Of a DNA stretch of 52,740 bases, positions 1-52,740 are shown piece by piece. Position 1 is the first letter of the stretch, and each line of letters begins with the position of its first letter. The DNA comes from a virus. A model generated the notes under the pieces. That model was not told the origin of the DNA. It was given only the letters and a program-made list of their open reading frames with translations, and searched no databases. Both the position numbers and the translations under genes were made by a program. Where the stretch lies: positions 1 through 52,740 of the IMG/VR virus record IMGVR_UViG_3300050015_001011. One strand, written 5' to 3'.

Positions 1-36
1 GGAACGCATTTTAAAAGATTTAGAGAAATCAAATGA
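1..36 (+). CDS. C-terminal tail of an upstream gene (partial)
   Basis: The frame is open from the first base and ends at a TGA that overlaps the next start codon as ATGA. This is the coupling used by many gene pairs here. Only eleven codons are visible, so no function can be given. Confidence 0.5.
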   Translation, partial: GTHFKRFREIK

Positions 37-422
37 TTGATAAACAATTATGCGTTAATTTTAATGAGGCTCAACGATTAAAGGAAGCAGGGTTTCCGCA
101 AGGCGCGAGTTATTTTGTATGGTTAGAGTACATAAATTTGGGTGTGCGCTGCTGGAAACTGATAAGAGATCGCGATGAGTTTTCAAAGGAGTCAATACCG
201 CATGGTTCTCTTTATATAGGAACATACTCTGCTCCTACCGTATCTGAGTTGTTAGTAGAATTCAAACAAGAAGTTACTATTCAGGTTGTAAAGAATAACT
301 TTGTAAATAACTTTGTAGTAATCCACGCATTACATTCAGAAGGTAACAAATCATTACCATCCGCATTAGCGCGACTTTATGTTCTGATAGAGGGTGGTAT
401 GATATTTCAGGAGGAAAAATGA
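33..422 (+). CDS. hypothetical phage protein
   Basis: A 129-residue soluble protein with no domain I recognise. It begins MIDKQLCVNFNEAQRLKEAG, the style of start seen in small phage proteins of unknown role. Its start overlaps the previous stop (ATGA) and its end overlaps the next ATG, so it belongs to a translationally coupled run of small early-type genes. No membrane segment or metal motif is visible. Confidence 0.75.
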   Translation: MIDKQLCVNFNEAQRLKEAGFPQGASYFVWLEYINLGVRCWKLIRDRDEFSKESIPHGSLYIGTYSAPTVSELLVEFKQEVTIQVVKNNFVNNFVVIHALHSEGNKSLPSALARLYVLIEGGMIFQEEK

Positions 423-718
423 TTAACTTGTTAGGGTTGATACCATTCTTTTTTATCGGAGACACATATTGCGGAGAATCAAGTGCGCATTTCATGGAAA
501 GACAAACAAAAAATTGGCAGTCTTCTTATCTTCAACTGAAGAAAATAGTAAAAGAATGTAAAATATTAATTGATAAAATTCCTTGCCAATGTACTGGGGA
601 TAATATTTGTATCCGCTGCCAAGCAATAAAATCCATAGAAAAAGAAACAGAGTTTTGTCCAGAATGCGAAAGCAAAGGATATTTACAGTGTTCAAAACAT
701 GGAGGCCTGAATGCTTAA
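419..718 (+). CDS. small Cys-rich zinc-ribbon protein
   Basis: A 99-residue protein with a hydrophobic N-terminus. Its second half is rich in cysteine pairs: CQC, CIRC, CPEC and a final CSKHGG. Such CxxC pairs usually bind structural zinc. The start follows a GAGG ribosome site inside the previous gene. Its last codons overlap the next gene by eight bases. Function is unknown; a nucleic-acid or protein adaptor is possible. Confidence 0.65.
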   Translation: MINLLGLIPFFFIGDTYCGESSAHFMERQTKNWQSSYLQLKKIVKECKILIDKIPCQCTGDNICIRCQAIKSIEKETEFCPECESKGYLQCSKHGGLNA

Positions 719-1019
719 CACAATTCAGAAGAGAGTGGAGGAGATTATTAACAAGAAAATTTCCATCTATACTCAGACTTCTTGGACAGGAGAACAAAAA
801 ACATCTCGGAGTTCTCTTGTTGGAATAAACCAAGCTACCAAAGAGATTGATTTGTTGTATAGTCCTTTCTTATTAGATAAACAAGAAACAAAATATCTGA
901 TTGAATTATTACGCCTCAAAGAACAAGCACAACACCGTGTAATACTTGAAGGTGAAAGTGTTTGGACTGCGATAAGAATAAAGTTAGAGAAAGCACTGAG
1001 GCTGAAAAAGGAGGAATGA
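711..1019 (+). CDS. hypothetical protein
   Basis: A 102-residue, mostly helical and charged protein with a Lys/Glu-rich C-terminus. The start is an ATG preceded by GGAGG. Overlaps at both ends place it in the same coupled operon as its neighbours. No family recognised. Confidence 0.65.
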   Translation: MLNTIQKRVEEIINKKISIYTQTSWTGEQKTSRSSLVGINQATKEIDLLYSPFLLDKQETKYLIELLRLKEQAQHRVILEGESVWTAIRIKLEKALRLKKEE

Positions 1020-1144
1020 TGATATTTTATTATCAATCAGGTTGCATGGGTCAAAATGGCTACAAACAATGTAGTTTTTGGAGAATGGTTTATGTTTGGT
1101 TTAATCATGGAATCGTTAAAATTGAAAGTTCGGAGGAAAAATGA
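1016..1144 (+). CDS. very small hypothetical protein
   Basis: A 42-residue reading frame starting at tandem ATG codons just after AAAGGAGG. That site decides the start; an upstream in-frame TTG lacks one. The protein is aromatic- and Cys-containing (YYQSGCMGQNGYKQCSFW). It ends in an ATGA overlap with the next gene. Support comes from the ribosome site and both overlaps. Confidence 0.55.
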   Translation: MMIFYYQSGCMGQNGYKQCSFWRMVYVWFNHGIVKIESSEEK

Positions 1145-1413
1145 TTAAAGTTCAAGGAAAAGAAAAATACATGGAAGGTGGATCGAAGCATGTTATCAAA
1201 AAAGAATTTGATTATCTGCTTTTCAGACAGGATTGGGGCGGATCAGAAAGTGTTTACTTCAACGCTGATGAGGTAAAGAAAGTTGAGAAACAAATAGTAT
1301 CAGGAAAGATTCTTATTCATTCAAATTACTCTGTTATCTATTGTAAAAATAAGAAACTTCTTGCAACGGCACCTCAATGGTGCTACGCCGTAACTCTTGG
1401 AAGGCATAAATAA
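1141..1413 (+). CDS. hypothetical protein
   Basis: A 90-residue protein starting at the ATGA overlap after GGAGG. It looks like a small mixed alpha/beta protein without metal or membrane motifs. It is the last of the small-gene run before the exonuclease. No family recognised. Confidence 0.65.
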   Translation: MIKVQGKEKYMEGGSKHVIKKEFDYLLFRQDWGGSESVYFNADEVKKVEKQIVSGKILIHSNYSVIYCKNKKLLATAPQWCYAVTLGRHK

Positions 1414-1426
1414 TTTAGGAGAGAAT

Positions 1427-2281
1427 TTGAATAATCTTATTATTGATGCTAAGAATCTATTCTTCATAAGTGACTGGGTTTCTAATCTGTATACAACATA
1501 CGGACAAAGGACTTCGGCCATTTATGGTTCATTTAGAATTCTTGCTACTTTAAAGAAAAAATTTCCTGATGCGGAGATATTCTTTTGTTGGGATAAAGGA
1601 CGTAGTCCAAGGCGCATCGCTATTCATCCTGAATACAAGAAGCGCGAAGCGCCTTCTGAAGAAACTAAAAAAAGATTAAGTGAATTACATGGACAAATAC
1701 CATTTTGTAAAGATCTTTGTAATGCACTAGGAATTGTTACCTTTGAATTTGAAGGTACTGAGGCAGATGACATAATTGCTTCTTTAACAGAAATACTTCC
1801 GGGTAACAAAATAATAATATCATCAGATAAAGATTTTCTGCAGTTAATAAGTGATAGCGTTTCAGTTTATAGCACTACAAAAAAAATAATGTATAATTAT
1901 GCCACTTTTGTGGAATCTTTTGGCTTATATCCTAATCAGTGGAGATATTATAGAGCAATTGTCGGTGATAAAAGTGACAACATTGATGGTGTTCCAGGTT
2001 TCGGAGACGTCCGAACCAAATCGATTTTAACGCGATTTAATATGGATGATATACTAGGAAGCGCATTAGACGATAAACTACTGTTAAAACTGCGTTTACA
2101 CGCGGATAAATTGAAGAGAAACATAGCACTTGTGACGCTTGGAGGCGATAAAGAGCTGGATAGTAAGGTTAGAGCAGAATTAAGGCGGCAAAAAGATATT
2201 AAATTGGATAAAGAAAAAGCTGAGCAATTATTTATTAAATTAGAATTCAATTTTGAACTTCTTGATAGTTTGCTTGTATAA
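1427..2281 (+). CDS. 5'-3' exonuclease (FEN/PIN fold, RNase H-like)
   Basis: Removes RNA primers or 5' flaps during phage DNA replication, like T4 RNase H or the exonuclease domain of Pol I. The metal-binding acidic motifs are in order: IIDAK near the N-terminus, FCWDKG, EGTEADD, SSDKDFLQL, and GDKSDNIDGVPGFG, which is the helix-hairpin-helix DNA-binding entry of this family. I place the start at a TTG just after AGGAGA, directly downstream of the previous stop, giving 284 residues, normal for the family. An in-frame TTG at 1397 has no ribosome site and would overlap the upstream gene. The gene ends in GTATAATAA, one of the recurring motifs here. Confidence 0.9.
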   Translation: MNNLIIDAKNLFFISDWVSNLYTTYGQRTSAIYGSFRILATLKKKFPDAEIFFCWDKGRSPRRIAIHPEYKKREAPSEETKKRLSELHGQIPFCKDLCNALGIVTFEFEGTEADDIIASLTEILPGNKIIISSDKDFLQLISDSVSVYSTTKKIMYNYATFVESFGLYPNQWRYYRAIVGDKSDNIDGVPGFGDVRTKSILTRFNMDDILGSALDDKLLLKLRLHADKLKRNIALVTLGGDKELDSKVRAELRRQKDIKLDKEKAEQLFIKLEFNFELLDSLLV

Positions 2282-2289
2282 TAATTATA

Positions 2290-3135
2290 TTATTTCTTTT
2301 CCCAATTAGGAATTAGATCTTCGTAAGTATCTTTCATTCTATTATATTCTTCTTTACCTATCACTATTAAAGTTTCTTCAGGATACTGTTCTTTGAAAAG
2401 CTGAATTTTTTCCTTTGATTTTTCATTCATATAACCTTTATCCTCATACCAAATATTAGTTCCTAAAATATGAAAATCAGGGCAATATGTTAATTTAGAG
2501 CCGTTTTTTCTATTAAGAATAAATCTTTTAGATTCATATTCAAATGGAATACCTTCATAATTAAATACTCTGGCATGATTAGCTTCCCATCTAGAACGAA
2601 AGTTTTGATTATCAAGATCTTTTCTTTTTCCTATTTTACCCCTTCCAGATTTTGGATGGGCACGTTTTCCGAACATATTACCTTTATCTCCTAATTGCGT
2701 TTTAGACATTAATTCTAAAGTTTCTGCGGAAGGATGCGTTCCAACTCTATTATGCCCTCTAATATATTTTTGCTTAGAATTTTTAAGACAGATAAATGGT
2801 TTTTCACAAGTACATTTGCAATATCTAGTTTCATATTCATGGCACTCTGGTTTATACGCAGGGGCTTTTTCTCCTATTCTGCCATACATAGGATTTCCTT
2901 TTCCAGTTACTGTTTTAGAGTGTTTTATTCGCGATTTTTTAGAACGAAATTTTCCTAACATAGGGGCATTTTTTCCTTTATTTTGATGTCCATTAATGAA
3001 TTTTTGTTTAGACCAAGTATAGCATATAAAAGTTATTTTGCATCCACAAACACAGCATCTAGTTTCTGTGATATGAAGCTCTGGTTTATAATTAGGGCCA
3101 TGTTTTTTCGTTCTTATGTATATACCTTTTGGCAT
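2290..3135 (-). CDS. modular homing endonuclease, PD-(D/E)XK type
   Basis: A free-standing selfish endonuclease of 281 residues. The N-terminus MPKGIYIRT is the leader shared by this window's family. It is followed by two Cys-rich finger-like modules (CVCGC..SKQKFINGH and CKCTC..SKQKYIRGH) and NUMOD3-like helical repeats (AETLELMSKTQLGDKG), which are DNA-binding modules. The C-terminal domain carries W-E, YCPDF and YEDKGYM, the spacing of a PD-(D/E)XK nuclease core (E, PD, ExK). It lies antisense between the exonuclease and the dpdA-like gene, eight bases past the former. Its own strong ribosome site AAAGGAGG shows it is translated. The nuclease fold is inferred from motifs. Confidence 0.85.
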   Translation of the reverse strand: MPKGIYIRTKKHGPNYKPELHITETRCCVCGCKITFICYTWSKQKFINGHQNKGKNAPMLGKFRSKKSRIKHSKTVTGKGNPMYGRIGEKAPAYKPECHEYETRYCKCTCEKPFICLKNSKQKYIRGHNRVGTHPSAETLELMSKTQLGDKGNMFGKRAHPKSGRGKIGKRKDLDNQNFRSRWEANHARVFNYEGIPFEYESKRFILNRKNGSKLTYCPDFHILGTNIWYEDKGYMNEKSKEKIQLFKEQYPEETLIVIGKEEYNRMKDTYEDLIPNWEKK

Positions 3136-3165
3136 ATCTTACCTCCTTTGAATTGTTGATTCTAT

Positions 3166-3222
3166 CTATATAATATAATTAAAAGAATTAAGGAAATTAT
3201 TGATAACTGCAGTGTATAATAA
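3166..3222. promoter_or_regulatory. conserved intergenic element, copy 1
   Basis: This AT-rich stretch between the antisense endonuclease and the dpdA-like gene aligns with 11902-11950 and 25239-25292. The shared parts are a TAATT-containing arm, a purine-rich centre ending GGAAATTATTGATA, and a downstream TGTATAATAA (3213-3222). The arms form a loose inverted repeat (ATAATT/AATTAT), as in an operator. No -35 box lies at normal spacing from TATAAT. Confidence 0.55.
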
Positions 3223-3238
3223 ACTAAAGGAGAATAAA

Positions 3239-4018
3239 ATGTTGATATCTCATACAGTACCTACCAAATATTTAAGAAAATTTGATGAATTTTCTTCAGT
3301 TTATCTAGTATTAGGACACCTAATTGGAAAAGACGAGGAATATACAAACTTTTTTACTCAATCTAAAAAATATAAATATATAGATAATTCGGCGTATGAA
3401 TTAGGAGAAGCGATAAAAAATCAGGAGCTGGTGGACAAAGCACATTTAATAAATGCTGATGCACTAGTACTTCCAGATGTTTTTATGGATGGATTAGAAA
3501 CGCTTAAAAGAACTTATGCATTCTTAGAAAAATTTAGAACAATTCACAAAGATTTTGATTTAGTAGCTGTGCCACAAGGAAAGACGCCAGAAGAATATTT
3601 AGATTGCGCAAGTGAATTATTAAAAATTAAAGAGATCAAAACTATTGCAGTATCATTTTTAGTTGTAGCAAGATGTTTTAGTATTATCACGCGAACAAAT
3701 GATCAGAATGTGTTAGCAAATAGACCTTTAGCAGTAGGTATGGTAAGGCAGTTAATGAGATTACAGGCAAATCAGCTTAATATACATCTTCTAGGTTTAG
3801 GTAATCCGATTGAATTATCTTGTTACAATAATAAAGGTTTTGTAGTTAGTTGTGATTCTTCTGTGGCATTTGCATTAGCTAATGTAGGATTGAAAGTAAA
3901 TAATTTAGGTTGTCCTAGAGATAAGTTTGATCACTTAAATTTTGATGAAACAGATACTTCTGCAGAAACATTGCTTTTAGCCGAACGAAATATCAGAAGA
4001 ATTAACAGCTTTATTTGA
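3239..4018 (+). CDS. dpdA: DpdA-like DNA 7-deazaguanine transglycosylase
   Basis: Likely exchanges guanine in DNA for a 7-deazaguanine base (such as preQ0), as phage DpdA proteins of the tRNA-guanine transglycosylase superfamily do. Features are a TIM-barrel-like pattern with YIDNSAYELG, ADALVLPDVFMDGLET, AVPQGKTPEEY, IHLLGLGNPIEL and a final VVSCDSSVAFALANVG strand that would carry an active-site aspartate. The start is the ATG after AAAGGAG, giving 259 residues, within the size range of phage DpdA. GTP cyclohydrolase (4719) and QueC (9044), both steps of preQ0 synthesis, lie nearby and support the call. Family assignment is by motif recall. The exact base made is unknown. Confidence 0.75.
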   Translation: MLISHTVPTKYLRKFDEFSSVYLVLGHLIGKDEEYTNFFTQSKKYKYIDNSAYELGEAIKNQELVDKAHLINADALVLPDVFMDGLETLKRTYAFLEKFRTIHKDFDLVAVPQGKTPEEYLDCASELLKIKEIKTIAVSFLVVARCFSIITRTNDQNVLANRPLAVGMVRQLMRLQANQLNIHLLGLGNPIELSCYNNKGFVVSCDSSVAFALANVGLKVNNLGCPRDKFDHLNFDETDTSAETLLLAERNIRRINSFI

Positions 4019-4032
4019 GCAAAACGTTTCTT

Positions 4033-4122
4033 CTTATCAAACTTAATATCCTATAAATATAAATATATAATATATAATATATAACTAGGATAAAATAAAA
4101 AAGAAAAGATAAGTTTGATAAG
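4033..4122 (+). promoter_or_regulatory. long two-part inverted repeat before the next operon
   Basis: A perfect 13-base inverted repeat (4033-4045 with 4110-4122, CTTATCAAACTTA) encloses a second 7-base pair of arms (TATCCTA 4047-4053 with TAGGATA 4086-4092). The loop between is almost pure A/T. The right outer arm ends 12 bases before the GGAGG of the next gene, so folding could control its translation. There is no T-run, so it is not a typical terminator. Confidence 0.6.
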
Positions 4123-4144
4123 GATGAGCCAAGCGGAGGAAAAA

Positions 4145-4717
4145 ATGAGAAAGGGTAAGATAAGTGAGTTCAGTCCGAAAATAGCTGGAAGCGACGCAAG
4201 TCATGCCGAATATTTGACAGAAGGAATTAAGAAGTCTCGTAAGATGGAAACGTTTGTAAAGATGTATGCTGAGAAGGACGTGAGAAAAATAAAGACGCTT
4301 CCAAGTATGAAAAAAAGAAAGGAGATTATGTTAGCAGCTTTAGATATGGCTAAGAAACCTGAGGAGAAGGTAAAGTATAATAAAGAGATTGCGAATAAGA
4401 TTGTATCACAAGTTTTAAAGAGATTGGAAGTAGGCTCACAGAAGTACGGCGCCGAGTATTTCCTTGCCGACTGTATTGGCGATGAACTTTATCAGGAGCT
4501 ACTTGACCAAGTAGGATGGGCACTTATTAACGCTGTGAGATGGGTAGAGGTATTTCAGAAAAGATTCTTACCGACGGACGCTATCTACTGGAAAAAGTTC
4601 ATGGCTAACCAGAAAATAGATTTTCTTTTAAAGCTGCAGGATGAAGTAAAAGAAGAACTCAGTAAGAGAAAAATTACTGCTAAAGTAGTTGGACTTAAAG
4701 AAAAAGGAGAAAAATAA
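4145..4717 (+). CDS. hypothetical protein
   Basis: A 190-residue basic N-terminal region plus a helical C-terminal half (VGSQKYGAEYFLADCIGDEL, then VGWALINAVRW). The second half vaguely recalls small phage proteins related to nucleotide pyrophosphohydrolases, but the key acidic motif is not clear. The start is taken at the ATG with GGAGG five bases upstream; an earlier in-frame ATG at 4124 lacks one. It overlaps no gene but almost touches folE. Confidence 0.7.
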   Translation: MRKGKISEFSPKIAGSDASHAEYLTEGIKKSRKMETFVKMYAEKDVRKIKTLPSMKKRKEIMLAALDMAKKPEEKVKYNKEIANKIVSQVLKRLEVGSQKYGAEYFLADCIGDELYQELLDQVGWALINAVRWVEVFQKRFLPTDAIYWKKFMANQKIDFLLKLQDEVKEELSKRKITAKVVGLKEKGEK

Positions 4718-4718
4718 T

Positions 4719-5309
4719 ATGCCTAGTATTGCTGAATCATTTGTAGAAATCTTGAGAAGTTTAAACATTGATCTTGCAGATGCTAATTTTACTGATACAC
4801 CAAATAGGGTCCAGAGAGTGTATGAGCATCTTTGTTTGCGCTGCGTAGTAGGACCAGAGAAGGATTTAGAGAGTATTAAAAAACTTACTGTTACGTTCCC
4901 AAGTACAGCAAAGAATTTGGTAGTTGTTAAAAATATAAAGGCATATAGTGTATGTCCGCATCACTTCTTGCCTGTGGAGTATAGAGTGGACTTTGGCTAC
5001 ATACCTGATGCGTCAGTTGTAGGGTTATCAAAGATCCCAAGACTTATAAAGTACTTGGCTAAGAAACCGGCTTTGCAAGAAGATTTTGTGGAAGAGATTG
5101 TAGATGTATTTGAGCAGATGTTAAAACCTCTTGGTTGTATGTCCATAGTCAGAGGTTTTCACGGGTGTATGAAGTTTCGTGGGATTGAGGAGCCTAACTC
5201 GCCGGTCATCACTTCTGCTATTAAGGGAGTGTTTAAAAATCCACCCGAAGGTAAGAATCCAAGACAAGAAATGTTGGATTTATTAAATGTAGAAGAAAAT
5301 TCAGGTTAA
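4719..5309 (+). CDS. folE: GTP cyclohydrolase I
   Basis: Converts GTP to 7,8-dihydroneopterin triphosphate, the first step of both folate and 7-deazaguanine (preQ0) synthesis. The signature is intact: SVCPHHFLPVEYRVDFGYIP with zinc ligands C79 and the adjacent histidines, GLSKIPR, and HGCMKFRG with C150. It has 196 residues, slightly shorter than bacterial FolE because the N-terminal helix is reduced. The start is the ATG after AAAGGAG. With QueC and the DpdA-like protein nearby, its likely job here is feeding 7-deazaguanine DNA modification rather than folate. Confidence 0.93.
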   Translation: MPSIAESFVEILRSLNIDLADANFTDTPNRVQRVYEHLCLRCVVGPEKDLESIKKLTVTFPSTAKNLVVVKNIKAYSVCPHHFLPVEYRVDFGYIPDASVVGLSKIPRLIKYLAKKPALQEDFVEEIVDVFEQMLKPLGCMSIVRGFHGCMKFRGIEEPNSPVITSAIKGVFKNPPEGKNPRQEMLDLLNVEENSG

Positions 5310-5316
5310 TTACTGT

Positions 5317-5976
5317 ATGAAGAATACATATAATTTTTGTGCTTGTGGCTGTAAACAAAGAGTTACTAAATTTAAGAATAAATATATTAATGGGCACAAC
5401 CAAAGAGGAAAATATCTTTCTTTGAATACTAGAAGCAAAATGAAACGAGCTCAGGCAGATCGAATTCTTCCAGCTGAAACAATAAAGAAATTTTCTACTG
5501 ATAAATTAGGTAAAAATAATCCTAATTGGAAAAAACATCCTTCTGAAGAAACCTTAAAATTAATGTCAGAGGCGCAGAAAGGTGAAAAAAATCACAATTT
5601 TGGAAAACCTGGTCCAGCAAAGGGAGGCAGAGGAAAGGGCGGCAAAAGAGAAGATTTAGGTAATCAATATTTTAGATCTAGTTGGGAACCTAATATTGCG
5701 CGGGTTTTTAATTGGGAAGGAATTCCCTTTGAATATGAACATAAGAGATTTATTTTAGTCAGGTCTGATAAATTAAAGGCGACATATTGCCTTGATTTTC
5801 ATATTACAGGAACTAATATCTGGTATGAAGTAAAAGGTTATATGGATAAATTATCGGCCGAAAAAATTCAACTTTTTAAAGAACAGTATCCCGATGAAAT
5901 TTTAATTGTGATTGGTTTAGAGAAATATAGAGCCTTAAAAGAAACTTATAAATATTTAATTTCTAATTGGGAATAA
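5317..5976 (+). CDS. modular homing endonuclease, PD-(D/E)XK type
   Basis: A 219-residue member of the window's selfish endonuclease family. It lacks the usual MPSGIYVRT leader and starts directly in a Cys finger (CACGCKQ..NKYINGH). NUMOD3-like repeats follow (SEETLKLMSEAQKGEKN), then the nuclease domain with the invariant W-E (SSWEPNIARVF), YCLDFH and WYEVKGYM. In the first acidic motif PD is replaced by LD, a possible sign of decay or tolerance. It sits eight bases after folE with only a weak ribosome site, so it may depend on read-through translation. Confidence 0.85.
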   Translation: MKNTYNFCACGCKQRVTKFKNKYINGHNQRGKYLSLNTRSKMKRAQADRILPAETIKKFSTDKLGKNNPNWKKHPSEETLKLMSEAQKGEKNHNFGKPGPAKGGRGKGGKREDLGNQYFRSSWEPNIARVFNWEGIPFEYEHKRFILVRSDKLKATYCLDFHITGTNIWYEVKGYMDKLSAEKIQLFKEQYPDEILIVIGLEKYRALKETYKYLISNWE

Positions 5977-5986
5977 GTTTCGGCAG

Positions 5987-6015
5987 TTGATTTATTTTTA
6001 AAAATATAGTATAAT
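5987..6015 (+). promoter_or_regulatory. sigma-70-type promoter, possibly leaderless
   Basis: TTGATT (5987-5992) and TATAAT (6010-6015) are separated by 17 bases, the best host-type promoter seen here. The start codon of the next gene is at 6022, where transcription would begin. The mRNA would therefore start at or next to its ATG, with no ribosome site. Confidence 0.7.
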
Positions 6016-6021
6016 ATTATA

Positions 6022-6498
6022 ATGGTAGACAAATTTAATACGGCTTGGCAGATAGTACGCTTACGAGCTCAGCAGATAAAGGATTACGAAACTAAGCTTA
6101 ATTTTGTACTGTTGTATCTATATGCTCATCCAAATAGACATAATTATGGACGTGTTCACAACTGGCTTGTAATGACTGCAGCTGGTTATAAAGATCAGAA
6201 GATTAAAAAAGTATTCTGTTCTCAAGCTAAGGAAATAGAAGTAAGTAAGCAGTTGTATTCTTCAGAGACAGACAATGATTGTTCTTTAAAAGAATTAAGT
6301 AATAATTTCTTGAAGCAGCTGTATAGTAATCTTAAAAAGAGGAAGTACAATTTTCAATTTAAGTCTGTACCAGAAGCTCATACTAGATATTTAGGTGAAC
6401 TTGAAGCAGAGCTTAATCAAAGAGGAATAAACAAGATGTTGCTGAAAGAAGCACAGAAGAAGTTTATACCTAGTGGAAGGACAAACGGTTTTAAATAA
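6022..6498 (+). CDS. hypothetical protein
   Basis: A 158-residue helical, basic protein with no domain I recognise. There is no Shine-Dalgarno sequence before the ATG; instead a good promoter ends six bases upstream, so a leaderless transcript is likely. A role in host takeover or transcription is possible given the dedicated promoter, but this is a guess. Confidence 0.7.
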   Translation: MVDKFNTAWQIVRLRAQQIKDYETKLNFVLLYLYAHPNRHNYGRVHNWLVMTAAGYKDQKIKKVFCSQAKEIEVSKQLYSSETDNDCSLKELSNNFLKQLYSNLKKRKYNFQFKSVPEAHTRYLGELEAELNQRGINKMLLKEAQKKFIPSGRTNGFK

Positions 6499-6510
6499 TA
6501 GGAGGAATAA

Positions 6511-6744
6511 ATGAAGACGCTATTTGGATTGTTTTTGATTATATTAGGAATCTTAACAGGTTTGTACGTCGGAGTATATCTTTTATTGTTCGGCGGTATA
6601 ACAATGTTGATACACGGATGTCAGCAACCAATGCACGTAGCTCAGATTGCTTGGGGCGTTGTACGCATTGCTTGCGCATCACCAGCCGGATGGCTATGTT
6701 TTATAGCTCTTACTGGAGCTGGTGTAGGAATGATGTCAAATTAA
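6511..6744 (+). CDS. small membrane protein
   Basis: A 77-residue protein with two predicted membrane segments: residues 3-33 (very hydrophobic, Leu/Ile/Gly) and about 56-74. A strong GGAGG precedes the ATG. No family recognised. Small membrane proteins of this kind in phages can act on the host envelope or in superinfection control. Confidence 0.7.
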   Translation: MKTLFGLFLIILGILTGLYVGVYLLLFGGITMLIHGCQQPMHVAQIAWGVVRIACASPAGWLCFIALTGAGVGMMSN

Positions 6745-6746
6745 TT

Positions 6747-6971
6747 ATGACTCTTAAACAATATATAGAGGAATTACAAAGACTTCCTGAAAAATATTTA
6801 GAGTTACCTGTATGTAGTTTTGATTCAGAGTACGATCAGTATGATGAAATACAGCCGGGTAGAGCAGAGATTTGGCAGGGTGTTTATAATTCTTTAGAAA
6901 GACAGCCAGTAGATAAAGAAGGAAGAGCTCCTTATATAAAACAGAAAGGTGAATTTACTATAATAGGTTAA
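6747..6971 (+). CDS. small acidic hypothetical protein
   Basis: A 74-residue protein (MTLKQYIEELQRLPEKYLEL at the start) resembling short phage proteins with a helical beginning and an acidic middle. The start is the ATG three bases after the membrane-protein stop. An earlier in-frame ATG lies inside the upstream gene and is rejected. Function unknown. Confidence 0.6.
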   Translation: MTLKQYIEELQRLPEKYLELPVCSFDSEYDQYDEIQPGRAEIWQGVYNSLERQPVDKEGRAPYIKQKGEFTIIG

Positions 6972-6982
6972 GGAGATAATAA

Positions 6983-7204
6983 ATGACTAATGTACAAGGA
7001 ATTTGGGCGGCTATTGCAATGATGGTGTTGTGGTTATCAGCTATACTTTATTTCATGTTTCGAAACCACTTAGTATATAATCTCAGAATTAAGATGGTTA
7101 AAGATTATGGTTTAGAAAAATATTTTAAATTACCTAGTTATGATTATATGTTGTATCACTTCTGGATCCCATTAAGAAAATGGTCAATACACAAAGGAAA
7201 ATAA
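6983..7204 (+). CDS. single-span membrane protein
   Basis: 73 residues with one membrane segment at about residues 7-27 and a basic, aromatic C-terminal tail, probably cytoplasmic. AAGGAG precedes the ATG. It lies three bases from the dcd-like gene. Function unknown. Confidence 0.65.
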   Translation: MTNVQGIWAAIAMMVLWLSAILYFMFRNHLVYNLRIKMVKDYGLEKYFKLPSYDYMLYHFWIPLRKWSIHKGK

Positions 7205-7207
7205 ATT

Positions 7208-7735
7208 ATGGTCTTAAATCCACGAAAGATTGTTGATCGAAAAATTATTTCTCCGGTAACGGAAGAACAGATTCAACCGAATGGAATAGATTTAGAGTTA
7301 GATAAAATATTTTCTTTGATCACCTTATCTAAAGCACTTCGTCCAGGAGAAAGAGATGTTGAAGAAAAACAACTTGGCTTATTTCTTTCAAAAGATGATG
7401 TAGAAGGAAGTTTTTCAAATCCAGTACAGCCTTATGATGATAAACATTTTTTATTACATAAATTTATTCCGTACAGAGTTGAAACTAAACAGTATGTAGA
7501 ATTGCCTGAAGGAGTATGCGCTAAGATAATTGGTAGAAGTACATTGAACCGGAATGGAGTGATAGTGCTTAGTTCTTTGTATGACAGTGGGTATAAAAAT
7601 TATGCTGGCTTTACTATCTATCCGTTTTTAAACGTGGTGTTGGAGGTGGGAGTTAGGGTTGCTCAGATGATATTCTTTGAATCTGAGACAGCTCATTTAT
7701 ATGATGGTCAGTACCAAGATAAGAAATCTTCTTAG
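7208..7735 (+). CDS. dcd: dCTP deaminase / dUTPase-family protein
   Basis: Probably deaminates dCTP to dUTP (or hydrolyses dUTP) to supply dUMP for thymidylate synthesis. Family motifs are IQPNGIDLEL near the N-terminus, GRSTLNRNGV (the RSS-type phosphate-binding motif), DSGYKNYAGFTIYP and GVRVAQMIFF. At 175 residues it is close to bacterial Dcd. The thymidylate-synthase-fold gene at 35977 would use its product. Deaminase, bifunctional and dUTPase activities cannot be told apart here. Confidence 0.82.
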   Translation: MVLNPRKIVDRKIISPVTEEQIQPNGIDLELDKIFSLITLSKALRPGERDVEEKQLGLFLSKDDVEGSFSNPVQPYDDKHFLLHKFIPYRVETKQYVELPEGVCAKIIGRSTLNRNGVIVLSSLYDSGYKNYAGFTIYPFLNVVLEVGVRVAQMIFFESETAHLYDGQYQDKKSS

Positions 7736-7744
7736 GAGGATCAA

Positions 7745-8296
7745 ATGTTAATGATATGTAAAAATGCTAAAATTTGTGTCCGCGTTGCTTGCAAAAACCA
7801 ATCTCCTCACGAGAGAGATGGTTTTTGTTCTTATAAATGCAGTCTTGGTCCTCTAACAAAAGATGATGGTGAGTATAGTAAGTGCGTTCCTTATCAGAAG
7901 GAAAATATGTATGGACATAATGGAAGCATAACTATTGCAGTTCAGACAAGACCAGATGATGATTGTAAATTACTTCAGTCATTTAAGCTAGGAAATACTT
8001 TAGTAGAGAAATTAGGTGTATATAAAGAAGAGTGTGTAACTGTGTGGGTAGTAAGAGATAATCCAAAAGAGAAGAGGGTTATGGTGTGTGATACTTGCCA
8101 CAATCCTATGTCTGAGTGTATTTGCAGAGATATGTCAGAAGAAATTGAAGAACTCGATCTGAAGGAACATTGTCTTTCACTACTGGAGTTACCATGGGAA
8201 AGAGAGTTTTCTACTGCTGATGAAGTAATAGTTAGCAAGCTTAATGAGGTTATCCGCTGGATTAAGCGACATAAAGGAAAGTGGGAGCAGGAATAA
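7745..8296 (+). CDS. Cys-rich hypothetical protein
   Basis: A 183-residue protein with an N-terminal cysteine cluster (CKNAKICVRVAC, FCSYKC) and a second group, CDTCHNPMSECIC, suggesting two zinc-binding knuckles. The C-terminal third is acidic then helical. AGGAGG precedes the ATG. No family recognised. Confidence 0.68.
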   Translation: MLMICKNAKICVRVACKNQSPHERDGFCSYKCSLGPLTKDDGEYSKCVPYQKENMYGHNGSITIAVQTRPDDDCKLLQSFKLGNTLVEKLGVYKEECVTVWVVRDNPKEKRVMVCDTCHNPMSECICRDMSEEIEELDLKEHCLSLLELPWEREFSTADEVIVSKLNEVIRWIKRHKGKWEQE

Positions 8297-8298
8297 AA

Positions 8299-8538
8299 AT
8301 GATACTAAGTGATGCGTTAGGCTGGATAGCAAACTTCGCTCTTGCTGTTAGTTTTTTATATCTTATTAAGAAGAGCGTTTGGGGTTTCATTTTTCAAATT
8401 ATAGGATGCTTGTTATATTTAGCTGTCGGACTTATGATGCATTTATCTAGCGTAACTTATATGGAAGGTTGGTTTATTCTTATGAGTTTTTATGGTATAT
8501 ACAAATGGAGAAAAGATGAAAACCATATGGAAGTTTGA
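8299..8538 (+). CDS. small membrane protein, PnuC-like fragment
   Basis: 79 residues with three hydrophobic stretches (about 5-25, 30-48 and 56-71) and an ending SFYGIYKWRK typical of PnuC-type transporter repeats and many small phage membrane proteins. It is far too short to be a full transporter. The start is the ATG after GGAATAAAA rather than an upstream GTG. It overlaps the next gene by 23 bases. Confidence 0.6.
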   Translation: MILSDALGWIANFALAVSFLYLIKKSVWGFIFQIIGCLLYLAVGLMMHLSSVTYMEGWFILMSFYGIYKWRKDENHMEV

Positions 8539-8785
8539 GTTAGATGAGAAGGTAGTGGATCAGACGCTTGATATGCCGGAGAATAGCCATATTTTACATG
8601 TAGGATTTCAATCGAATGTTTGTTTATGGGCTCTTGTAGACACCGAATCTAAACTTGCAAATAGGACCTTTGCAATTCATGGAACGGGTAATAAGATTAA
8701 TGATTGGGAGCATAAGATTTATATAGGTACGACTCACGATATTCAACTCGGTCTTGTTTGGCATGTATTTGAGATATTAAAATAA
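8516..8785 (+). CDS. conserved small phage protein (LWALVD/GTG/WHVFE type)
   Basis: 89 residues beginning MKTIWKFEL, with CLWALVDTES, IHGTGNKI and a C-terminal LVWHVFEIL. This pattern recurs in short proteins from many phages, which I recall as the DUF7352 family; function unknown. The start follows GGAGAAAAG inside the membrane-protein gene, so translation is probably coupled. An upstream in-frame ATG lacks such a site. Confidence 0.75.
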   Translation: MKTIWKFELDEKVVDQTLDMPENSHILHVGFQSNVCLWALVDTESKLANRTFAIHGTGNKINDWEHKIYIGTTHDIQLGLVWHVFEILK

Positions 8786-8786
8786 A

Positions 8787-9047
8787 ATGGACAAATTAGA
8801 ATTGACTCTAGAACCTAAAAAGAAATCTGAAGTAGAAGAACAGGAAGTGCTCATCTCTTTAGATGTTTATATTCCTTTAAAGAATATAAAAGAAACTTTT
8901 GAGAAAGCTGGTGGGCAGGTAGCAACAGATTTAAATGAAGTGAGTTTATTGTCTATGGTTGATGTCTCAGTAAGATTTACTGTAGAGTCAGCTTTAAAAG
9001 CTATATTTGGTGAAGCAGAAGTTATTTTACAACAGGAGGAAAAATGA
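8787..9047 (+). CDS. hypothetical protein
   Basis: An 86-residue acidic protein. It starts one base after the previous stop and overlaps queC by ATGA. It is not a QueD (no HxH zinc motif) despite its position before queC. Function unknown. Confidence 0.62.
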   Translation: MDKLELTLEPKKKSEVEEQEVLISLDVYIPLKNIKETFEKAGGQVATDLNEVSLLSMVDVSVRFTVESALKAIFGEAEVILQQEEK

Positions 9048-9715
9048 TTGGTGAAAAGGCAGTAGTGATTTTTAGTGGTGGTATGGATAGTATCACTTTA
9101 TTGAATTATGTTAAATCGCTAGGTTATGGTGTTTATGGCCTTAGTTTTAATTATGGACAAAAACACGTTAAAGAATTGGTCTTCGCTAAACTTTGGGGCC
9201 AGTTAGAGTGTGAAGAGCATAAAATTATTAATTTGGATTTTATGAAAGACATTGCTAATGATTCTGCATTGACTGGAAATAAAGAAATGCCGAAGGAGCA
9301 TTATACACATGAAAATCAGAAGGTTACTGTTGTACCAAATAGGAATATGGTTATGTTGAGTATAGCGGTTGCTTGGGCAGAAAATTTAAAAACAGATAAA
9401 GTATTTTATGGTCCTCATGCAAATGATTTAACTATTTATCCTGATTGTCGCCCAGTATTTGTTGAGGCCGTTTCAAAGGCTTCCGAGCTAGCTACTTTTA
9501 GTGAGGTTAAAATCTTTGCTCCTTTTGTAAATATTACTAAATCTCAGATAGTTGCGTTAGGAACTAAGTTAGGAGTAGATTATTCAAAAACTTGGAGTTG
9601 TTATGAAGGTAGAGATAGGGCCTGTGGAAAATGTGGCACTTGCCAAGAAAGAATTGAAGCGTTTAAAGAGAATGAATTGATTGATCCGTCTCCGTATGAG
9701 GTGGTTAGTTATTGA
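9044..9715 (+). CDS. queC: 7-cyano-7-deazaguanine (preQ0) synthase
   Basis: Makes preQ0 from 7-carboxy-7-deazaguanine and ammonia using ATP. The PP-loop SGGMDS is at residues 11-16, NYGQKH and VPNRNMVML follow, and the zinc site C186, C194, C197, C200 (ACGKCGTC) is complete. At 223 residues it is the standard QueC size. AGGAGG precedes the ATG, which overlaps the previous stop. With folE and the dpdA-like gene it makes a case for 7-deazaguanine in the phage DNA. QueD and QueE are not in the window and must come from elsewhere in the genome or the host. Confidence 0.94.
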   Translation: MIGEKAVVIFSGGMDSITLLNYVKSLGYGVYGLSFNYGQKHVKELVFAKLWGQLECEEHKIINLDFMKDIANDSALTGNKEMPKEHYTHENQKVTVVPNRNMVMLSIAVAWAENLKTDKVFYGPHANDLTIYPDCRPVFVEAVSKASELATFSEVKIFAPFVNITKSQIVALGTKLGVDYSKTWSCYEGRDRACGKCGTCQERIEAFKENELIDPSPYEVVSY

Positions 9716-9750
9716 TCGGAATAAGTGCGTTGACAAAATAGGAGGGGTAG

Positions 9751-10299
9751 GTGATTAAACTTGTGTGCATGGATTTAGATGGCACTATAAATGATAATTG
9801 GAACCTGCTTCCGGATTTGAAAAGGAAGATGATCGCGTTGTCAAGGCAAGGTGTTGAATTCGCCATTATTACTGGTAGAGATTTATTAGGTACTCTTTAC
9901 TTTGTTCGCCGGTCTCAGTTTCCTTTTGCCTTATTGGGAACAGGAGGTGGATTTATAATATTTGCTCCGCTAACACTAAGTACAATAGATGATGTTATAT
10001 CTCACGCAACCGTTGAAGATACGATTAAGCATGGAGGATTAGGTAAGATAGACAGACTAAAGAAGCTACAGCAGATTTGTGGGTGTCGAGATTATGAAAC
10101 TCTTTATGTAGAAGATAATGAAAATGGAACAGCCGACATTAACGAAGTTTGCATAAAATTAAGTTCAGACATGAACATAGCTACTCCTAAAACAACAAAT
10201 GAGAGATGGGTACAGATTGTTAGAAATAGCAAAGGATTTGTTTCAGACAAGCCATGTGGCTTAGGTACTTTGGAAATACTTGAACATTATTTTAAATGA
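9751..10299 (+). CDS. HAD-superfamily phosphatase
   Basis: A hydrolase with the HAD motif I DLDGT at the N-terminus and IITGRD as motif II; motif IV is less clear (VSDKPCG). The 182-residue length and the ITGR pattern resemble Cof-type sugar or nucleotide phosphatases. The start is a GTG after GGAGGGG. Its stop overlaps the primase ATG (ATGA), so the two are translated together. The substrate cannot be told. Confidence 0.78.
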   Translation: MIKLVCMDLDGTINDNWNLLPDLKRKMIALSRQGVEFAIITGRDLLGTLYFVRRSQFPFALLGTGGGFIIFAPLTLSTIDDVISHATVEDTIKHGGLGKIDRLKKLQQICGCRDYETLYVEDNENGTADINEVCIKLSSDMNIATPKTTNERWVQIVRNSKGFVSDKPCGLGTLEILEHYFK

Positions 10300-11252
10300 T
10301 TGATTTTATCTCACGAGAGTTTTTAGGCAGTACCTTAGGTCTCAAACATATTAAGGAAACGCCAGAAGGGTATTCTGCGTCGTGTCCTTTTAAGCGTTTT
10401 CATAGTAATGGAGAAGACAAGCACCCATCTTTCAATATAAAAAAAGATACAGGTGTGTGGCATTGTTTTACTTGTGATCAATCAGGGAATTTAAATAAAC
10501 TTTTTATTGAAGTTCTAGGAGAGGTTCCAGAGGAGTATAAAGATTTTTATAAGAGAACGGATCCTAATTCTGAAAAATTAAAGGTTCGATTAAATAAGGC
10601 AGCATCTGTTCACGTTAATATAATTTCTTTGCCGAAAGAGTACACCTTAGAATTGTCCGAAGAAGCGCAGATTTATGTAAGAGAGACAAGAGGAGTAACA
10701 AAGTCGGCAATAAATTATTTTCAAATAGGTTATTGTAAAGGAGGTCAATATCTTGATTGTATAGTAATACCTATATTTTTTGAAAAGATACTCAGGAGTT
10801 TTATTGCTCGTAAGATAGGTGAAGAGTTACTGCCTCATCAGAGAAGATATATGCTGGCATCAGGTACTCCTAAAAAAGAACTTCTATTTAATTATGATAG
10901 AATAGATGGAGATAAAGTTTATATAGTGGAAGGGGTGTTTGATGTGCTGAGACTATTTTCATTAGGTACTTTGAATGTCTGCGGGTTACTTGGTTCTACA
11001 ATTAGTGAAATTCAGATACAGAAATTACTCCAAAAGGGGGTGAAAAAGGTTTGTGTAATGCTTGATGGTGATGTTGCAGGGAGAAGCGCATCTAAGGTTG
11101 TTTGTGAGAAGCTATGCGCGTATTTTGAGACATCTAGAATATTATTAGCGCAAGGTAAAGATCCAGGCTCAATCAAAGATATGCAGGAGCTAGATTTTTT
11201 GCTCCGTTTAGAAAAAGAATATATTCTTCCAGTTTCTGCATCTTCGCACTAA
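10296..11252 (+). CDS. DNA primase (DnaG-type)
   Basis: Makes RNA primers for phage replication. An N-terminal CHC2-type zinc module (CPFKRFH..HPSFNI..WHCFTCDQSGN) is followed by a Toprim domain with YIVEGVFDVL, GLLGS and VMLDGDVAGR, the acidic metal site. It has 318 residues with no helicase domain. The last 80 bases are overlapped, in antisense, by the HNH endonuclease gene. That may reflect insertion of the endonuclease at the primase end and replacement of its original C-terminus. Confidence 0.9.
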   Translation: MIDFISREFLGSTLGLKHIKETPEGYSASCPFKRFHSNGEDKHPSFNIKKDTGVWHCFTCDQSGNLNKLFIEVLGEVPEEYKDFYKRTDPNSEKLKVRLNKAASVHVNIISLPKEYTLELSEEAQIYVRETRGVTKSAINYFQIGYCKGGQYLDCIVIPIFFEKILRSFIARKIGEELLPHQRRYMLASGTPKKELLFNYDRIDGDKVYIVEGVFDVLRLFSLGTLNVCGLLGSTISEIQIQKLLQKGVKKVCVMLDGDVAGRSASKVVCEKLCAYFETSRILLAQGKDPGSIKDMQELDFLLRLEKEYILPVSASSH

Positions 11253-11895
11253 AAAATTCTGTCCAATATTTTCTTTTTGTATTAACTTTGCAGTTACAGC
11301 TAGTGCAGAGAGTTATCAAATTAATTGGAGAGCAGTTCTTTTTATTGTAATCTATGTGGTGAACACACAATTTTTTATTTCTGTTATTATTAGTAGTTTT
11401 AAAGCATTTTTGGCACGTATGATTATCTCTTTCTCTAATAGTTTCTCTGAAAGGCTCTGTCCATTCTGTTGCGTATGGTAAAGAGCCTATTCCTCCTAAC
11501 CAGTTAGGGTTGTTTTCTTTAGAGTGATCGGCTCCTTTTCTACAGTGCCCATTAACATATTTCTTTTTAGAAATAGTAGCACACACAAAAGGTTCGTGCC
11601 CGGGACACGCACAGTATCTAGTTTCCATAATATGATTTTCAGGTTTATATCTTATTTTAAGTAATATTGCTTTGTGTTTTGGAGTGAGCTGTTTTCCAAT
11701 ACGACTATGCCCATTAATAAATTGTTTCTTAGAAACGGTGAAACATTCAAAAGTTTCTTTGCAACCACAAGCGCATATTCTAGTTTCAGGTATATGAAGT
11801 TCTTGCTTATATTTTGCTTTAGCCAGATTGGCCCTTCCTTTTGGTGTTCTTGTATATATTCCGCTAGGCATGATTTTGTCTCCTTTTGTGTTCAT
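11173..11895 (-). CDS. modular homing endonuclease, HNH type
   Basis: A 240-residue selfish endonuclease. After a short start extension comes the shared MPSGIYTRT leader, then two Cys fingers (CACGCKETF..KKQFINGH and CACPGHEPF..KKKYVNGH). The catalytic end is an HNH domain: CQKCF, VHHIDYNK, NLITLCTSCN. The N-terminal modules match the PD-(D/E)XK members elsewhere in the window, so catalytic domains have been swapped. A second ATG at the MPSGIY position, eight codons in, has its own AAAGGAG and may be the true start. Tail-to-tail overlap with the primase is 80 bases. Confidence 0.88.
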   Translation of the reverse strand: MNTKGDKIMPSGIYTRTPKGRANLAKAKYKQELHIPETRICACGCKETFECFTVSKKQFINGHSRIGKQLTPKHKAILLKIRYKPENHIMETRYCACPGHEPFVCATISKKKYVNGHCRKGADHSKENNPNWLGGIGSLPYATEWTEPFRETIRERDNHTCQKCFKTTNNNRNKKLCVHHIDYNKKNCSPINLITLCTSCNCKVNTKRKYWTEFFSAKMQKLEEYILFLNGAKNLAPAYL

Positions 11896-11901
11896 TACTT
11901 C

Positions 11902-11950
11902 TGTATAATAAAATAATTAGAAAAATCAGGAAAATTATAGTGTATAATAA
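11902..11950. promoter_or_regulatory. conserved intergenic element, copy 2, with two TGTATAATAA motifs
   Basis: TGTATAATAA occurs at 11902-11911 and again at 11941-11950. Between them lie AATAATT and AATTAT arms around AGAAAAATCAGGA, matching the elements at 3166 and 25239. It separates the antisense HNH gene from the sigma-like gene and probably drives the latter. No -35 hexamer lies 16-18 bases before the second TATAAT. Confidence 0.6.
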
Positions 11951-12010
11951 GCAAAAGGTACTTACTTTGTTTACGGAAGGCTTGGGAGCCAATCCTAAAG
12001 GAGGAAGTAA

Positions 12011-12850
12011 ATGAATTTGGAATTAGAAAAGAGGGTATTAGAAGTCAAGAAAATTATAGGTGACGCTAAACATGCAGATGAGATTTCTGTGGAAGCAGCT
12101 GTACAAGCAGAGCCCAGTTTCGCAGCTCTTTTAAAAGAAATAGAAGGTTTAATTTATAAGTATGTTCATAAGTTTCCATCATTGAAGCAGAGGTATGGTG
12201 TAACAGATTTGTTTTGGAGAGGTGCCGCAAAGGCGTGGTATTCATTGCCTCTTTATGATCCTACCAAGGGAGTTCGCTTTATTACATATTTTACAACAGC
12301 ACTTAATAGTGAATTTGTATCTCTTTTAGAACATGATAATAGAGTGCCTGGTGGAAAAAAGAAAAGCGCTAATCTTAAAGAATTTGTGCGCAGATCTTTA
12401 GATAATGGAAAAAGTGAACTTCAGATTATGCGTGATTGCGCTCGATTTTTTCCTGAGCACTTAGTTGCTGACGGAAAGACTCTTTTGTTTGATGTCGCAG
12501 AATATATCAGACAGTTAGCAGAAGCATATGATTGGAAAGAAAGAGAACAATTTGATGCCTCTAAATTCGAGTTTCCTTGTATCGGAAATATTTTTTGGGA
12601 TAGAGCCGTAAAAGAACAAGGATTTTCTAATGAGGAAGAAAATCGAATTATCGTACGAAGACTACTTAAGGAAGTTACTAATCCCGCAGATAAAAGGATA
12701 CTTCATATTTATCTTGATTTATGCCGACTCAATGGAGAAGCTAGGTTTATTGATATAGCGAATAATCTATCATTGAATGTAAGTGAGGTTTACAAGGCGT
12801 TTTCTAATGTACGAAGGCTTGTATTAAAAGAGAATGTTTTCGCGGTATAA
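12011..12850 (+). CDS. sigma-70-like transcription factor
   Basis: Likely redirects host RNA polymerase to phage promoters. Residues about 65-115 resemble sigma region 2: VTDLFWRGAAKAWYSLPLYDPTKGVRFITYFTTAL, cited here as VTDLFWRG, then YDPTKGVRFITYF. The C-terminus (IDIANNLSLNVSEVYKAFSN) looks like the region 4 helix-turn-helix. It has 279 residues, and AAAGGAGG precedes the ATG. A divergent phage sigma would fit the -35-less TGTATAATAA motifs found around the window. Similarity is weak and this is a motif-level call. Confidence 0.62.
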   Translation: MNLELEKRVLEVKKIIGDAKHADEISVEAAVQAEPSFAALLKEIEGLIYKYVHKFPSLKQRYGVTDLFWRGAAKAWYSLPLYDPTKGVRFITYFTTALNSEFVSLLEHDNRVPGGKKKSANLKEFVRRSLDNGKSELQIMRDCARFFPEHLVADGKTLLFDVAEYIRQLAEAYDWKEREQFDASKFEFPCIGNIFWDRAVKEQGFSNEEENRIIVRRLLKEVTNPADKRILHIYLDLCRLNGEARFIDIANNLSLNVSEVYKAFSNVRRLVLKENVFAV

Positions 12851-12856
12851 TATTAT

Positions 12857-13060
12857 ATGAGGACTTATAAGTATGAAGTAGAAGTCAGTGGCTTTTTTGG
12901 TGCTGCGCCGTACATCCTAAAATCTAGAAGACAGAATCTTAAGCCAGGTCAATTAGTGCGTGTTACTAAAGAGGGATTTATTTCTTCTATGAGAAAAAAG
13001 AAGAGAGGTGGAAAAAAGATCTGTGATGTAATAGTAGGCATTCTTATAAGGAGAGCATAA
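12857..13060 (+). CDS. small basic hypothetical protein
   Basis: 67 residues, strongly basic (MRKKKRGGKK), so nucleic-acid binding is plausible. GGTATAATATTAT ends at the ATG: TATAAT at 12846-12851 lies five bases before it, with no ribosome site. It may be read from a leaderless transcript or by coupling to the sigma-like gene that ends at 12850. Confidence 0.62.
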   Translation: MRTYKYEVEVSGFFGAAPYILKSRRQNLKPGQLVRVTKEGFISSMRKKKRGGKKICDVIVGILIRRA

Positions 13061-13633
13061 ATGAAAGATCTTAAAGGAAGTATTCTTAGAGCTGGGGAAG
13101 AAGAATTAGAGGGAGCTAAAATTGATTCAGGTGATTATAAACTTTTAATTGTGCAGGATGATTCTAGTATTAGTGATCATCTGAATAGACAGCCTTCTAT
13201 CTACGCTTATTATGCCGTGCTTCTTTATCTAGCAAAAAAAGATTTAGAGAAAGTTACTTATACTTATGATCAGTGGCGTTCCCAGTGTTATCGTATCGTC
13301 AGCCAAGAATTAGCTGGTAAGGTAACTATGGTCGAAGGTTCTTCGAGACCAGTAACTAAGAAGTCTCCTACTATAGGTGATATTAATTCTGAAATTGATT
13401 TTAAATACGAAAAAGAAATAGCAGAGCAGCGGAAGAAGATAGAAGAGGCAACAGACACTTATGAAGTTTTAAAAGTTTGGGTTATGGCGTGGCAGATGAA
13501 AAAAGATACTTTAATGGAGGTAGGTAGAATGGCTCGGAAGGATATCGGCGGATATGATTCTAATATCTATGAAGGCTCTGGTCATAATAGAGTGCCGGGT
13601 AAGATTAAGGCTATTGAAAAAGAATTTGAATAA
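13061..13633 (+). CDS. hypothetical helical phage protein
   Basis: 190 residues. The N-terminal third contains YAYYAVLLYLAKKDLE, and the C-terminal half is a long helical region with KKSPTIGDINSEI and LKVWVMAWQMKKDTLMEVGRMAR. The layout (an AYYA segment then a long helix with KKDxLxxxG) is common in phage proteins found near recombination genes, but I know no proven role. AAGGAGAG precedes the ATG. Confidence 0.65.
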   Translation: MKDLKGSILRAGEEELEGAKIDSGDYKLLIVQDDSSISDHLNRQPSIYAYYAVLLYLAKKDLEKVTYTYDQWRSQCYRIVSQELAGKVTMVEGSSRPVTKKSPTIGDINSEIDFKYEKEIAEQRKKIEEATDTYEVLKVWVMAWQMKKDTLMEVGRMARKDIGGYDSNIYEGSGHNRVPGKIKAIEKEFE

Positions 13634-13638
13634 GTCAT

Positions 13639-13648
13639 TGTATAATAA
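13639..13648 (+). promoter_or_regulatory. TGTATAATAA motif
   Basis: An exact copy of the recurring 10-base motif, six bases after the preceding stop and before the AAGGAGG of the next gene. It could start the transcript that carries the rsr gene. Confidence 0.45.
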
Positions 13649-13663
13649 TTAAGGAGGAACAAA

Positions 13664-13870
13664 ATGGCACAAAAATGGTTGAAGATTGTTAAAAATGATT
13701 TAACTGATGTCGCTATTGATTTAGATACAATTGGAAGTATTATAGTTAGTAGAAGAAGTTCGAAGGAAGATGGAATGATATTATTTGGCGCCGGCCCTGT
13801 TGAAGTAGGCAATGATGAAGTATCTGAAGATGAGTGGAAAAGAATTCTTGATGTTGTAGACAGTTTGTAA
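13664..13870 (+). CDS. small acidic hypothetical protein
   Basis: 68 residues preceded by AAGGAGG. It lies directly upstream of the rsr gene with 19 bases between, so the two probably share an mRNA. Sequence features are only an acidic C-terminus and a short beta-like middle. A helper role for the Ro particle is possible from position alone. Confidence 0.65.
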   Translation: MAQKWLKIVKNDLTDVAIDLDTIGSIIVSRRSSKEDGMILFGAGPVEVGNDEVSEDEWKRILDVVDSL

Positions 13871-13889
13871 ATCAAAAAGGAGGAATAGC

Positions 13890-15275
13890 ATGGCGAAGAC
13901 AAATAAGAAAGTGAAAGAGGAAAAGATTTATACACATGAAGGGTCTCCTGCTACCCGCACAACTGCTGAAAATCAATTGAGGCGTTCTTTGATGTCCTGT
14001 ATGTTGTGGGAAAATGAATTCTACGAAGATGGCCAAAAAATTTCTGAACGTATCGCTGATCTTGTTGGAAAGGTAGACAGAAATAAGGTTGCTTTAATGG
14101 CGATCGAAGCGCGGGAGAAGATGCATTTACGTCATGCTCCTTTGTGGGTTGTAAGGGCGCTTGCTAAAGTTTCTGATGGTACTTCTCTTGTATCTGATAC
14201 TCTTGCAACGGTTATACAGAGGCCAGACGAGTTAACAGAGTTTCTGGCTTTGTATTGGAAAGACGGTAAAGCACCTCTTTCTGCGCAAGTGAAGAAAGGA
14301 TTGGCAAAAGCATTTACTAAGTTCTCTGAGTATTCTTTGGCTAAGTACAATCGAGCTGAGGCCATTAAACTGAGAGACGTTTTATTTCTTTGCCACGCGA
14401 AACCAAAGGATCGGGATCAAGCTGATTTGTGGAAGAGATTGGTTGACGGAACAATGACAACTCCTGATACCTGGGAAGTGGAACTTTCTGCTGGCAAGAG
14501 CAAGAAAGATGTGTTTGAAAGACTGTTGAAGGAGAAGAAACTTGGTGGTCTTGCTTTCTTACGGAACTTGAGAAATATGGAAGAAGCTGGTGTAGACAAG
14601 AAGTTAGTAAACGCTTCAATAGAAACGGTTGATTTCTCAAGAGTATTACCTTTTAGATTTATTGCTGCTTCCATGGCTGCTCCTAAGTTTGAGGGAGTAA
14701 CAGAGAAGGCTATGTTAGCTTCTATGGAAGGTAAAGATAAGATGAAAGGCAAAACAGTTTTGATTGTAGATGTGTCTGGAAGTATGTATGGTTCTAGTAT
14801 ATCAGGCAGATCTATAATGAATAGAGCTCAGGTAGCAAGTGCCTTAGGAATATTAGTAAGGGAGTTGTCTGAGGATTCATCAATTTATGCTACTGCCGGA
14901 AATGATAGTTCGTGCGTTCATCAGACGGCTGTTGTACCCGCACGAAGAGGATTTGCTCTGTCGGATTATATTTACAGTCAGTGTAATCCTTTAGGTGGTG
15001 GAGGTATCTTTCTTAAACAAGTAATGGACTATGTTTTAAAGTATGAGAAAGAAGCTGACCGAGTTATTGTGATAACGGATGAGCAGGACTGTGGTGGAGG
15101 CGGAGAAGATGCTCCCGCAAAAGCAAATACCTTTGGAAAAGAAAATTATTTGATTAACGTAGCCTCTAATAAGAATGGAATTAGTTATACAGGAAAGTGG
15201 ACACGTGTTGATGGTTGGTCAGATGCGGTAGTAGATTTTATTTTGAAAAACGAGTCCCAAGTTCGTGAGCAGTAA
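13890..15275 (+). CDS. rsr: Ro60/Rsr ortholog (TROVE and vWA domains)
   Basis: The phage version of the Ro autoantigen. It forms a ring that binds Y RNAs and the ends of misfolded or structured RNAs. Bacterial Rsr works with 3'-5' exonucleases such as PNPase in RNA decay. Residues about 20-275 follow the TROVE HEAT-repeat pattern (LRHAPLWVVRALAKV, ELTEFLALYW, LAKYNRAEAIKLRDVLFLCH). A von Willebrand A domain follows with a complete MIDAS: DVSGS at 294-298 and ITDEQD near 397. At 461 residues it is shorter than the Deinococcus protein. AAGGAGG precedes the ATG. Y-RNA-like genes start nine bases after its stop, which strongly supports the assignment. Ro homologues are known in a few phages such as mycobacteriophage Bxz1. 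Confidence 0.92.
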   Translation: MAKTNKKVKEEKIYTHEGSPATRTTAENQLRRSLMSCMLWENEFYEDGQKISERIADLVGKVDRNKVALMAIEAREKMHLRHAPLWVVRALAKVSDGTSLVSDTLATVIQRPDELTEFLALYWKDGKAPLSAQVKKGLAKAFTKFSEYSLAKYNRAEAIKLRDVLFLCHAKPKDRDQADLWKRLVDGTMTTPDTWEVELSAGKSKKDVFERLLKEKKLGGLAFLRNLRNMEEAGVDKKLVNASIETVDFSRVLPFRFIAASMAAPKFEGVTEKAMLASMEGKDKMKGKTVLIVDVSGSMYGSSISGRSIMNRAQVASALGILVRELSEDSSIYATAGNDSSCVHQTAVVPARRGFALSDYIYSQCNPLGGGGIFLKQVMDYVLKYEKEADRVIVITDEQDCGGGGEDAPAKANTFGKENYLINVASNKNGISYTGKWTRVDGWSDAVVDFILKNESQVREQ

Positions 15276-15283
15276 AGAATATT

Positions 15284-15353
15284 ACAAGGTATGGTGAAGA
15301 TAAGGGTTACTTCATGAAAAGAAAACAACCCTAATCGCTTGTTCCTACCTTGT
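15284..15353 (+). ncRNA. Y-RNA-like RNA 1
   Basis: The ends pair perfectly over 8 bases (ACAAGGTA with TACCTTGT). Inside are TGGTGAAGATAA on the 5' side and TCGCTTGTTCC on the 3' side, then a second helix (AGGGTT 15303-15308 with AACCCT 15327-15332) and a loop starting ACTTC. The same plan recurs at 15366 and 15560 with different paired bases, which is compensatory evidence for the fold. The GG-YGAAG / CTTG layout resembles the Ro-binding stem of Y RNAs. It starts nine bases after rsr and is probably cut from that transcript. Confidence 0.75.
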
Positions 15354-15360
15354 ATAATAA
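15351..15360 (+). promoter_or_regulatory. TGTATAATAA motif before Y-like RNA 2
   Basis: TATAAT at 15353-15358 would start RNA at about 15365, exactly at the 5' stem of the second Y-like RNA. This is the best positional evidence in the window that TGTATAATAA is a real -10 element. It overlaps the 3' arm of RNA 1. Confidence 0.55.
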
Positions 15361-15365
15361 GTTGT

Positions 15366-15451
15366 CTGGTGTGGCGATAGAGAACGGTTACTTCTAATTG
15401 AAAATAGAATGCCCTTTAGTGGGCATAACCGTTTTCGTTTGTTCCCACCAG
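15366..15451 (+). ncRNA. Y-RNA-like RNA 2
   Basis: Terminal stem CTGGTG with CACCAG; conserved TGGCGATAGAGAA and TCGTTTGTTCC as in RNAs 1 and 3. The second helix is AACGGTT (15383-15389) with AACCGTT (15427-15433), again followed by ACTTCTAA. It has an extra apical hairpin, ATGCCC with GGGCAT (15409-15426). Between the copies the paired bases change but pairing is kept. Confidence 0.75.
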
Positions 15452-15459
15452 CAAATGTA

Positions 15460-15544
15460 GCGAGAGGAGCTGGTTTGATTCCAGGCTAAGTTAGGGTTAA
15501 CGTTAACTTAAATCCTAATCAATAGTGTACGAAGGCACGCTCGC
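15460..15544 (+). ncRNA. second, degenerate permuted tRNA-like element
   Basis: The order of parts matches the tRNA-like domain of RNA 3. GCGAG (15460-15464) pairs with CTCGC (15540-15544) as an anticodon-type stem. A T-arm-like CTGG-TTTGATT-CCAG follows at 15470-15484, then a capped 7-base acceptor-type stem, TAAGTTA (15487-15493) with TAACTTA (15504-15510). The T-loop has T where canonical C56 should be, and no convincing D-arm is visible. It has no Y-type stem of its own; it may be the 3' part of RNA 2 or a decayed copy. Confidence 0.5.
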
Positions 15545-15559
15545 AAAATGTAATCGCTT

Positions 15560-15700
15560 TTCAGTATGGCGTAGATAATGGGTACTTCTAAAAGGAACTG
15601 GCCGTCGTTGGTTCAATTCCAACTTCAAACCTTCGGGTTTGGATAGCTCAGTTGGCAGAGCACCAGTAAAAAAAGTCCTTTATCGCCTGTTCCTACTGAA
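15560..15700 (+). ncRNA. yrlA-like: YrlA-like Y RNA with a permuted tRNA domain
   Basis: Terminal stem TTCAGTA with TACTGAA. The 5' side has TGGCGTAGATAAT and GGGTACTTCTAA, the 3' side TTTATCGCCTGTTCC, the signature shared with RNAs 1 and 2. The distal end is a full tRNA-shaped domain (15597-15667) in permuted order, joined to the Y body through its anticodon-type stem and so lacking an anticodon. Bacterial YrlA RNAs have this two-part architecture: a Rsr-binding stem plus a tRNA mimic. It is followed by the AAAGGAGG of the next gene. Confidence 0.85.
15597..15667 (+). other. circularly permuted tRNA-like domain within Y-like RNA 3
   Basis: In DNA order: anticodon-stem 3' strand ACTGG, five-base variable region, T-stem GTTGG, T-loop TTCAATT, CCAAC, acceptor 3' strand TTCAAAC, a C(UUCG)G tetraloop, acceptor 5' strand GTTTGGA, T8-A9, D-stem GCTC, D-loop AGTTGGCA with G18-G19, GAGC, A26, and CCAGT closing the anticodon stem. 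Every stem has the normal tRNA length (7, 4, 5, 5), with one G-U pair in the acceptor. There is no CCA end or anticodon, so it cannot be charged or decode. Confidence 0.85.
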
Positions 15701-15718
15701 GATTTTAAAAGGAGGCAA

Positions 15719-16075
15719 ATGGAAAAAGATTCGTTAGGTAGAGCTATTGAAGAAATTTTTAAAGAGGAACCGTTGCCGTTTAGTAAGTGGATAGAGCAAT
15801 TTATTATTCCTGGTGAGAAGGGAGCTTTTAGGTGGTGGGATGTAAGTTTACAGAACTGTTTATTAAAAAAGGAGGGTCAAATGAGGGTAGAAGCATATAC
15901 AAAGCATCACGTAAAGTACACACTTACAGCTAAAAATAAGGATCACGCAAGAGAAATTGCTAACAGAATTATTACTGAAGGTTTATGGATTACTGCTGAT
16001 GAGGGCACGGATAAGGGAACCGAAGTATTTTTTCCTGTACACCAAATTTTTAAAGTTAAGATAATTGGTGTATAA
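15719..16075 (+). CDS. hypothetical protein with a likely internal start
   Basis: 118 residues after AAAGGAGG. A second in-frame ATG at 15881 has an equally strong AAAGGAGGG, so a 64-residue short form is probably made as well (or two genes are fused here). The short form, starting MRVEAYTKHHVKYTL, looks like a small sensor- or ferredoxin-like alpha/beta unit with AREIANRIITEGLW. Function unknown. The gene ends GTATAA inside a TGTATAATAA motif. Confidence 0.65.
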   Translation: MEKDSLGRAIEEIFKEEPLPFSKWIEQFIIPGEKGAFRWWDVSLQNCLLKKEGQMRVEAYTKHHVKYTLTAKNKDHAREIANRIITEGLWITADEGTDKGTEVFFPVHQIFKVKIIGV

Positions 16076-16078
16076 TAA
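16069..16078 (+). promoter_or_regulatory. TGTATAATAA motif before the SSB gene
   Basis: An exact copy overlapping the stop codon of the previous gene. A start near 16083 would give an SSB mRNA with a 60-base leader that contains the hairpin at 16104-16119. Confidence 0.5.
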
Positions 16079-16103
16079 ATTAAGAAGAAAATAAAAGACT
16101 AAA

Positions 16104-16119
16104 GTCCTAATTAGAGGAC
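16104..16119 (+). promoter_or_regulatory. leader hairpin of the SSB gene
   Basis: GTCCT and AGGAC pair around a 6-base loop; with one bulge the stem extends to AAG/CTT. It lies upstream of the AAGGAGG of the SSB gene. T4 gene 32 controls its own translation through a structured leader, so a similar role is possible. Confidence 0.4.
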
Positions 16120-16145
16120 CTTAGAAAATCAAGGAGGAGAAAAGT

Positions 16146-17090
16146 ATGGCAAAGGAAAAGGAAGAGATGGAAGAGATGGACGAGTTTGATGCAGAAGTAT
16201 CTCGGCTGAAGAAACGTCAGGGAGGTCTTTGGGTTAAGGTTGAGCGGGACGATAATATCTTTCGGATTTTAGGGCCGATGGGTAAAACCGCCGTTCACTT
16301 TATTTCTAATCTTAAGATTATTCCGGAAGGTTCTCCAGTATCGGGTGTTGTTACTTGCGCGCAAACAAAAGATAAGAGATGTGTTGTTTGCGAGGTTGTA
16401 AAGAATCTTCTTAGTTCTTCAAGAGAAGAGGATCAGCAATTAGCCGGAAAGATTAGTGCTGTTCCGCGGTATATGTGGAACGTGCTAGTAAGAGAGGGCG
16501 GATCATCTTCGTATAAGATTCTTGAAATTGGTCCTCAGGCTCTTGAGGCACTAAGTGGTGTTAAGAAGGAGTGGGGTGATTTTCGCGATCCAGATGATGG
16601 ATATGATGTAGTTATTAATCTGGGAGACAAAGCAGGAAGAAATCACTACACAGCAAAAGCACGTGTTGAGAAAAAAGTTGTTGGAGGAAAGCCAACACAA
16701 GAACTTTGTGTTAGTCCTTTAACTGAAGATGAGAAGGCGTTGCCACTTATTGATTTAGTAGACATGAAGACGTTGACTCCGGAAGCAGATCTTATTGCTG
16801 TTTTCGAGAACGCAGGTTATGAGTTAAGTGGAAAAGCATCTGCGCCAAAAAGAACAGGTAAAGCAGAAGATAATTTTGATGAACCTGTTGTTAGTAAGAA
16901 GCCGAAGGCGGAAGAAAAGAAAGAAGAAGCTCCTACACCTAAGTTTGTAAAGAAGGGTGCAGCTCCTGTCGCTGGCGAAGAAAAGAAACCTAAGTGCTGG
17001 GGAACTTTTGAAGATGTGGATGAGTTATGTGGTAAGTGTTCACATTTGAATGCTTGCGCAAAGGCAGCTGGATTCGAATTGGTTCAGTAA
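16146..17090 (+). CDS. gp32-like single-stranded DNA-binding protein
   Basis: Coats ssDNA during replication and recombination. A Lys/Glu-rich N-terminus precedes a core with CAQTKDKRCVVCEVV (a zinc-knuckle-like segment as in gp32-type SSBs) and beta-rich stretches (WVKVERDDNIFRIL, YKILEIGPQALEAL). An acidic/Lys/Pro-rich linker (residues about 230-285) follows, then an unusual second Cys cluster, CWGTF..LCGKCSHLNACAKA, at the very end instead of a plain acidic tail. It has 314 residues. Its place just before recA, sbcD and sbcC fits. The assignment rests on layout and context. Confidence 0.78.
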   Translation: MAKEKEEMEEMDEFDAEVSRLKKRQGGLWVKVERDDNIFRILGPMGKTAVHFISNLKIIPEGSPVSGVVTCAQTKDKRCVVCEVVKNLLSSSREEDQQLAGKISAVPRYMWNVLVREGGSSSYKILEIGPQALEALSGVKKEWGDFRDPDDGYDVVINLGDKAGRNHYTAKARVEKKVVGGKPTQELCVSPLTEDEKALPLIDLVDMKTLTPEADLIAVFENAGYELSGKASAPKRTGKAEDNFDEPVVSKKPKAEEKKEEAPTPKFVKKGAAPVAGEEKKPKCWGTFEDVDELCGKCSHLNACAKAAGFELVQ

Positions 17091-17096
17091 GTCATA

Positions 17097-17144
17097 TAAC
17101 TAAAGGTGGGAAACGACCGCGCGCCCACGCCCCACCTTTAGTTA
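17097..17144 (+). terminator. strong 14-bp hairpin after SSB
   Basis: TAACTAAAGGTGGG (17097-17110) pairs perfectly with its complement at 17131-17144 around a GC-rich 20-base loop. Only a weak T-rich tail (ATTATT) follows. The ATG of the next gene is seven bases past the stem and has no Shine-Dalgarno. It may be a terminator or attenuator that separates abundant SSB mRNA from recA, or a translational control hairpin. Confidence 0.65.
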
Positions 17145-17150
17145 ATTATT

Positions 17151-17387
17151 ATGCAAAGTGAAAAGTTGTTAAAAGAGTTTTCTAAATTCTGTTGGGATAA
17201 TCCTGAGTTAAGATTTTGGCAGGCTCTCGCAGCTTGGACTGGAAGTCTTATTTGTGCGGGAAAATACATATCAGATGGAAAGCACGGCCGACCTGGTCTT
17301 GCAGATACTTTCTTTTGGACTGAGAAGGATGGAATAGATTACAGTAAAGGAGACTTTTATGGACGACCAGAGAAAAAAGATAAATAG
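17151..17387 (+). CDS. hypothetical phage protein
   Basis: 78 residues with NPELRFWQALAAWTG, a start pattern I recall from many short phage and bacterial proteins of unknown role. It lies between the hairpin and recA, overlapping recA by 29 bases, so recA translation may be coupled to it. No ribosome site precedes its ATG. Confidence 0.65.
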   Translation: MQSEKLLKEFSKFCWDNPELRFWQALAAWTGSLICAGKYISDGKHGRPGLADTFFWTEKDGIDYSKGDFYGRPEKKDK

Positions 17388-18447
17388 TATCGTAGCTAAA
17401 ATTAAGAAGCAGGAAGGCGAAGAATCAGTTGTTACTCTTTCAGATGAAGGCAGTATTAGAACAATCGAAGCTATTTCTACTGGAATTCCTCTTTTAGATT
17501 TAACCATTGGAATAGGCGGTTTTCCAAAGGGTAGAATAATTGAGTTGTTTGGTGTCGAAGGAGGAGGCAAGAGTTCAATCGCTTTATACACTATTGCTTC
17601 TCTTCAGAAGCGCGGAGGAATTTGTGGATATATTGATTTAGAGCAAGCAATCAACATTGATTACGCTAGTCAGCTTGGTGTCAATGTAGACGAATTAATT
17701 ATAAGCCAACCTTCTTCAGGTGATGAAGGTTTGCGCATAACTGAAAAACTTATTCAAGAAGGTGTAGACCTTGTTGTAATCGATTCTATTGCATCTTTTG
17801 TTACTGAAGGAGAACTTAAGAAAGATATTGCTGATCCTAATGTAGCAACAGTAGCAAGAGTAATGAGTCAGGCATTAAAGAGATTAGCTTATGTTGTTGC
17901 AAATGCTAAGTCGTGTCTTATTTGTATTAATCAGGTGCGAGAGAAACCGGGTGTAATGTTTGGTAATCCAGAAACTACTCCTGGTGGAAGAGCTTTAAAG
18001 TATTATTCAAGCGTGCGTTTACAAGTCAATAAGAGTGAAACTTTAAAGACAGAGAAGAGTGAGGGTGAAATTCCTTATGGCGACATTTTAAAGATTAAGA
18101 TAGTTAAGAATAAGGTTGCTCCGCCTTTTAGAAACTGTCAGGTAACTCATATTTGGGGTAAGGGTTTTGATGATTCGATTGGTATCGTACAGAAGGCAAT
18201 AGAGAGGCACGTTATTGAAAATCCAAAACAGGGAAGTTATGTTGTACCTGTTTTAAATGAAGGTTTTAAGGTAATGCGCGAAGTAAGAGGTTTGGAATCG
18301 GTTTACGCAGAGGTCGGGACGAAGGAGTCGGATAATTATAAATTACTTCTTGAGTTGCTGATTAATAAACCTGTTGATATACCTGGACCTAAAGTACGCG
18401 AAGTTGCGGAGTCTGAAGGAGAAACTGCTGAAGAGGAATTTAAATAA
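17359..18447 (+). CDS. recA: RecA-family recombinase
   Basis: Forms filaments on ssDNA and pairs homologous strands. Walker A is GVEGGGKSS (residues 65-73, a variant of GPESSGKTT) and Walker B is VVIDS (139-143). The L2-region sequence is PGVMFGNPETTPGGRALKYY, as in bacterial RecA, and the L1 region is near DIADPNVATVARVMSQALK. The catalytic glutamate is in YIDLEQA. It has 362 residues, full length. AAAGGAG precedes the ATG; the stop overlaps the sbcD start (TAATGA). It works with the SbcCD-like nuclease downstream in recombination-dependent replication. Confidence 0.95.
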   Translation: MDDQRKKINSIVAKIKKQEGEESVVTLSDEGSIRTIEAISTGIPLLDLTIGIGGFPKGRIIELFGVEGGGKSSIALYTIASLQKRGGICGYIDLEQAINIDYASQLGVNVDELIISQPSSGDEGLRITEKLIQEGVDLVVIDSIASFVTEGELKKDIADPNVATVARVMSQALKRLAYVVANAKSCLICINQVREKPGVMFGNPETTPGGRALKYYSSVRLQVNKSETLKTEKSEGEIPYGDILKIKIVKNKVAPPFRNCQVTHIWGKGFDDSIGIVQKAIERHVIENPKQGSYVVPVLNEGFKVMREVRGLESVYAEVGTKESDNYKLLLELLINKPVDIPGPKVREVAESEGETAEEEFK

Positions 18448-19502
18448 TGAGATTCATTGATACGGCCGATTGGCACTTAACTGCAACCAACAGACTATCT
18501 GATTTTAGTAATTCTATTAATCAGATAGTCTCTTTTGTTAAGAAGAATGAGGTAGATTTTATTCTTCACGCAGGAGATGTGTTTACTAAAAAGACTCCTG
18601 ACAACGCTGCCAGAGAAGTTTTTTATAAGTTTGTAAAAGATGTTTCTATTAAAGTAATTGCTATACCTGGAAATCATGATTCAGATATTCATCATAGTCT
18701 TGCTCCATTGAAATCTCTTGGATTAGACAATCTTATTATTTTAGACACTCTTGGAGATTATACTTTTACTTTAGAAGGTCTTCCCACCGTTTCTATTTTA
18801 TCTATTCCAGATTTATTACCACGTCTTTCTACAGAAAGTATTGAACAAGCCATAGATACTTTTCTTGATGTGAATAAATCTAATTATAAGATAATGCTTG
18901 GTCACTTTTCTGTGATAGGTGCCCAGACTCCTAATTATGTTGTAACAGCTCAAAGTAAAGAATTTGTATTAGCAAGAGAAATTGTGGATAGAAAGGAATT
19001 TGATTACATTGCTCTTGGTCATATTCACCTTAGACAGGACATAGGTAATATTCATTATAGTGGAGGTATAGAAAGGGTAACTTTTGGTGAGAAAGATTAT
19101 GAACCTGGTTTCTATTTTGTAGAAACTGTTGAAAAGGATAAACGCAATTTAACAATTGCAAAGTTTGTCCCTCTTCAAGTAAGGCCTATGGTGGATTTAG
19201 TTTTAGATTCTGAAACTTTTATTGAACAGGTTAAAGCTCTTCCAGATAATGCTGTTGTTAGAATGTTTTATAGTAATGATAGGCAGGTGATTGCTCTTGA
19301 TGATATTAAGAAGTTGTTAGAAGCTAAAGGATGTCTATTAAAAGAACCAGTTAATTTTATTAGAAAATCTGTGGAGAAGGTGGTTGAGGTAAGTTCTTCT
19401 ACTAATACTTGGGAAGACTTAATAAGAGAGGAAATAGAGGGGAGCAAAGATTTAGATAAGACGTTACTTCATAGCCTATTTAATGAAGCTTTAAGATCTT
19501 GA
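18447..19502 (+). CDS. sbcD: SbcD/Mre11-like nuclease subunit (T4 gp47-like)
   Basis: The metallophosphoesterase subunit of the recombination nuclease. All core motifs are present: DTADWHL, HAGDVF, PGNHDSD, LGHFS and ALGHIHL. It has 351 residues, like gp47. It overlaps recA at its start and is separated from sbcC by a 115-base intergenic stretch with short repeats. The complex resects double-strand ends to give RecA its substrate. Confidence 0.93.
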   Translation: MRFIDTADWHLTATNRLSDFSNSINQIVSFVKKNEVDFILHAGDVFTKKTPDNAAREVFYKFVKDVSIKVIAIPGNHDSDIHHSLAPLKSLGLDNLIILDTLGDYTFTLEGLPTVSILSIPDLLPRLSTESIEQAIDTFLDVNKSNYKIMLGHFSVIGAQTPNYVVTAQSKEFVLAREIVDRKEFDYIALGHIHLRQDIGNIHYSGGIERVTFGEKDYEPGFYFVETVEKDKRNLTIAKFVPLQVRPMVDLVLDSETFIEQVKALPDNAVVRMFYSNDRQVIALDDIKKLLEAKGCLLKEPVNFIRKSVEKVVEVSSSTNTWEDLIREEIEGSKDLDKTLLHSLFNEALRS

Positions 19503-19558
19503 GTTTTACGCGCGTTGTTGGTGCTAAGCATACAAAGATATGTGTCACGTATAATAAT

Positions 19559-19588
19559 GCGTTAAAACAGCGTTAAAAGCGCTTAAAA
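19559..19588 (+). repeat. three tandem GCG(C)TTAAAA repeats
   Basis: GCGTTAAAA at 19559-19567 and 19570-19578 and GCGCTTAAAA at 19579-19588 lie in phase-like spacing in the gap between the two nuclease subunits, just after a GTATAATAA. They could be an iteron-type protein-binding site or an operator. Too few copies to call an origin. Confidence 0.5.
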
Positions 19589-19617
19589 TCAAGGGTTAAC
19601 AGGTGTAGAAAGAGTAC

Positions 19618-21609
19618 ATGAAACTACAAAGACTAGTTTTTGAGAATTTAGGTGGATTTCAAGGTAAAGTAGATGAGCCTTTAGAGAATTTTGATTTTAC
19701 TTATTTCTCTGGCCAAATTGGTTCCGGGAAGAGTTCAATTCCAGATACCATTTCTTGGGTTCTTTTTGATCAAACTATTCGCGGTTTTACGAAGAGTGAA
19801 TGGGTGAATGATAGTTGTGAGAGCGGTTATGCTAAGCTTTTTCTTCGGGATGGAGATTATCTTTATTCAATAAAGAGATTTCGCAATAAAAATACTTGTT
19901 TACTTGAAGTAGAGAGAGCAAATGTTAAAAAAGGTGAAGGTTCAGCCAAAGAAAATTTAACTAGGAAGACGGTTCAGGAAACACAGGAGTTTATAGAGAA
20001 AGAAGTTCTTTGTACTACTTTCGATGTCTTTAGAAATAGTGTTATGTTCGGACAAAATGACATTCTTACTCTTGCTGAAGGAACAGATAAAGATCGAAAG
20101 CAGATTGTAGGGGATATTCTCGGTTTTGAAGGTATTGATGCCTGTTGTGTTAATGTAAGAGCAAAGATGGCTATTGTCAATACTAATCTTACTTTAAAGA
20201 AGACAGTGCTTGAAAGTAAGGAAAGATCTTTTGAAGCTTTGTCTGGTAAGGAAGAAGATATTTTGGAGGTAAAGAAGACTCTTGCATTATTAGAAAAAGA
20301 CCAAATAGATAGAAATAATTTTATTGAGGAGACTAATAAGATAATTTCTGAAGCTGCTCAGATGGCGAGATTGAAAGACTTAAAACAAACTATCAGAGTT
20401 AAAAGTCAGGAGTTACTTGAGGTCGAGAAGAATGTAGCAGGTATAGATGTTTCTTCTTTTGGTGCCATATCTGAACATAAACAAACAGTAGAACAATTGA
20501 TAAAGGATAAGAGTAGTCTTGATGTAGAGATAAGAGTAGCTTCGCAAACTCTTAATACAGATAAGAAGCAATTGTTGAATTTAACTTCTTTTAAAGGTAA
20601 GTGTCCTCTTGATCCATCTGTGCCTTGTACTCAGGATAGAACAGGTTTAATAGCTGATTTACAAGTAAAGATTTTAAATGATGAAGAGAGAATTAGACTT
20701 ATGCAAACATCCGCGGAACCTAAAATAAGAGAGGATTTACAGAAATTTTCAATTAAGGTAAAAGAGTTACTTGATGCACAGGTAGAATATAATAGTTTGT
20801 CAAGACAGAAGAAAGAATATGAAGAGTTTATTGATCGATTAATAAAAGAAAGAGATACTCTTAGTGTTACTACTCCTTCTTTTAAAGATGGTAATACAGT
20901 AGAGCTTTTACAAGTTCAGTTGAAAAGAGTTATTAGTGATAGAGCAGCGATTAGTGTACAAATAAGTGCTTTAAGTAGGCAGATTGGTGGATATGAAGAG
21001 AGATTAAAGACAAAGAAACTTCTTGAAGCGGAGATCGCCATAAATAAAAATGAGATAAAAGATAATTATTTTATCTTACAGCATCTTTCCTTCCTTGAGG
21101 AGCTACTCTCATTAAAAGGTGTAAAAAATCGTATATTAGATCGCGTTATTCCTTTTATGCAACAAGAAGTTAATAACTATCTTTCAATCCTTCTTCCTAA
21201 TGTTGAATTAGATATTGCAACCGTTAAACAAGGTAAGACCGTTTTAAAACAGGAGCTGACTTTTAATATTAAGGATTTAATTAGTAATGTTGTACGAGAT
21301 TTTAAGGGTTGGTCAGGTGGGCAAAAGAAACTTATTTCTTTGGCCTTGCGTCTTGGTTTGTGGAAAACCGCTTTTTATTATAGCAAGAAAAAATTTGAGT
21401 TTTTATTTTTGGATGAAGTATTTGGAGCTTTAGATCCAAAAGACAGAGAAGTACCTCTATCTTTCTTAAAGCGTTTGCAAGAGGAATTAAATATTCCTAT
21501 AGTTGTCATTGATCATATAGAGGAACTTAAAGAAGAGTTTAGACAGATTATAAGTTTTGTAGACACCGGTAGTAAAGGATGTTCTATTGTCGGCAAGGAG
21601 GGTTTCTAG
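19618..21609 (+). CDS. sbcC: SbcC/Rad50-like ATPase subunit (T4 gp46-like)
   Basis: An SMC-type ATPase that partners SbcD. Walker A is GQIGSGKSS (32-40). The ABC signature is WSGGQKKLISLALRLGL, and Walker B FLFLDEVFGALD is near the C-terminus, followed by the VIDHIEEL H-loop. A central coiled coil of about 400 residues separates them. The hook region has CPLDPSVPC (C329, C337) instead of the usual CxxC, an atypical spacing for zinc dimerisation. It has 663 residues, longer than T4 gp46. No Shine-Dalgarno is obvious before the ATG. Confidence 0.93.
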   Translation: MKLQRLVFENLGGFQGKVDEPLENFDFTYFSGQIGSGKSSIPDTISWVLFDQTIRGFTKSEWVNDSCESGYAKLFLRDGDYLYSIKRFRNKNTCLLEVERANVKKGEGSAKENLTRKTVQETQEFIEKEVLCTTFDVFRNSVMFGQNDILTLAEGTDKDRKQIVGDILGFEGIDACCVNVRAKMAIVNTNLTLKKTVLESKERSFEALSGKEEDILEVKKTLALLEKDQIDRNNFIEETNKIISEAAQMARLKDLKQTIRVKSQELLEVEKNVAGIDVSSFGAISEHKQTVEQLIKDKSSLDVEIRVASQTLNTDKKQLLNLTSFKGKCPLDPSVPCTQDRTGLIADLQVKILNDEERIRLMQTSAEPKIREDLQKFSIKVKELLDAQVEYNSLSRQKKEYEEFIDRLIKERDTLSVTTPSFKDGNTVELLQVQLKRVISDRAAISVQISALSRQIGGYEERLKTKKLLEAEIAINKNEIKDNYFILQHLSFLEELLSLKGVKNRILDRVIPFMQQEVNNYLSILLPNVELDIATVKQGKTVLKQELTFNIKDLISNVVRDFKGWSGGQKKLISLALRLGLWKTAFYYSKKKFEFLFLDEVFGALDPKDREVPLSFLKRLQEELNIPIVVIDHIEELKEEFRQIISFVDTGSKGCSIVGKEGF

Positions 21610-21611
21610 TT

Positions 21612-22844
21612 ATGGAAAGTACACAAGAAAAAAAGAAATTACTTTTTGTTGGACTTCCGCCAACAGCTTTTTTTAGTGGCCAAGGTAGAGTAGCCAGAGC
21701 GCTGACTTTAAGATTTAATGAGGTTTTTGATGTGCGGGTAGCGGGCTGGGGTTGTGATGAACGAGAGGTGAAAAATTTTCCTTTGTTTATTTATCCGAAT
21801 AGCGAAAAGTGGTGGGATATAATTTTAGAATGGAAACCAGATATTTTATTTCTTTCTCATGATTGTTGGCGGTTTCCACAGCTTGTTCAAATAAAGAGGC
21901 AATTTCCTAATTTAAAAATTGTAGGTTATTTTACAATAGATGGTGATCCTATCTCTAAATCTTGGTTTCCTATTTTTGATGCTTGTGATATTATTCTTGT
22001 ACCGTCTCAATGGGGTAAAGATGTGATTTTAGAAAGATATTCATCAAGGCCCGTTTTTGTTATTCCTCAAGGAGTAGAACTTTCTTTCTTTTTTCATCAG
22101 GTCGATAAATTTAAAGTTAAGCAAGAGGTAGATAGGAAGACTAATGAAAATGTAGTAGTTCAGCACAATAAACTTCTTTTACAGGATAAGTTCATTATTT
22201 CATTTTCTGGAATGAATCAGACAAAAAAGAATATTGGCGCTCTTCTTGATGGTTTTCAGGAGTTTTCAAAGAATAAGGAGACTTTTCTTTTCTTAGTTAC
22301 TCATTCTTATGTAGCAAATATATTTGGAGCGGAGGTTCTTTCTGATTATGATTTTTCAGATTCTTTTTCTTGGAAGAAAGCATCATCTAAATTTAAGATC
22401 GTAGACAGACGTCTTTCAGAAAATGATTTACTTAATATCTATCTTGCTTCTGATCTTTTATTATGTCCTTCAATTGGAGAAGGTTTTGGATTATTTGTAT
22501 TAGAAGCTATGGCTACTGGAACCATTCCAATGATATCTTATTATTCCGCTTTTACAGAACTACCAGCAAAAGATTCCTGTTTCTTTTTACAACCAGCAGC
22601 TTTTCATAGAAATTCCTGGAATATAAAGAGGGCTATTATTTCTGCTGAGGAGGTAGCAAAGAAATTAGAGATAGCCTACAATATGTGGCTAAATGTTCCT
22701 AGTGCTTGGACAGCTATGCAGGAAAGGAATTGGTTGAAAGTAAAAGATTATAGTTGGGATGCCTGTGCGATTAATATTTTAAAACTATTATTAGATTTAG
22801 ATAAGGGAACAGATTTTTTTGATGTCGAAGTGAGAAAATTATAA
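21612..22844 (+). CDS. GT-B glycosyltransferase (GT4-like)
   Basis: Transfers a sugar from a nucleotide donor. The N-terminal Rossmann half (LLFVGLPPTAFFSGQGRVAR) and C-terminal half (FIISFSGMNQTKKNIGALLDGF, CPSIGEGFGLFVLEAMATGT) give the E-x7-E donor motif of GT4 enzymes. It has 410 residues. The ATG follows AAGGAGGG located in the end of sbcC. First of four glycosyltransferases, which may decorate modified DNA bases or virion proteins. Confidence 0.85.
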   Translation: MESTQEKKKLLFVGLPPTAFFSGQGRVARALTLRFNEVFDVRVAGWGCDEREVKNFPLFIYPNSEKWWDIILEWKPDILFLSHDCWRFPQLVQIKRQFPNLKIVGYFTIDGDPISKSWFPIFDACDIILVPSQWGKDVILERYSSRPVFVIPQGVELSFFFHQVDKFKVKQEVDRKTNENVVVQHNKLLLQDKFIISFSGMNQTKKNIGALLDGFQEFSKNKETFLFLVTHSYVANIFGAEVLSDYDFSDSFSWKKASSKFKIVDRRLSENDLLNIYLASDLLLCPSIGEGFGLFVLEAMATGTIPMISYYSAFTELPAKDSCFFLQPAAFHRNSWNIKRAIISAEEVAKKLEIAYNMWLNVPSAWTAMQERNWLKVKDYSWDACAINILKLLLDLDKGTDFFDVEVRKL

Positions 22845-22945
22845 TGAGCATCTTAAATAGTGGATATGTTGATGGAAGGAAATTATTTAGTAAATCATTT
22901 AATATTTATGTTACTAAGAAAAATAATAAGGGGATCGAATGGTAG
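22844..22945 (+). CDS. very small coupled protein
   Basis: 33 codons starting at a TAATG overlap with the upstream glycosyltransferase and ending seven bases into the next one. Basic, with no known motif. Overlap at both ends is the main support. Alternatively it is just a translational bridge. Confidence 0.5.
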   Translation: MSILNSGYVDGRKLFSKSFNIYVTKKNNKGIEW

Positions 22946-24051
22946 AAGAATTATTATATCTTGCTCCTACAAGTGGAGCAGGCGGCTATGAGGTCCATTC
23001 AAGAGGAGTACTACGAGAACTTTATCGTTCAGGTATTCTTATTCAGCATGTCTGTCTGCCGTTTGATGGAAGACCAGTAAAAAAGACGGCTGAGATGACA
23101 AAAATTTTAGAGGAGACGCAAAAGAATAAAGTCTCTCCTTTTGCACCTGCCTTGTGGCTAACCCTGCCTTCAAATGTTAAATATATTCCGGGCAGAAGCA
23201 TGATTAATTTTGCTGCATGGGAAGCTGATAGAATATGTCCTGAATGGGTGATGGCTGGAAGAGCGAGTGATTTAACTATTGTTCCCACAAAGTTTCTTAA
23301 ACAGGTATGGATAGATTCAGGTGTTCCAGAAGATAAAGTTGAAGCTGTTCCAGAAGGAACAGACTTATCTATATTTAATAGCGCTATTGAGCCTCTTCCT
23401 TTAAGATATAGAGATAAACCTCTTATAGATACTTTTCAATATAGATTTCTTTCTGTGCTGCAGCTATCTAATAGAAAGAATGTACGAAACCTAATTGTTT
23501 CTTTTATAAAAGCTTTTGAAAATAGGAAGGATGTGTGTCTTATATTAAAAGTTTCTTATATGGATAGAGAGAAAGATTTGGATTATTATATAGGAGATCT
23601 TGATCTTTCGAAGCACAATATTTTTGTTTGTGATCAGATGCTTCCAGAAAATATGATGGGTGCCTTGTTGGCTAATGCCACTCACTACTATACTTTATCC
23701 TGTGGTGAAGGGTGGGATTTATCTTGTGTAGATGCGGGCGCAATGGGAAAAGTTATTGTAGCTCCTTTTCATACAGCCTATACAGAATATTTAAATGACG
23801 ATCGAGCTTATTTAATAAAAGATAATAAGAGAGCAGAAGCAGTTCAAAATAATGTTCTTGATACTCTTTTTAAAGGTTCTTTTTGGTTTGTTCCAAATGG
23901 CGAAGAGGCAGTGGAAGTTCTTAGGGAATCTGTAAAAGATGAAAGTAAGTATAGGCAGAAGGCGAAGAATTTTTCTTCTTATATAAAAGAAAATTTAACT
24001 TGGGAAAAATCTGGAGAGAAATTAATGGAGGTGCTGCATGGGAGATTCTAA
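22939..24051 (+). CDS. glycosyltransferase (GT4-like)
   Basis: 370 residues of GT-B type: APTSGAGGYEVHSRGVLRELY at the N-terminus (acceptor domain), FLSVLQLSNRKNVRNLIVSF, and YYTLSCGEGWDLSCVDAGAMGKVIVAP as the donor motif. It is related in plan to the preceding enzyme but diverged in sequence. The start ATG follows AAGGGG; the end overlaps the next gene by 14 bases. Confidence 0.83.
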   Translation: MVEELLYLAPTSGAGGYEVHSRGVLRELYRSGILIQHVCLPFDGRPVKKTAEMTKILEETQKNKVSPFAPALWLTLPSNVKYIPGRSMINFAAWEADRICPEWVMAGRASDLTIVPTKFLKQVWIDSGVPEDKVEAVPEGTDLSIFNSAIEPLPLRYRDKPLIDTFQYRFLSVLQLSNRKNVRNLIVSFIKAFENRKDVCLILKVSYMDREKDLDYYIGDLDLSKHNIFVCDQMLPENMMGALLANATHYYTLSCGEGWDLSCVDAGAMGKVIVAPFHTAYTEYLNDDRAYLIKDNKRAEAVQNNVLDTLFKGSFWFVPNGEEAVEVLRESVKDESKYRQKAKNFSSYIKENLTWEKSGEKLMEVLHGRF

Positions 24052-24517
24052 AAAATTAATACCTTTATATTTTTATGAGGTTGGTTATAATTCCGAAGAA
24101 GGTAGTTCCAGTACTTCATTAGTTAGTGATCAAGAAGTATCGCAAGATGATTTTGAGAAGCTTTGTATTGAAGCGTGCAACGCAGCTTTAAAAAATTTAT
24201 TAGGTGCAAATAAAAACCATTTAGGTTATTATGATAAGCTTGATGAAAAGGCTTATATAAGTTTTGAGTATCTTGTTGATGGGATGGTAGAAGAGCTTGC
24301 GAAGAAAGGGTTTAATCGAGTGACGTTTAAGGCAAATTTCTTTCCGTTTGGTTGGGGTAATCTTTTTGATAGGGAAGATTGGAAAGACCATAGAGATGAT
24401 TTGGATTATCGTTTAATAGACGGTTTAGATAAAGAAGTAATTGAAAAGATAACCCAAAAGATGAAAGCGAAATTTATAAAAGAAGAGGACAAAGATAATG
24501 AATATACTAATACTTAA
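24038..24517 (+). CDS. hypothetical protein
   Basis: 159 residues, acidic with aromatic clusters (ISFEYLVDGMVEELAKKGFN, FFPFGWGNLFDREDW). It sits inside the glycosylation cluster. Its last ten bases overlap the antisense HNH endonuclease end, so the original C-terminus may have been altered by that insertion. No family recognised. Confidence 0.7.
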   Translation: MGDSKKLIPLYFYEVGYNSEEGSSSTSLVSDQEVSQDDFEKLCIEACNAALKNLLGANKNHLGYYDKLDEKAYISFEYLVDGMVEELAKKGFNRVTFKANFFPFGWGNLFDREDWKDHRDDLDYRLIDGLDKEVIEKITQKMKAKFIKEEDKDNEYTNT

Positions 24518-25226
24518 AGATCTGTTCAATTTTATTACTAAAATATTCCGTCCAGTATTCCCTATTAAAATTTACTTTAGAGTTACAGCTTCTACAAAGA
24601 GTTGTTAAGTTTTTAGGGGTACAGTTCAACTTATTATAATCAATGTGATGAACAATAAAAGTTTTATCTTTTTGTGTTGCAGAACATTTTTGACAAGTAT
24701 AATTATCTCTTATTCTGATAGTTTCTTTAAAAGGAGGAGTCCATTCTATAGAATATGGTAAAAGAGATATTCCTCCTTGCCAATGAGGACTTTTTTCTCC
24801 TACGTATCTTCCTGTCATTGCTTTAGCTAGAGTTGTTTTGGTTTCTTTAGTGTGATGCTTATTTTTAAATCCAGAAACTAATAATCCTAATTTATAGAGA
24901 GCAAGCTTAATCTTAGAACAGGATTTAGCATTCTTTTTAACTCTTTCATCTGTTTCTTGTTTGAGGCTCTTGTTCCAAGGAATATTTCCTTTTTTCCAGG
25001 TACTTTTATTAGGAGGGTGGCTTTTCCCTTTCATGTGGTGTCCCTTAATATATTTTTGGTTGGACCTAACTTCACATTCAAAGGATTCATGATCGGGACA
25101 ACTACATATTCTAGTTTCAAGAATATGAATTTCGGGATTATAATTTGGATGTTGTCCAGAAGCAAATTTTCCTGTGAGAGTTTTAGATATTTTAGCTCTT
25201 ATTTTTAGTGATCTTTTTTTAAACAT
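24507..25226 (-). CDS. modular homing endonuclease, HNH type
   Basis: 239 residues. It lacks the MPSGIY leader and begins with a NUMOD3-like segment (RAKISKTLTGKF). It has one Cys finger (CSCPDHESF..NQKYIKGH), a WNKSLKQETDERV linker also seen in the endonuclease at 46484, and a C-terminal HNH domain (CQKCS, VHHIDYNKLN, NLTTLCRSCN). The HNH part closely matches that at 11173. It lies antisense between two cluster genes, next to conserved element copy 3. Confidence 0.87.
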   Translation of the reverse strand: MFKKRSLKIRAKISKTLTGKFASGQHPNYNPEIHILETRICSCPDHESFECEVRSNQKYIKGHHMKGKSHPPNKSTWKKGNIPWNKSLKQETDERVKKNAKSCSKIKLALYKLGLLVSGFKNKHHTKETKTTLAKAMTGRYVGEKSPHWQGGISLLPYSIEWTPPFKETIRIRDNYTCQKCSATQKDKTFIVHHIDYNKLNCTPKNLTTLCRSCNSKVNFNREYWTEYFSNKIEQIFKY

Positions 25227-25238
25227 ATAATTGTCCCT

Positions 25239-25292
25239 TATATAAAATAATTGAGAAAATCAGGGAAATTATTGATATTCTTTGTGTAATAA
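25239..25292. promoter_or_regulatory. conserved intergenic element, copy 3
   Basis: AATAATT (25246-25252) and AATTATT (25267-25273) form an inverted repeat around GAGAAAATCAGGGA. TTGATA and TGTGTAATAA (25283-25292, one mismatch to the recurring motif) follow, then the AAAGGAGG of the nucleotidyltransferase. It aligns base by base over long stretches with the elements at 3166 and 11902. Confidence 0.6.
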
Positions 25293-25305
25293 TTAAAGGA
25301 GGAAA

Positions 25306-26031
25306 GTGAACGTTTTAATCTTGAACGGCGGCAGAAATCTTAGAATGGATGGTAGTCCTAAATGTTTGACCTTTATAAAAGGAAGAACTATTTTTGAGTG
25401 GCAGTATAGATGGTTAAACAGCAGAAAGAAATTTTTGGATGATCCTCTTAATATTTGCGTTGCTATCGGCGGAAATAAAGTGTTGGAGGATTATTTTAAG
25501 AATAGTTTTAGAGAGTCTCTTTTTTCTGGCTCTTCTTTTTCTTCTATTAAAACTTTTGGAGAAGTTGAACCTCTTGGGGATGCAGGAGCTATTAGATATT
25601 ATTTAGAAAATTATGTTGTTGAAGGAAATTTTTTAGTGCTGAATGGTGATACTCTTTCTTTTTATAATTTAGAAGATTTTGTTTCTTTTTCTGATAGTAA
25701 TTATTTTGAATACGGAACTATTGTTATTAAACCGTTTGTAGTGCATTTAGGTTTATTACAGACTGAGGTTGGTAAAATAAAAAGTTTTAGAGAAAAACCT
25801 TTGTTGGAAGAGTATAGTATAAGTTGTGGAACTTATATGCTACATAGTAGAATATTGGATGCACTTCCTAAAAAGGGTGATCTTGCTAAAGATGTTATTG
25901 CTGAGAATATCGATAAGTTTTTTACGTATAGTATTAAATCCGATGAATGGTGCGCAGTGGAATCAAAGAAGGATACTGATTTTGCAGAGAATTTAATTTA
26001 TAGACATTTATTTAAAACTTTTAAGGATTAG
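25306..26031 (+). CDS. sugar-phosphate nucleotidyltransferase
   Basis: Activates a sugar-1-phosphate with NTP to supply the neighbouring glycosyltransferases. LNGGRNLRMDGSPKCL matches the NTP-binding GGxxxR..PK motif. FLVLNGDTL is the metal-binding strand and KIKSFREKP the sugar-side motif. It has 241 residues, typical of the catalytic domain alone. The start is a GTG after AAAGGAGG. The sugar cannot be inferred. Confidence 0.87.
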   Translation: MNVLILNGGRNLRMDGSPKCLTFIKGRTIFEWQYRWLNSRKKFLDDPLNICVAIGGNKVLEDYFKNSFRESLFSGSSFSSIKTFGEVEPLGDAGAIRYYLENYVVEGNFLVLNGDTLSFYNLEDFVSFSDSNYFEYGTIVIKPFVVHLGLLQTEVGKIKSFREKPLLEEYSISCGTYMLHSRILDALPKKGDLAKDVIAENIDKFFTYSIKSDEWCAVESKKDTDFAENLIYRHLFKTFKD

Positions 26032-26045
26032 AAGAAAGGACTGCA

Positions 26046-26263
26046 ATGAACACGGAATATAAAGATCTTTTAAGTGTTGCGAGGGGAAGTTTTCGGCTGC
26101 TGTTGAACTTATTGATGATGCCATTCTTATTGTAAATGAAGTGAACAATAAGATAGGTTTAAAAGATATTTATGTAAAGGAAGCAGAATTATATTTCTTT
26201 TCTCAAGTATTAAGAACATTAAAAGAATTAGAAGGAACAGCTGCTAGTGTAAAGGAGAATTAG
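26046..26263 (+). pseudogene. small gene interrupted by a frameshift
   Basis: The frame opens with an ATG at 26046 and reads MNTEYKDLLSVARG before drifting into a short Leu-rich end. The -1 frame from about 26088 continues as a well-formed acidic helical protein (KFSAAVELIDDAILIVNEVN, then KEAELYFFSQVLRTLKELE) up to a TAG next to the following ATG, but it has no start of its own. One extra base, a sequencing error or a programmed -1 shift would explain this. The whole product would be about 72 residues. Confidence 0.55.
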
Positions 26264-27136
26264 ATGAGCCAGATTTACTATTGTTCTATGATTCAGAATC
26301 GTAGGTGGGAAGTTAAAAGTTGTATAGATAGAGTTCTTCCCTATGTAGATAAGATAATTCTTGTGGATGGCGGCTCGGTGGATGATTCTATTGTTTATTT
26401 TCGTAATTTAGAAAAGGAAGAGCCAAAGTTAGAGTTTTATTTATGTCCTTGGCGCGATAATTTTCCAATGCAAAGAAATAAGTATTTGCAACATGTTCCT
26501 GAAGGTAATTGGGTAATAGTAAGCGACCCAGATGAATTATTTTTAGAAGATACTTGTAAAGAGTGGAGAAGATTAGCAGATGAGGCGGAAGCCGAAAAAT
26601 TAGAGTGGAACGGCTATTCTTTCCGAGCAAATGATATCACATTATCCGGTGAAAAGGTAGTTTGTAGTAGTAAACCAGAAAATTCTAGAAAGCCTTTAAT
26701 GTTTTGGAAATACTCTTCAACAAAATATTTAGAAGAACGTAATCCTCATGAGCAGTTAGTGTGCGCTGAAGGATATCGTTATAAGAGCACCGATTTGTTT
26801 TATCAACATCTTAAACAAGATAGAGTTACTTGGGTAAGAGGTTGTAGGAATTTCTTTATTGGAGGTGGGGGGCCTAATTTAGGTGCCAGCAATCCTATAT
26901 GGATGCCTTTTAGAGAATTGGTTGTTAGAAAAACTCGAATCACTAAGTGGGATGAATTTAATAATTATTTAATTAGAGGAAGTATAGATAAGGATATTAA
27001 ACAGAAGTTTATTGAGTTTCGTTTGATTACTGGTTTTGACGGGAGTTCGGAACTTCGTGAATGCTACAAATATTATTTTAGAATATTGCATCCAGAAGAA
27101 GAACCGGAAGAGTTAAGAGGAGAGCGGATACAATAA
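26264..27136 (+). CDS. GT2-type glycosyltransferase
   Basis: A GT-A enzyme: IILVDGGSVDDS (nucleotide binding), NFPMQRNKYL and VIVSDPDELFL with the DxD metal site. It has 290 residues including a family-specific C-terminal part. AAGGAG precedes the ATG directly after the broken small gene. It is one of two GT2 enzymes here, both short and of the kind that extend glycans. Confidence 0.83.
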   Translation: MSQIYYCSMIQNRRWEVKSCIDRVLPYVDKIILVDGGSVDDSIVYFRNLEKEEPKLEFYLCPWRDNFPMQRNKYLQHVPEGNWVIVSDPDELFLEDTCKEWRRLADEAEAEKLEWNGYSFRANDITLSGEKVVCSSKPENSRKPLMFWKYSSTKYLEERNPHEQLVCAEGYRYKSTDLFYQHLKQDRVTWVRGCRNFFIGGGGPNLGASNPIWMPFRELVVRKTRITKWDEFNNYLIRGSIDKDIKQKFIEFRLITGFDGSSELRECYKYYFRILHPEEEPEELRGERIQ

Positions 27137-27144
27137 GGAGGAGA

Positions 27145-27786
27145 ATGAAACTATTAGATAAGATTAATCAGAAGATTTTAAGGATTATTTTTCTTGGTGA
27201 GATAAGGATTCTTGATAATCGAGAGATATGGAGAAAGTTTTTAAAAGAACAAAAAGATAAGATTGAAATAAAAAGAGGTGTTTTTAGGGAGGCAAGGAAA
27301 ATTTTTCTGTTTAAAAGGAATCTCGAAAGAATAAAGAAAGATAAATTAGCAGAAAGTTATATGAGCCAGATGGTAGAAGTTCTTAAAGAAGATCCTTGTA
27401 TAATTTATGGTGCAGAACAACCAAAAGTTAGAACTAGATTTTCAGATCGCACAACTGTTTCAGAGCAGCGGAGGAGATATGGCTTGCAGGAGACAAGTGA
27501 GGAGCATTGGAAACATTGTTCATGGAATCCTAATAGAGAGAAAGAGGTAGAGCAACCTACTCAGTTTAAAGTGGGTTGCAAAGTAAGGTTAAAAGAGAAG
27601 AAGGCCCCATACTGCGATTTTCTTCATTTAACTGATGGTGTTGGCTATACTGTACTAGAGGTTGGGTCTGATCAAGTGCTTATTGTGGATGATCTTAAAA
27701 TTAAAAATTGGTACCATAAAAAATGGTTTGTTTTGTATTTAGTAATTGCGGAGAAAAATGAAAAAGAAAAGAGTAACGAGAAGTAA
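27145..27786 (+). CDS. hypothetical protein of the glycosylation cluster
   Basis: 213 residues: a basic helical N-terminal half and a C-terminal small beta domain (FKVGCKVRLKEKKAPYC, VGYTVLEVGSDQVLIVDDLK) resembling SH3/KOW-like folds. AAGGAGG precedes the ATG. No enzyme motif seen. Confidence 0.65.
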   Translation: MKLLDKINQKILRIIFLGEIRILDNREIWRKFLKEQKDKIEIKRGVFREARKIFLFKRNLERIKKDKLAESYMSQMVEVLKEDPCIIYGAEQPKVRTRFSDRTTVSEQRRRYGLQETSEEHWKHCSWNPNREKEVEQPTQFKVGCKVRLKEKKAPYCDFLHLTDGVGYTVLEVGSDQVLIVDDLKIKNWYHKKWFVLYLVIAEKNEKEKSNEK

Positions 27787-27901
27787 AGCTGAGTGTAGAA
27801 AAGTGGCTTATGCTGCCATGTTTCTTGTTTTTGATACCGATTGGCTAATTGATATGTTGATTGATATGAGAAAGGAGAAGGAGCGTAAAAATGAATGTTA
27901 G
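27758..27901 (+). CDS. small coupled protein
   Basis: 47 residues starting MKKKRVTRSKAECRK after GGAG, overlapping the end of the previous gene and the start of the next. The C-terminal half is amphipathic (TDWLIDMLIDMRKEKERK). Function unknown. Confidence 0.55.
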   Translation: MKKKRVTRSKAECRKVAYAAMFLVFDTDWLIDMLIDMRKEKERKNEC

Positions 27902-28460
27902 TGCAGTAATTATTGCTGTAAACGAAGAAGGCTGTATTCAGAAATGTTTAGATAGTGTTCAGAGCCATGTGGATGAAGTTGTAGTTATTGATGGCGGTTC
28001 TATTGATCAAACACAACGTATTTGTAGAGATAATGGCTGCAGAGTTATTACAAATATTTTTGATGGTTATTTCGGAAATCAAAGAAATTTTGGTATAATA
28101 AATAGTAAGGGAAGATGGATTCTTTCCGTGGATGCAGATGAAGTTTTTGAAGAAAGTTTTTGGCTTGATTTTCCTAAATTAATTGGTCAAGAAGTTATTG
28201 ATGCTTTTAAGTTTCCACGAAAGAATTATCTTGATGGCGTATTAGATGAAAAACATTATCCTGATTTTCAAGTAAGGCTTTTTAGAAGGTATTGTAGGTG
28301 GGTTTTACCTGTACACGAAGAATTAGTAGGATGTAAAGATATACAAGAAGTTCCTTATCATATTATTCACGAAAAGAATTTGATAAGGTACACTGAACGT
28401 AATACTTATTATAATGAAACTATTAAATCTCTTTACGCGGAAGATTTTCCGGGGAAATAA
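27891..28460 (+). CDS. GT2-type glycosyltransferase
   Basis: 189 residues, compact GT-A fold: VSAVIIAVNEEGCIQKCLDS, VVVIDGGSIDQT, FGNQRNFGI and LSVDADEVFEE with the metal-binding DAD. It resembles the LpsA/WaaE-like beta-glycosyltransferases (NEE and DADE motifs). AAGGAGAAGGAG precedes the ATG. Confidence 0.86.
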   Translation: MNVSAVIIAVNEEGCIQKCLDSVQSHVDEVVVIDGGSIDQTQRICRDNGCRVITNIFDGYFGNQRNFGIINSKGRWILSVDADEVFEESFWLDFPKLIGQEVIDAFKFPRKNYLDGVLDEKHYPDFQVRLFRRYCRWVLPVHEELVGCKDIQEVPYHIIHEKNLIRYTERNTYYNETIKSLYAEDFPGK

Positions 28461-28471
28461 ATAAGGTTAAA

Positions 28472-29077
28472 ATGGAAAATAATCAAGTTCACGCTTTGAT
28501 TTATCAGATACGTGATTTCTCTTGCCCGGAAAGTATTCGTATACAAGCTTTTGATACGTTATTAGAAGAATTTAGGTTTCTTTTATATGCGGTTACAAAT
28601 CATTTTTTCTGTACGAAGAAGAATAGAGGAATTGATTTCCAAGACGTTTTAAAAGATGTGCAAGGTGTTTTTTATGAGCGCCTACTTATATGGGATCCAA
28701 AAAAGAAGGCTTGTTTTAGACATTATATTTCTTATGCTATTTTTCAATATTTGGATAATTTATATGGGAAATTCTTTCCACGCGATAAAAGAAATTGTAC
28801 GGTGCATCTTGAAGAGGGAATAGAGCTTTCGGCGTCGACAGCTGGTGTTAAAGATACTTTTTCTGAGCTTCATAAATATTTAAAGGAGGAGTATGGTACG
28901 TTATTAACGTTTATTTTTATAAAATATCATGATGAGGGTTACACACAGGAAGAGATTGCCGTAATGGTTAAAAGAAGTCAGTTTTGGGTTTGCATGTCGT
29001 TAAAGAAGATAGTTAAAGATTTGAATAAGTCATTCACCGAAGAAGAATTTACTAATAAGTTTTTTATTTGCATTTAA
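28472..29077 (+). CDS. second sigma-70-like factor
   Basis: 201 residues with a region-2-like N-terminal half (DFQDVLKDVQGVFYERLLIW, DPKKKACFRHYISYAIFQYL) and a C-terminal helix-turn-helix like region 4 (YTQEEIAVMVKRSQFWVCMS). The layout is that of small ECF-type sigma factors. It sits directly before nrdD. No clear Shine-Dalgarno (AAGGTTAAA). It would be a second promoter-specificity factor beside the protein at 12011, possibly for late genes. Confidence 0.65.
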   Translation: MENNQVHALIYQIRDFSCPESIRIQAFDTLLEEFRFLLYAVTNHFFCTKKNRGIDFQDVLKDVQGVFYERLLIWDPKKKACFRHYISYAIFQYLDNLYGKFFPRDKRNCTVHLEEGIELSASTAGVKDTFSELHKYLKEEYGTLLTFIFIKYHDEGYTQEEIAVMVKRSQFWVCMSLKKIVKDLNKSFTEEEFTNKFFICI

Positions 29078-29095
29078 GTAGAGGAGAATACTTGC

Positions 29096-32000
29096 ATGAC
29101 TAAAGAGTTGAAAGTAGTAAAGGAAAGCAGTAAAAGTGCTGGTTCTACAGAGATAGATCTTTTAGTTGAAAGTTTATCGGCCGAGGAAGTTGGACCTTGG
29201 AGTAAAGATAGAGTTGCTGAATCTTTAATGTTAGAAGCAGGTTTAGAAAAAGAGAAGGCAGATGATATAGCGACTGTTGTAGAAGACAGAATATCGCAGT
29301 TGAAGATATCGAGAATTTCTACTTCTTTAGTAAGGGAGCTAGTAAACAATGAACTTTTGGAAAGAGGTGAAAATAAGCGTCTTAAACGATATCAGTGTCT
29401 TGAGATACCTATTTCGGATATTGAATCATTTACCTTTGCTAAGAGTAATGCTAATTCTAATATTAATAACAACAATCCAGAGTCAGTAGCTTTTTTTATG
29501 AGTGAGAATATCACCAAGAAGTATGCTTTACGTAGAGTATTTTCTCAAGATGTTACTCAGGCTCATTTAGATGGCAGGATTTATATACACGATCTTGGAA
29601 TGGTAGAAAGGCTTTATTGCTTTGGTGGAAATATTCCTGAGTATTTAAAGAAGTATGGTTTGCAGGATCTTGATAGTTTGAGCACTAAATCCTTTCCTGC
29701 CAGCACTGCTAATACGCTAGTAGGACATATTAATACATTTCTTTCCATCATACAGGCTTATTTTGCGGGCGCTTTAGGTTTAGGATTTTTAAATATATTT
29801 TTTGCTCCGTATTTAATGAATATGAGTCGCGAACAAGTTTATAATTTAGCGCAGCATTTTGTATTCAGTCTCTCACAGAATTGTTTTAGTAGAGGAGCAC
29901 AGGTTTTATTTATTGATTTAAATTTGCATTTTGGTATTCCGAAGGTGTTAAAAGATGTTCCGGCTATTGGCCCAAAAGGTAAATACATGATAAAGATGCA
30001 TATCAAAGATACTTGTAATAATTCTTGGATCTTTTATAATGATAAACCCGAAATTGATTTAGAGAAAATAGATATCGAGATAAAGAGATTGAATGAGGAG
30101 GCTGAAAGTACTGTGATGGGAGATGTTTGTTACGGTTTTCCTGAATCGGTTAAGGATGATAATATAGAATTTAGGGTTATGACTTATGGTGATTTCGAAC
30201 AGGAAGCTCAAATGTTTCTTGATGTTATTTTGCAGCTGTATAAAGAAGGAGACAAGCAAGGTAATTTCTTTTACTTTCCAAAGATAGATTTGCATATCAC
30301 TAAAGAATGTTTTGAAGATGAGACACAGAAGGCTCTTTTGATGAAGGCCTGTGAAACTGCTTCTGTTAATGGAACTCCTTATTTTATATATGATAGAGAT
30401 TCAACGGTGCTCAGCCAATGCTGTTTAGAGGCTAAGGAGCCTTTACTTCTTAGAAAGGAAGGCAAAGTATTTTTAGGCAAGGCTGAAGATATGTCGACAC
30501 AATCGGAGATAATTGCTGTTGATCCCGTTTCTCATAAATCTGAGTGGGTATTTCCTAAACACGTTATAACGAGAGAAGAGAGTGCTATAGTTGAGATTAC
30601 TGCTCGAGATGGTAAACAAATGCGTGTTACTAAAGACCATCCAATATTAATATTAGAAGATGGAGAAGTAAAGGAGCGGAAGGCCGAGGCATTAAAAGAA
30701 GGTGATTTTGTTTTGCGCAAAGTTAAATGGGAAGATTCTCTCTTTTCTATTAATTATAAAGAACATAAAGGCGTTCTTATAGATGAGGAATATGCTTTTA
30801 TGCTTGGGTTGTTTCAAGCAGAGGGATGTAAATCTAAAGCAGGTGAACTGTGTTTTGCTCTTCATAAAGATGAACTCGATTTAGTGAATAGGGTGTGTGA
30901 CTTTTTTGGCTTGAGTTTTATTCGAAAACAATATGTTGATAAATATCATATTTGGGATATTCGCGTTCGGAGTATTTGTTCGCGGATTCAATTTAAAGAA
31001 ATTTGTGAGAAATATGAAAAGATTCCTCAAGTTATTTGGAATTCTCCGCTTTCAGTTATGAAGGCATACATAGAGGGATTTTATGCTGGTGATGGGTGGA
31101 AATACTCTAATTATACTTTGAAAAAAGGAAAAGGAATAGGTATTAATGATGCTAATCTTAGCGTAGAACTTTCTATTTTGCACGATATGATAGGTATTCC
31201 TACTACGTATAGAGAGCATAGTTACACAAGTAAAAAAGGTAAGCATGTTGGAAGGGAATTTTTTCACCAAGTAATTTTGTATCAAACTTCAGTGTCTAAG
31301 CATTCTATTTTGTATGATAGAATACCTCATCAGCTTATAAAGTTTAAGCGTGGTGCATCTCACTTACTTCGTATTGATAAAAAAGAAAAATTAATTGGTA
31401 TTGATAAATTAAATTCTCTTTGCGACCAAGGGTATGTAGAACGCGCTCAAGTAGATCGATGTATGAATGATCCTATTCGATATATTCCTATTGAAAAAGT
31501 AGAAGTTTTAAGCGGTGAGTTTAAGGTTTATGATATAGAACTTCCTAAGTTTAATTGGTTTGTGCACTCTCAAAGTTTTATTAGTCACAATTGCCGCCTG
31601 AAGGTAGAAATAAATGATGAGGAGCTGATTAAGCATCCAGAGTCAATTAGATTTTGTGCTTTGCAGAACGTAACCATAAATCTTCCTCAAGCAGCTTACC
31701 GTGCAGGCAAAGGTAATTTTACTGATTTTATTGATGAGGTTTATAAGTCAATGGATTTTGCTATGAAGGCGCACGAACAAAAGGCGCGGCTAATGAAGAA
31801 GTGTATGAAACCAGGTGCTCCTTTATATACGGTTGGAAAGGCTTGGTCGGACAAACTTCCTTGGGTTGATTTAGATAAGAGTACGCGGATTATTGGTATT
31901 CTTGGTTTGAATGAGGCAATGCAGTTTCTTTTTGATAAGGGATTGGATGATGAGAAGTCTTACAAGAAGGGTTTAGAAACAATAGTAAGAATGTATCATA

Positions 32001-32638
32001 AATGTGAAAAGTATGAAAAAGAGTTTGAATGCCCTGTTCGACTTGAGGAGACTCCAGCTGAATCGCTCGCATATAGAGCCGCTAAGGTAGATTTACAGCG
32101 ATTTCCCGAGCAGGCTAAGTCCGTTGTAAGGGGTTCAGTAGAAGGCGGAGGCGTTTACTATTCGAATTCGGTGCATTTACCTGTTGATTCACCTGTTGGC
32201 ATAGTAGAGAGAGTTAAGAAGCAAAGTGCCTTTCATCCTTTAGTAAGAAGTGGGAGTATGGTACATGCTTGGGTTAATGATTCTCTACCAGAGCCAGGAA
32301 GTCTATTTAGTTTTCTTCAGAAAGTGTATAATAATACGGCATGTGATCAAATTTGTGTTTCTCCAAATTTTACTTTTTGTAAAGATTGCGATCAGAGATC
32401 TGTAGGATTACTTGATGAGTGCCCGTATTGTAAGAGTAAAAACTTAGAACATGTTTCTCGAGTTACAGGATATTTTTCGAAGGTAGAGAATTATAACGCG
32501 GGAAAGAAGCAGGAAGTAAAAGATAGACTTAAAGGAGATTGTAAAGTAGAAGAAAAACAGTTTTATGAAGTAATTAGAGAAATAGATGAGGTATTAAAAT
32601 CTGATACTGTGTGCAAATTAAAAGTAGAGGAGAAATAG
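29096..32638 (+). CDS. nrdD: class III (anaerobic) ribonucleotide reductase with intein
   Basis: Reduces NTPs to dNTPs using a glycyl radical, so it works only without oxygen. Residues about 1-95 look like an ATP-cone. The catalytic part has YIHDLG, SVNGTPYFIYDRDS and SQC-CRLK. Near the C-terminus are a four-cysteine zinc site (CKDC, CPYC) and RVTGYF, the glycyl-radical loop. An intein of 390 residues interrupts SQC|CRLK; without it the enzyme is about 790 residues. The activase NrdG is not in this window. A GGAG stands before the ATG. Confidence 0.94.
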   Translation: MTKELKVVKESSKSAGSTEIDLLVESLSAEEVGPWSKDRVAESLMLEAGLEKEKADDIATVVEDRISQLKISRISTSLVRELVNNELLERGENKRLKRYQCLEIPISDIESFTFAKSNANSNINNNNPESVAFFMSENITKKYALRRVFSQDVTQAHLDGRIYIHDLGMVERLYCFGGNIPEYLKKYGLQDLDSLSTKSFPASTANTLVGHINTFLSIIQAYFAGALGLGFLNIFFAPYLMNMSREQVYNLAQHFVFSLSQNCFSRGAQVLFIDLNLHFGIPKVLKDVPAIGPKGKYMIKMHIKDTCNNSWIFYNDKPEIDLEKIDIEIKRLNEEAESTVMGDVCYGFPESVKDDNIEFRVMTYGDFEQEAQMFLDVILQLYKEGDKQGNFFYFPKIDLHITKECFEDETQKALLMKACETASVNGTPYFIYDRDSTVLSQCCLEAKEPLLLRKEGKVFLGKAEDMSTQSEIIAVDPVSHKSEWVFPKHVITREESAIVEITARDGKQMRVTKDHPILILEDGEVKERKAEALKEGDFVLRKVKWEDSLFSINYKEHKGVLIDEEYAFMLGLFQAEGCKSKAGELCFALHKDELDLVNRVCDFFGLSFIRKQYVDKYHIWDIRVRSICSRIQFKEICEKYEKIPQVIWNSPLSVMKAYIEGFYAGDGWKYSNYTLKKGKGIGINDANLSVELSILHDMIGIPTTYREHSYTSKKGKHVGREFFHQVILYQTSVSKHSILYDRIPHQLIKFKRGASHLLRIDKKEKLIGIDKLNSLCDQGYVERAQVDRCMNDPIRYIPIEKVEVLSGEFKVYDIELPKFNWFVHSQSFISHNCRLKVEINDEELIKHPESIRFCALQNVTINLPQAAYRAGKGNFTDFIDEVYKSMDFAMKAHEQKARLMKKCMKPGAPLYTVGKAWSDKLPWVDLDKSTRIIGILGLNEAMQFLFDKGLDDEKSYKKGLETIVRMYHKCEKYEKEFECPVRLEETPAESLAYRAAKVDLQRFPEQAKSVVRGSVEGGGVYYSNSVHLPVDSPVGIVERVKKQSAFHPLVRSGSMVHAWVNDSLPEPGSLFSFLQKVYNNTACDQICVSPNFTFCKDCDQRSVGLLDECPYCKSKNLEHVSRVTGYFSKVENYNAGKKQEVKDRLKGDCKVEEKQFYEVIREIDEVLKSDTVCKLKVEEK
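30422..31591 (+). mobile_element. LAGLIDADG intein in nrdD
   Basis: Residues 443-832 of the precursor. It begins with Cys1 (CLEAKEPLLL), has block B with TKDHP, and ends with SFISHN before the +1 Cys of the C-extein, so all splicing residues are present. The two LAGLIDADG helices are FMLGLFQAEG and AYIEGFYAGDG with acidic active-site residues, so the endonuclease is probably active. The insertion point is a conserved catalytic-site sequence of NrdD, as is usual for inteins. Confidence 0.93.
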
Positions 32639-32817
32639 TGGCTAATAAATATATTAAGTCAATCGTCGTTGATAAGTGTGAAAATTGTCCTTATCTTAAT
32701 ATGCCGGGTATGGACACTAAATTCTTTTGTTCTGAATCTGAGGGCTGGCAGGATATAAAAGATGAGACGATAATTCCGGACTGGTGTCCGCTTCCTGACG
32801 ATAGGAGAGAGAAATGA
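32638..32817 (+). CDS. small Cys protein next to nrdD
   Basis: 59 residues from a GTG start after GAGGAG, overlapping the nrdD stop. Cysteines occur as CENCPY, FCSES and DWCPL, a pattern I recall from short phage proteins with a CxxC and a terminal IPDWCPL. It is probably a zinc protein, role unknown. Confidence 0.68.
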   Translation: MANKYIKSIVVDKCENCPYLNMPGMDTKFFCSESEGWQDIKDETIIPDWCPLPDDRREK

Positions 32818-33044
32818 TGTTAATAAGGGGTTCTGAAGAATTTAATAATGCTGTTTGTAAATTTCAAAATGATCCTTTTTATCATACAATAGTGAACATG
32901 TTTATTTCTGTACTTAGAGAAGAAAAAGTAACGCTGGGTGATATAGAATCTGCACTTGGTTTGGCTGAATTCCAGGTAGAAATGCATAAAAATCAGACTC
33001 TTATAGAGAAGTACAATAAACAATTTGGAGAAAAGAAAATATGA
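32814..33044 (+). CDS. hypothetical protein
   Basis: 76 residues at an ATGATG start overlapping the previous stop, and overlapping the next gene by ATGA. Contains VNMFISVLREEKVTLGDIES, a helical pattern found in many small phage proteins. Function unknown. Confidence 0.65.
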   Translation: MMLIRGSEEFNNAVCKFQNDPFYHTIVNMFISVLREEKVTLGDIESALGLAEFQVEMHKNQTLIEKYNKQFGEKKI

Positions 33045-33571
33045 AATTAGGTGGTGGTAGGGCTAAAGGTTATGGATTTGAGAATCAGATAGCAAAGTTG
33101 TTTTCGACTTGGTGGGGCATAGAAAAATCCTTCGTCCGTTCTCCAGGCAGTGGAGCATGGGGTAAGCTTTCTAAGTTCGTCGGTAACTGCCCAGCAGGAG
33201 ATTTAGTTACTCCTGATGAGTTTCCCTTCACTATAGAGTGTAAAAAATGCGAGGATATTCAGCTGCATCATATATTAATTAATTCTGAAGGATGTTCTAT
33301 TGCCTGTTGGCTAAAAAAACTTGAAGAAGAAGACTGTAAGATTTCTGGAAAGAGACCAATGTTGATTTTTTCTAAGAATAATTGGAAGGCTTATGTGGTT
33401 GTAAGATGTAATGCTTTTGATAAGCTTGCAAATCTATTTCCTAAGAAAGGTGATCCTATTCATTTTATCTGGAAAGGGTATGCAGTATTTTTATTAGATG
33501 ATCTTTTAAAAGGTGTTACTAAGGATAGGTTACTTGTGGAATTTCCGGAGTTCGTGAAAAATGGCCAATAA
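33041..33571 (+). CDS. PD-(D/E)XK nuclease, Holliday-junction-resolvase-like
   Basis: 176 residues. KGYGFENQIAKLF, RSPGSGAWGK, AGDLV and FTIECKKCE give the E, GD and ExK order of archaeal-type Hjc resolvases. Such an enzyme would resolve branched DNA before packaging. It overlaps the phosphoesterase gene by 11 bases. Other PD-(D/E)XK roles are possible. Confidence 0.78.
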   Translation: MKLGGGRAKGYGFENQIAKLFSTWWGIEKSFVRSPGSGAWGKLSKFVGNCPAGDLVTPDEFPFTIECKKCEDIQLHHILINSEGCSIACWLKKLEEEDCKISGKRPMLIFSKNNWKAYVVVRCNAFDKLANLFPKKGDPIHFIWKGYAVFLLDDLLKGVTKDRLLVEFPEFVKNGQ

Positions 33572-34118
33572 TATATTCTTCACAAGTGATCAGCATTTTG
33601 GCCACGGTAACATAATTAAGTATTGTAATAGACCTTTTCATTCAGTAGACCATATGAATGAAAAAATGATAGCAAATTGGAATGCTGTTGTACAGAAGTA
33701 TGATTCAATCTATATCTTAGGTGATTTTGCCTGGTGTGATAAGGAGAAGACTAAAGCTATAGTTAAGCGTTTAAATGGTATTAAAGAATTTATTATTGGG
33801 AGTCATGATAAGGCGGTTGAACAGTTAGTACGAGAAGGATATCTTCTGTCATTAGGCCATCAGAAGACTATTATTGTTCAAGGAGAGCAGTTTTTTCGTG
33901 AGATTACTCTTAATCATTATAGCATGAGGGTTTGGCCTAAGTCTCATTACAATACCTGGATGCTTTTTGGGCATAGTCACGGACATTTGGAAGTGCCGGG
34001 CAAATCGTTTGATGTAGGTGTAGATGTATGGAATTATTATCCCGTTTCTCTTAAACAGGTAGAAGAGAAGATGGAAAAGTTATCAGATAATTTTAATTTG
34101 GTGCATAAGGAGGAATAA
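33561..34118 (+). CDS. calcineurin-like metallophosphoesterase
   Basis: 185 residues with FTSDQHFGHGNII, YILGDFAW, NHYSM and FGHSHGHLE, the metal ligands of small phage and bacterial phosphoesterases. The usual GNHD motif is GSHDK, so the Asn is lost but His and Asp remain. The substrate is unknown; nucleotide or RNA phosphoesters are possible. Confidence 0.86.
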   Translation: MANNIFFTSDQHFGHGNIIKYCNRPFHSVDHMNEKMIANWNAVVQKYDSIYILGDFAWCDKEKTKAIVKRLNGIKEFIIGSHDKAVEQLVREGYLLSLGHQKTIIVQGEQFFREITLNHYSMRVWPKSHYNTWMLFGHSHGHLEVPGKSFDVGVDVWNYYPVSLKQVEEKMEKLSDNFNLVHKEE

Positions 34119-34119
34119 T

Positions 34120-34494
34120 ATGGCAAAGACATATGAGTTTAGTGAGGATCTACAAATTTTGACGGAAAAAGTTGTTAAAGATTTAGGTGAAGAATTTAAA
34201 TATGTTGATATAAGTAAAATACTTTTTGTTAATTGTAAAGGAGTAAAGAAAGGAAAGTTTGTTGCTCAGATACATAAGATTCATGGTCCTTATGTTCTGT
34301 TAGCAGGTGGACATGAGTTTTTCTTGGAATCAAATGATACAAGGTTTTCACCGCTTTCTCCAGAAGGTAAGGCGAAAGTAGTCGAACATGAATTAAGGCA
34401 CATTAGTAAGAAAGATTCTTGTAGATTAATTGACCACAATATCAAAGATTTTGCAGAGCAGATTGATAAGTATGGTATGGACTATTGCAAATAA
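34120..34494 (+). CDS. putative phage metallopeptidase
   Basis: 124 residues with an HExxH zinc motif (VEHELRHIS) near residue 95, after a beta-rich part (GPYVLLAGGHEFFLE). This layout matches small phage metallopeptidase-like proteins of unproven function. AAGGAGG precedes the ATG. Confidence 0.72.
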   Translation: MAKTYEFSEDLQILTEKVVKDLGEEFKYVDISKILFVNCKGVKKGKFVAQIHKIHGPYVLLAGGHEFFLESNDTRFSPLSPEGKAKVVEHELRHISKKDSCRLIDHNIKDFAEQIDKYGMDYCK

Positions 34495-34503
34495 GGAGCG
34501 GAT

Positions 34504-34737
34504 ATGGGAGAGATAATTAAATGGATTCATCACGGGAAAGAAGTATTTACTGATGAAGACCAGATGAATCAACATCGTATACATTGTCTTTGTTTTAGGT
34601 GTAAACTTCTTAATACTGAAGACAGGGAAAAGAATTGTCCTATAGCTAATAAGTTATTTGTAATTTGTGTTGAGAGTGATATAACTGCACCAGTATTTGA
34701 GTGCCCTAAGTTTTTAAATAAGGAGAACAGGAATTGA
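34504..34737 (+). CDS. small Cys-containing protein
   Basis: 77 residues. CLCFRCKLL and NCPIANKLFVICVE..FECPKF form the Cys pattern of a short zinc-type protein found in many phages. GGAG precedes the ATG. Function unknown. Confidence 0.68.
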   Translation: MGEIIKWIHHGKEVFTDEDQMNQHRIHCLCFRCKLLNTEDREKNCPIANKLFVICVESDITAPVFECPKFLNKENRN

Positions 34738-34829
34738 CAGTCGGGCAATGTTATTACATTAAGCAGGCCTGGTTGAAGTATTTGGGCAAAGTTAATAATA
34801 AGACTTGTTTTCAAACTTTATATAAATAG
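34734..34829 (+). CDS. very small protein, TTG start
   Basis: 31 residues starting at a TTG that overlaps the previous stop, with AAGGAG nine bases upstream. Sequence MTVGQCYYIKQAWLKYLGK is basic and aromatic. It is supported only by the ribosome site and overlap. Confidence 0.4.
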   Translation: MTVGQCYYIKQAWLKYLGKVNNKTCFQTLYK

Positions 34830-34842
34830 AAGGAGATAAGAT

Positions 34843-35259
34843 ATGCCTACATATGTATTTATTTGTAAAAGATGTGTTCAGGAGGATGAGGTTTTTCTTA
34901 AGGTAGCTGATCTTAGTAGTTATCATCATTCTTGTTCAGTATGCAAGGGACCTTGTGATAGGAGATACTTTCCTACTACTTTTATTTTTAAGGGTTGGTC
35001 TTGTGCAAAGGAGCTTAAAAAAGATGCGCAAGAGAGAAAAGCCGAAGCAGCTCTTGTTGATGAAAGTCCTATCACTCAAACTATGCATGAAACAGCTGCT
35101 GAACAACTTGAAAGAAGAGCAGAGAAACGCGGAGAGAAGAAAGAAGATATGTTAAAAGATATTTTAGGTATACAAGGTAAGCAGGCTCCTGTGACTAAAT
35201 CTGATTTAGCTAAGAAGGCTAAATCGCAGCGCGAAATGATCGACCGAAAAGAAACATAA
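34843..35259 (+). CDS. FmdB-type zinc-ribbon protein
   Basis: 138 residues beginning MPTYVFICKRC and continuing CSVCKGPCDRR, the FmdB-like ribbon, followed by a long charged helix. AAGGAG precedes the ATG. Phages often encode such proteins; a role in transcription or assembly is unproven. Confidence 0.8.
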   Translation: MPTYVFICKRCVQEDEVFLKVADLSSYHHSCSVCKGPCDRRYFPTTFIFKGWSCAKELKKDAQERKAEAALVDESPITQTMHETAAEQLERRAEKRGEKKEDMLKDILGIQGKQAPVTKSDLAKKAKSQREMIDRKET

Positions 35260-35274
35260 TTAAAGGAGGATAAA

Positions 35275-35466
35275 ATGGCTATTGTACATGATGGTAGTAA
35301 TATTAGCAATTTAGAAGTAACAATTGAGTCCGCGTTGAGTACGATTAAATCTGGTGTTGAAGGAGTAGGTTCGGATCCTGTTAAATTAGCTACTTATGCA
35401 GAAGCAATTCGTAGGTTGTCTGAAGCTCAGATTAATGTAATGCACCTGAAAACACAAAGTGCCTAG
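35275..35466 (+). CDS. hypothetical small protein
   Basis: 63 residues, helical, after AAAGGAGG. No motif. It lies between the zinc-ribbon gene and another small unknown. Confidence 0.6.
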   Translation: MAIVHDGSNISNLEVTIESALSTIKSGVEGVGSDPVKLATYAEAIRRLSEAQINVMHLKTQSA

Positions 35467-35479
35467 AAAGGAAGCTTAA

Positions 35480-35752
35480 ATGATTTGGTCAGAGTTTATA
35501 TTGCGGATAGATGATATAGATTTGGCTCTTAGACCAATTTTATCCAGGAGATTAAAAGCCTGGTTTGAGAATCCAGAATTTTCAAAAGGTCATTTTATTA
35601 TTCGTGATCCAGGTTCTAATACAAATCAAGTAGGATTTACTGATCCTTATGTATGTTATGAATTTATTAAAACATTTATTGAGCCTATAGTAGGCAGAGC
35701 TATAACCGTTAATGAGGCACAGAAAATTTGGGATGAGAAGTCAGAAGGATAA
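35480..35752 (+). CDS. hypothetical protein
   Basis: 90 residues after AAAGGAAG. Mixed alpha/beta with FIIRDPGSNTNQVGF; no family recognised. It touches the next ATG directly. Confidence 0.62.
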   Translation: MIWSEFILRIDDIDLALRPILSRRLKAWFENPEFSKGHFIIRDPGSNTNQVGFTDPYVCYEFIKTFIEPIVGRAITVNEAQKIWDEKSEG

Positions 35753-35980
35753 ATGGAGCTTGGAGAGATAATTAAAAAGATGGGCAAAGGTTTTGTATCT
35801 TTAGAACTTCGCCCAATTCCGCCAAAAGAGGCGCAAACAGGTAGATGGTCTTGTACCTACTATCCAAAAGGACAGTGGACAGAACCTTATGAAAGTTATG
35901 GATTAGAATGGGGAGAAACACCTGAAGAGGTTTGTATGAAAGCACTAGAGAAGATAGAAAAATATAAGGAGAACAAATGA
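35753..35980 (+). CDS. hypothetical protein
   Basis: 75 residues starting right after the previous stop. The middle (RWSCTYYPKGQWTE, YGLEWGETPEEVCMKALEK) recalls short phage proteins with a C-terminal helix that accompany nucleotide-metabolism genes. Overlaps the next gene by ATGA. Confidence 0.62.
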   Translation: MELGEIIKKMGKGFVSLELRPIPPKEAQTGRWSCTYYPKGQWTEPYESYGLEWGETPEEVCMKALEKIEKYKENK

Positions 35981-36915
35981 TTATACCAACATTTTTAATT
36001 AAAGCCAAAACAATTCCAGAAGCACAGTTTTTAGCTATAAGAAAAGTTTATGAAGAAGGAATGCAGATAAGAACTCAATATGATAGAAGAGATAATGAAG
36101 GTAATTATCTTGACCCGCTAAGTAGAGATGCAAAAGTATTGATTGAAGTAGAAAATCCTTTTAAGCAACCAAGATATCCAATGTTAAGCTTCTGTGAAAT
36201 AGGTAAATATATTGCAGAAATAATGGGAGTTAAAGATCACTTAGTTATTGACACTAAACAAATGTTACAAGATATTAATAAAGGGAATATAATTGATACT
36301 AAGTGGCCGTATACTTATAGTCAAAGGTTAAGAAGATATCCTTCTATGAATGAAGGATATGTGACTAATCAACTGGATTTATGTATAGAAAAATTATCTA
36401 AAGATCCTATTACAAGAAGAGCTGTTGCTTCTACTGCCATACCTTTTATTGATAATTATTTAAAGGAGGATATACCTTGTCTTAGAGAAATACACTTAAG
36501 GTGCACCGAAGAAAATAATATTTTATATCTTCACATGGACACTAAATGGAGGTCAAGAGATTTATTTAAAGGGTGGGGAGATAATGTTATTGGTATGACA
36601 TTCCTGCAACAAATTTTAGCAATGGAGCTAGGTATTGAAATGAATAGAGAAGTATTAGTAGGCAGTTATACTGACTATAGTTCTTCTTTGCATATTTATG
36701 GGCAAGACATAAATAAGTACGATGTAGAAAAGTTTATCAGAGATAATCATCTTTTTGTTAAGGCCTTTACTTCAGAAGAAATAAAAGATTTATTAATATT
36801 GCCTCAATTAAAAGAATTATTAAAAGAAGATATGCAGTGGAATTTTCCGGTTGACAGTTTAGATATGATTAAAGAACTAATAACTGGAATTGAAACTGGT
36901 GCTTTAATTGCATAG
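35977..36915 (+). CDS. thyA: thymidylate synthase-fold protein
   Basis: Probably methylates (or hydroxymethylates) dUMP. The ThyA core appears as DIPCLREIHLRC (catalytic Cys), MDTKWRSRDLFKGWGDNVIGM (phosphate-binding Arg-Ser and the base-selecting Asn) and DYSSSLHIYGQD (the HxY motif). In most ThyA proteins the catalytic motif is PCH; here the His is Leu. Asn rather than Asp at the pyrimidine-selecting position favours dUMP over dCMP. It has 312 residues. AAGGAG precedes the ATG. A dCTP deaminase-like gene at 7208 could supply dUMP. Confidence 0.75.
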   Translation: MIIPTFLIKAKTIPEAQFLAIRKVYEEGMQIRTQYDRRDNEGNYLDPLSRDAKVLIEVENPFKQPRYPMLSFCEIGKYIAEIMGVKDHLVIDTKQMLQDINKGNIIDTKWPYTYSQRLRRYPSMNEGYVTNQLDLCIEKLSKDPITRRAVASTAIPFIDNYLKEDIPCLREIHLRCTEENNILYLHMDTKWRSRDLFKGWGDNVIGMTFLQQILAMELGIEMNREVLVGSYTDYSSSLHIYGQDINKYDVEKFIRDNHLFVKAFTSEEIKDLLILPQLKELLKEDMQWNFPVDSLDMIKELITGIETGALIA

Positions 36916-36925
36916 GGAGGATTAA

Positions 36926-37009
36926 ATGAGATCATTATGGATGTTGATAAAAGGATTAGCCGGAGAATTATTTAAGTCTTGGTTTGGATTTAAGAGGAAT
37001 AAGAAATGA
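36926..37009 (+). CDS. very small basic protein
   Basis: 27 residues (MRSLWMLIKGLAGELFKSWF and a basic end) after a strong GGGAGG, ending in an ATGA overlap. The amphipathic, basic sequence could sit on a membrane. Role unknown. Confidence 0.52.
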   Translation: MRSLWMLIKGLAGELFKSWFGFKRNKK

Positions 37010-37464
37010 GAGAAATTAAATTTCGAGTAGTGTATAAGGAAGGTAAAAAAAGAAGAATAAGTAATGATACTTATACCTTACAGGAATTAATTTTTGAGTT
37101 TAGAGATGTGGAGTTTCAGTTCTCAAGAGATAGTTCTTTGCCTCTTCATGATTGCGAAGCAAATGAACTTATTTTTATGCAGTATACAGGTTTGAAGGAT
37201 AAGAACGGTAAGGAAATATATGAGGATGATATTGTAGCAATAGAAAATCCATTATGTCAGATTCAAAAAGCAAGGGTTATCGGAAGCGTTTTTTTCTATG
37301 ATGCTTCGTTCGGCGTAAAAATAACGCGTGTTGAAAAATGGGAAAAATATGATGTCGAATCACCGATAGGTAATATTCTGTGGTTTTTGAATTTGATAAA
37401 TAATAAAGAGTACGAAGTTATTGGTAATATATATGAAAATCCGGAGATGCTAAATGAGACCTAG
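37006..37464 (+). CDS. YopX-family protein
   Basis: 152 residues: REIKFRVV at the start, LIFMQYTGLKDKNGKEIYEDDIV in the middle and VIGNIYENPEM at the end are hallmarks of the YopX family, widespread in phages with no proven function. It overlaps the terminase small-subunit-like gene by 11 bases. Confidence 0.88.
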   Translation: MREIKFRVVYKEGKKRRISNDTYTLQELIFEFRDVEFQFSRDSSLPLHDCEANELIFMQYTGLKDKNGKEIYEDDIVAIENPLCQIQKARVIGSVFFYDASFGVKITRVEKWEKYDVESPIGNILWFLNLINNKEYEVIGNIYENPEMLNET

Positions 37465-38065
37465 ACCGACTACGTTAAGTGAAGAAGAGATTACTAAGCT
37501 TAAGAGTGATGCACAAGCAAAAAAGCTTTACACTATCTGTGGTTATGTTTCTGCTAATAGGGATGGCACAATAACTGTTTGTAAGAATCAAGCAGGTAAG
37601 GGAACACCTCATCCAGGGCAGGACAATTGCAAATGGCATGGTGGATATGGCCGAAAAATGACGACAGGAAATCAGTCCGCGTATAAACCAGAGTTGGTAA
37701 AGACGTTATTTGATAAGGTTGCAGAGTATAAACATATTCAAGAAAAAGATCATGATGAATCACTTAAGTATGCTACAATTCTTGTAGAGGAACTTTCGAA
37801 GATTGATTTGCAATATGCTCCAATAGATAAAATAGAAATGGTGAGGCGCGTACTTGAAACAAAGATAAAGGCAGAAGATTTACAATTAAAGAGGAAAGAG
37901 AAAGGCTTAATTACGGTGGAAGAAGTGTCCTTGCTTTTGCAAGGTATGCTATCCGTTCTTGAAGAGGAAATAAAAGACATAGGATTACGAAAGAGAATTA
38001 CTTTAAAACTTAAAGATAGATATCTAGCTCTTCCAAGCACCGTAGCAAAGCTTTCTCGCAATTAA
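37454..38065 (+). CDS. terminase small subunit-like protein
   Basis: 203 residues, one base before terL. It has a Cys/His pattern ending CKWHGGYG, which is seen in several phage small-terminase-type proteins, and a helical C-terminal half. It would recognise the packaging site. The position is the strongest evidence. Confidence 0.65.
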   Translation: MRPRPTTLSEEEITKLKSDAQAKKLYTICGYVSANRDGTITVCKNQAGKGTPHPGQDNCKWHGGYGRKMTTGNQSAYKPELVKTLFDKVAEYKHIQEKDHDESLKYATILVEELSKIDLQYAPIDKIEMVRRVLETKIKAEDLQLKRKEKGLITVEEVSLLLQGMLSVLEEEIKDIGLRKRITLKLKDRYLALPSTVAKLSRN

Positions 38066-38066
38066 T

Positions 38067-39914
38067 ATGGATAAGAAGACATCTATAAGTATATTAGATA
38101 TTTTTGATCGCGAAGTAGCGAAATGTGATACGGGAGACAATTTATACGAAGAGTTTCCAGTTAACATTGCTGAGTTTATTGATTCACCTGATTTTTTAGA
38201 TCAGAAGAAAACTATTTGGCCAGGCATCAGAGATATCTTAATAGATTTTTTTCAATTTGAGCCTGATGGTTGGCTTAAATATAATTCAGGTGTTGTTATA
38301 GCAGGCTTAGGCGCAGGTAAGTCTAAGTTTGTATCTATTGCTATTACTTATTTAGTTTATCGGTTACTTTGTCTAAGATCACCTCAACTTTATTTTAGAG
38401 AAACTCTTAAACTTGAATCCATAGAAGCTACTTCAACTATTCAGATTGTAAACTTTGCTCCTTCAGCAGATCAGGCTCGCAGAGTTGTGTTTGATTATAT
38501 ATCGTCGGATGTGGGAAATTGCGCCTGGTTTATTAAGAAGGGCTATGCTCCGGATTCAAATGTAACCTCTGAATTACGCTTTCCGAAAAACGTTACAATC
38601 ACGCCAGGTTCAAGCTCAGCCAAACCCGCCTTAGGTTTACATTTATTAATTACGGTTTTTGATGAAATGAGTTTCTTTGATAAGACTAGAGAAACTGATT
38701 ATGCGAAAGAACTTTATCAGTTGCTTACAGGGAGAATGAGAAGTAGGTTTTCTCAGTTAGATGGGCGAGCTCGTTGGCTATTCTTAGGAATTACTTCCGC
38801 ACAAACAGCTGATGATTATAGTGAAGAGTTGTTTAAAGATAGCAAGAATACTGAATATGGTTTTGCTAGAAGACTTACTTTCTGGGAAGCTAAGAGGCAT
38901 TTGTTTGCTGACTGTGCTTCGTTTGATTATAAGGTTACTGACGTGGCAGGAAATTTAATAGAGGTAATAAAGGTACCGGAAGTATATAGAGATGAGTTAG
39001 AAAGAAATCCAGTTCTCTTTTTAAGAGATGTAGCGGGTCGCCCTTCTCTTGCCGTGCACCCATTCTTTACAGATTTTTCTAAAGTTCTAAGTAGCATTGA
39101 TGAAACCTTTATAAACCCTGTTCCTGAGAAAGGTTGGGAGAGCGGAGGATATTTAAAACCGCTATCTTTTTTACCGACTGATTTGCTACAAATACTTAAA
39201 GAAATACAATTTCAGAATAAAGTTGTATCTGGAGCAAAATATATTATATCACTTGACCTTGCAAAAGGAGTTAGAGATAAACTTGGATTTGGTATGTCTC
39301 ATTTGGATTCGTATAAGAGAGAAAGTAGATTTGATAAAGATGGCAAGGCTTTTTTAGCAGAACTTCCTATAGTAGTGCTGGATTTAATAGTGAGGTTTGT
39401 AGCGTTGCCCGGAACTGAGATTTCATTTGCCGACGTAAGGGAACTTATTTTTATGTTAAAGAAGACTTTTGGGTTTGATATTAAATTAATAGTTAGCGAT
39501 TCTTTTGAGAGTTTGGATTTTAAGCAGATAATGTTAGCGGCGGGGTATGATTTTCTTGTATATTCGGCTGATACACATAGAGAAGTATATGATAACTTTT
39601 CGGAACTTATAAGTGACAAGAGAATAATATGGTATAGACATGAGCCGTTATTGTATGAGGCGCAGAGAGTAGAAGATTTAGGAGCTCGTATAGACCATCC
39701 AAGGAATTCAGGTAAAGATTTATTAGATGCGGCCTGCCTCGCAACTTATTTTGCTTCAGGCGGTAAGAAGATGGAAGAGTTAACTGGTACGAGAGTTACT
39801 GCTGCAACAACAAGAAGAGGTAAAGGAGCGTTGAGTACTGGTCTTGGTGGAGGTGGAGCTGCAGCATTAACTCCACAGCTTTCAGAAACAGTAAAAAGAA
39901 TACTTGGGGGGTAA
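38067..39914 (+). CDS. terL: terminase large subunit
   Basis: The packaging motor ATPase and nuclease. Walker A is AGLGAGKSK (79-87), Walker B is TVFDEMSFF near 200, and the nuclease-domain entry is YIISLDLAKG near residue 393, with LIVSDSFESLDF and DLLDAACLA later. It has 615 residues, the usual TerL length, with a Gly/Ala/Thr-rich C-terminal tail. It has no good ribosome site and follows the small-subunit-like gene by one base. It marks the start of the virion block. Confidence 0.93.
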   Translation: MDKKTSISILDIFDREVAKCDTGDNLYEEFPVNIAEFIDSPDFLDQKKTIWPGIRDILIDFFQFEPDGWLKYNSGVVIAGLGAGKSKFVSIAITYLVYRLLCLRSPQLYFRETLKLESIEATSTIQIVNFAPSADQARRVVFDYISSDVGNCAWFIKKGYAPDSNVTSELRFPKNVTITPGSSSAKPALGLHLLITVFDEMSFFDKTRETDYAKELYQLLTGRMRSRFSQLDGRARWLFLGITSAQTADDYSEELFKDSKNTEYGFARRLTFWEAKRHLFADCASFDYKVTDVAGNLIEVIKVPEVYRDELERNPVLFLRDVAGRPSLAVHPFFTDFSKVLSSIDETFINPVPEKGWESGGYLKPLSFLPTDLLQILKEIQFQNKVVSGAKYIISLDLAKGVRDKLGFGMSHLDSYKRESRFDKDGKAFLAELPIVVLDLIVRFVALPGTEISFADVRELIFMLKKTFGFDIKLIVSDSFESLDFKQIMLAAGYDFLVYSADTHREVYDNFSELISDKRIIWYRHEPLLYEAQRVEDLGARIDHPRNSGKDLLDAACLATYFASGGKKMEELTGTRVTAATTRRGKGALSTGLGGGGAAALTPQLSETVKRILGG

Positions 39915-40085
39915 ATAATTTAGGCATAATTTTTAATTATTTTATAGAGGAGAATAATACCTAGTCTCCTATCCGAATGAGCCAAGGAGCATGTTCCTAA
40001 GGAGGAGACAGTTTACATCTGCCAGAAGGCTTGTCCCACCGGATCTGTTTGGAGTTCTGGCGGACTTTTAATTTAGGAGATAAAG
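39915..40085 (+). other. structured intergenic region after terL
   Basis: Two 7-base hairpins are visible: GTCTCCT 39964-39970 with 40003-40009, and GCCAGAA 40021-40027 with 40055-40061. A frame from 39991 to 40071 encodes 26 residues (starting MFLRRRQFTSARRLVPPDLF) but its AAGGAG is only one base from the ATG. An AGAGGAG at 39946 has no start codon after it. It could be a remnant gene or an RNA element. Confidence 0.4.
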
Positions 40086-40301
40086 ATGATAAAGTTAAGT
40101 CGAAAGAAAGAATCCCAGCAAGAAAGAAGGTTCAGAGCAAGTATTTATGTTGATCTGTTTGTACTCAGAACTGAAAACAAAGAATATGATAGGAAAGTTG
40201 CTTTACAAAAGGTAGAAGAGATATCTAAAGGAATTCCTAATTCTTATGTCGGTGGAGTAGGTCACTTTGGAGATGGACTAACGCTTGACCAGGAAATATA
40301 A
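40086..40301 (+). CDS. small basic protein with MIKLSR N-terminus
   Basis: 71 residues. The start MIKLSRKKESQQERRFRA resembles the N-termini of several downstream small proteins. The remainder (ASIYVDLFVLRTE) is a short alpha/beta unit with a C-terminal GDGLTLDQEI. TAGGAG precedes the ATG. Probably a virion or assembly protein by position. Confidence 0.65.
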   Translation: MIKLSRKKESQQERRFRASIYVDLFVLRTENKEYDRKVALQKVEEISKGIPNSYVGGVGHFGDGLTLDQEI

Positions 40302-40310
40302 AGGAGGAAT

Positions 40311-40553
40311 ATGGGACCAATTGAGGTTATTGTAGAAGCAGCTCGCAAGCAGGAGATGGTAAATATTGTATATTCGAAGGTTAATGGCGAAACCAAAAGT
40401 TATTCGGATTTAGAGCCATATAGCCAAAGAGGTAATTGTTTATGCCTGTATGATTCTAACGCCGGTAGTATTAAATACTTTAAAATTGATGGTATTGTGA
40501 GCGCAGAAAGTACGGGAAATACATATAGTCCTCGTTGGGATGTTGAACTTTAA
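40311..40553 (+). CDS. WYL-domain-like small protein
   Basis: 80 residues: MVNIVYSKVNGETKSYSDLE, then LYDSNAGSIKYFKIDGIVSA, then PRWDVEL, resembling a lone WYL-type beta-barrel. WYL domains bind nucleic acids or nucleotides. AAAGGAGG precedes the ATG. Confidence 0.62.
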   Translation: MGPIEVIVEAARKQEMVNIVYSKVNGETKSYSDLEPYSQRGNCLCLYDSNAGSIKYFKIDGIVSAESTGNTYSPRWDVEL

Positions 40554-40570
40554 TCAAGGGAGGCTTTAAT

Positions 40571-42001
40571 ATGGGAGAGATACTACATAATTTTACTGGT
40601 CGCAAGTTGGTAAGTACAGATATTTATAAGAACTATGATCAGCTTGTAAGAGAGGCAACAAGGAAGTTTAAGAAGACATCTAAAGATTTGTTTGGTATTG
40701 ATTTAAAGAAGATAGATGAAGATGATTTGAAAGATCAGACTGTTAGTAATGGTAGTGTTGTTGAAGGAGTTATTGTTTTGAAAGGAACGTTTAGAAAGTC
40801 GCGGCGTATGTATTCTTATTACATGGGCTTTAATGTAAAAGGAGGTGTACTTGGGAAGCCGTTAGATGTTATTTATACGCAGGATCTTGAACAGCTTCCT
40901 TTAAAGAAATCCAGTGCAAGTAAACTTTTACGGAAAGCTGATTGCGATGAAATAGTGAATATGGATGGAAAGGCGATTCAACATCTCGGTGTGTTCGCGG
41001 GAATTAAGAAATTTTTTAAGAGGGGTCAAGTAGCTCCAACAGCTCCAGGTGATACAACACGCAAGGATCTTAAGTATACTGATATAAAGAAGTATCCGCA
41101 AGAAACATTAAATCGCACAAAAGAACTTCCTGGTCCTGAAGGCGCAAAACGCCCTTTAACTAGGGTTCCTGAAGAGCAGATGGATCCAGTGGTTAGAGCA
41201 AAACTTAAAGAAGCTATCACTGCGCTTGATGCTCTTCAAAAGAAATGGGAACCAGTAAGCACTCAAATGGAGCAATTAAAGAGAGACGCAACTACTTATG
41301 AGAAGGAATTTGGTGACAAGATGCTTGAGATTTATAACCTATCTCAAAAGTTTGATGTTATCTATGATATTGTAGATGATCTTGGAACTTTTATGAATGT
41401 AGGTATTTATACTACAGAAGAAAAAGCTGTTGCACCTAAATTGGAATTAACTGCAACAGAGTTAATCAAGAAGTTAGAGGAAATACCTTGGATCAATGAA
41501 AAGATAATCGAAGTTAAGGCTGCTGCTACAATGGCTATGAAGGTAATGATACCGCCTAAGACTGATCCGAAGTTGATTCCTGAAGTTAAGATTGCTGATA
41601 AAGAAAGAGCAGTAGAAAAGAAAGAAAAGACCGCTCAAGAGAAAGATAGTACAGCCAATCGGGTTCTTGATATGTTAAAAGATTCTGTACAAAGTCTTGT
41701 TGATGCTGTTCAGAATTTTTGGAGTGGACTTAAAAGCGTGAAGGATGTTTCGGTGCAGCAAAATAATGTTCCGGAATCTGCAGTAGGTCGGCCAACAGGA
41801 ACAGAGTTGCTTACCGCAGTTATGCGAGAAGAGATCCCAAGACCTGATGATAGTGGAGCAGGTATGCTAAAGTGGCGTAGGCAGTCTAGTAGTAAGAAGT
41901 ATCTAGAAGGTAAAAAGAGTTCAGGTAGAGCAGAAAGAACTTATGAAGCTTGGGATAAGTCATACATAGATACAGAAAAGGTTAAGAAAGATCTTAGTTA
42001 G
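40571..42001 (+). CDS. large hypothetical virion-region protein
   Basis: 476 residues: an N-terminal globular part (to about 120), a Pro/Lys-rich linker, a long coiled-coil-like stretch (LDALQKKWEPVSTQMEQLKR and following), a Lys/Glu segment and a basic C-terminus. The C-terminal LKWRRQSSSKKY echoes the LSRQ motifs of nearby genes. Possibly a head-interior or scaffold protein. No family recognised. GGGAGG precedes the ATG. Confidence 0.65.
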   Translation: MGEILHNFTGRKLVSTDIYKNYDQLVREATRKFKKTSKDLFGIDLKKIDEDDLKDQTVSNGSVVEGVIVLKGTFRKSRRMYSYYMGFNVKGGVLGKPLDVIYTQDLEQLPLKKSSASKLLRKADCDEIVNMDGKAIQHLGVFAGIKKFFKRGQVAPTAPGDTTRKDLKYTDIKKYPQETLNRTKELPGPEGAKRPLTRVPEEQMDPVVRAKLKEAITALDALQKKWEPVSTQMEQLKRDATTYEKEFGDKMLEIYNLSQKFDVIYDIVDDLGTFMNVGIYTTEEKAVAPKLELTATELIKKLEEIPWINEKIIEVKAAATMAMKVMIPPKTDPKLIPEVKIADKERAVEKKEKTAQEKDSTANRVLDMLKDSVQSLVDAVQNFWSGLKSVKDVSVQQNNVPESAVGRPTGTELLTAVMREEIPRPDDSGAGMLKWRRQSSSKKYLEGKKSSGRAERTYEAWDKSYIDTEKVKKDLS

Positions 42002-42047
42002 TATTTTGTTGTTCAACTTTTGCTGCGAAGCAAAGAAAAGGAGAAAT

Positions 42048-42470
42048 ATGATGGTAGAAAAAGCGGGAAAAGGCAGCTTAGAAGTAACGAAGGTTTATAT
42101 CACGCCAGCTTTCAAGCGTGAGGGAAGAACAAGATTGCGGGCTTATGTAAGCATTGTTCTTAATGATTCTTTTATGGTAAAAAATATTAGAATCATAGAG
42201 AAAAAAGAAGTTAAGCCTGGTGAGAGTAAGTATTTTATTGTATTTCCGAACCGAGAAAATACACGTCCTTGTACTGCGTGCTCAGCTAAGGTTTCATTCC
42301 GCGATGAGTTTTGTAAGGTATGTGGAACGAAGTTGTCTCCAATTATTCAGGAAGCTACATACAAGGATCTTTGCCATCCTATAAAGAGGGACGTGTCCGA
42401 TGTGCTTGAGAAATGTATTTTGGATGAATATACAAAATTTCAAGAAAAAATGGTTGCTGGTGCGAAGTAG
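42048..42470 (+). CDS. spoVG: SpoVG-family protein with inserted zinc ribbon
   Basis: 140 residues. VTKVYITPAFKR, LRAYVSIVLNDSFMVKNIRI, YFIVFPNRE and LCHPIKRDVSDVLEKCILDEY follow the SpoVG fold, an RNA/DNA-binding regulator of Firmicutes that is also in phages. Between the FPNRE strand and the CHPI helix is an extra CTAC..FCKVCG zinc ribbon, absent from cellular SpoVG. The start is the ATGATG after AAAGGAG. Confidence 0.82.
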   Translation: MMVEKAGKGSLEVTKVYITPAFKREGRTRLRAYVSIVLNDSFMVKNIRIIEKKEVKPGESKYFIVFPNRENTRPCTACSAKVSFRDEFCKVCGTKLSPIIQEATYKDLCHPIKRDVSDVLEKCILDEYTKFQEKMVAGAK

Positions 42471-42489
42471 TAAATAGGAAATTGTAGTT

Positions 42490-42553
42490 TAGAAGCTGGA
42501 AGATTTAGTAAAGTTTGTTATACACTATTTCTTCCAGCTTCTATTATAGTGTA
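42490..42553 (+). promoter_or_regulatory. pseudoknot-type double inverted repeat before an endonuclease gene
   Basis: Arms at 42490-42503 and 42530-42543 pair perfectly (14 bases, TAGAAGCTGGAAGA). Arms TACACTAT (42521-42528, inside that loop) and ATAGTGTA (42546-42553) also pair perfectly. The two helices interleave as an H-type pseudoknot or alternate. The last arm touches the AAAGG of the endonuclease at 42565, so it could hide that ribosome site. T4 homing-endonuclease genes use ribosome-site hairpins in this way. Confidence 0.65.
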
Positions 42554-42564
42554 AAGGAATTAAT

Positions 42565-43284
42565 ATGTCGTATATAAGAACACCGGAAATTTTAGAAAAA
42601 CAATCTAAAGCACTGATGGGGCATCTTGTCAGTAGAGAAGTACGTGATAAGATAGCAAAAGCTTTAATTGGAACAACCCGTACTGAAGAATCTAAATTAA
42701 AACAATCCAAGACAATGTCTGGCGAGAATCATCCTAATTATAATCCTAAAAATTATATTATGGAGACTAGGTATTGTGCTTGTGGCTGTTTAGCGCCTTT
42801 TGAGTGTTCTATAACTTCTGAAAAAAGTTGTCTCACAGGGCATAGTAGGCTTACTAAAGAGAAGCATGAAAATATGTCTAGAGCTACTTCCGGTAAAAAT
42901 AACGGTCATTATGGGAAGCCAGCTGCAAAAGAAGCAGGTCGCGGAAAAGTAGGAACGCGCTTAGATCTTAATCAGTTCTTTCGTTCTACTTGGGAAGCAA
43001 ATCAAGCTAGAGTTTTTAATTGGGAAGGTATTCCTTGGAAGTTTGAATCTAAAAGATTTTATTTTACTGGCGACAACGTTAAAAGTTCGTATTGTCCGGA
43101 CTTTCATATCCCAGGAACTAATATTTGGTATGAAGTAAAAGGTTATATGGATGATGTTGCGAAGAAAACCATTAAAATATTTCGTAAGCAGTATCCTAAT
43201 GAGATTTTGATAGTAATAGGTAAAGAAGAATACGGTAGAATGAGAGACACATATAAAGACTTGATTCCTAATTGGGAATCTTAA
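42565..43284 (+). CDS. modular homing endonuclease, PD-(D/E)XK type
   Basis: 239 residues: two NUMOD3-like repeats, one Cys finger (CACGCLAPF..LTGH with the usual Lys replaced), another NUMOD3-like repeat, then STWEANQARVFNWEGIPW, YCPDFHIPGTN and WYEVKGYM of the nuclease core. All catalytic positions are intact. It is inserted between the spoVG-like gene and a small gene and is preceded by a regulatory pseudoknot. Confidence 0.87.
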   Translation: MSYIRTPEILEKQSKALMGHLVSREVRDKIAKALIGTTRTEESKLKQSKTMSGENHPNYNPKNYIMETRYCACGCLAPFECSITSEKSCLTGHSRLTKEKHENMSRATSGKNNGHYGKPAAKEAGRGKVGTRLDLNQFFRSTWEANQARVFNWEGIPWKFESKRFYFTGDNVKSSYCPDFHIPGTNIWYEVKGYMDDVAKKTIKIFRKQYPNEILIVIGKEEYGRMRDTYKDLIPNWES

Positions 43285-43285
43285 A

Positions 43286-43573
43286 ATGATTATAATTAGG
43301 AATAAAAATGGTGAGGACGTTGCTCATGTAGACGACGATAATAAGCTTTTCTTGAATAGCGGGGAACAAATAGGAGAAGTGATAAATAACAAAGTATATA
43401 GCCTACGTAATGTTTATCTAGGAGAATTGCGTAATGACATGGTTATTGCGTTAAAAACGCTTGTTCTGCAGACGCCATCTGCACCAAGAATGGGCATTAA
43501 GAAATCTGAGAGAGCTCCTTTTGTAAAGAGTGTTAAAAGAATCATACCTACCGGATATCGCAGTGTTTTTTAA
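43286..43573 (+). CDS. beta-repeat small protein
   Basis: 95 residues: IRNKNGEDVAHVDDDNKLF, GEQIGEVINNKVYSLRNVYL and GELRND form repeated short beta hairpins, as in '4-fold beta flower' proteins. The C-terminus is basic. It starts one base after the endonuclease. Function unknown. Confidence 0.65.
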   Translation: MIIIRNKNGEDVAHVDDDNKLFLNSGEQIGEVINNKVYSLRNVYLGELRNDMVIALKTLVLQTPSAPRMGIKKSERAPFVKSVKRIIPTGYRSVF

Positions 43574-43589
43574 GATGAGGAGAAAAGAT

Positions 43590-43982
43590 ATGAATAAGAG
43601 AAGAAAGGCACAAGCAGCTCCAGGAGAAAATCCTGCTGTGATAGATTGCACAGGAAAAATTTGTCCGAAGTGTGGTTCACCTCTACAACCTAAAGCCCTT
43701 CCAAGCGGTACCACATCGTGTGCATGTCCAAATTGTGATAGAAATATTGTTAATGCTAAAACAAATGCTAGAATGCTATTCGAGAAATATGTTTCAAAGA
43801 AAGAAAAGGAAACTGGTCCTTATATACCTGATGGAGAGAAAGAACAGGAAGAGGATGAGAAAGAAGTAGTTAAGAAGGAAACAAAACAAGAAGAACGGTT
43901 CAGAAAGATGTTAAAGAAAAATCCTAATTATAAGGATAAGGCCGAAAAGGATTTAGAAGATTTTGATAAAGATTTAATTTAA
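43590..43982 (+). CDS. zinc-ribbon protein with charged tail
   Basis: 130 residues: basic N-terminus, a four-Cys ribbon (CPKCG..CPNC), then a long Glu/Lys helix. The start is the ATG after GAGGAG; an earlier in-frame ATG is inside the previous gene. It resembles nothing specific and may be a virion-assembly factor. Confidence 0.68.
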   Translation: MNKRRKAQAAPGENPAVIDCTGKICPKCGSPLQPKALPSGTTSCACPNCDRNIVNAKTNARMLFEKYVSKKEKETGPYIPDGEKEQEEDEKEVVKKETKQEERFRKMLKKNPNYKDKAEKDLEDFDKDLI

Positions 43983-43983
43983 A

Positions 43984-45348
43984 ATGATTAAGTTATCAAC
44001 ACAACCTAAATACAAGATAGGAGACCTCATCACTTTAAAACAAGGTGCTGAGGTAATTATTTCTGGTACGCAGGACGAGGTTCCGAGAAAGTGGGTAGAT
44101 GATGGTAAGCTTTGGGGTGTAGATCATTATGAGGAAGAATCAGGAAGGCTTAATATCAATCGCGTACTTACTCCTTATCCTGGTGCTTTTTGTTCTTGGG
44201 TATCCGAAGATGAAGTACTAGGAATAAGTTTAAGTAGACAAGCTCAAGATGATGAAGATGAGTTTGATGTAGTAGCACGCAAGTTTCTAAAGTGGACAAA
44301 GAGTTTAAATCTTTCAACTCCGAGCGCATTTATTTCTAAGAATAAATTAGAAAGATTATTTAAAGGGCTTGCTAAAACAGGGTTTATAGATAGACCGTTA
44401 CTTGAGGAACTTAGAATGGACGTAATTGTTAATTTAAAAAGTTTTGTAAGTAAAGTTAAAGAATTTTGGAAAAGATATAACGTAATGGATGAAGATGAGA
44501 AGGGGCATCTTTCTAGCATCTGGAGTGAAGGATCGTATGATAATGATGATATTGAGGCCGGAATGGACAACCTAGATGAGTTATTCTCTTTTGAAGATAG
44601 TGGCGGTGGCTTATCTTATTACGAAGCTCTATTGCAACCGGGACTTTCAGATGCAGATTTATTTCAAAGATTTAATACATTCATAAATTTTGCTCATCAG
44701 AGAATAGATTATGGCGCAGATTGGGTAGAAGGAGGTAGAGAAACTTTGGATGAATTAGCTGGCTATAAAAAAGTATTTAAAAAGAAAGCAGCAGACTTTA
44801 CTTGCATTATGCTAGAGATAGATAAGCAAGAAAGTATTTATGCTAAGATAAAGGCTATTGCAAAGAAGATAAAGAAGGAAGATCTGTCAGAAGATGGTAG
44901 AGAAGATGATTTACATGTTACGCTGAAGTATGGACTTGATACCGAAGATCCTGCCCTCATAAGGCCTTTACTTGATAGTGAAGGAAAAATTACTTTAGAA
45001 ATAAAGAAGCTCGATTATTTTGGGGCTAAGGAAACAAAGCAGGATTTTGATGTAGTTATTCTTAGAGTAGATTCTGATCAAATACAAGAACTTCATGAAA
45101 CTATAACTGATACCTTTAAGGATTCGGGCGAAACTCATCCTAAGTACTTGCCCCATATTACTCTTGCTTATGTAAAAAGGGGTTTGGGAAAAGATATCGT
45201 AATAGAATTAAGAAAGGATGCTGAAGATTTAATAGGTAAAAAAATTGTATTTAAAGAAGCTTTATTCAGTACACCAGAAGAAAAAAAGACTGTGATAAAA
45301 TTAAGTAGGCAGATAGTAAAACAAGTTAGATTAAGCAGACAAGGATAA
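43984..45348 (+). CDS. multidomain protein with C-terminal 2H phosphoesterase
   Basis: 454 residues. Residues 1-80 start MIKLSTQPKYKIGD and form a small beta domain. After GISLSRQAQ (81-88) comes a helical domain. From about 278 there is a 2H phosphoesterase with both HxT motifs, HVTL (311-314) and HITL (391-394). The end is KLSRQIVKQVRLSRQG. 2H enzymes act on 2',3'- or 2',5'-phosphoesters; phage members include RNA-repair enzymes and the anti-CBASS protein Acb1. Repeated LSRQ at domain borders suggests cleavage or linker sites. Confidence 0.75.
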   Translation: MIKLSTQPKYKIGDLITLKQGAEVIISGTQDEVPRKWVDDGKLWGVDHYEEESGRLNINRVLTPYPGAFCSWVSEDEVLGISLSRQAQDDEDEFDVVARKFLKWTKSLNLSTPSAFISKNKLERLFKGLAKTGFIDRPLLEELRMDVIVNLKSFVSKVKEFWKRYNVMDEDEKGHLSSIWSEGSYDNDDIEAGMDNLDELFSFEDSGGGLSYYEALLQPGLSDADLFQRFNTFINFAHQRIDYGADWVEGGRETLDELAGYKKVFKKKAADFTCIMLEIDKQESIYAKIKAIAKKIKKEDLSEDGREDDLHVTLKYGLDTEDPALIRPLLDSEGKITLEIKKLDYFGAKETKQDFDVVILRVDSDQIQELHETITDTFKDSGETHPKYLPHITLAYVKRGLGKDIVIELRKDAEDLIGKKIVFKEALFSTPEEKKTVIKLSRQIVKQVRLSRQG

Positions 45349-45350
45349 AT

Positions 45351-46058
45351 ATGCCAAGTGGAATATATGTAAGAACAATAGAGATGAATGAAAGGCAGTC
45401 TAAAATAATGACAGGAAAACTTACTGGTGATCCTCGATTAAGTAGAAAAGGTAAGCTAAATTCTCAGTATGGTAAAACCGGAGAAAATGCTCCTAATTAT
45501 AATCCGAAGAACTATATTTTAGAAACTAGAATATGTGTATGCGGCTGTAGTTTACCTTTTGAATGTTCTTTGTCTTCTAAAAAGAGATTTATTAAAGGCC
45601 ATGGTCGCATAGGTAAGATTTTTTCTGAAGAGGCTTTAAAGCTAATGTCTGAAGCAAGGAAAGGTGAAAAGCATCCTAATTTTGGAAAATCCGCTTATCC
45701 CGGCTCTGGTTATGGTAAATCTGGTAAAAGAAAAGATCTCAATAATCAAAGCTTTAGATCTACCTGGGATGCTAATGTAACTCGCATCTTTAATTATGAG
45801 GGTATACCATCAGAATATGAATGTAAAAGATTTCCTCTTATTAGGGCAGATGGTTCAAAAACGTCATATCTTCCTGATCATCATATTGTAGGAACACATA
45901 TATGGTACGAGCAGAAAGGTTATATGAGATCCGGTTGCCTGGAAAAAATAACTTTGTTTAGAGAACAGTATCCAAATGAAATTTTAATTGTAATAGGTCC
46001 TGAAGAATATAAAAGATTTAAAGAGTCTTACAAAGATTTAATTCCTAACTGGGAGTAG
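45351..46058 (+). CDS. modular homing endonuclease, PD-(D/E)XK type
   Basis: 235 residues with the MPSGIYVRT leader, a Cys finger (CVCGCSLPF..KKRFIKGH), a NUMOD3-like repeat (EEALKLMSEARKGEKHPNFG) and the nuclease domain, where YLPDHHI and WYEQKGYM keep D, E and K. It lies three bases after the 2H protein and two before the DUF192 gene, both of which carry LSRQG at the junction. This suggests it split a once continuous frame or a duplicated segment. Confidence 0.87.
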   Translation: MPSGIYVRTIEMNERQSKIMTGKLTGDPRLSRKGKLNSQYGKTGENAPNYNPKNYILETRICVCGCSLPFECSLSSKKRFIKGHGRIGKIFSEEALKLMSEARKGEKHPNFGKSAYPGSGYGKSGKRKDLNNQSFRSTWDANVTRIFNYEGIPSEYECKRFPLIRADGSKTSYLPDHHIVGTHIWYEQKGYMRSGCLEKITLFREQYPNEILIVIGPEEYKRFKESYKDLIPNWE

Positions 46059-46059
46059 C

Positions 46060-46440
46060 ATGAAACTATCAAGACAAGGCCAACAATCTTTTAATACCAT
46101 TTTTTGTAGCACGGGAGAAGAGAAAGCTCTTGGTTTACAAGGAGTAGTAGACATACCGAATAATACAATTCTTGCGTTCGAGGGAGTTTCCCAAGGCGAT
46201 TTCTTTCATATGAGAAATTGTGCTTTCCCGATTGACTGGTTGTGTGTATCTAATGATGGAACTATTTTAAAAAAAGAAGCGCTGCATCCAGAAGATGATG
46301 TTGCTGGAGTTGCGCCAGGCACGAAGTATGTGATTGAAGCCAAATTGGGAACGTTTAGCGGTAATAAGGGAGATCAAATAGATCTGACTAGTTTAAAGCC
46401 TTCCGGAGGATCTGTGTTTGACTTGTCCAGGAACAAATAA
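46060..46440 (+). CDS. DUF192-family protein
   Basis: 126 residues. After MKLSRQGQQ comes the DUF192 pattern: GLQGVVDIPNNTILAF, FFHMRNCAFPIDWLCVSNDG and YVIEAKLGTF. The family is a small beta-barrel of unknown function. The C-terminus FDLSRNK again resembles the LSR motif. The start ATG is one base past the endonuclease stop and lacks its own ribosome site. Confidence 0.8.
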   Translation: MKLSRQGQQSFNTIFCSTGEEKALGLQGVVDIPNNTILAFEGVSQGDFFHMRNCAFPIDWLCVSNDGTILKKEALHPEDDVAGVAPGTKYVIEAKLGTFSGNKGDQIDLTSLKPSGGSVFDLSRNK

Positions 46441-46483
46441 AAATGCAGGAAATTCTAATTATTTTATAGTAAAGGAGATTGTA

Positions 46484-47314
46484 ATGCCAACAGGAGTATA
46501 TGTAAGGACATTTGAGAATAGTAAAAGGCCTCATCTTAAAGAAAATCTTTCTGAAGAGACGGTAAGATTAATGTCGGAAGCACAGTCTGGCGAAAAGGGC
46601 CATAACTATAAATCTGAATGCCATGATTATGAAACTAGAATTTGTGATCCTATTTGTGGTTGTGGCGAAACTTTTGAATGTCTTAGACGTTCTAATCAAA
46701 AGTATATTCTTGGACATAATGGTAGAACCAAAGAAGCTAAGAGACATTTATCTGAAACGAATTCAGGAGAAAAGAACGGTCAGTTTGGGGTTGAGCCATG
46801 GAATAAAGATACAAAAGGTATTGTGGTTGCTTGGAATAAGAATTTGACTAAAGAAACCGATTTAAGAGTAAAAAAGAATTCCTTTCAAATAAGTTCTACT
46901 TTGAAAGAGGGTTATAAGTCGGGTAGAATTGTTAGTGCTCGTTTGGGCAAACCTTGTCCTAAAGGGGCTGGTCATAGTAAAGGTGGTATTAGAGAGGATA
47001 TAGGAATATATGTGCGATCTACTTGGGAAGCTAATTTTGTTAGAATACTTGATCTTTTAGGTATATCTTGGTTATATGAATCTAAGAGATTTGCACTAAT
47101 CAGAGCTGATGGATCTAAAATGACATACTGTCCAGACTTTTATGTTTATGGTGTATATTGGGAAGTTAAAGGATATATGAGACCGGAAGCAGCTGAAAAG
47201 ATAAAATTATTTAAAGAGCAATATCCAGAACAGGGATTAGGAGTAGTTGATCACGAAGAATATAAGAAGTTAGAAAGGGAATATAGAGATTTAATTCCGA
47301 ATTGGGAAAGTTAA
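46484..47314 (+). CDS. modular homing endonuclease, PD-(D/E)XK type
   Basis: 276 residues, the most elaborate copy. MPTGVYVRT leader, NUMOD3-like repeats, a Cys finger (CGCGETF..NQKYILGH), a WNKNLTKETDLRV segment shared with the HNH protein at 24507, then STWEANFVRIL, YCPDFYVYG and YWEVKGYM. AAAGGAG precedes the ATG. The shared linker with an HNH member shows module exchange. Confidence 0.88.
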   Translation: MPTGVYVRTFENSKRPHLKENLSEETVRLMSEAQSGEKGHNYKSECHDYETRICDPICGCGETFECLRRSNQKYILGHNGRTKEAKRHLSETNSGEKNGQFGVEPWNKDTKGIVVAWNKNLTKETDLRVKKNSFQISSTLKEGYKSGRIVSARLGKPCPKGAGHSKGGIREDIGIYVRSTWEANFVRILDLLGISWLYESKRFALIRADGSKMTYCPDFYVYGVYWEVKGYMRPEAAEKIKLFKEQYPEQGLGVVDHEEYKKLEREYRDLIPNWES

Positions 47315-47328
47315 AATAAGGAGAGATT

Positions 47329-48030
47329 ATGGACAAAGTAAAGAAGGTGGTAGTGTCGCAACAAACAGTAGATCAATTAGACAGCGTGGCCAATTATTTT
47401 TTCAGTTTACCTGAAGAAACTCTTAGACAGCTTACAACTCTTCAAGAATTAATTTCGCAGTATAGTGCTAATCCAGATGCAGATCCCGCAATTCAAAGTC
47501 TAATCGGAAACGCTCATGGTTTTATGGATGATGTAAAATCTTTTGTTCGTTCTTTAGGAATTTCTATTGGTAAGTTAAGAGGTGCGTTAATACCCCCTAC
47601 GAGTCAAGTCCAACCAGCAGCAAATCCTCAAGAAAATCAACAGCTTTATGCTAAACGTGTGGCTCAAGTATCTGGAGAAGAAGATAAAGAGAAAGAGTTA
47701 GATCCAAAGTTTAAGAAGATATGGGACAGTCCATTATCTCCAGGCACTGTGTATAGAAGTATGGAACCTTTTGTTCCTGAAGCTCGCGAAGATAAAAAAG
47801 TTGGTGCGGGATATGATCCATCCTTTTTAGCTGAAGATATTATTAGACGCGCAAGAGGTGGTTTTGCTTTAGGTGCTCCTTATCAAAGTGTGCAAGAAGC
47901 TTATGATGCAGAGATTGGTGATGATAAGAATCTTAGTAAGGAAACAAAAGAAGAGGTAATTAAGATTCTGTCTAATCTAGGTTATAAAGTAAAGGGGGCA
48001 AAAGAAGCTGATAACAAAGAACTTTATTAA
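47329..48030 (+). CDS. hypothetical virion-region protein
   Basis: 233 residues: helical N-terminal half (LDSVANYFFSLPEETLRQL), a Gln/Pro-rich linker, and a C-terminal part with YDAEIGDDKNLSKETKEE. Possibly a structural or scaffold protein. AAGGAGAG precedes the ATG. No family recognised. Confidence 0.65.
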   Translation: MDKVKKVVVSQQTVDQLDSVANYFFSLPEETLRQLTTLQELISQYSANPDADPAIQSLIGNAHGFMDDVKSFVRSLGISIGKLRGALIPPTSQVQPAANPQENQQLYAKRVAQVSGEEDKEKELDPKFKKIWDSPLSPGTVYRSMEPFVPEAREDKKVGAGYDPSFLAEDIIRRARGGFALGAPYQSVQEAYDAEIGDDKNLSKETKEEVIKILSNLGYKVKGAKEADNKELY

Positions 48031-48056
48031 GATAAAGTAAACTTGAGAGGTTATAA

Positions 48057-48248
48057 ATGAATAAAACTATGAAGGCGTACTCTAGAAGTTCTGCCACATC
48101 TAAGGATATTTTAGAAAGAACTACTAATCTTATTTTAAGATTAGACAAGGTAAGTTTAGTTTTAAAAGAGCTATCAACTAGTTTATTAAAAAAATCAAGA
48201 GACTATAATCTTAATATTCAAAAAAGGAGTTTACATCATAATGGATAA
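48057..48248 (+). CDS. small helical protein
   Basis: 63 residues, amphipathic (ERTTNLILRLDKVSLVLKEL). Starts MNKTMKAYSRSSATSK, a basic beginning like its neighbours. It overlaps the next gene by 8 bases, and the two share an LERxxxxxxxLDxVSLxL pattern, a possible duplicated segment. Confidence 0.58.
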   Translation: MNKTMKAYSRSSATSKDILERTTNLILRLDKVSLVLKELSTSLLKKSRDYNLNIQKRSLHHNG

Positions 48249-48732
48249 GGTAACTTTATGCGATTCAGGTAAAACAGAAGGTACTATTTTAGAAAGACTT
48301 AAAAAAGTTAATGGTTGCTTGGATAATGTAAGTTTGAATCTTCTATCCATCGCCGCTTCCATTAAATCTGGTTCTTTGGTTGTTAATTCTGGTAAACTAT
48401 ATAATAAAGAAAAAGATATGGAAGTTACTTCTGTTTATGAGAGAGAAGATGTCTCTGTATTAAAAGCGTATTTTAAAAAGGGTGCCATTAATAATGAACA
48501 CATTCATTTAGGCGTATTAGAATACATTATTTGTTTGAATAAGGAAGGAAAGTTAGAACTAATTACTCCCAGTGGTTCTAGATTTTGTATGTACAATGAG
48601 TTAGTAGTTATATCAGCATCAGAACCGCATAAGACAATAGCTTTAGAAGATACAGATGTAATTTGTGTTTGTGTGCCGAAAGAAAAAGATTACAATTCTG
48701 TTTTAACAATTATCAAAAACGAAGGGATTTAA
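48241..48732 (+). CDS. cupin-like protein
   Basis: 163 residues. The N-terminal 40 residues repeat the helical pattern of the previous protein. The rest (YFKKGAINNEHIHLGVLEYI, then EPHKTIALEDTDVICVCVP) has the two cupin strands with candidate metal ligands HIH and a second His. Possible sugar-binding or modifying role. AAAAGGAG precedes the ATG. Confidence 0.62.
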   Translation: MDKVTLCDSGKTEGTILERLKKVNGCLDNVSLNLLSIAASIKSGSLVVNSGKLYNKEKDMEVTSVYEREDVSVLKAYFKKGAINNEHIHLGVLEYIICLNKEGKLELITPSGSRFCMYNELVVISASEPHKTIALEDTDVICVCVPKEKDYNSVLTIIKNEGI

Positions 48733-48734
48733 TA

Positions 48735-49238
48735 ATGAATAATAGTAGATCAATAACATTAGCAGAACTGGAAGCATTTACCAGAGTAAATGAAAAGGTT
48801 GCTAGTAATCTTGAAGGTATCGCAAACAGCTTTAAAGAGAATATAAAGATAATGGAGAAAATTTGCGATCGTCAGGAAGAATTGGGCAACGAAGTTCGTG
48901 GTGGTCTAAAGGAAGAAGTGCTTTCTAAGATAATTGAAGAATCCAATAATACAGCAAAAGTTATAAAAGATGATTTAAATGATCATTATGATACAGTCAA
49001 AGCTAATTTAGACAATCAAAAAGAACTTGTAAAATCTGTTTTGATAGAAACTAGAGATTCTGTTAGAAATGAGTTAATAACATACAGATTAGGTTTAGGC
49101 GCAATATTAGATGGCATAAAGAATTTAATCCAGACTGCGGTAGACAATACTAATTTAATAAGAATTGTTGTACAATATTTTTTGATTATAGTAGGTGTTT
49201 CATATATAATCTTTCAGTTACTGCATTTAAAGTTTTAG
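48735..49238 (+). CDS. coiled-coil protein with C-terminal membrane anchor
   Basis: 167 residues: a long helical region (residues 10-130) and one membrane segment at about 144-164 (IRIVVQYFLIIVGVSYIIF). The start is the ATG after the cupin stop; an upstream in-frame ATG overlaps that gene. This layout could suit an ejection or envelope protein. Function unknown. Confidence 0.66.
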   Translation: MNNSRSITLAELEAFTRVNEKVASNLEGIANSFKENIKIMEKICDRQEELGNEVRGGLKEEVLSKIIEESNNTAKVIKDDLNDHYDTVKANLDNQKELVKSVLIETRDSVRNELITYRLGLGAILDGIKNLIQTAVDNTNLIRIVVQYFLIIVGVSYIIFQLLHLKF

Positions 49239-49248
49239 TTTATTAAAT

Positions 49249-49476
49249 ATGAAGAAACTTACTTGGTTTGGTGATGATATTGTTGTATATGGAGAAGTGC
49301 ATAGGGAAGGGATAGATGATCCTGTTAGAGATGAATTTGTAGGTAAAGAAGGTCTTGTTGTAATTCAAATAAATAAAGAGAATGAATTAGCATCTGTAAC
49401 AATAACTGATGTAGCGAGATTTATAAAGAAACAGATAATTGATGTGATTAATAAAGAAACAAAATATAAAATATAA
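49249..49476 (+). CDS. hypothetical protein
   Basis: 75 residues, alpha/beta with a basic C-terminus. No ribosome site is clear. Function unknown. Confidence 0.55.
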   Translation: MKKLTWFGDDIVVYGEVHREGIDDPVRDEFVGKEGLVVIQINKENELASVTITDVARFIKKQIIDVINKETKYKI

Positions 49477-49493
49477 AAGGAGAGAATTGTAAT

Positions 49494-49718
49494 ATGTATA
49501 GGATAAGTAAGGCAATAACTAGAAGATTGTTAGCAGGTGATACGTTCTGTAGCTGCGGTGCTAGTAGGCAAGAATGCGCGGAGATGCGAGAGCAAGGCGG
49601 TAAGTGTTGTCCTAAGTGCATTCATATTAGAAAAGAAAACAACAAGAAATGGCGGGAATATCAAAAGAAACAAAAACGAGATAATCCTTTATACAATCCA
49701 GGTAAATCTGGTTGGTAA
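49494..49718 (+). CDS. tagged small zinc protein
   Basis: 74 residues: N-terminal tag MYRISKAITRRLLAGD, then Cys cluster CSCGASRQEC..CCPKC and a basic tail. The tag matches the family-wide N-terminus seen in this block. AAAGGAGAG precedes the ATG. Confidence 0.65.
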   Translation: MYRISKAITRRLLAGDTFCSCGASRQECAEMREQGGKCCPKCIHIRKENNKKWREYQKKQKRDNPLYNPGKSGW

Positions 49719-49724
49719 AAAATT

Positions 49725-49916
49725 ATGAATAGACTAAGTAGAGCAGTACAGAATCAATTTAATGATAAGAAGGAAAGAGAAGATATTAGAAACTTAACTC
49801 TAAGTAGTGAAAGGGCTTATTATAAATTAAGAGGCGCTGGTATGGGTCATGAAGAGGCTTTAGAAGAGCTATCTAATAAGGCATTAAGTAATAAAGGAGA
49901 AACAAATAATGGTTAA
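49725..49916 (+). CDS. tagged small protein
   Basis: 63 residues with tag MNRLSRAVQNQF followed by a charged helical body containing GAGMGHEEALEELSNKAL. It overlaps the next gene by eight bases. Confidence 0.6.
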   Translation: MNRLSRAVQNQFNDKKEREDIRNLTLSSERAYYKLRGAGMGHEEALEELSNKALSNKGETNNG

Positions 49917-50125
49917 ACTAAGTAGAACAGTAAGCGGTAGATTGGCTCAACGTCAACCAGATGAACCAGGCATAGAAAGGGAAGAGATATCATATTGATG
50001 ATTTAAATGAAGCCGCAACTGAGTGGTTTTACAATCAGGCCGATGCTAGACAAAAAGTAGAAAACTTTATATTAGAAGAGTATAAGAAGGCCTTCAGTAT
50101 AAGCGAAGAGGATGTTGAGTATTAA
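49909..50125 (+). pseudogene. tagged small gene split by a frameshift
   Basis: Starts with tag MVKLSRTVSGRLAQ after AAAGGAG but stops at 49998 after 29 residues. The +1 frame, closed upstream by a TAG at 49973, continues from there as a plausible protein (DDLNEAATEWFYNQADARQK, then VENFILEEYKKAFS) to 50125 without a start codon. A lost base, sequencing error or +1 frameshift would join them into about 70 residues. Confidence 0.55.
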
Positions 50126-50390
50126 GATGAATAAGATGAATGAAACAGAAAGATTATTAAAGTGCTTACCTTTTACTGCAGAAGGTGTGCCGGGTGATAG
50201 TTACCCTTTAGTTATAACCAAATTATATGATAGTAGATACATGATAGGATATTGGAAGTATGGTCAACGCGTTGATTGGAGTAAAGCAACATATCTTATT
50301 TCGTTTTCAGATAAAAATATAAATAAAGCTTTAAGAGGGTTACTTAAGTGGGTTAAAGAGCGAATGGAAATTAACAAATCAAGTACATAG
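50112..50390 (+). CDS. hypothetical protein
   Basis: Up to 92 residues; ATG codons at 50112, 50127 and 50136 are possible starts and none has a good ribosome site. The body (YPLVITKLYDSRYMIGYWKY, YLISFSDKNINKALRGLLKW) is alpha/beta and resembles short phage proteins for one-domain binding. Function unknown. Confidence 0.58.
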   Translation: MLSIKMNKMNETERLLKCLPFTAEGVPGDSYPLVITKLYDSRYMIGYWKYGQRVDWSKATYLISFSDKNINKALRGLLKWVKERMEINKSST

Positions 50391-50423
50391 GCATAATTAA
50401 GTATATAGACCGGAGAAAATAAT

Positions 50424-50609
50424 ATGAGTATGATCCGCCACGTTAAGAACACTATAAACAAAGTATTCAATCCTAGTAGTGAACGCCAAGAAGATAATAT
50501 GGCGATCTGCAATAAATGTAGTAACTCCTATCCTAAGTCTTGGCACAGTTGTCCTTATTGTAAGGTAGTAGTGGCTCCAGATAAGCCAAGGGTAGAGAAA
50601 GGAAACTAA
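50424..50609 (+). CDS. tagged small zinc-ribbon protein
   Basis: 61 residues: amphipathic basic start MSMIRHVKNTINKVF, then CNKC..CPYC. CGGAG precedes the ATG. Confidence 0.62.
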   Translation: MSMIRHVKNTINKVFNPSSERQEDNMAICNKCSNSYPKSWHSCPYCKVVVAPDKPRVEKGN

Positions 50610-50611
50610 TA

Positions 50612-50839
50612 ATGAACAGAATAGTTAAGGCAGTGAGGAATCATTTAAAGGCCTATATAGAACTAGATGATATGGAAAAGGACCACGCCAAGAATGGAGA
50701 GTTTACTTGGGCTGCCGAAAGTGTTGCTAGTAGAACTAAAAAGACTAAAGATGAATGCATGCCAAGTGTGATGCAGTATTGCAGAGATTTAAATGATCCA
50801 GATAGTTCGGATTATGATAAGCATAATAAGGAGAGATAA
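50612..50839 (+). CDS. tagged small protein
   Basis: 75 residues with tag MNRIVKAVRNHLKAY, almost the same as at 51292, and FTWAAESVASRTKK similar to LTWANEGKAV there. An acidic C-terminus follows. Likely a paralogous pair. Confidence 0.62.
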   Translation: MNRIVKAVRNHLKAYIELDDMEKDHAKNGEFTWAAESVASRTKKTKDECMPSVMQYCRDLNDPDSSDYDKHNKER

Positions 50840-50841
50840 GA

Positions 50842-50967
50842 ATGAGTAAACTAGAACAGCTGCAAGATGATATTTGGGCTTGGCTGTTTAGATTAATTTG
50901 CTTGTGTGGTATATCAATTGTATTTGCTATAACAATTATTATTTGGAAGTTTGCTTTAAGAATGTAG
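50842..50967 (+). CDS. 41-residue membrane peptide
   Basis: MSKLEQLQDDIWAWLFR leads into one membrane span (about residues 16-36). AAGGAGAG precedes the ATG and the gene starts two bases after the previous stop. Function unknown. Confidence 0.58.
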   Translation: MSKLEQLQDDIWAWLFRLICLCGISIVFAITIIIWKFALRM

Positions 50968-50976
50968 GAGAGATAA

Positions 50977-51273
50977 ATGATTAAACTAAGTAAAGCAATA
51001 AGTAAGAGATTAGGACAAGGACCCGGTTGGCCAAGTGATTTTGAAGAGGAAGAAGATAATGGTGAAAGAGCCCAAAGTCCTTGTTGGCTAGCATTAGTAA
51101 AATTAAAGGCATCTTTGCGCCAGGCTCAAATTGATGGACTTGCTTGCAGTAAAATTGATACAGAGGCTGGCAACGCTAATCACCCTTTCTTTAAACATCT
51201 TCCAGACGTTGATACTAGAATACAAGATGCATTAACTATGGTTGAAGATGAGATGGCAAGTTATACGCCCTAA
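50977..51273 (+). CDS. tagged small acidic protein
   Basis: 98 residues: tag MIKLSKAISKRLGQGPGWPS, then an acidic stretch and a helical body (CWLALVKLKASLRQAQIDG). TAGGAGAG precedes the ATG. The body resembles small phage proteins described only as hypothetical. Confidence 0.65.
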   Translation: MIKLSKAISKRLGQGPGWPSDFEEEEDNGERAQSPCWLALVKLKASLRQAQIDGLACSKIDTEAGNANHPFFKHLPDVDTRIQDALTMVEDEMASYTP

Positions 51274-51291
51274 TTTTATAGGAGCATAAAA

Positions 51292-51543
51292 ATGAACAGA
51301 ATAGTTTTGGCAGTAAGGAATCATTTAACTGGTGTTGACAAGGATACTCAAATATCTTATTTTCGTTATCTTGATATTGCTAAAGGTAACGGAGCAGTAA
51401 TTTCTGAGAAAAATTTAAGACAAGAATTAACTTGGGCCAATGAAGGTAAGGCTGTTGTATTAGATTATGATGATATGTCGGATATTATTGATATGTGGCG
51501 TAGCTCAAGAGGTATAAAAGTACCTCTTGATGAAATGGTATAA
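51292..51543 (+). CDS. tagged small protein
   Basis: 83 residues with tag MNRIVLAVRNHLTG, paralogous at its start to the gene at 50612. Contains IISEKN-like and YDDMSDIIDMWRSSRG segments. TAGGAGC precedes the ATG. Confidence 0.62.
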   Translation: MNRIVLAVRNHLTGVDKDTQISYFRYLDIAKGNGAVISEKNLRQELTWANEGKAVVLDYDDMSDIIDMWRSSRGIKVPLDEMV

Positions 51544-51557
51544 AAGGAGAATAAACT

Positions 51558-51824
51558 ATGAAAAGAAAATCATTAAAAGAACGTATTGCAGTAAGGCGAG
51601 CTTTAAAGAAGAGATTAACTGCCCAGCGTGATTATGCTTTTCATTTAGGTTGGGATGAATTAGATCCTGATTTGCAAGCTGCGAAGATAGAGAAATATCT
51701 TACATTCAATGCTGCACCAGAAGTTGGCGGAGATCAATACGAAGGTGAGGATAAGGAAGAAGGTTCAAGAGCGTGGTCAGACGCGGAAGATGCCATCTCC
51801 GCTCATTTTCCAATATACTTTTAA
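51558..51824 (+). CDS. tagged small protein (MKRKSLKERIA type)
   Basis: 88 residues. The first 18 residues nearly repeat those of the next gene, after which the two diverge. The body is acidic. AAAGGAG precedes the ATG. Confidence 0.62.
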   Translation: MKRKSLKERIAVRRALKKRLTAQRDYAFHLGWDELDPDLQAAKIEKYLTFNAAPEVGGDQYEGEDKEEGSRAWSDAEDAISAHFPIYF

Positions 51825-51836
51825 GGAGATAAGAAT

Positions 51837-52052
51837 ATGAAAAGACAGAGTTTAAAAGAACGTATTGCTGCACGTAGAGCGTTCAAGAAGGGTCAGTGGG
51901 ATAAACTGGCTCAAGATGGTCTAGGCGCACAAGATGGTTTAATGGAAGTAGCAAATATGGAGATTGATGACATTGCTCATCGTCTTAGTATTGATCACAC
52001 TGCCGCAAAGGTTATTTGGCATCTTGTTTCTGATTATCTTAACAAAAACTAA
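51837..52052 (+). CDS. tagged small protein (MKRQSLKERIA type)
   Basis: 71 residues: tag MKRQSLKERIAARRAFKK, then a Gly/Gln linker and a compact helical domain (EIDDIAHRLSIDHTAAKVIW) with a helix-turn-helix feel. AAGGAG precedes the ATG. Confidence 0.62.
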   Translation: MKRQSLKERIAARRAFKKGQWDKLAQDGLGAQDGLMEVANMEIDDIAHRLSIDHTAAKVIWHLVSDYLNKN

Positions 52053-52053
52053 A

Positions 52054-52740
52054 ATGATAAAACTAAGTAGAGCAGTTCAGGCTATAAGTGATGACACGGC
52101 GTTAAGCTTGATCTTACGCTCACCAGGCGTAATGATAGAACTGCATCGTTATGAAGGCGTTGAGAAGACTGTGAACTTGCCAGAGATTCTATTTAATGCC
52201 TATATAAGAGATATGCAGTCAGTTGCGGATCATATGGGTCAAGAGCTGCCCGCGACAGTCAGAGACGTCATCGCCAATAAAGATCGCATAAAGAGCGCGT
52301 TACGCGCGAAATTTGAGAGGTCTAATATGGATATCAAAGCACAAAAGAAGACGTTAGAGGATGAAGTCTCCGAGTTAGGGCAACCGTTTAAAGACTGGGT
52401 TGTAAAAGAATATAAAAATCATTGGCACGTATTGAGTGATGCTACACTAAGAGAAGCAGCAGATAAATACAAAAGCGACTTTGCTGATGGATATAGTGAT
52501 GCACTAAAAAATACCGCTCAATTAAAAGAAAGCCAGATGGAGAAAGAAGTTCCAGTAAAGATTGCTCCAGTAGATGAGAAGGCATTAGAGAAGGGCAAAG
52601 TTGTTCCCAAAGAGGAAAACAGCGATTTAAAGGAAAAGAAACCAGGTTTAGTGAATACTCAACCGATTGCGGGTGATGAAGATAGTGAAGCTGTTGAAGA
52701 TACGTCGTTGAGTGAAGACTCAAAGGCTAACGCCGAACGC
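52054..52740 (+). CDS. tagged large protein, 3' end outside window
   Basis: 229 codons open to the window end. Tag MIKLSRAVQAISDD, helical body (AYIRDMQSVADHMGQELPAT), a Lys/Glu region with many charged residues, and an acidic tail still running at the edge. Codon use in the first 280 bases is richer in GCG/CGC than neighbouring genes. Possibly a head-interior, scaffold or structural precursor. Confidence 0.7.
   Translation, partial: MIKLSRAVQAISDDTALSLILRSPGVMIELHRYEGVEKTVNLPEILFNAYIRDMQSVADHMGQELPATVRDVIANKDRIKSALRAKFERSNMDIKAQKKTLEDEVSELGQPFKDWVVKEYKNHWHVLSDATLREAADKYKSDFADGYSDALKNTAQLKESQMEKEVPVKIAPVDEKALEKGKVVPKEENSDLKEKKPGLVNTQPIAGDEDSEAVEDTSLSEDSKANAER

Follow-up and report, generated by a model that had tools for sequence, protein, structure and literature searches.

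How does one phage come to carry seven endonuclease genes that resemble each other in their N-terminal parts, yet end in two different kinds of cutting domain? The window in which they lie comes from a virus of bacteria and spans an IMG/VR virus entry from end to end (52,740 bases). All seven genes named in a sequence-only reading of this DNA, here HE1 to HE7 (Table 1), are present as intact frames (7/7) and together account for 9.9% of the genome. The start of HE7 was taken at 46484, the mechanical ORF opening at a TTG at 46418, and the 3′ end of HE3 overlaps the 3′ end of the primase gene by 80 bases. The genes are free-standing: each occupies its own frame between other genes, and Rfam detected no intron in the window. 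By tblastn the window holds no extra or decayed copies. From their homology and layout, HE1 to HE7 are selfish-looking genes.

Near relatives of the phage were absent by megablast among 50,697 phage records, and scans of IMG/VR with the terminase-like protein and RecA gave either no relative or one of at most ~40% identity; these searches likewise yielded no related phage with an empty site. The genome encodes RecA, an SbcCD-like system, primase, a 5′-3′ exonuclease, QueC, GTP cyclohydrolase and the anaerobic ribonucleotide reductase NrdD; no tRNA was found in the window, and scans for promoters and terminators in the first 13 kb found no more than expected by chance. Because genes for GTP cyclohydrolase and QueC are present (4689-5309 and 9044-9715, both +), a 7-deazaguanine pathway is suggested. 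The phage also encodes a TROVE/Ro60-like protein (13890-15275, +; PF05731, 63.7 bits) and, between HE5 and HE6, a 2H phosphoesterase related to the anti-CBASS protein Acb1 (43984-45348, +; PF23474, 34.7 bits). At 49494-52740 (+), six adjacent ORFs (starts at 49494, 49725, 50612, 50977, 51292 and 52054) open with a similar leader, M(N/I/Y)(R/K)(I/L)x(K/R/L)A(V/I), and differ in their bodies, as if the leader were a common targeting or processing peptide.

The division into five PD-(D/E)XK-like and two HNH C termini that had been read from the sequence holds: HE1, HE2, HE5, HE6 and HE7 belong to the T7 endonuclease I family, and HE3 and HE4 are HNH enzymes. PF05367 (Phage_endo_I) exceeds its cut-off of 29.1 bits in four of the five; HE2, just under it, has a catalytic domain 71% identical to that of HE1, the range for endonuclease-I-type domains of the window being 54-71% identity to HE1. 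A profile of these domains matches T7 endonuclease I structures (PDB 1m0d, E 6e-8) over an alignment that spans the E, PD and ExK positions; D, E and K are invariant in 5/5 domains, and the first E is a D in HE6. The HE1 catalytic domain is well predicted in an AlphaFold monomer (blocks of pLDDT about 85-97), and Foldseek matches the model to T7 endonuclease I and to further PD-(D/E)XK folds (TnsA, I-Bth0305I and Vsr). VIA-align paired it with I-Bth0305I (Z 7.2, 79 residues, 3.2 Å) and Vsr (Z 6.4, 84 residues, 3.7 Å). As T7 endonuclease I ranks lower in this comparison (Z 4.0), the family call for HE1 rests on sequence and Foldseek. The top VIA-align row, a mitoribosomal protein (Z 8.8, 79 residues), was taken as a common core fold only. 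The HNH domain of HE3 lies under the Pfam cut-offs and was recognised through phrog_8446 and its identity to HE4. CQKC and C(T/R)SC pairs are present in both HNH domains, and the HNH part of the HE3 AlphaFold model matches McrA, DotN and Cap5.

Table 1. Endonuclease genes of the window and their parts (support values as given by the respective trees).
Feature	Position	Strand	Composition or evidence
HE1	2290..3135	-	leader, finger 1, NUMOD3-like, finger 2, T7-endonuclease-I-like domain; PF05367 36.2 bits, NUMOD3 21.2 bits
HE1 leader MPKGIYIRT	3109..3135	-	motif
HE1 finger 1	2974..3099	-	motif; sister of HE3 finger 1, 97/81
HE1 finger 2	2740..2862	-	motif
HE1 catalytic PD-(D/E)XK domain	2293..2637	-	alignment of endonuclease-I domains; PDB 1m0d E 6e-8
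HE2	5317..5976	+	degenerate finger, two NUMOD3, endonuclease-I-like domain; NUMOD3 39.2 bits, PF05367 28.6 bits (just under cut-off)
HE2 degenerate finger CACGC...YINGH	5320..5409	+	motif; E 0.0012 with outside-only profile
HE2 catalytic domain	5632..5973	+	
HE3	11173..11895	-	leader, two fingers, HNH
HE3 leader MPSGIYTRT	11845..11871	-	motif
HE3 finger 1	11695..11817	-	motif; finger tree
HE3 finger 2 (C-x-C-P-G-H form)	11533..11655	-	motif
HE3 HNH domain	11239..11517	-	phrog_8446 6.3e-12; 65% identical to HE4 HNH
HE4	24507..25226	-	finger, WNK linker, HNH; PF01844 25.4 bits
HE4 finger (C-x-C-P-D-H form)	25026..25148	-	motif
HE4 linker WNKSLKQETDERV	24939..24977	-	motif; HE4 42% identical to HE7 over 112 aa
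HE4 HNH domain	24522..24788	-	PF01844 25.4 bits, cut-off 21.4
HE5	42565..43284	+	remnant leader, NUMOD3, finger, endonuclease-I-like domain; PF05367 30.0 bits, NUMOD3 27.8 bits
HE5 finger	42733..42855	+	motif
HE5 catalytic domain	42949..43281	+	
HE6	45351..46058	+	leader, finger, NUMOD3, endonuclease-I-like domain; PF05367 31.5 bits, NUMOD3 33.5 bits
HE6 leader MPSGIYVRT	45351..45377	+	motif
HE6 finger	45492..45614	+	motif; sister of HE5 finger in small tree, 97/96
HE6 catalytic domain	45714..46055	+	
HE7	46484..47314	+	leader, NUMOD3, finger, WNK linker, endonuclease-I-like domain; PF05367 30.2 bits, NUMOD3 28.4 bits
HE7 leader MPTGVYVRT	46484..46510	+	motif
HE7 finger	46607..46729	+	motif
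HE7 linker WNKNLTKETDLRV	46832..46870	+	motif
HE7 catalytic domain	46970..47311	+	

Upstream of the catalytic domains, the parts are distributed unevenly. The leader MPxGxYxRT, which had been described as common to all seven genes, is exact in HE1, HE3, HE6 and HE7, but is reduced to the remnant MSYIRT in HE5 and absent from HE2 and HE4. NUMOD3-like repeats, also ascribed to every member, are over the PF07460 cut-off in HE1, HE2, HE5, HE6 and HE7, whereas HE3 and HE4 gave no match. The linker WNKxLxxETDxRV does occur in one member of each class, namely in HE4 (HNH) and HE7 (endonuclease I type) only. Since only four genes have the exact leader and only two the WNK linker, the sequence-only reading overstated the parts common to all.

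The finger (CxCGC...FxC...GH), by contrast with leader and NUMOD3, is found in 7/7 genes, doubled in HE1 and HE3 and degenerate in HE2; its consensus in the window is ETRxCxCGCxxxFxCxxxSxxxYIxGH. When a profile was made from the fingers of other phages alone, HE1 to HE7 and no other of the 208 window frames matched it (E 6.5e-25 to 1.2e-3), and the motif is therefore neither chance nor circular. CxCGC is replaced by CxCPGH in HE3 finger 2 and by CxCPDH in HE4, a cysteine-to-histidine exchange that would keep the putative metal ligand; the fingers probably bind a metal, presumably zinc. The first finger forms a beta hairpin in the AlphaFold models of HE1 and HE3. No Pfam model matched it. Two zinc fingers were discarded as its identity: the I-TevI one (PF22635) matched nowhere in the window at E 1, and the CapR/DUF723 type has another motif (CxxC...CxC), DUF723 being absent from the Pfam matches at E 1. 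In the PDB only a chance match was obtained (E 1.9), and two pattern scans of GTDB genomes, limited to the degenerate patterns used, returned no confirmed relative.

Phylogenies of the N- and C-terminal parts, whose congruence would speak against the proposed shuffling, proved not to be congruent, because the best N-terminal matches cross class while the catalytic domains group by class. The N-terminal scores of the cross-class pairs HE1-HE3 (269) and HE4-HE7 (166) exceed that of the same-class pair HE3-HE4 (148); HE3 is the best N-terminal partner of HE1, with a higher score than any endonuclease-I-type member reaches against HE1, and HE7 is that of HE4. Conversely, HE3 and HE4 have HNH domains that are each other's closest relatives among 64 (65% identity, SH-aLRT 85), and the five endonuclease-I domains group with modest support (76/54), a subset of HE1, HE2, HE5 and HE6 strongly so (96/97). 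The cross-class similarity follows collinear strings, leader-finger-finger in HE1/HE3 and finger-linker in HE4/HE7. In a tree of 40 fingers, the first fingers of HE1 and HE3 are sisters (97/81), and catalytic-class labels require 22 changes versus 24.6 when shuffled (8/200 as low). On these sequence comparisons one cross-class exchange is well supported, and two are likely.

The finger trees were built on ~40 columns, close to the limit of tree resolution. AU tests on this alignment did not reject a single clade of HNH fingers (p 0.109 and 0.397) or of endonuclease-I fingers (p 0.18), so that they do not fix the number of exchange events. A single exchange followed by gene conversion among the paralogues would fit these tests, the second swap (HE4/HE7) then being a patch and not a whole string; short DNA patches of high identity indeed link some copies (83.7% over 43 nt in HE3/HE4, 83.0% over 47 nt in HE4/HE6). 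However, the HE1/HE3 and HE4/HE7 strings differ in make-up, as would be expected if longer pieces had been exchanged separately, and we regard the conversion model as somewhat unlikely.

That the genes recombined inside one genome, as had been claimed, is in part borne out: the class-crossing similarity and the incongruence of the parts are seen directly, whereas its location is deduced from the clustering of fingers and from pairings absent elsewhere. Labelled by genome, the window fingers need 2 changes in the 40-finger tree versus 7.4 when shuffled (0/500 as low), and the outside proteins closest to either catalytic domain lack the ETRxCxCGC finger. An exchange in an unsampled sister phage would leave the same clustering pattern. 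We consider it likely from these patterns that the exchange took place inside this very genome or lineage.

The suggestion of a common DNA-binding toolkit is supported, and widened by the finger's extension to other phages, where it accompanies at least five catalytic families, DNA binding itself being predicted from sequence. IMG/VR scans located the finger in more than a dozen further contigs. Partners over Pfam cut-off are HNH (L108, L110, L136 and L156), intein-borne HNH (L106 in a portal gene, L134 in a Volactin-type gene, and L159), Vsr (L133 and L135), DUF559 (L102 and L104, with L101:4408 and L137 just below) and a TnsA-like domain (L139). Another finger gene, L101:2866, is HNH by PHROGs (9e-17), and L162 is HNH-like by eye; L105 and L138 have PD-(D/E)XK-like C-terminal stretches with no family over cut-off, and L098 shows the C-terminal layout of DUF559 members with no Pfam match. 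Two short ORFs, in L163 and L165, also matched the finger but showed no nuclease domain and were therefore not counted. Eight finger genes, which represent at least three catalytic families, lie together with an intein on a single 178-kb contig. The T7-endonuclease-I head occurs in none of the outside finger genes found in these scans. As one finger sits on several kinds of cutter in phages, parts appear to be exchanged among cutter genes.

Some of these loci, and one in the window, have unusual architectures. A T4-like portal gene (L140, G007:C1:44500-52500) contains three intein-like insertions in one frame, two with the finger; the Volactin (actin-like) gene of L134 (G003:C1:22000-26000) is split by an HNH intein carrying finger and NUMOD3; and L099:2404-3330 strings together about five fingers and lacks a recognised catalytic domain. 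In the window, the NrdD gene (29096-32638, +) is split by an intein (residues ~488-832) with a LAGLIDADG-like domain just under cut-off.

We tentatively suggest that the finger, CxCGC-x3-FxC-x(6-7)-(Q/K)(K/R)(Y/F)IxGH, may be an undescribed general-purpose DNA-binding bead on at least six nuclease types (T7 endonuclease I, HNH, intein-borne HNH, Vsr, DUF559 and TnsA-like), forming a natural combinatorial finger-nuclease system in which one to five fingers would set the target and heads would be exchanged. With the finger joined to many catalytic classes in other phages, HE1 to HE7 could also have been assembled elsewhere from beads that circulate throughout the homing endonucleases of phages, each one entering this genome ready-made; WNKG linkers and an MPTGIYxRT leader do occur in HNH genes of other phages. 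Such a common pool is distinctly unlikely to be the source, given that the window fingers cluster by genome and carry a YxPExHI prefix missing from the collected outside fingers, that within each class the catalytic domains are nearest to each other inside the genome, and that their nearest outside relatives have no finger.

We therefore favour a model in which HE1 to HE7 are probably free-standing phage homing endonucleases built as beads on a string, with N-terminal strings recombined between two classes. Each gene would consist of an N-terminal leader, one or two putative metal-binding fingers, NUMOD3 or WNK-type linkers and a catalytic head. On the model of the NUMOD-type homing enzymes of phages (PMC3943268), the beads would anchor the enzyme to a long target in a gene-free allele, the head would cut this allele, and repair from the gene-bearing phage would copy the gene into it. 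In this lineage, one endonuclease-I-type gene would have multiplied to five and one HNH-type gene to two, and N-terminal bead strings would have passed between the classes by recombination at least once and probably twice (HE1/HE3 and HE4/HE7). Domesticated nucleases that serve DNA processing or exclude rival phages or satellites, as ICP1 Odn does, would be an altogether different outcome. Although T7 endonuclease I resolves junctions and repurposing of HEG-derived nucleases is known (PMC8263062), it is hard to see what a genome would do with five resolvases, and seven divergent paralogues on both strands, between unrelated genes and with NUMOD-type beads, follow the usual pattern of free-standing HEGs; we judge domestication to be highly improbable.

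Modular, shuffled homing endonucleases of phages are already published. Zinc-finger beads, their repetition and swapping between HEGs were reported for T5orf172 HEGs of ICP1 and other Vibrio phages (PMC10448857), and NUMODs common to several catalytic families have been reviewed (PMC3943268, PMC1564403). Like HE1 to HE7, the T5orf172 HEGs are free-standing phage genes with repeated zinc-finger-type beads (CapR/DUF723) and domain swapping; however, they carry a GIY-YIG-superfamily head, with swaps described within the family, whereas the beads of the window cross between HNH and T7-endonuclease-I types, and the finger motif is another one, for which Pfam has no model. NUMOD homing endonucleases of the I-TevI and I-HmuI types share NUMOD3 and an elongated bead layout across unrelated catalytic families, but the finger is neither a named NUMOD nor I-TevI_ZnF. 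I-Bth0305I (EDxHD) and Vsr have a PD-(D/E)XK-type fold, as does the HE1 model, yet by sequence the window domains go with T7 endonuclease I, and Vsr and DUF559 are finger partners in other phages only. T7 endonuclease I, in turn, resembles the HE1 catalytic domain by sequence and Foldseek but is a stand-alone resolvase, whereas the endonuclease-I members here carry an N-terminal bead string. No description of the finger was found in the open-access literature searched, a scope that mostly excludes subscription papers. New are the CxCGC...GH finger, the variety of catalytic domains to which it is joined, and its occurrence with an endonuclease-I head in a genome whose HNH genes have the same beads.

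As paralogues of one genome, HE1 to HE7 form a small experimental set for studying how homing endonucleases acquire new targets: similar beads are joined to different cutters, and different beads to one kind of cutter. Should the finger prove to read DNA modularly, it would be a small natural module for many nuclease heads, a counterpart to engineered zinc-finger nucleases.

What the first reader, a model, noticed from the sequence alone, without database searches (positions are those of the whole stretch)
13890..15700. Phage-encoded Ro60/Rsr with its own cluster of Y-like RNAs
Seen: a TROVE-vWA protein with an intact MIDAS, and nine bases after it three RNAs sharing the plan terminal stem, TGGYG(A/T)..GATAA, second helix, ACTTC loop, TCG..TGTTCC, terminal stem. 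The stems differ in sequence yet keep pairing, which is compensatory change. Known: Ro60/Rsr binds Y RNAs, bacterial Rsr-Y RNA complexes tether exonucleases, and a few phages carry Ro homologues. Inference: this is a complete phage RNP locus with at least three Y RNA species, more than is typical in bacteria. It could redirect host RNA decay, scavenge rRNA nucleotides, or guard phage RNAs.
Basis: partly seen in the sequence, partly recalled or inferred. Interest (0 to 1): 0.96.

Follow-up and report, generated by a model that had tools for sequence, protein, structure and literature searches.

The report
Phage Ro60 gene with Y RNAs
A virus of bacteria carries its own version of the human autoantigen Ro60 together with three matching small RNAs, a pairing known from bacteria and some phages; its relatives include an apparently undescribed form in which the Ro60-binding stem replaces the anticodon arm of a tRNA.

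Summary
The window, a 52.7-kb phage fragment, encodes a Ro60/Rsr protein (13890-15275). Seven bases downstream lie exactly three RNAs of one structural family: RNA1 15283-15354, RNA2 15366-15451, RNA3 15558-15702. A covariance model from 41 short phage RNAs finds these three and nothing else significant in the window; RNA3 was held out of training. The model matches 52 of 56 further phage rsr loci and 75 of 80 bacterial rsr loci, always on the rsr strand. Pairs co-vary on both sides throughout.

So the set is two minimal Y RNAs plus one tRNA-mimicking YrlA-type RNA. Three RNAs is not more than bacteria have: loci there reach eight. The MIDAS is not fully intact, because its Thr is Ile.

Phage Rsr with Y RNAs was already known, so the window is a new member of a known kind. 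The most likely role is an Rsr-Y RNA particle that adapts a host tRNA-binding or RNA-processing enzyme such as PNPase. That step is inferred only.

More novel, in relatives including crAss001: tRNA bodies, some with encoded CCA, whose anticodon arm is a circularly permuted Ro-binding Y stem.

The parts
13890..15275 (+). rsr: Ro60/Rsr homologue, 461 aa, TROVE (HEAT-like ring) plus vWA domain; MIDAS residues D294, S296, S298, D397 present, Thr position is Ile373
15283..15354 (+). Y RNA 1, minimal type (72 nt): 9-bp P1, bulged T, GG:CC, P2 helix, TACTTC loop motif, TGTTCC
   Evidence: 73.8 bits, E 3e-19; a training sequence of the model
15366..15451 (+). Y RNA 2, minimal type (86 nt), same plan with an extra small hairpin in the loop
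   Evidence: 56.4 bits, E 4e-14; a training sequence of the model
15558..15702 (+). Y RNA 3, YrlA type (145 nt): same Ro-binding stem plus tRNA-like effector module
   Evidence: 42.2 bits, E 6e-10, held out of training; RF02553 YrlA, 33.9 bits, below the gathering score of 69
15608..15622 (+). T-arm mimic TTGG-TTCAATT-CCAA in RNA3
15624..15643 (+). acceptor-stem mimic closed by a TTCG tetraloop in RNA3
15644..15661 (+). U8-A9 plus D-arm mimic TAGCTCAGTTGGCAGAGC in RNA3
15597..15667 (+). 5-bp stem ACTGG/CCAGT that closes the tRNA-like module, at the position of a tRNA anticodon stem

Best explanation
This is a phage Ro60-Y RNA ribonucleoprotein locus. Rsr forms a ring that binds the basal stem of each Y RNA (conserved bulge, RG:CY pair, TGTTCY). 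The two minimal Y RNAs (RNA1, RNA2) occupy and gate the ring. The long one (RNA3) presents a tRNA-like module that recruits a tRNA-binding or RNA-processing enzyme, most likely host PNPase as in the Deinococcus/Salmonella RYPER machine, so the phage can steer structured-RNA decay or quality control during infection. Shown: the protein fold, the RNA structures, their co-variation, their linkage to rsr, and the tRNA-like module. Inferred from homology: binding of these RNAs by this Rsr, gating, the enzyme partner, and the benefit to the phage.
For: Ro60 fold and TROVE domain. Three RNAs in the window, model-unique. Double-sided covariation. Tests that do not select for what they measure: 77 of 80 motif-plus-P1 candidates keep the R:Y pair as G-C (53) or A-T (24); P2 in 72/80 against 24/80 chimeras; P1 in 94/157 against 5/157 chimeras, with 82 different stem hexamers; bulge is T in 91/94. 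The model finds 129 matches in 52 of 56 phage rsr loci, none on the opposite strand, and 213 in 75 of 80 bacterial rsr loci. Reverse linkage: 42 of 48 stretches found by RNA pattern alone carry rsr within 661 bases. YrlA match in RNA3. The RYPER role of Rsr/YrlA/PNPase is summarised in PMC8394870. No PNPase-type domain in the phage record, so such a partner would have to come from the host or from missing phage sequence.
Against: No transcription or binding data exist for this phage. Its host is unknown, so the presence of PNPase in the host is assumed. The MIDAS Thr is replaced, and the vWA domain scores below Pfam's cut-off (21.1 against 27.7). The window is a fragment. RNA3 is below Rfam's gathering score for YrlA.
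Confidence: 0.65

Rival explanations
1. Guard or quality-control role without a nuclease: Rsr with Y RNAs acts as a chaperone or holding site for phage tRNAs, misfolded RNAs or damaged RNAs, and RNA3's tRNA mimic recruits tRNA modification or repair enzymes.
For: Some phage rsr loci sit in tRNA clusters, and Listeria phage A511 has RtcB and an RNA ligase near rsr. Jumbo-phage authors group TROVE with RNA repair (PMC7824862). YrlA is reported as a substrate of tRNA-modifying enzymes (PMC8394870).
Against: The window has no tRNA genes and no RtcB. Its one RNA-ligase-like protein has a 2H phosphoesterase/Acb1-like domain far from rsr.
Confidence: 0.2
2. The RNAs mainly control Rsr itself: stems just after the stop codon bind Rsr and set its free amount, as gate or feedback, with no effector enzyme.
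For: RNA1 starts 7 bases after the stop codon; two of three RNAs lack any effector module.
Against: In most relatives the RNAs lie upstream of rsr, and a tRNA-like module is kept in RNA3 and in many relatives.
Confidence: 0.1
3. The hairpins are unrelated 3'-UTR or terminator structures that resemble each other by chance.
For: They follow a gene closely.
Against: Model specificity, covariation and reverse linkage to rsr; no intrinsic terminator at the + strand RNAs.
Confidence: 0.01

Closest known systems
Bacterial Rsr/Ro60 with YrlA Y RNA (Salmonella, Deinococcus; RYPER with PNPase)
   Same: Ro60-fold protein; basal-stem Y RNAs encoded beside it; RNA3 has the YrlA arrangement T arm, closed acceptor-like stem, D arm.
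   Different: Phage-borne; two of the three RNAs are minimal, without a tRNA-like module; MIDAS Thr replaced; no PNPase or RtcB in the record.
Phage Y RNAs (Chen et al. 2014 RNA 20:1715, recalled; cited in PMC12282133 for bacteria and mycobacteriophages; Listeria phage CKA15 in PMC12282133)
   Same: Phage rsr with nearby small RNAs; several RNAs per locus.
   Different: CKA15's relative A511 has no significant match to the model R1, so its strongly transcribed RNAs are not shown to be of this structural type.
Ro60 of Thermus phage phiLo (PDB 9l5y)
   Same: Phage Ro60 fold, best solved relative by sequence and structure.
   Different: About 23-28% identity; only one weak R1 match beside its gene (L025, 25.1 bits).
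Bacteroides phage crAss001 rsr locus
   Same: Rsr 39% identical; two short Y RNAs directly after rsr, the same layout as RNA1 and RNA2.
   Different: Its tRNA-like partners are circularly permuted tRNA bodies instead of a YrlA-type RNA.

Membership tests
Ro60/Rsr | TROVE domain and Ro60 fold | tested here: met
Ro60/Rsr | vWA domain with complete MIDAS (DxSxS, T, D) | tested here: inconclusive
   DxSxS and D present, Thr is Ile373; vWA_Ro60 below Pfam cut-off. The GGGGIF form is the majority in this phage clade
Y RNA | Long basal stem pairing 5' and 3' ends, with conserved bulge and motifs that bind Ro | tested here: met
Y RNA | Encoded beside rsr | tested here: met
Y RNA | Physical binding to Rsr | not testable with these tools
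   needs an experiment
YrlA (RF02553), RNA3 only | tRNA-like module with T arm, acceptor-like stem and D arm | tested here: met
   Elements present in order
YrlA (RF02553), RNA3 only | Score at Rfam gathering threshold | tested here: not met
   33.9 bits against 69, E 1.4e-5 in 601 bases. No phage Y RNA in two searched sets reached 69 either; best 54.4. So RNA3 is called YrlA-type, not a certified member
RYPER (Rsr-Y RNA-PNPase machine) | PNPase tethered by the tRNA-like module | not testable with these tools
   No RNase_PH domain in the phage record; host unknown

The most novel reading that the evidence does not exclude
Phage rsr loci make Y RNAs in three architectures: minimal (RNA1, RNA2), YrlA type (RNA3), and, in relatives, a circularly permuted form in which an intact tRNA body (7-bp acceptor, D arm, T arm, in some cases encoded CCA) has its anticodon arm replaced by the Ro-binding Y stem closed by a short loop. 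Such RNAs could be matured by the tRNA pathway and place Ro60 on tRNA-handling enzymes. They occur in crAss001, cr106_1, cr112_1 and several unrelated IMG/VR phages; RNAalifold predicts the fold unprompted, with both-sided changes at all seven acceptor pairs. None was found in 80 bacterial rsr loci or in the window.
Probability: 0.7. Interest if true: 0.75.

Novelty: new member of a known kind. Interest (0 to 1): 0.55.

Why it matters
Why viruses carry the Ro60 autoantigen is open. The locus gives a compact, testable unit: one Ro60, two minimal Y RNAs and one tRNA-mimicking Y RNA. The survey shows that phage and bacterial rsr loci share one Y RNA family, supplies a covariance model that recovers it far better than Rfam's YrlA model does in phages, and points to cultured phages (crAss001, CcrColossus, Xanthomonas phage Olaya) in which function can be tested. 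The circularly permuted tRNA-Y chimeras, if confirmed, are a new RNA architecture and tie Ro60 directly to tRNA maturation.

Tried and rejected
1) A fourth, tRNA-like RNA between RNA2 and RNA3 (15452-15557) looked plausible by eye but is not found by model R1, Rfam at E<=10, or a tRNA-module descriptor; dropped. 2) Transfer of the strong expression reported for Listeria phage CKA15 to this family: relative A511 gives no significant R1 match; dropped. 3) Half of the IMG/VR hits to the permuted-RNA pattern are tandem ordinary Y RNAs (a D arm of one followed by the start of the next); only 7 of 14 have the closed short Y hairpin, a T arm and 6-7 Watson-Crick acceptor pairs. 4) Promoters and terminators: no better than shuffles. 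6) Chen et al. 2014 and the Sim/Wolin reviews are not in the library, so their exact phage list could not be read. 7) Weak R1 match at 3529-3556 (E 1.5) and descriptor match at 33144-33306: chance level.

Full report
What the window is. The window is a complete 52,740-base virus record (a fragment by IMG/VR class). Its genes are those of a tailed phage: exonuclease, dCTP deaminase, QueC, primase, UvsX-like recombinase, SSB, SbcCD, anaerobic ribonucleotide reductase with an intein, thymidylate synthase, terminase. rsr lies between a possible sigma-like protein (12011-12850) and the gp32-like SSB (16146-17090).

The protein. ORF 13890-15275 encodes 461 aa. Pfam TROVE matches at E 2.5e-17; the vWA_Ro60 model matches at 21.1 bits, below its 27.7 cut-off. 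The AlphaFold model (28 sequences, pLDDT 85.8) aligns over its whole length with Ro60/Rsr structures, among them Ro60 of Thermus phage phiLo and Xenopus Ro60 bound to RNA. MIDAS: D294, S296, S298 and D397 are conserved, but the Thr position reads Ile373 in a GGGGIF motif that is the majority form among these phage proteins. 'Intact MIDAS' is therefore too strong.

The RNAs. Seven bases after the stop codon begin three RNAs on the same strand: 15283-15354 (72 nt), 15366-15451 (86 nt), 15558-15702 (145 nt). All have a basal stem P1, one bulged T, GG opposite CC, an asymmetric loop, a second helix P2 and the motif TACTTC; the 3' strand reads TGTTCC. The descriptor occurs nowhere else in the window on either strand.

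Related loci. tblastn finds 89 GenBank phage records with a relative, and IMG/VR scans gave 13 and then 80 loci, with 538 relatives counted. A stricter descriptor with P2 gives 128 matches on the rsr strand, 2 on the other, 1 in a shuffled set. Sizes fall into short (61-100 nt) and long (101-180 nt), the long ones mostly with a T-loop motif; ACTTC is in 53/63 short and 43/50 long.

Is the structure real? Descriptor hits are selected for pairing, so each element was tested without selecting on it. Candidates chosen by motifs and P1 only, with any base allowed at the R and Y positions: 53 G-C and 24 A-T of 80, no G-T or A-C. P2 forms in 72/80 against 24/80 for chimeras of different RNAs. Candidates chosen by motifs and P2: P1 in 94/157 against 5/157, with 82 different hexamers among 94. 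On 41 short RNAs RNAalifold finds the same P1, RG:CY and P2 without being told, 17 of 18 pairs with both-sided change; named-structure counts give covariation 0.726 against 0.195 shuffled and at most 0.175 slid.

Is it linked to rsr? Model R1 was built from those 41 (RNA1 and RNA2 included, RNA3 not). In the window it returns the three RNAs at 73.8, 56.4 and 42.2 bits and then noise. In 56 other phage rsr loci, all but three (L010, L013, L022) not used in training, it returns 129 matches in 52 loci, all on the rsr strand; in whole records the matches cluster at rsr, with an occasional one elsewhere. Conversely, IMG/VR stretches found by an RNA pattern alone carry rsr within 661 bases in 42 of 48 cases, always on the same strand.

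RNA3 and the tRNA mimic. Rfam's YrlA model matches 15590-15685 at 33.9 bits, E 1.4e-5, below its gathering score of 69. The parts are a T arm (15608-15622), an acceptor-like stem closed by TTCG (15624-15643), U8-A9 and a D arm (15644-15661), and a closing stem at the anticodon-stem position (15597-15601/15663-15667). A descriptor for such modules gives this place alone in the window, score 22; 20 shuffled windows reached at most 20. RNA1 and RNA2 have no such module.

Number of RNAs. Three is not unusual. CcrColossus shows seven, an IMG/VR phage has six in tandem, and bacterial rsr loci (Acidobacteriota, Bradyrhizobium and others) give 213 matches in 75 of 80 loci, up to eight in one. By descriptor, short RNAs are commoner in phages (64 of 116) than in bacteria (18 of 86); the two samples are not phylogenetically balanced.

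Circularly permuted tRNA-Y RNAs in relatives. After rsr in crAss001 come two short Y RNAs and then, at L022 4175-4318 and about 4430-4570, tRNA bodies whose anticodon arm is replaced by TGTTCC, a short closed hairpin, a bulge and TGGTGTA...TTACTTC: the Y stem in circularly permuted order. The same occurs in cr106_1, cr112_1 and IMG/VR phages L028, L035, L042, L072, L087, L109, L160, L163 and L166; those in L028, L035, L042 and L166 have an encoded CCA. Acceptor pairing was required in one scan but not in the pattern scan, where all seven single-RNA cases had 6 or 7 Watson-Crick pairs. RNAalifold on 14 of them predicts acceptor, D arm, T arm and the closed Y hairpin, with both-sided changes at all seven acceptor pairs. 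ARAGORN reports none of the crAss cases as tRNA. No true case was seen in 80 bacterial loci (one match there was a tandem of ordinary RNAs). The literature available here does not mention it, but key papers could not be read.

Mechanism. In bacteria Rsr, YrlA and PNPase form an RNA degradation machine, with the basal stem on Rsr and the tRNA-like domain on PNPase (PMC8394870). The window has the first two parts. No RNase_PH or RtcB domain is in the record, so a host partner is the simplest reading. Which enzyme is bound and what the phage gains are inferences.

Known or new. From memory, Chen et al. 2014 reported Y RNAs near Ro60 in more than 250 bacterial and phage species, at least one per species with a tRNA-like domain; PMC12282133 cites that paper for bacteria and mycobacteriophages and suggests Y RNAs in Listeria phage CKA15. 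The window is a new member of a known kind. The permuted tRNA-Y form is the part that may be new.

Noticed in passing
L022 4175-4318 and about 4430-4570 (crAss001); L023 4083-4224; L021 about 4693-4837; L028 1520-1644; L035 2235-2359; L042 3953-4076, 4089-4214; L072 107-233; L087 2141-2268; L109 4556-4685, 4804-4928; L160, L163, L166: tRNA bodies beside phage rsr whose anticodon arm is a circularly permuted Ro-binding Y stem; some with encoded CCA.
   Followed up: partly
L015 1673-1740 (CcrColossus 'tRNA-Gln'); L017 2296-2370 (Gurke 'tRNA-Ser'); L019 2285-2355 (ARAGORN 'tRNA-Asn', Olaya): tRNA calls that overlap Y RNA or YrlA matches and are probably misannotated Y RNAs.
   Followed up: partly
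L172 about 25300-25620, minus strand (Listeria phage A511): Three stem-loops with a shared (T/C)A(A/C)ACAGCAA(T/A)TACTA-like motif directly upstream of the distant rsr; not matched by R1, possibly another Y RNA type.
   Followed up: no
window 29096-32638: Anaerobic ribonucleotide reductase (NrdD) interrupted by an intein with LAGLIDADG signature.
   Followed up: no
window 43984-45348: 454-aa protein with a C-terminal 2H phosphoesterase domain similar to anti-CBASS Acb1.
   Followed up: no
window 12011-12850: Weak sigma-70 region 2 match (22.1 bits, cut-off 24) in a protein a little upstream of rsr.
   Followed up: no
window 2290-3135 (-), 5317-5976, 42565-43284, 45351-46058, 46418-47314: Five paralogous endonucleases (phrog_9019); the one tested, 42565-43284, has a NUMOD3 motif, suggesting homing endonucleases.
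   Followed up: no
L036 2501-3916: rsr interrupted by one in-frame TAG; recoding, a sequencing error, or an insertion was not distinguished.
   Followed up: no
window 15452-15557: 106-base stretch between RNA2 and RNA3 with T-arm-like and D-arm-like letters, not matched by any model.
   Followed up: partly
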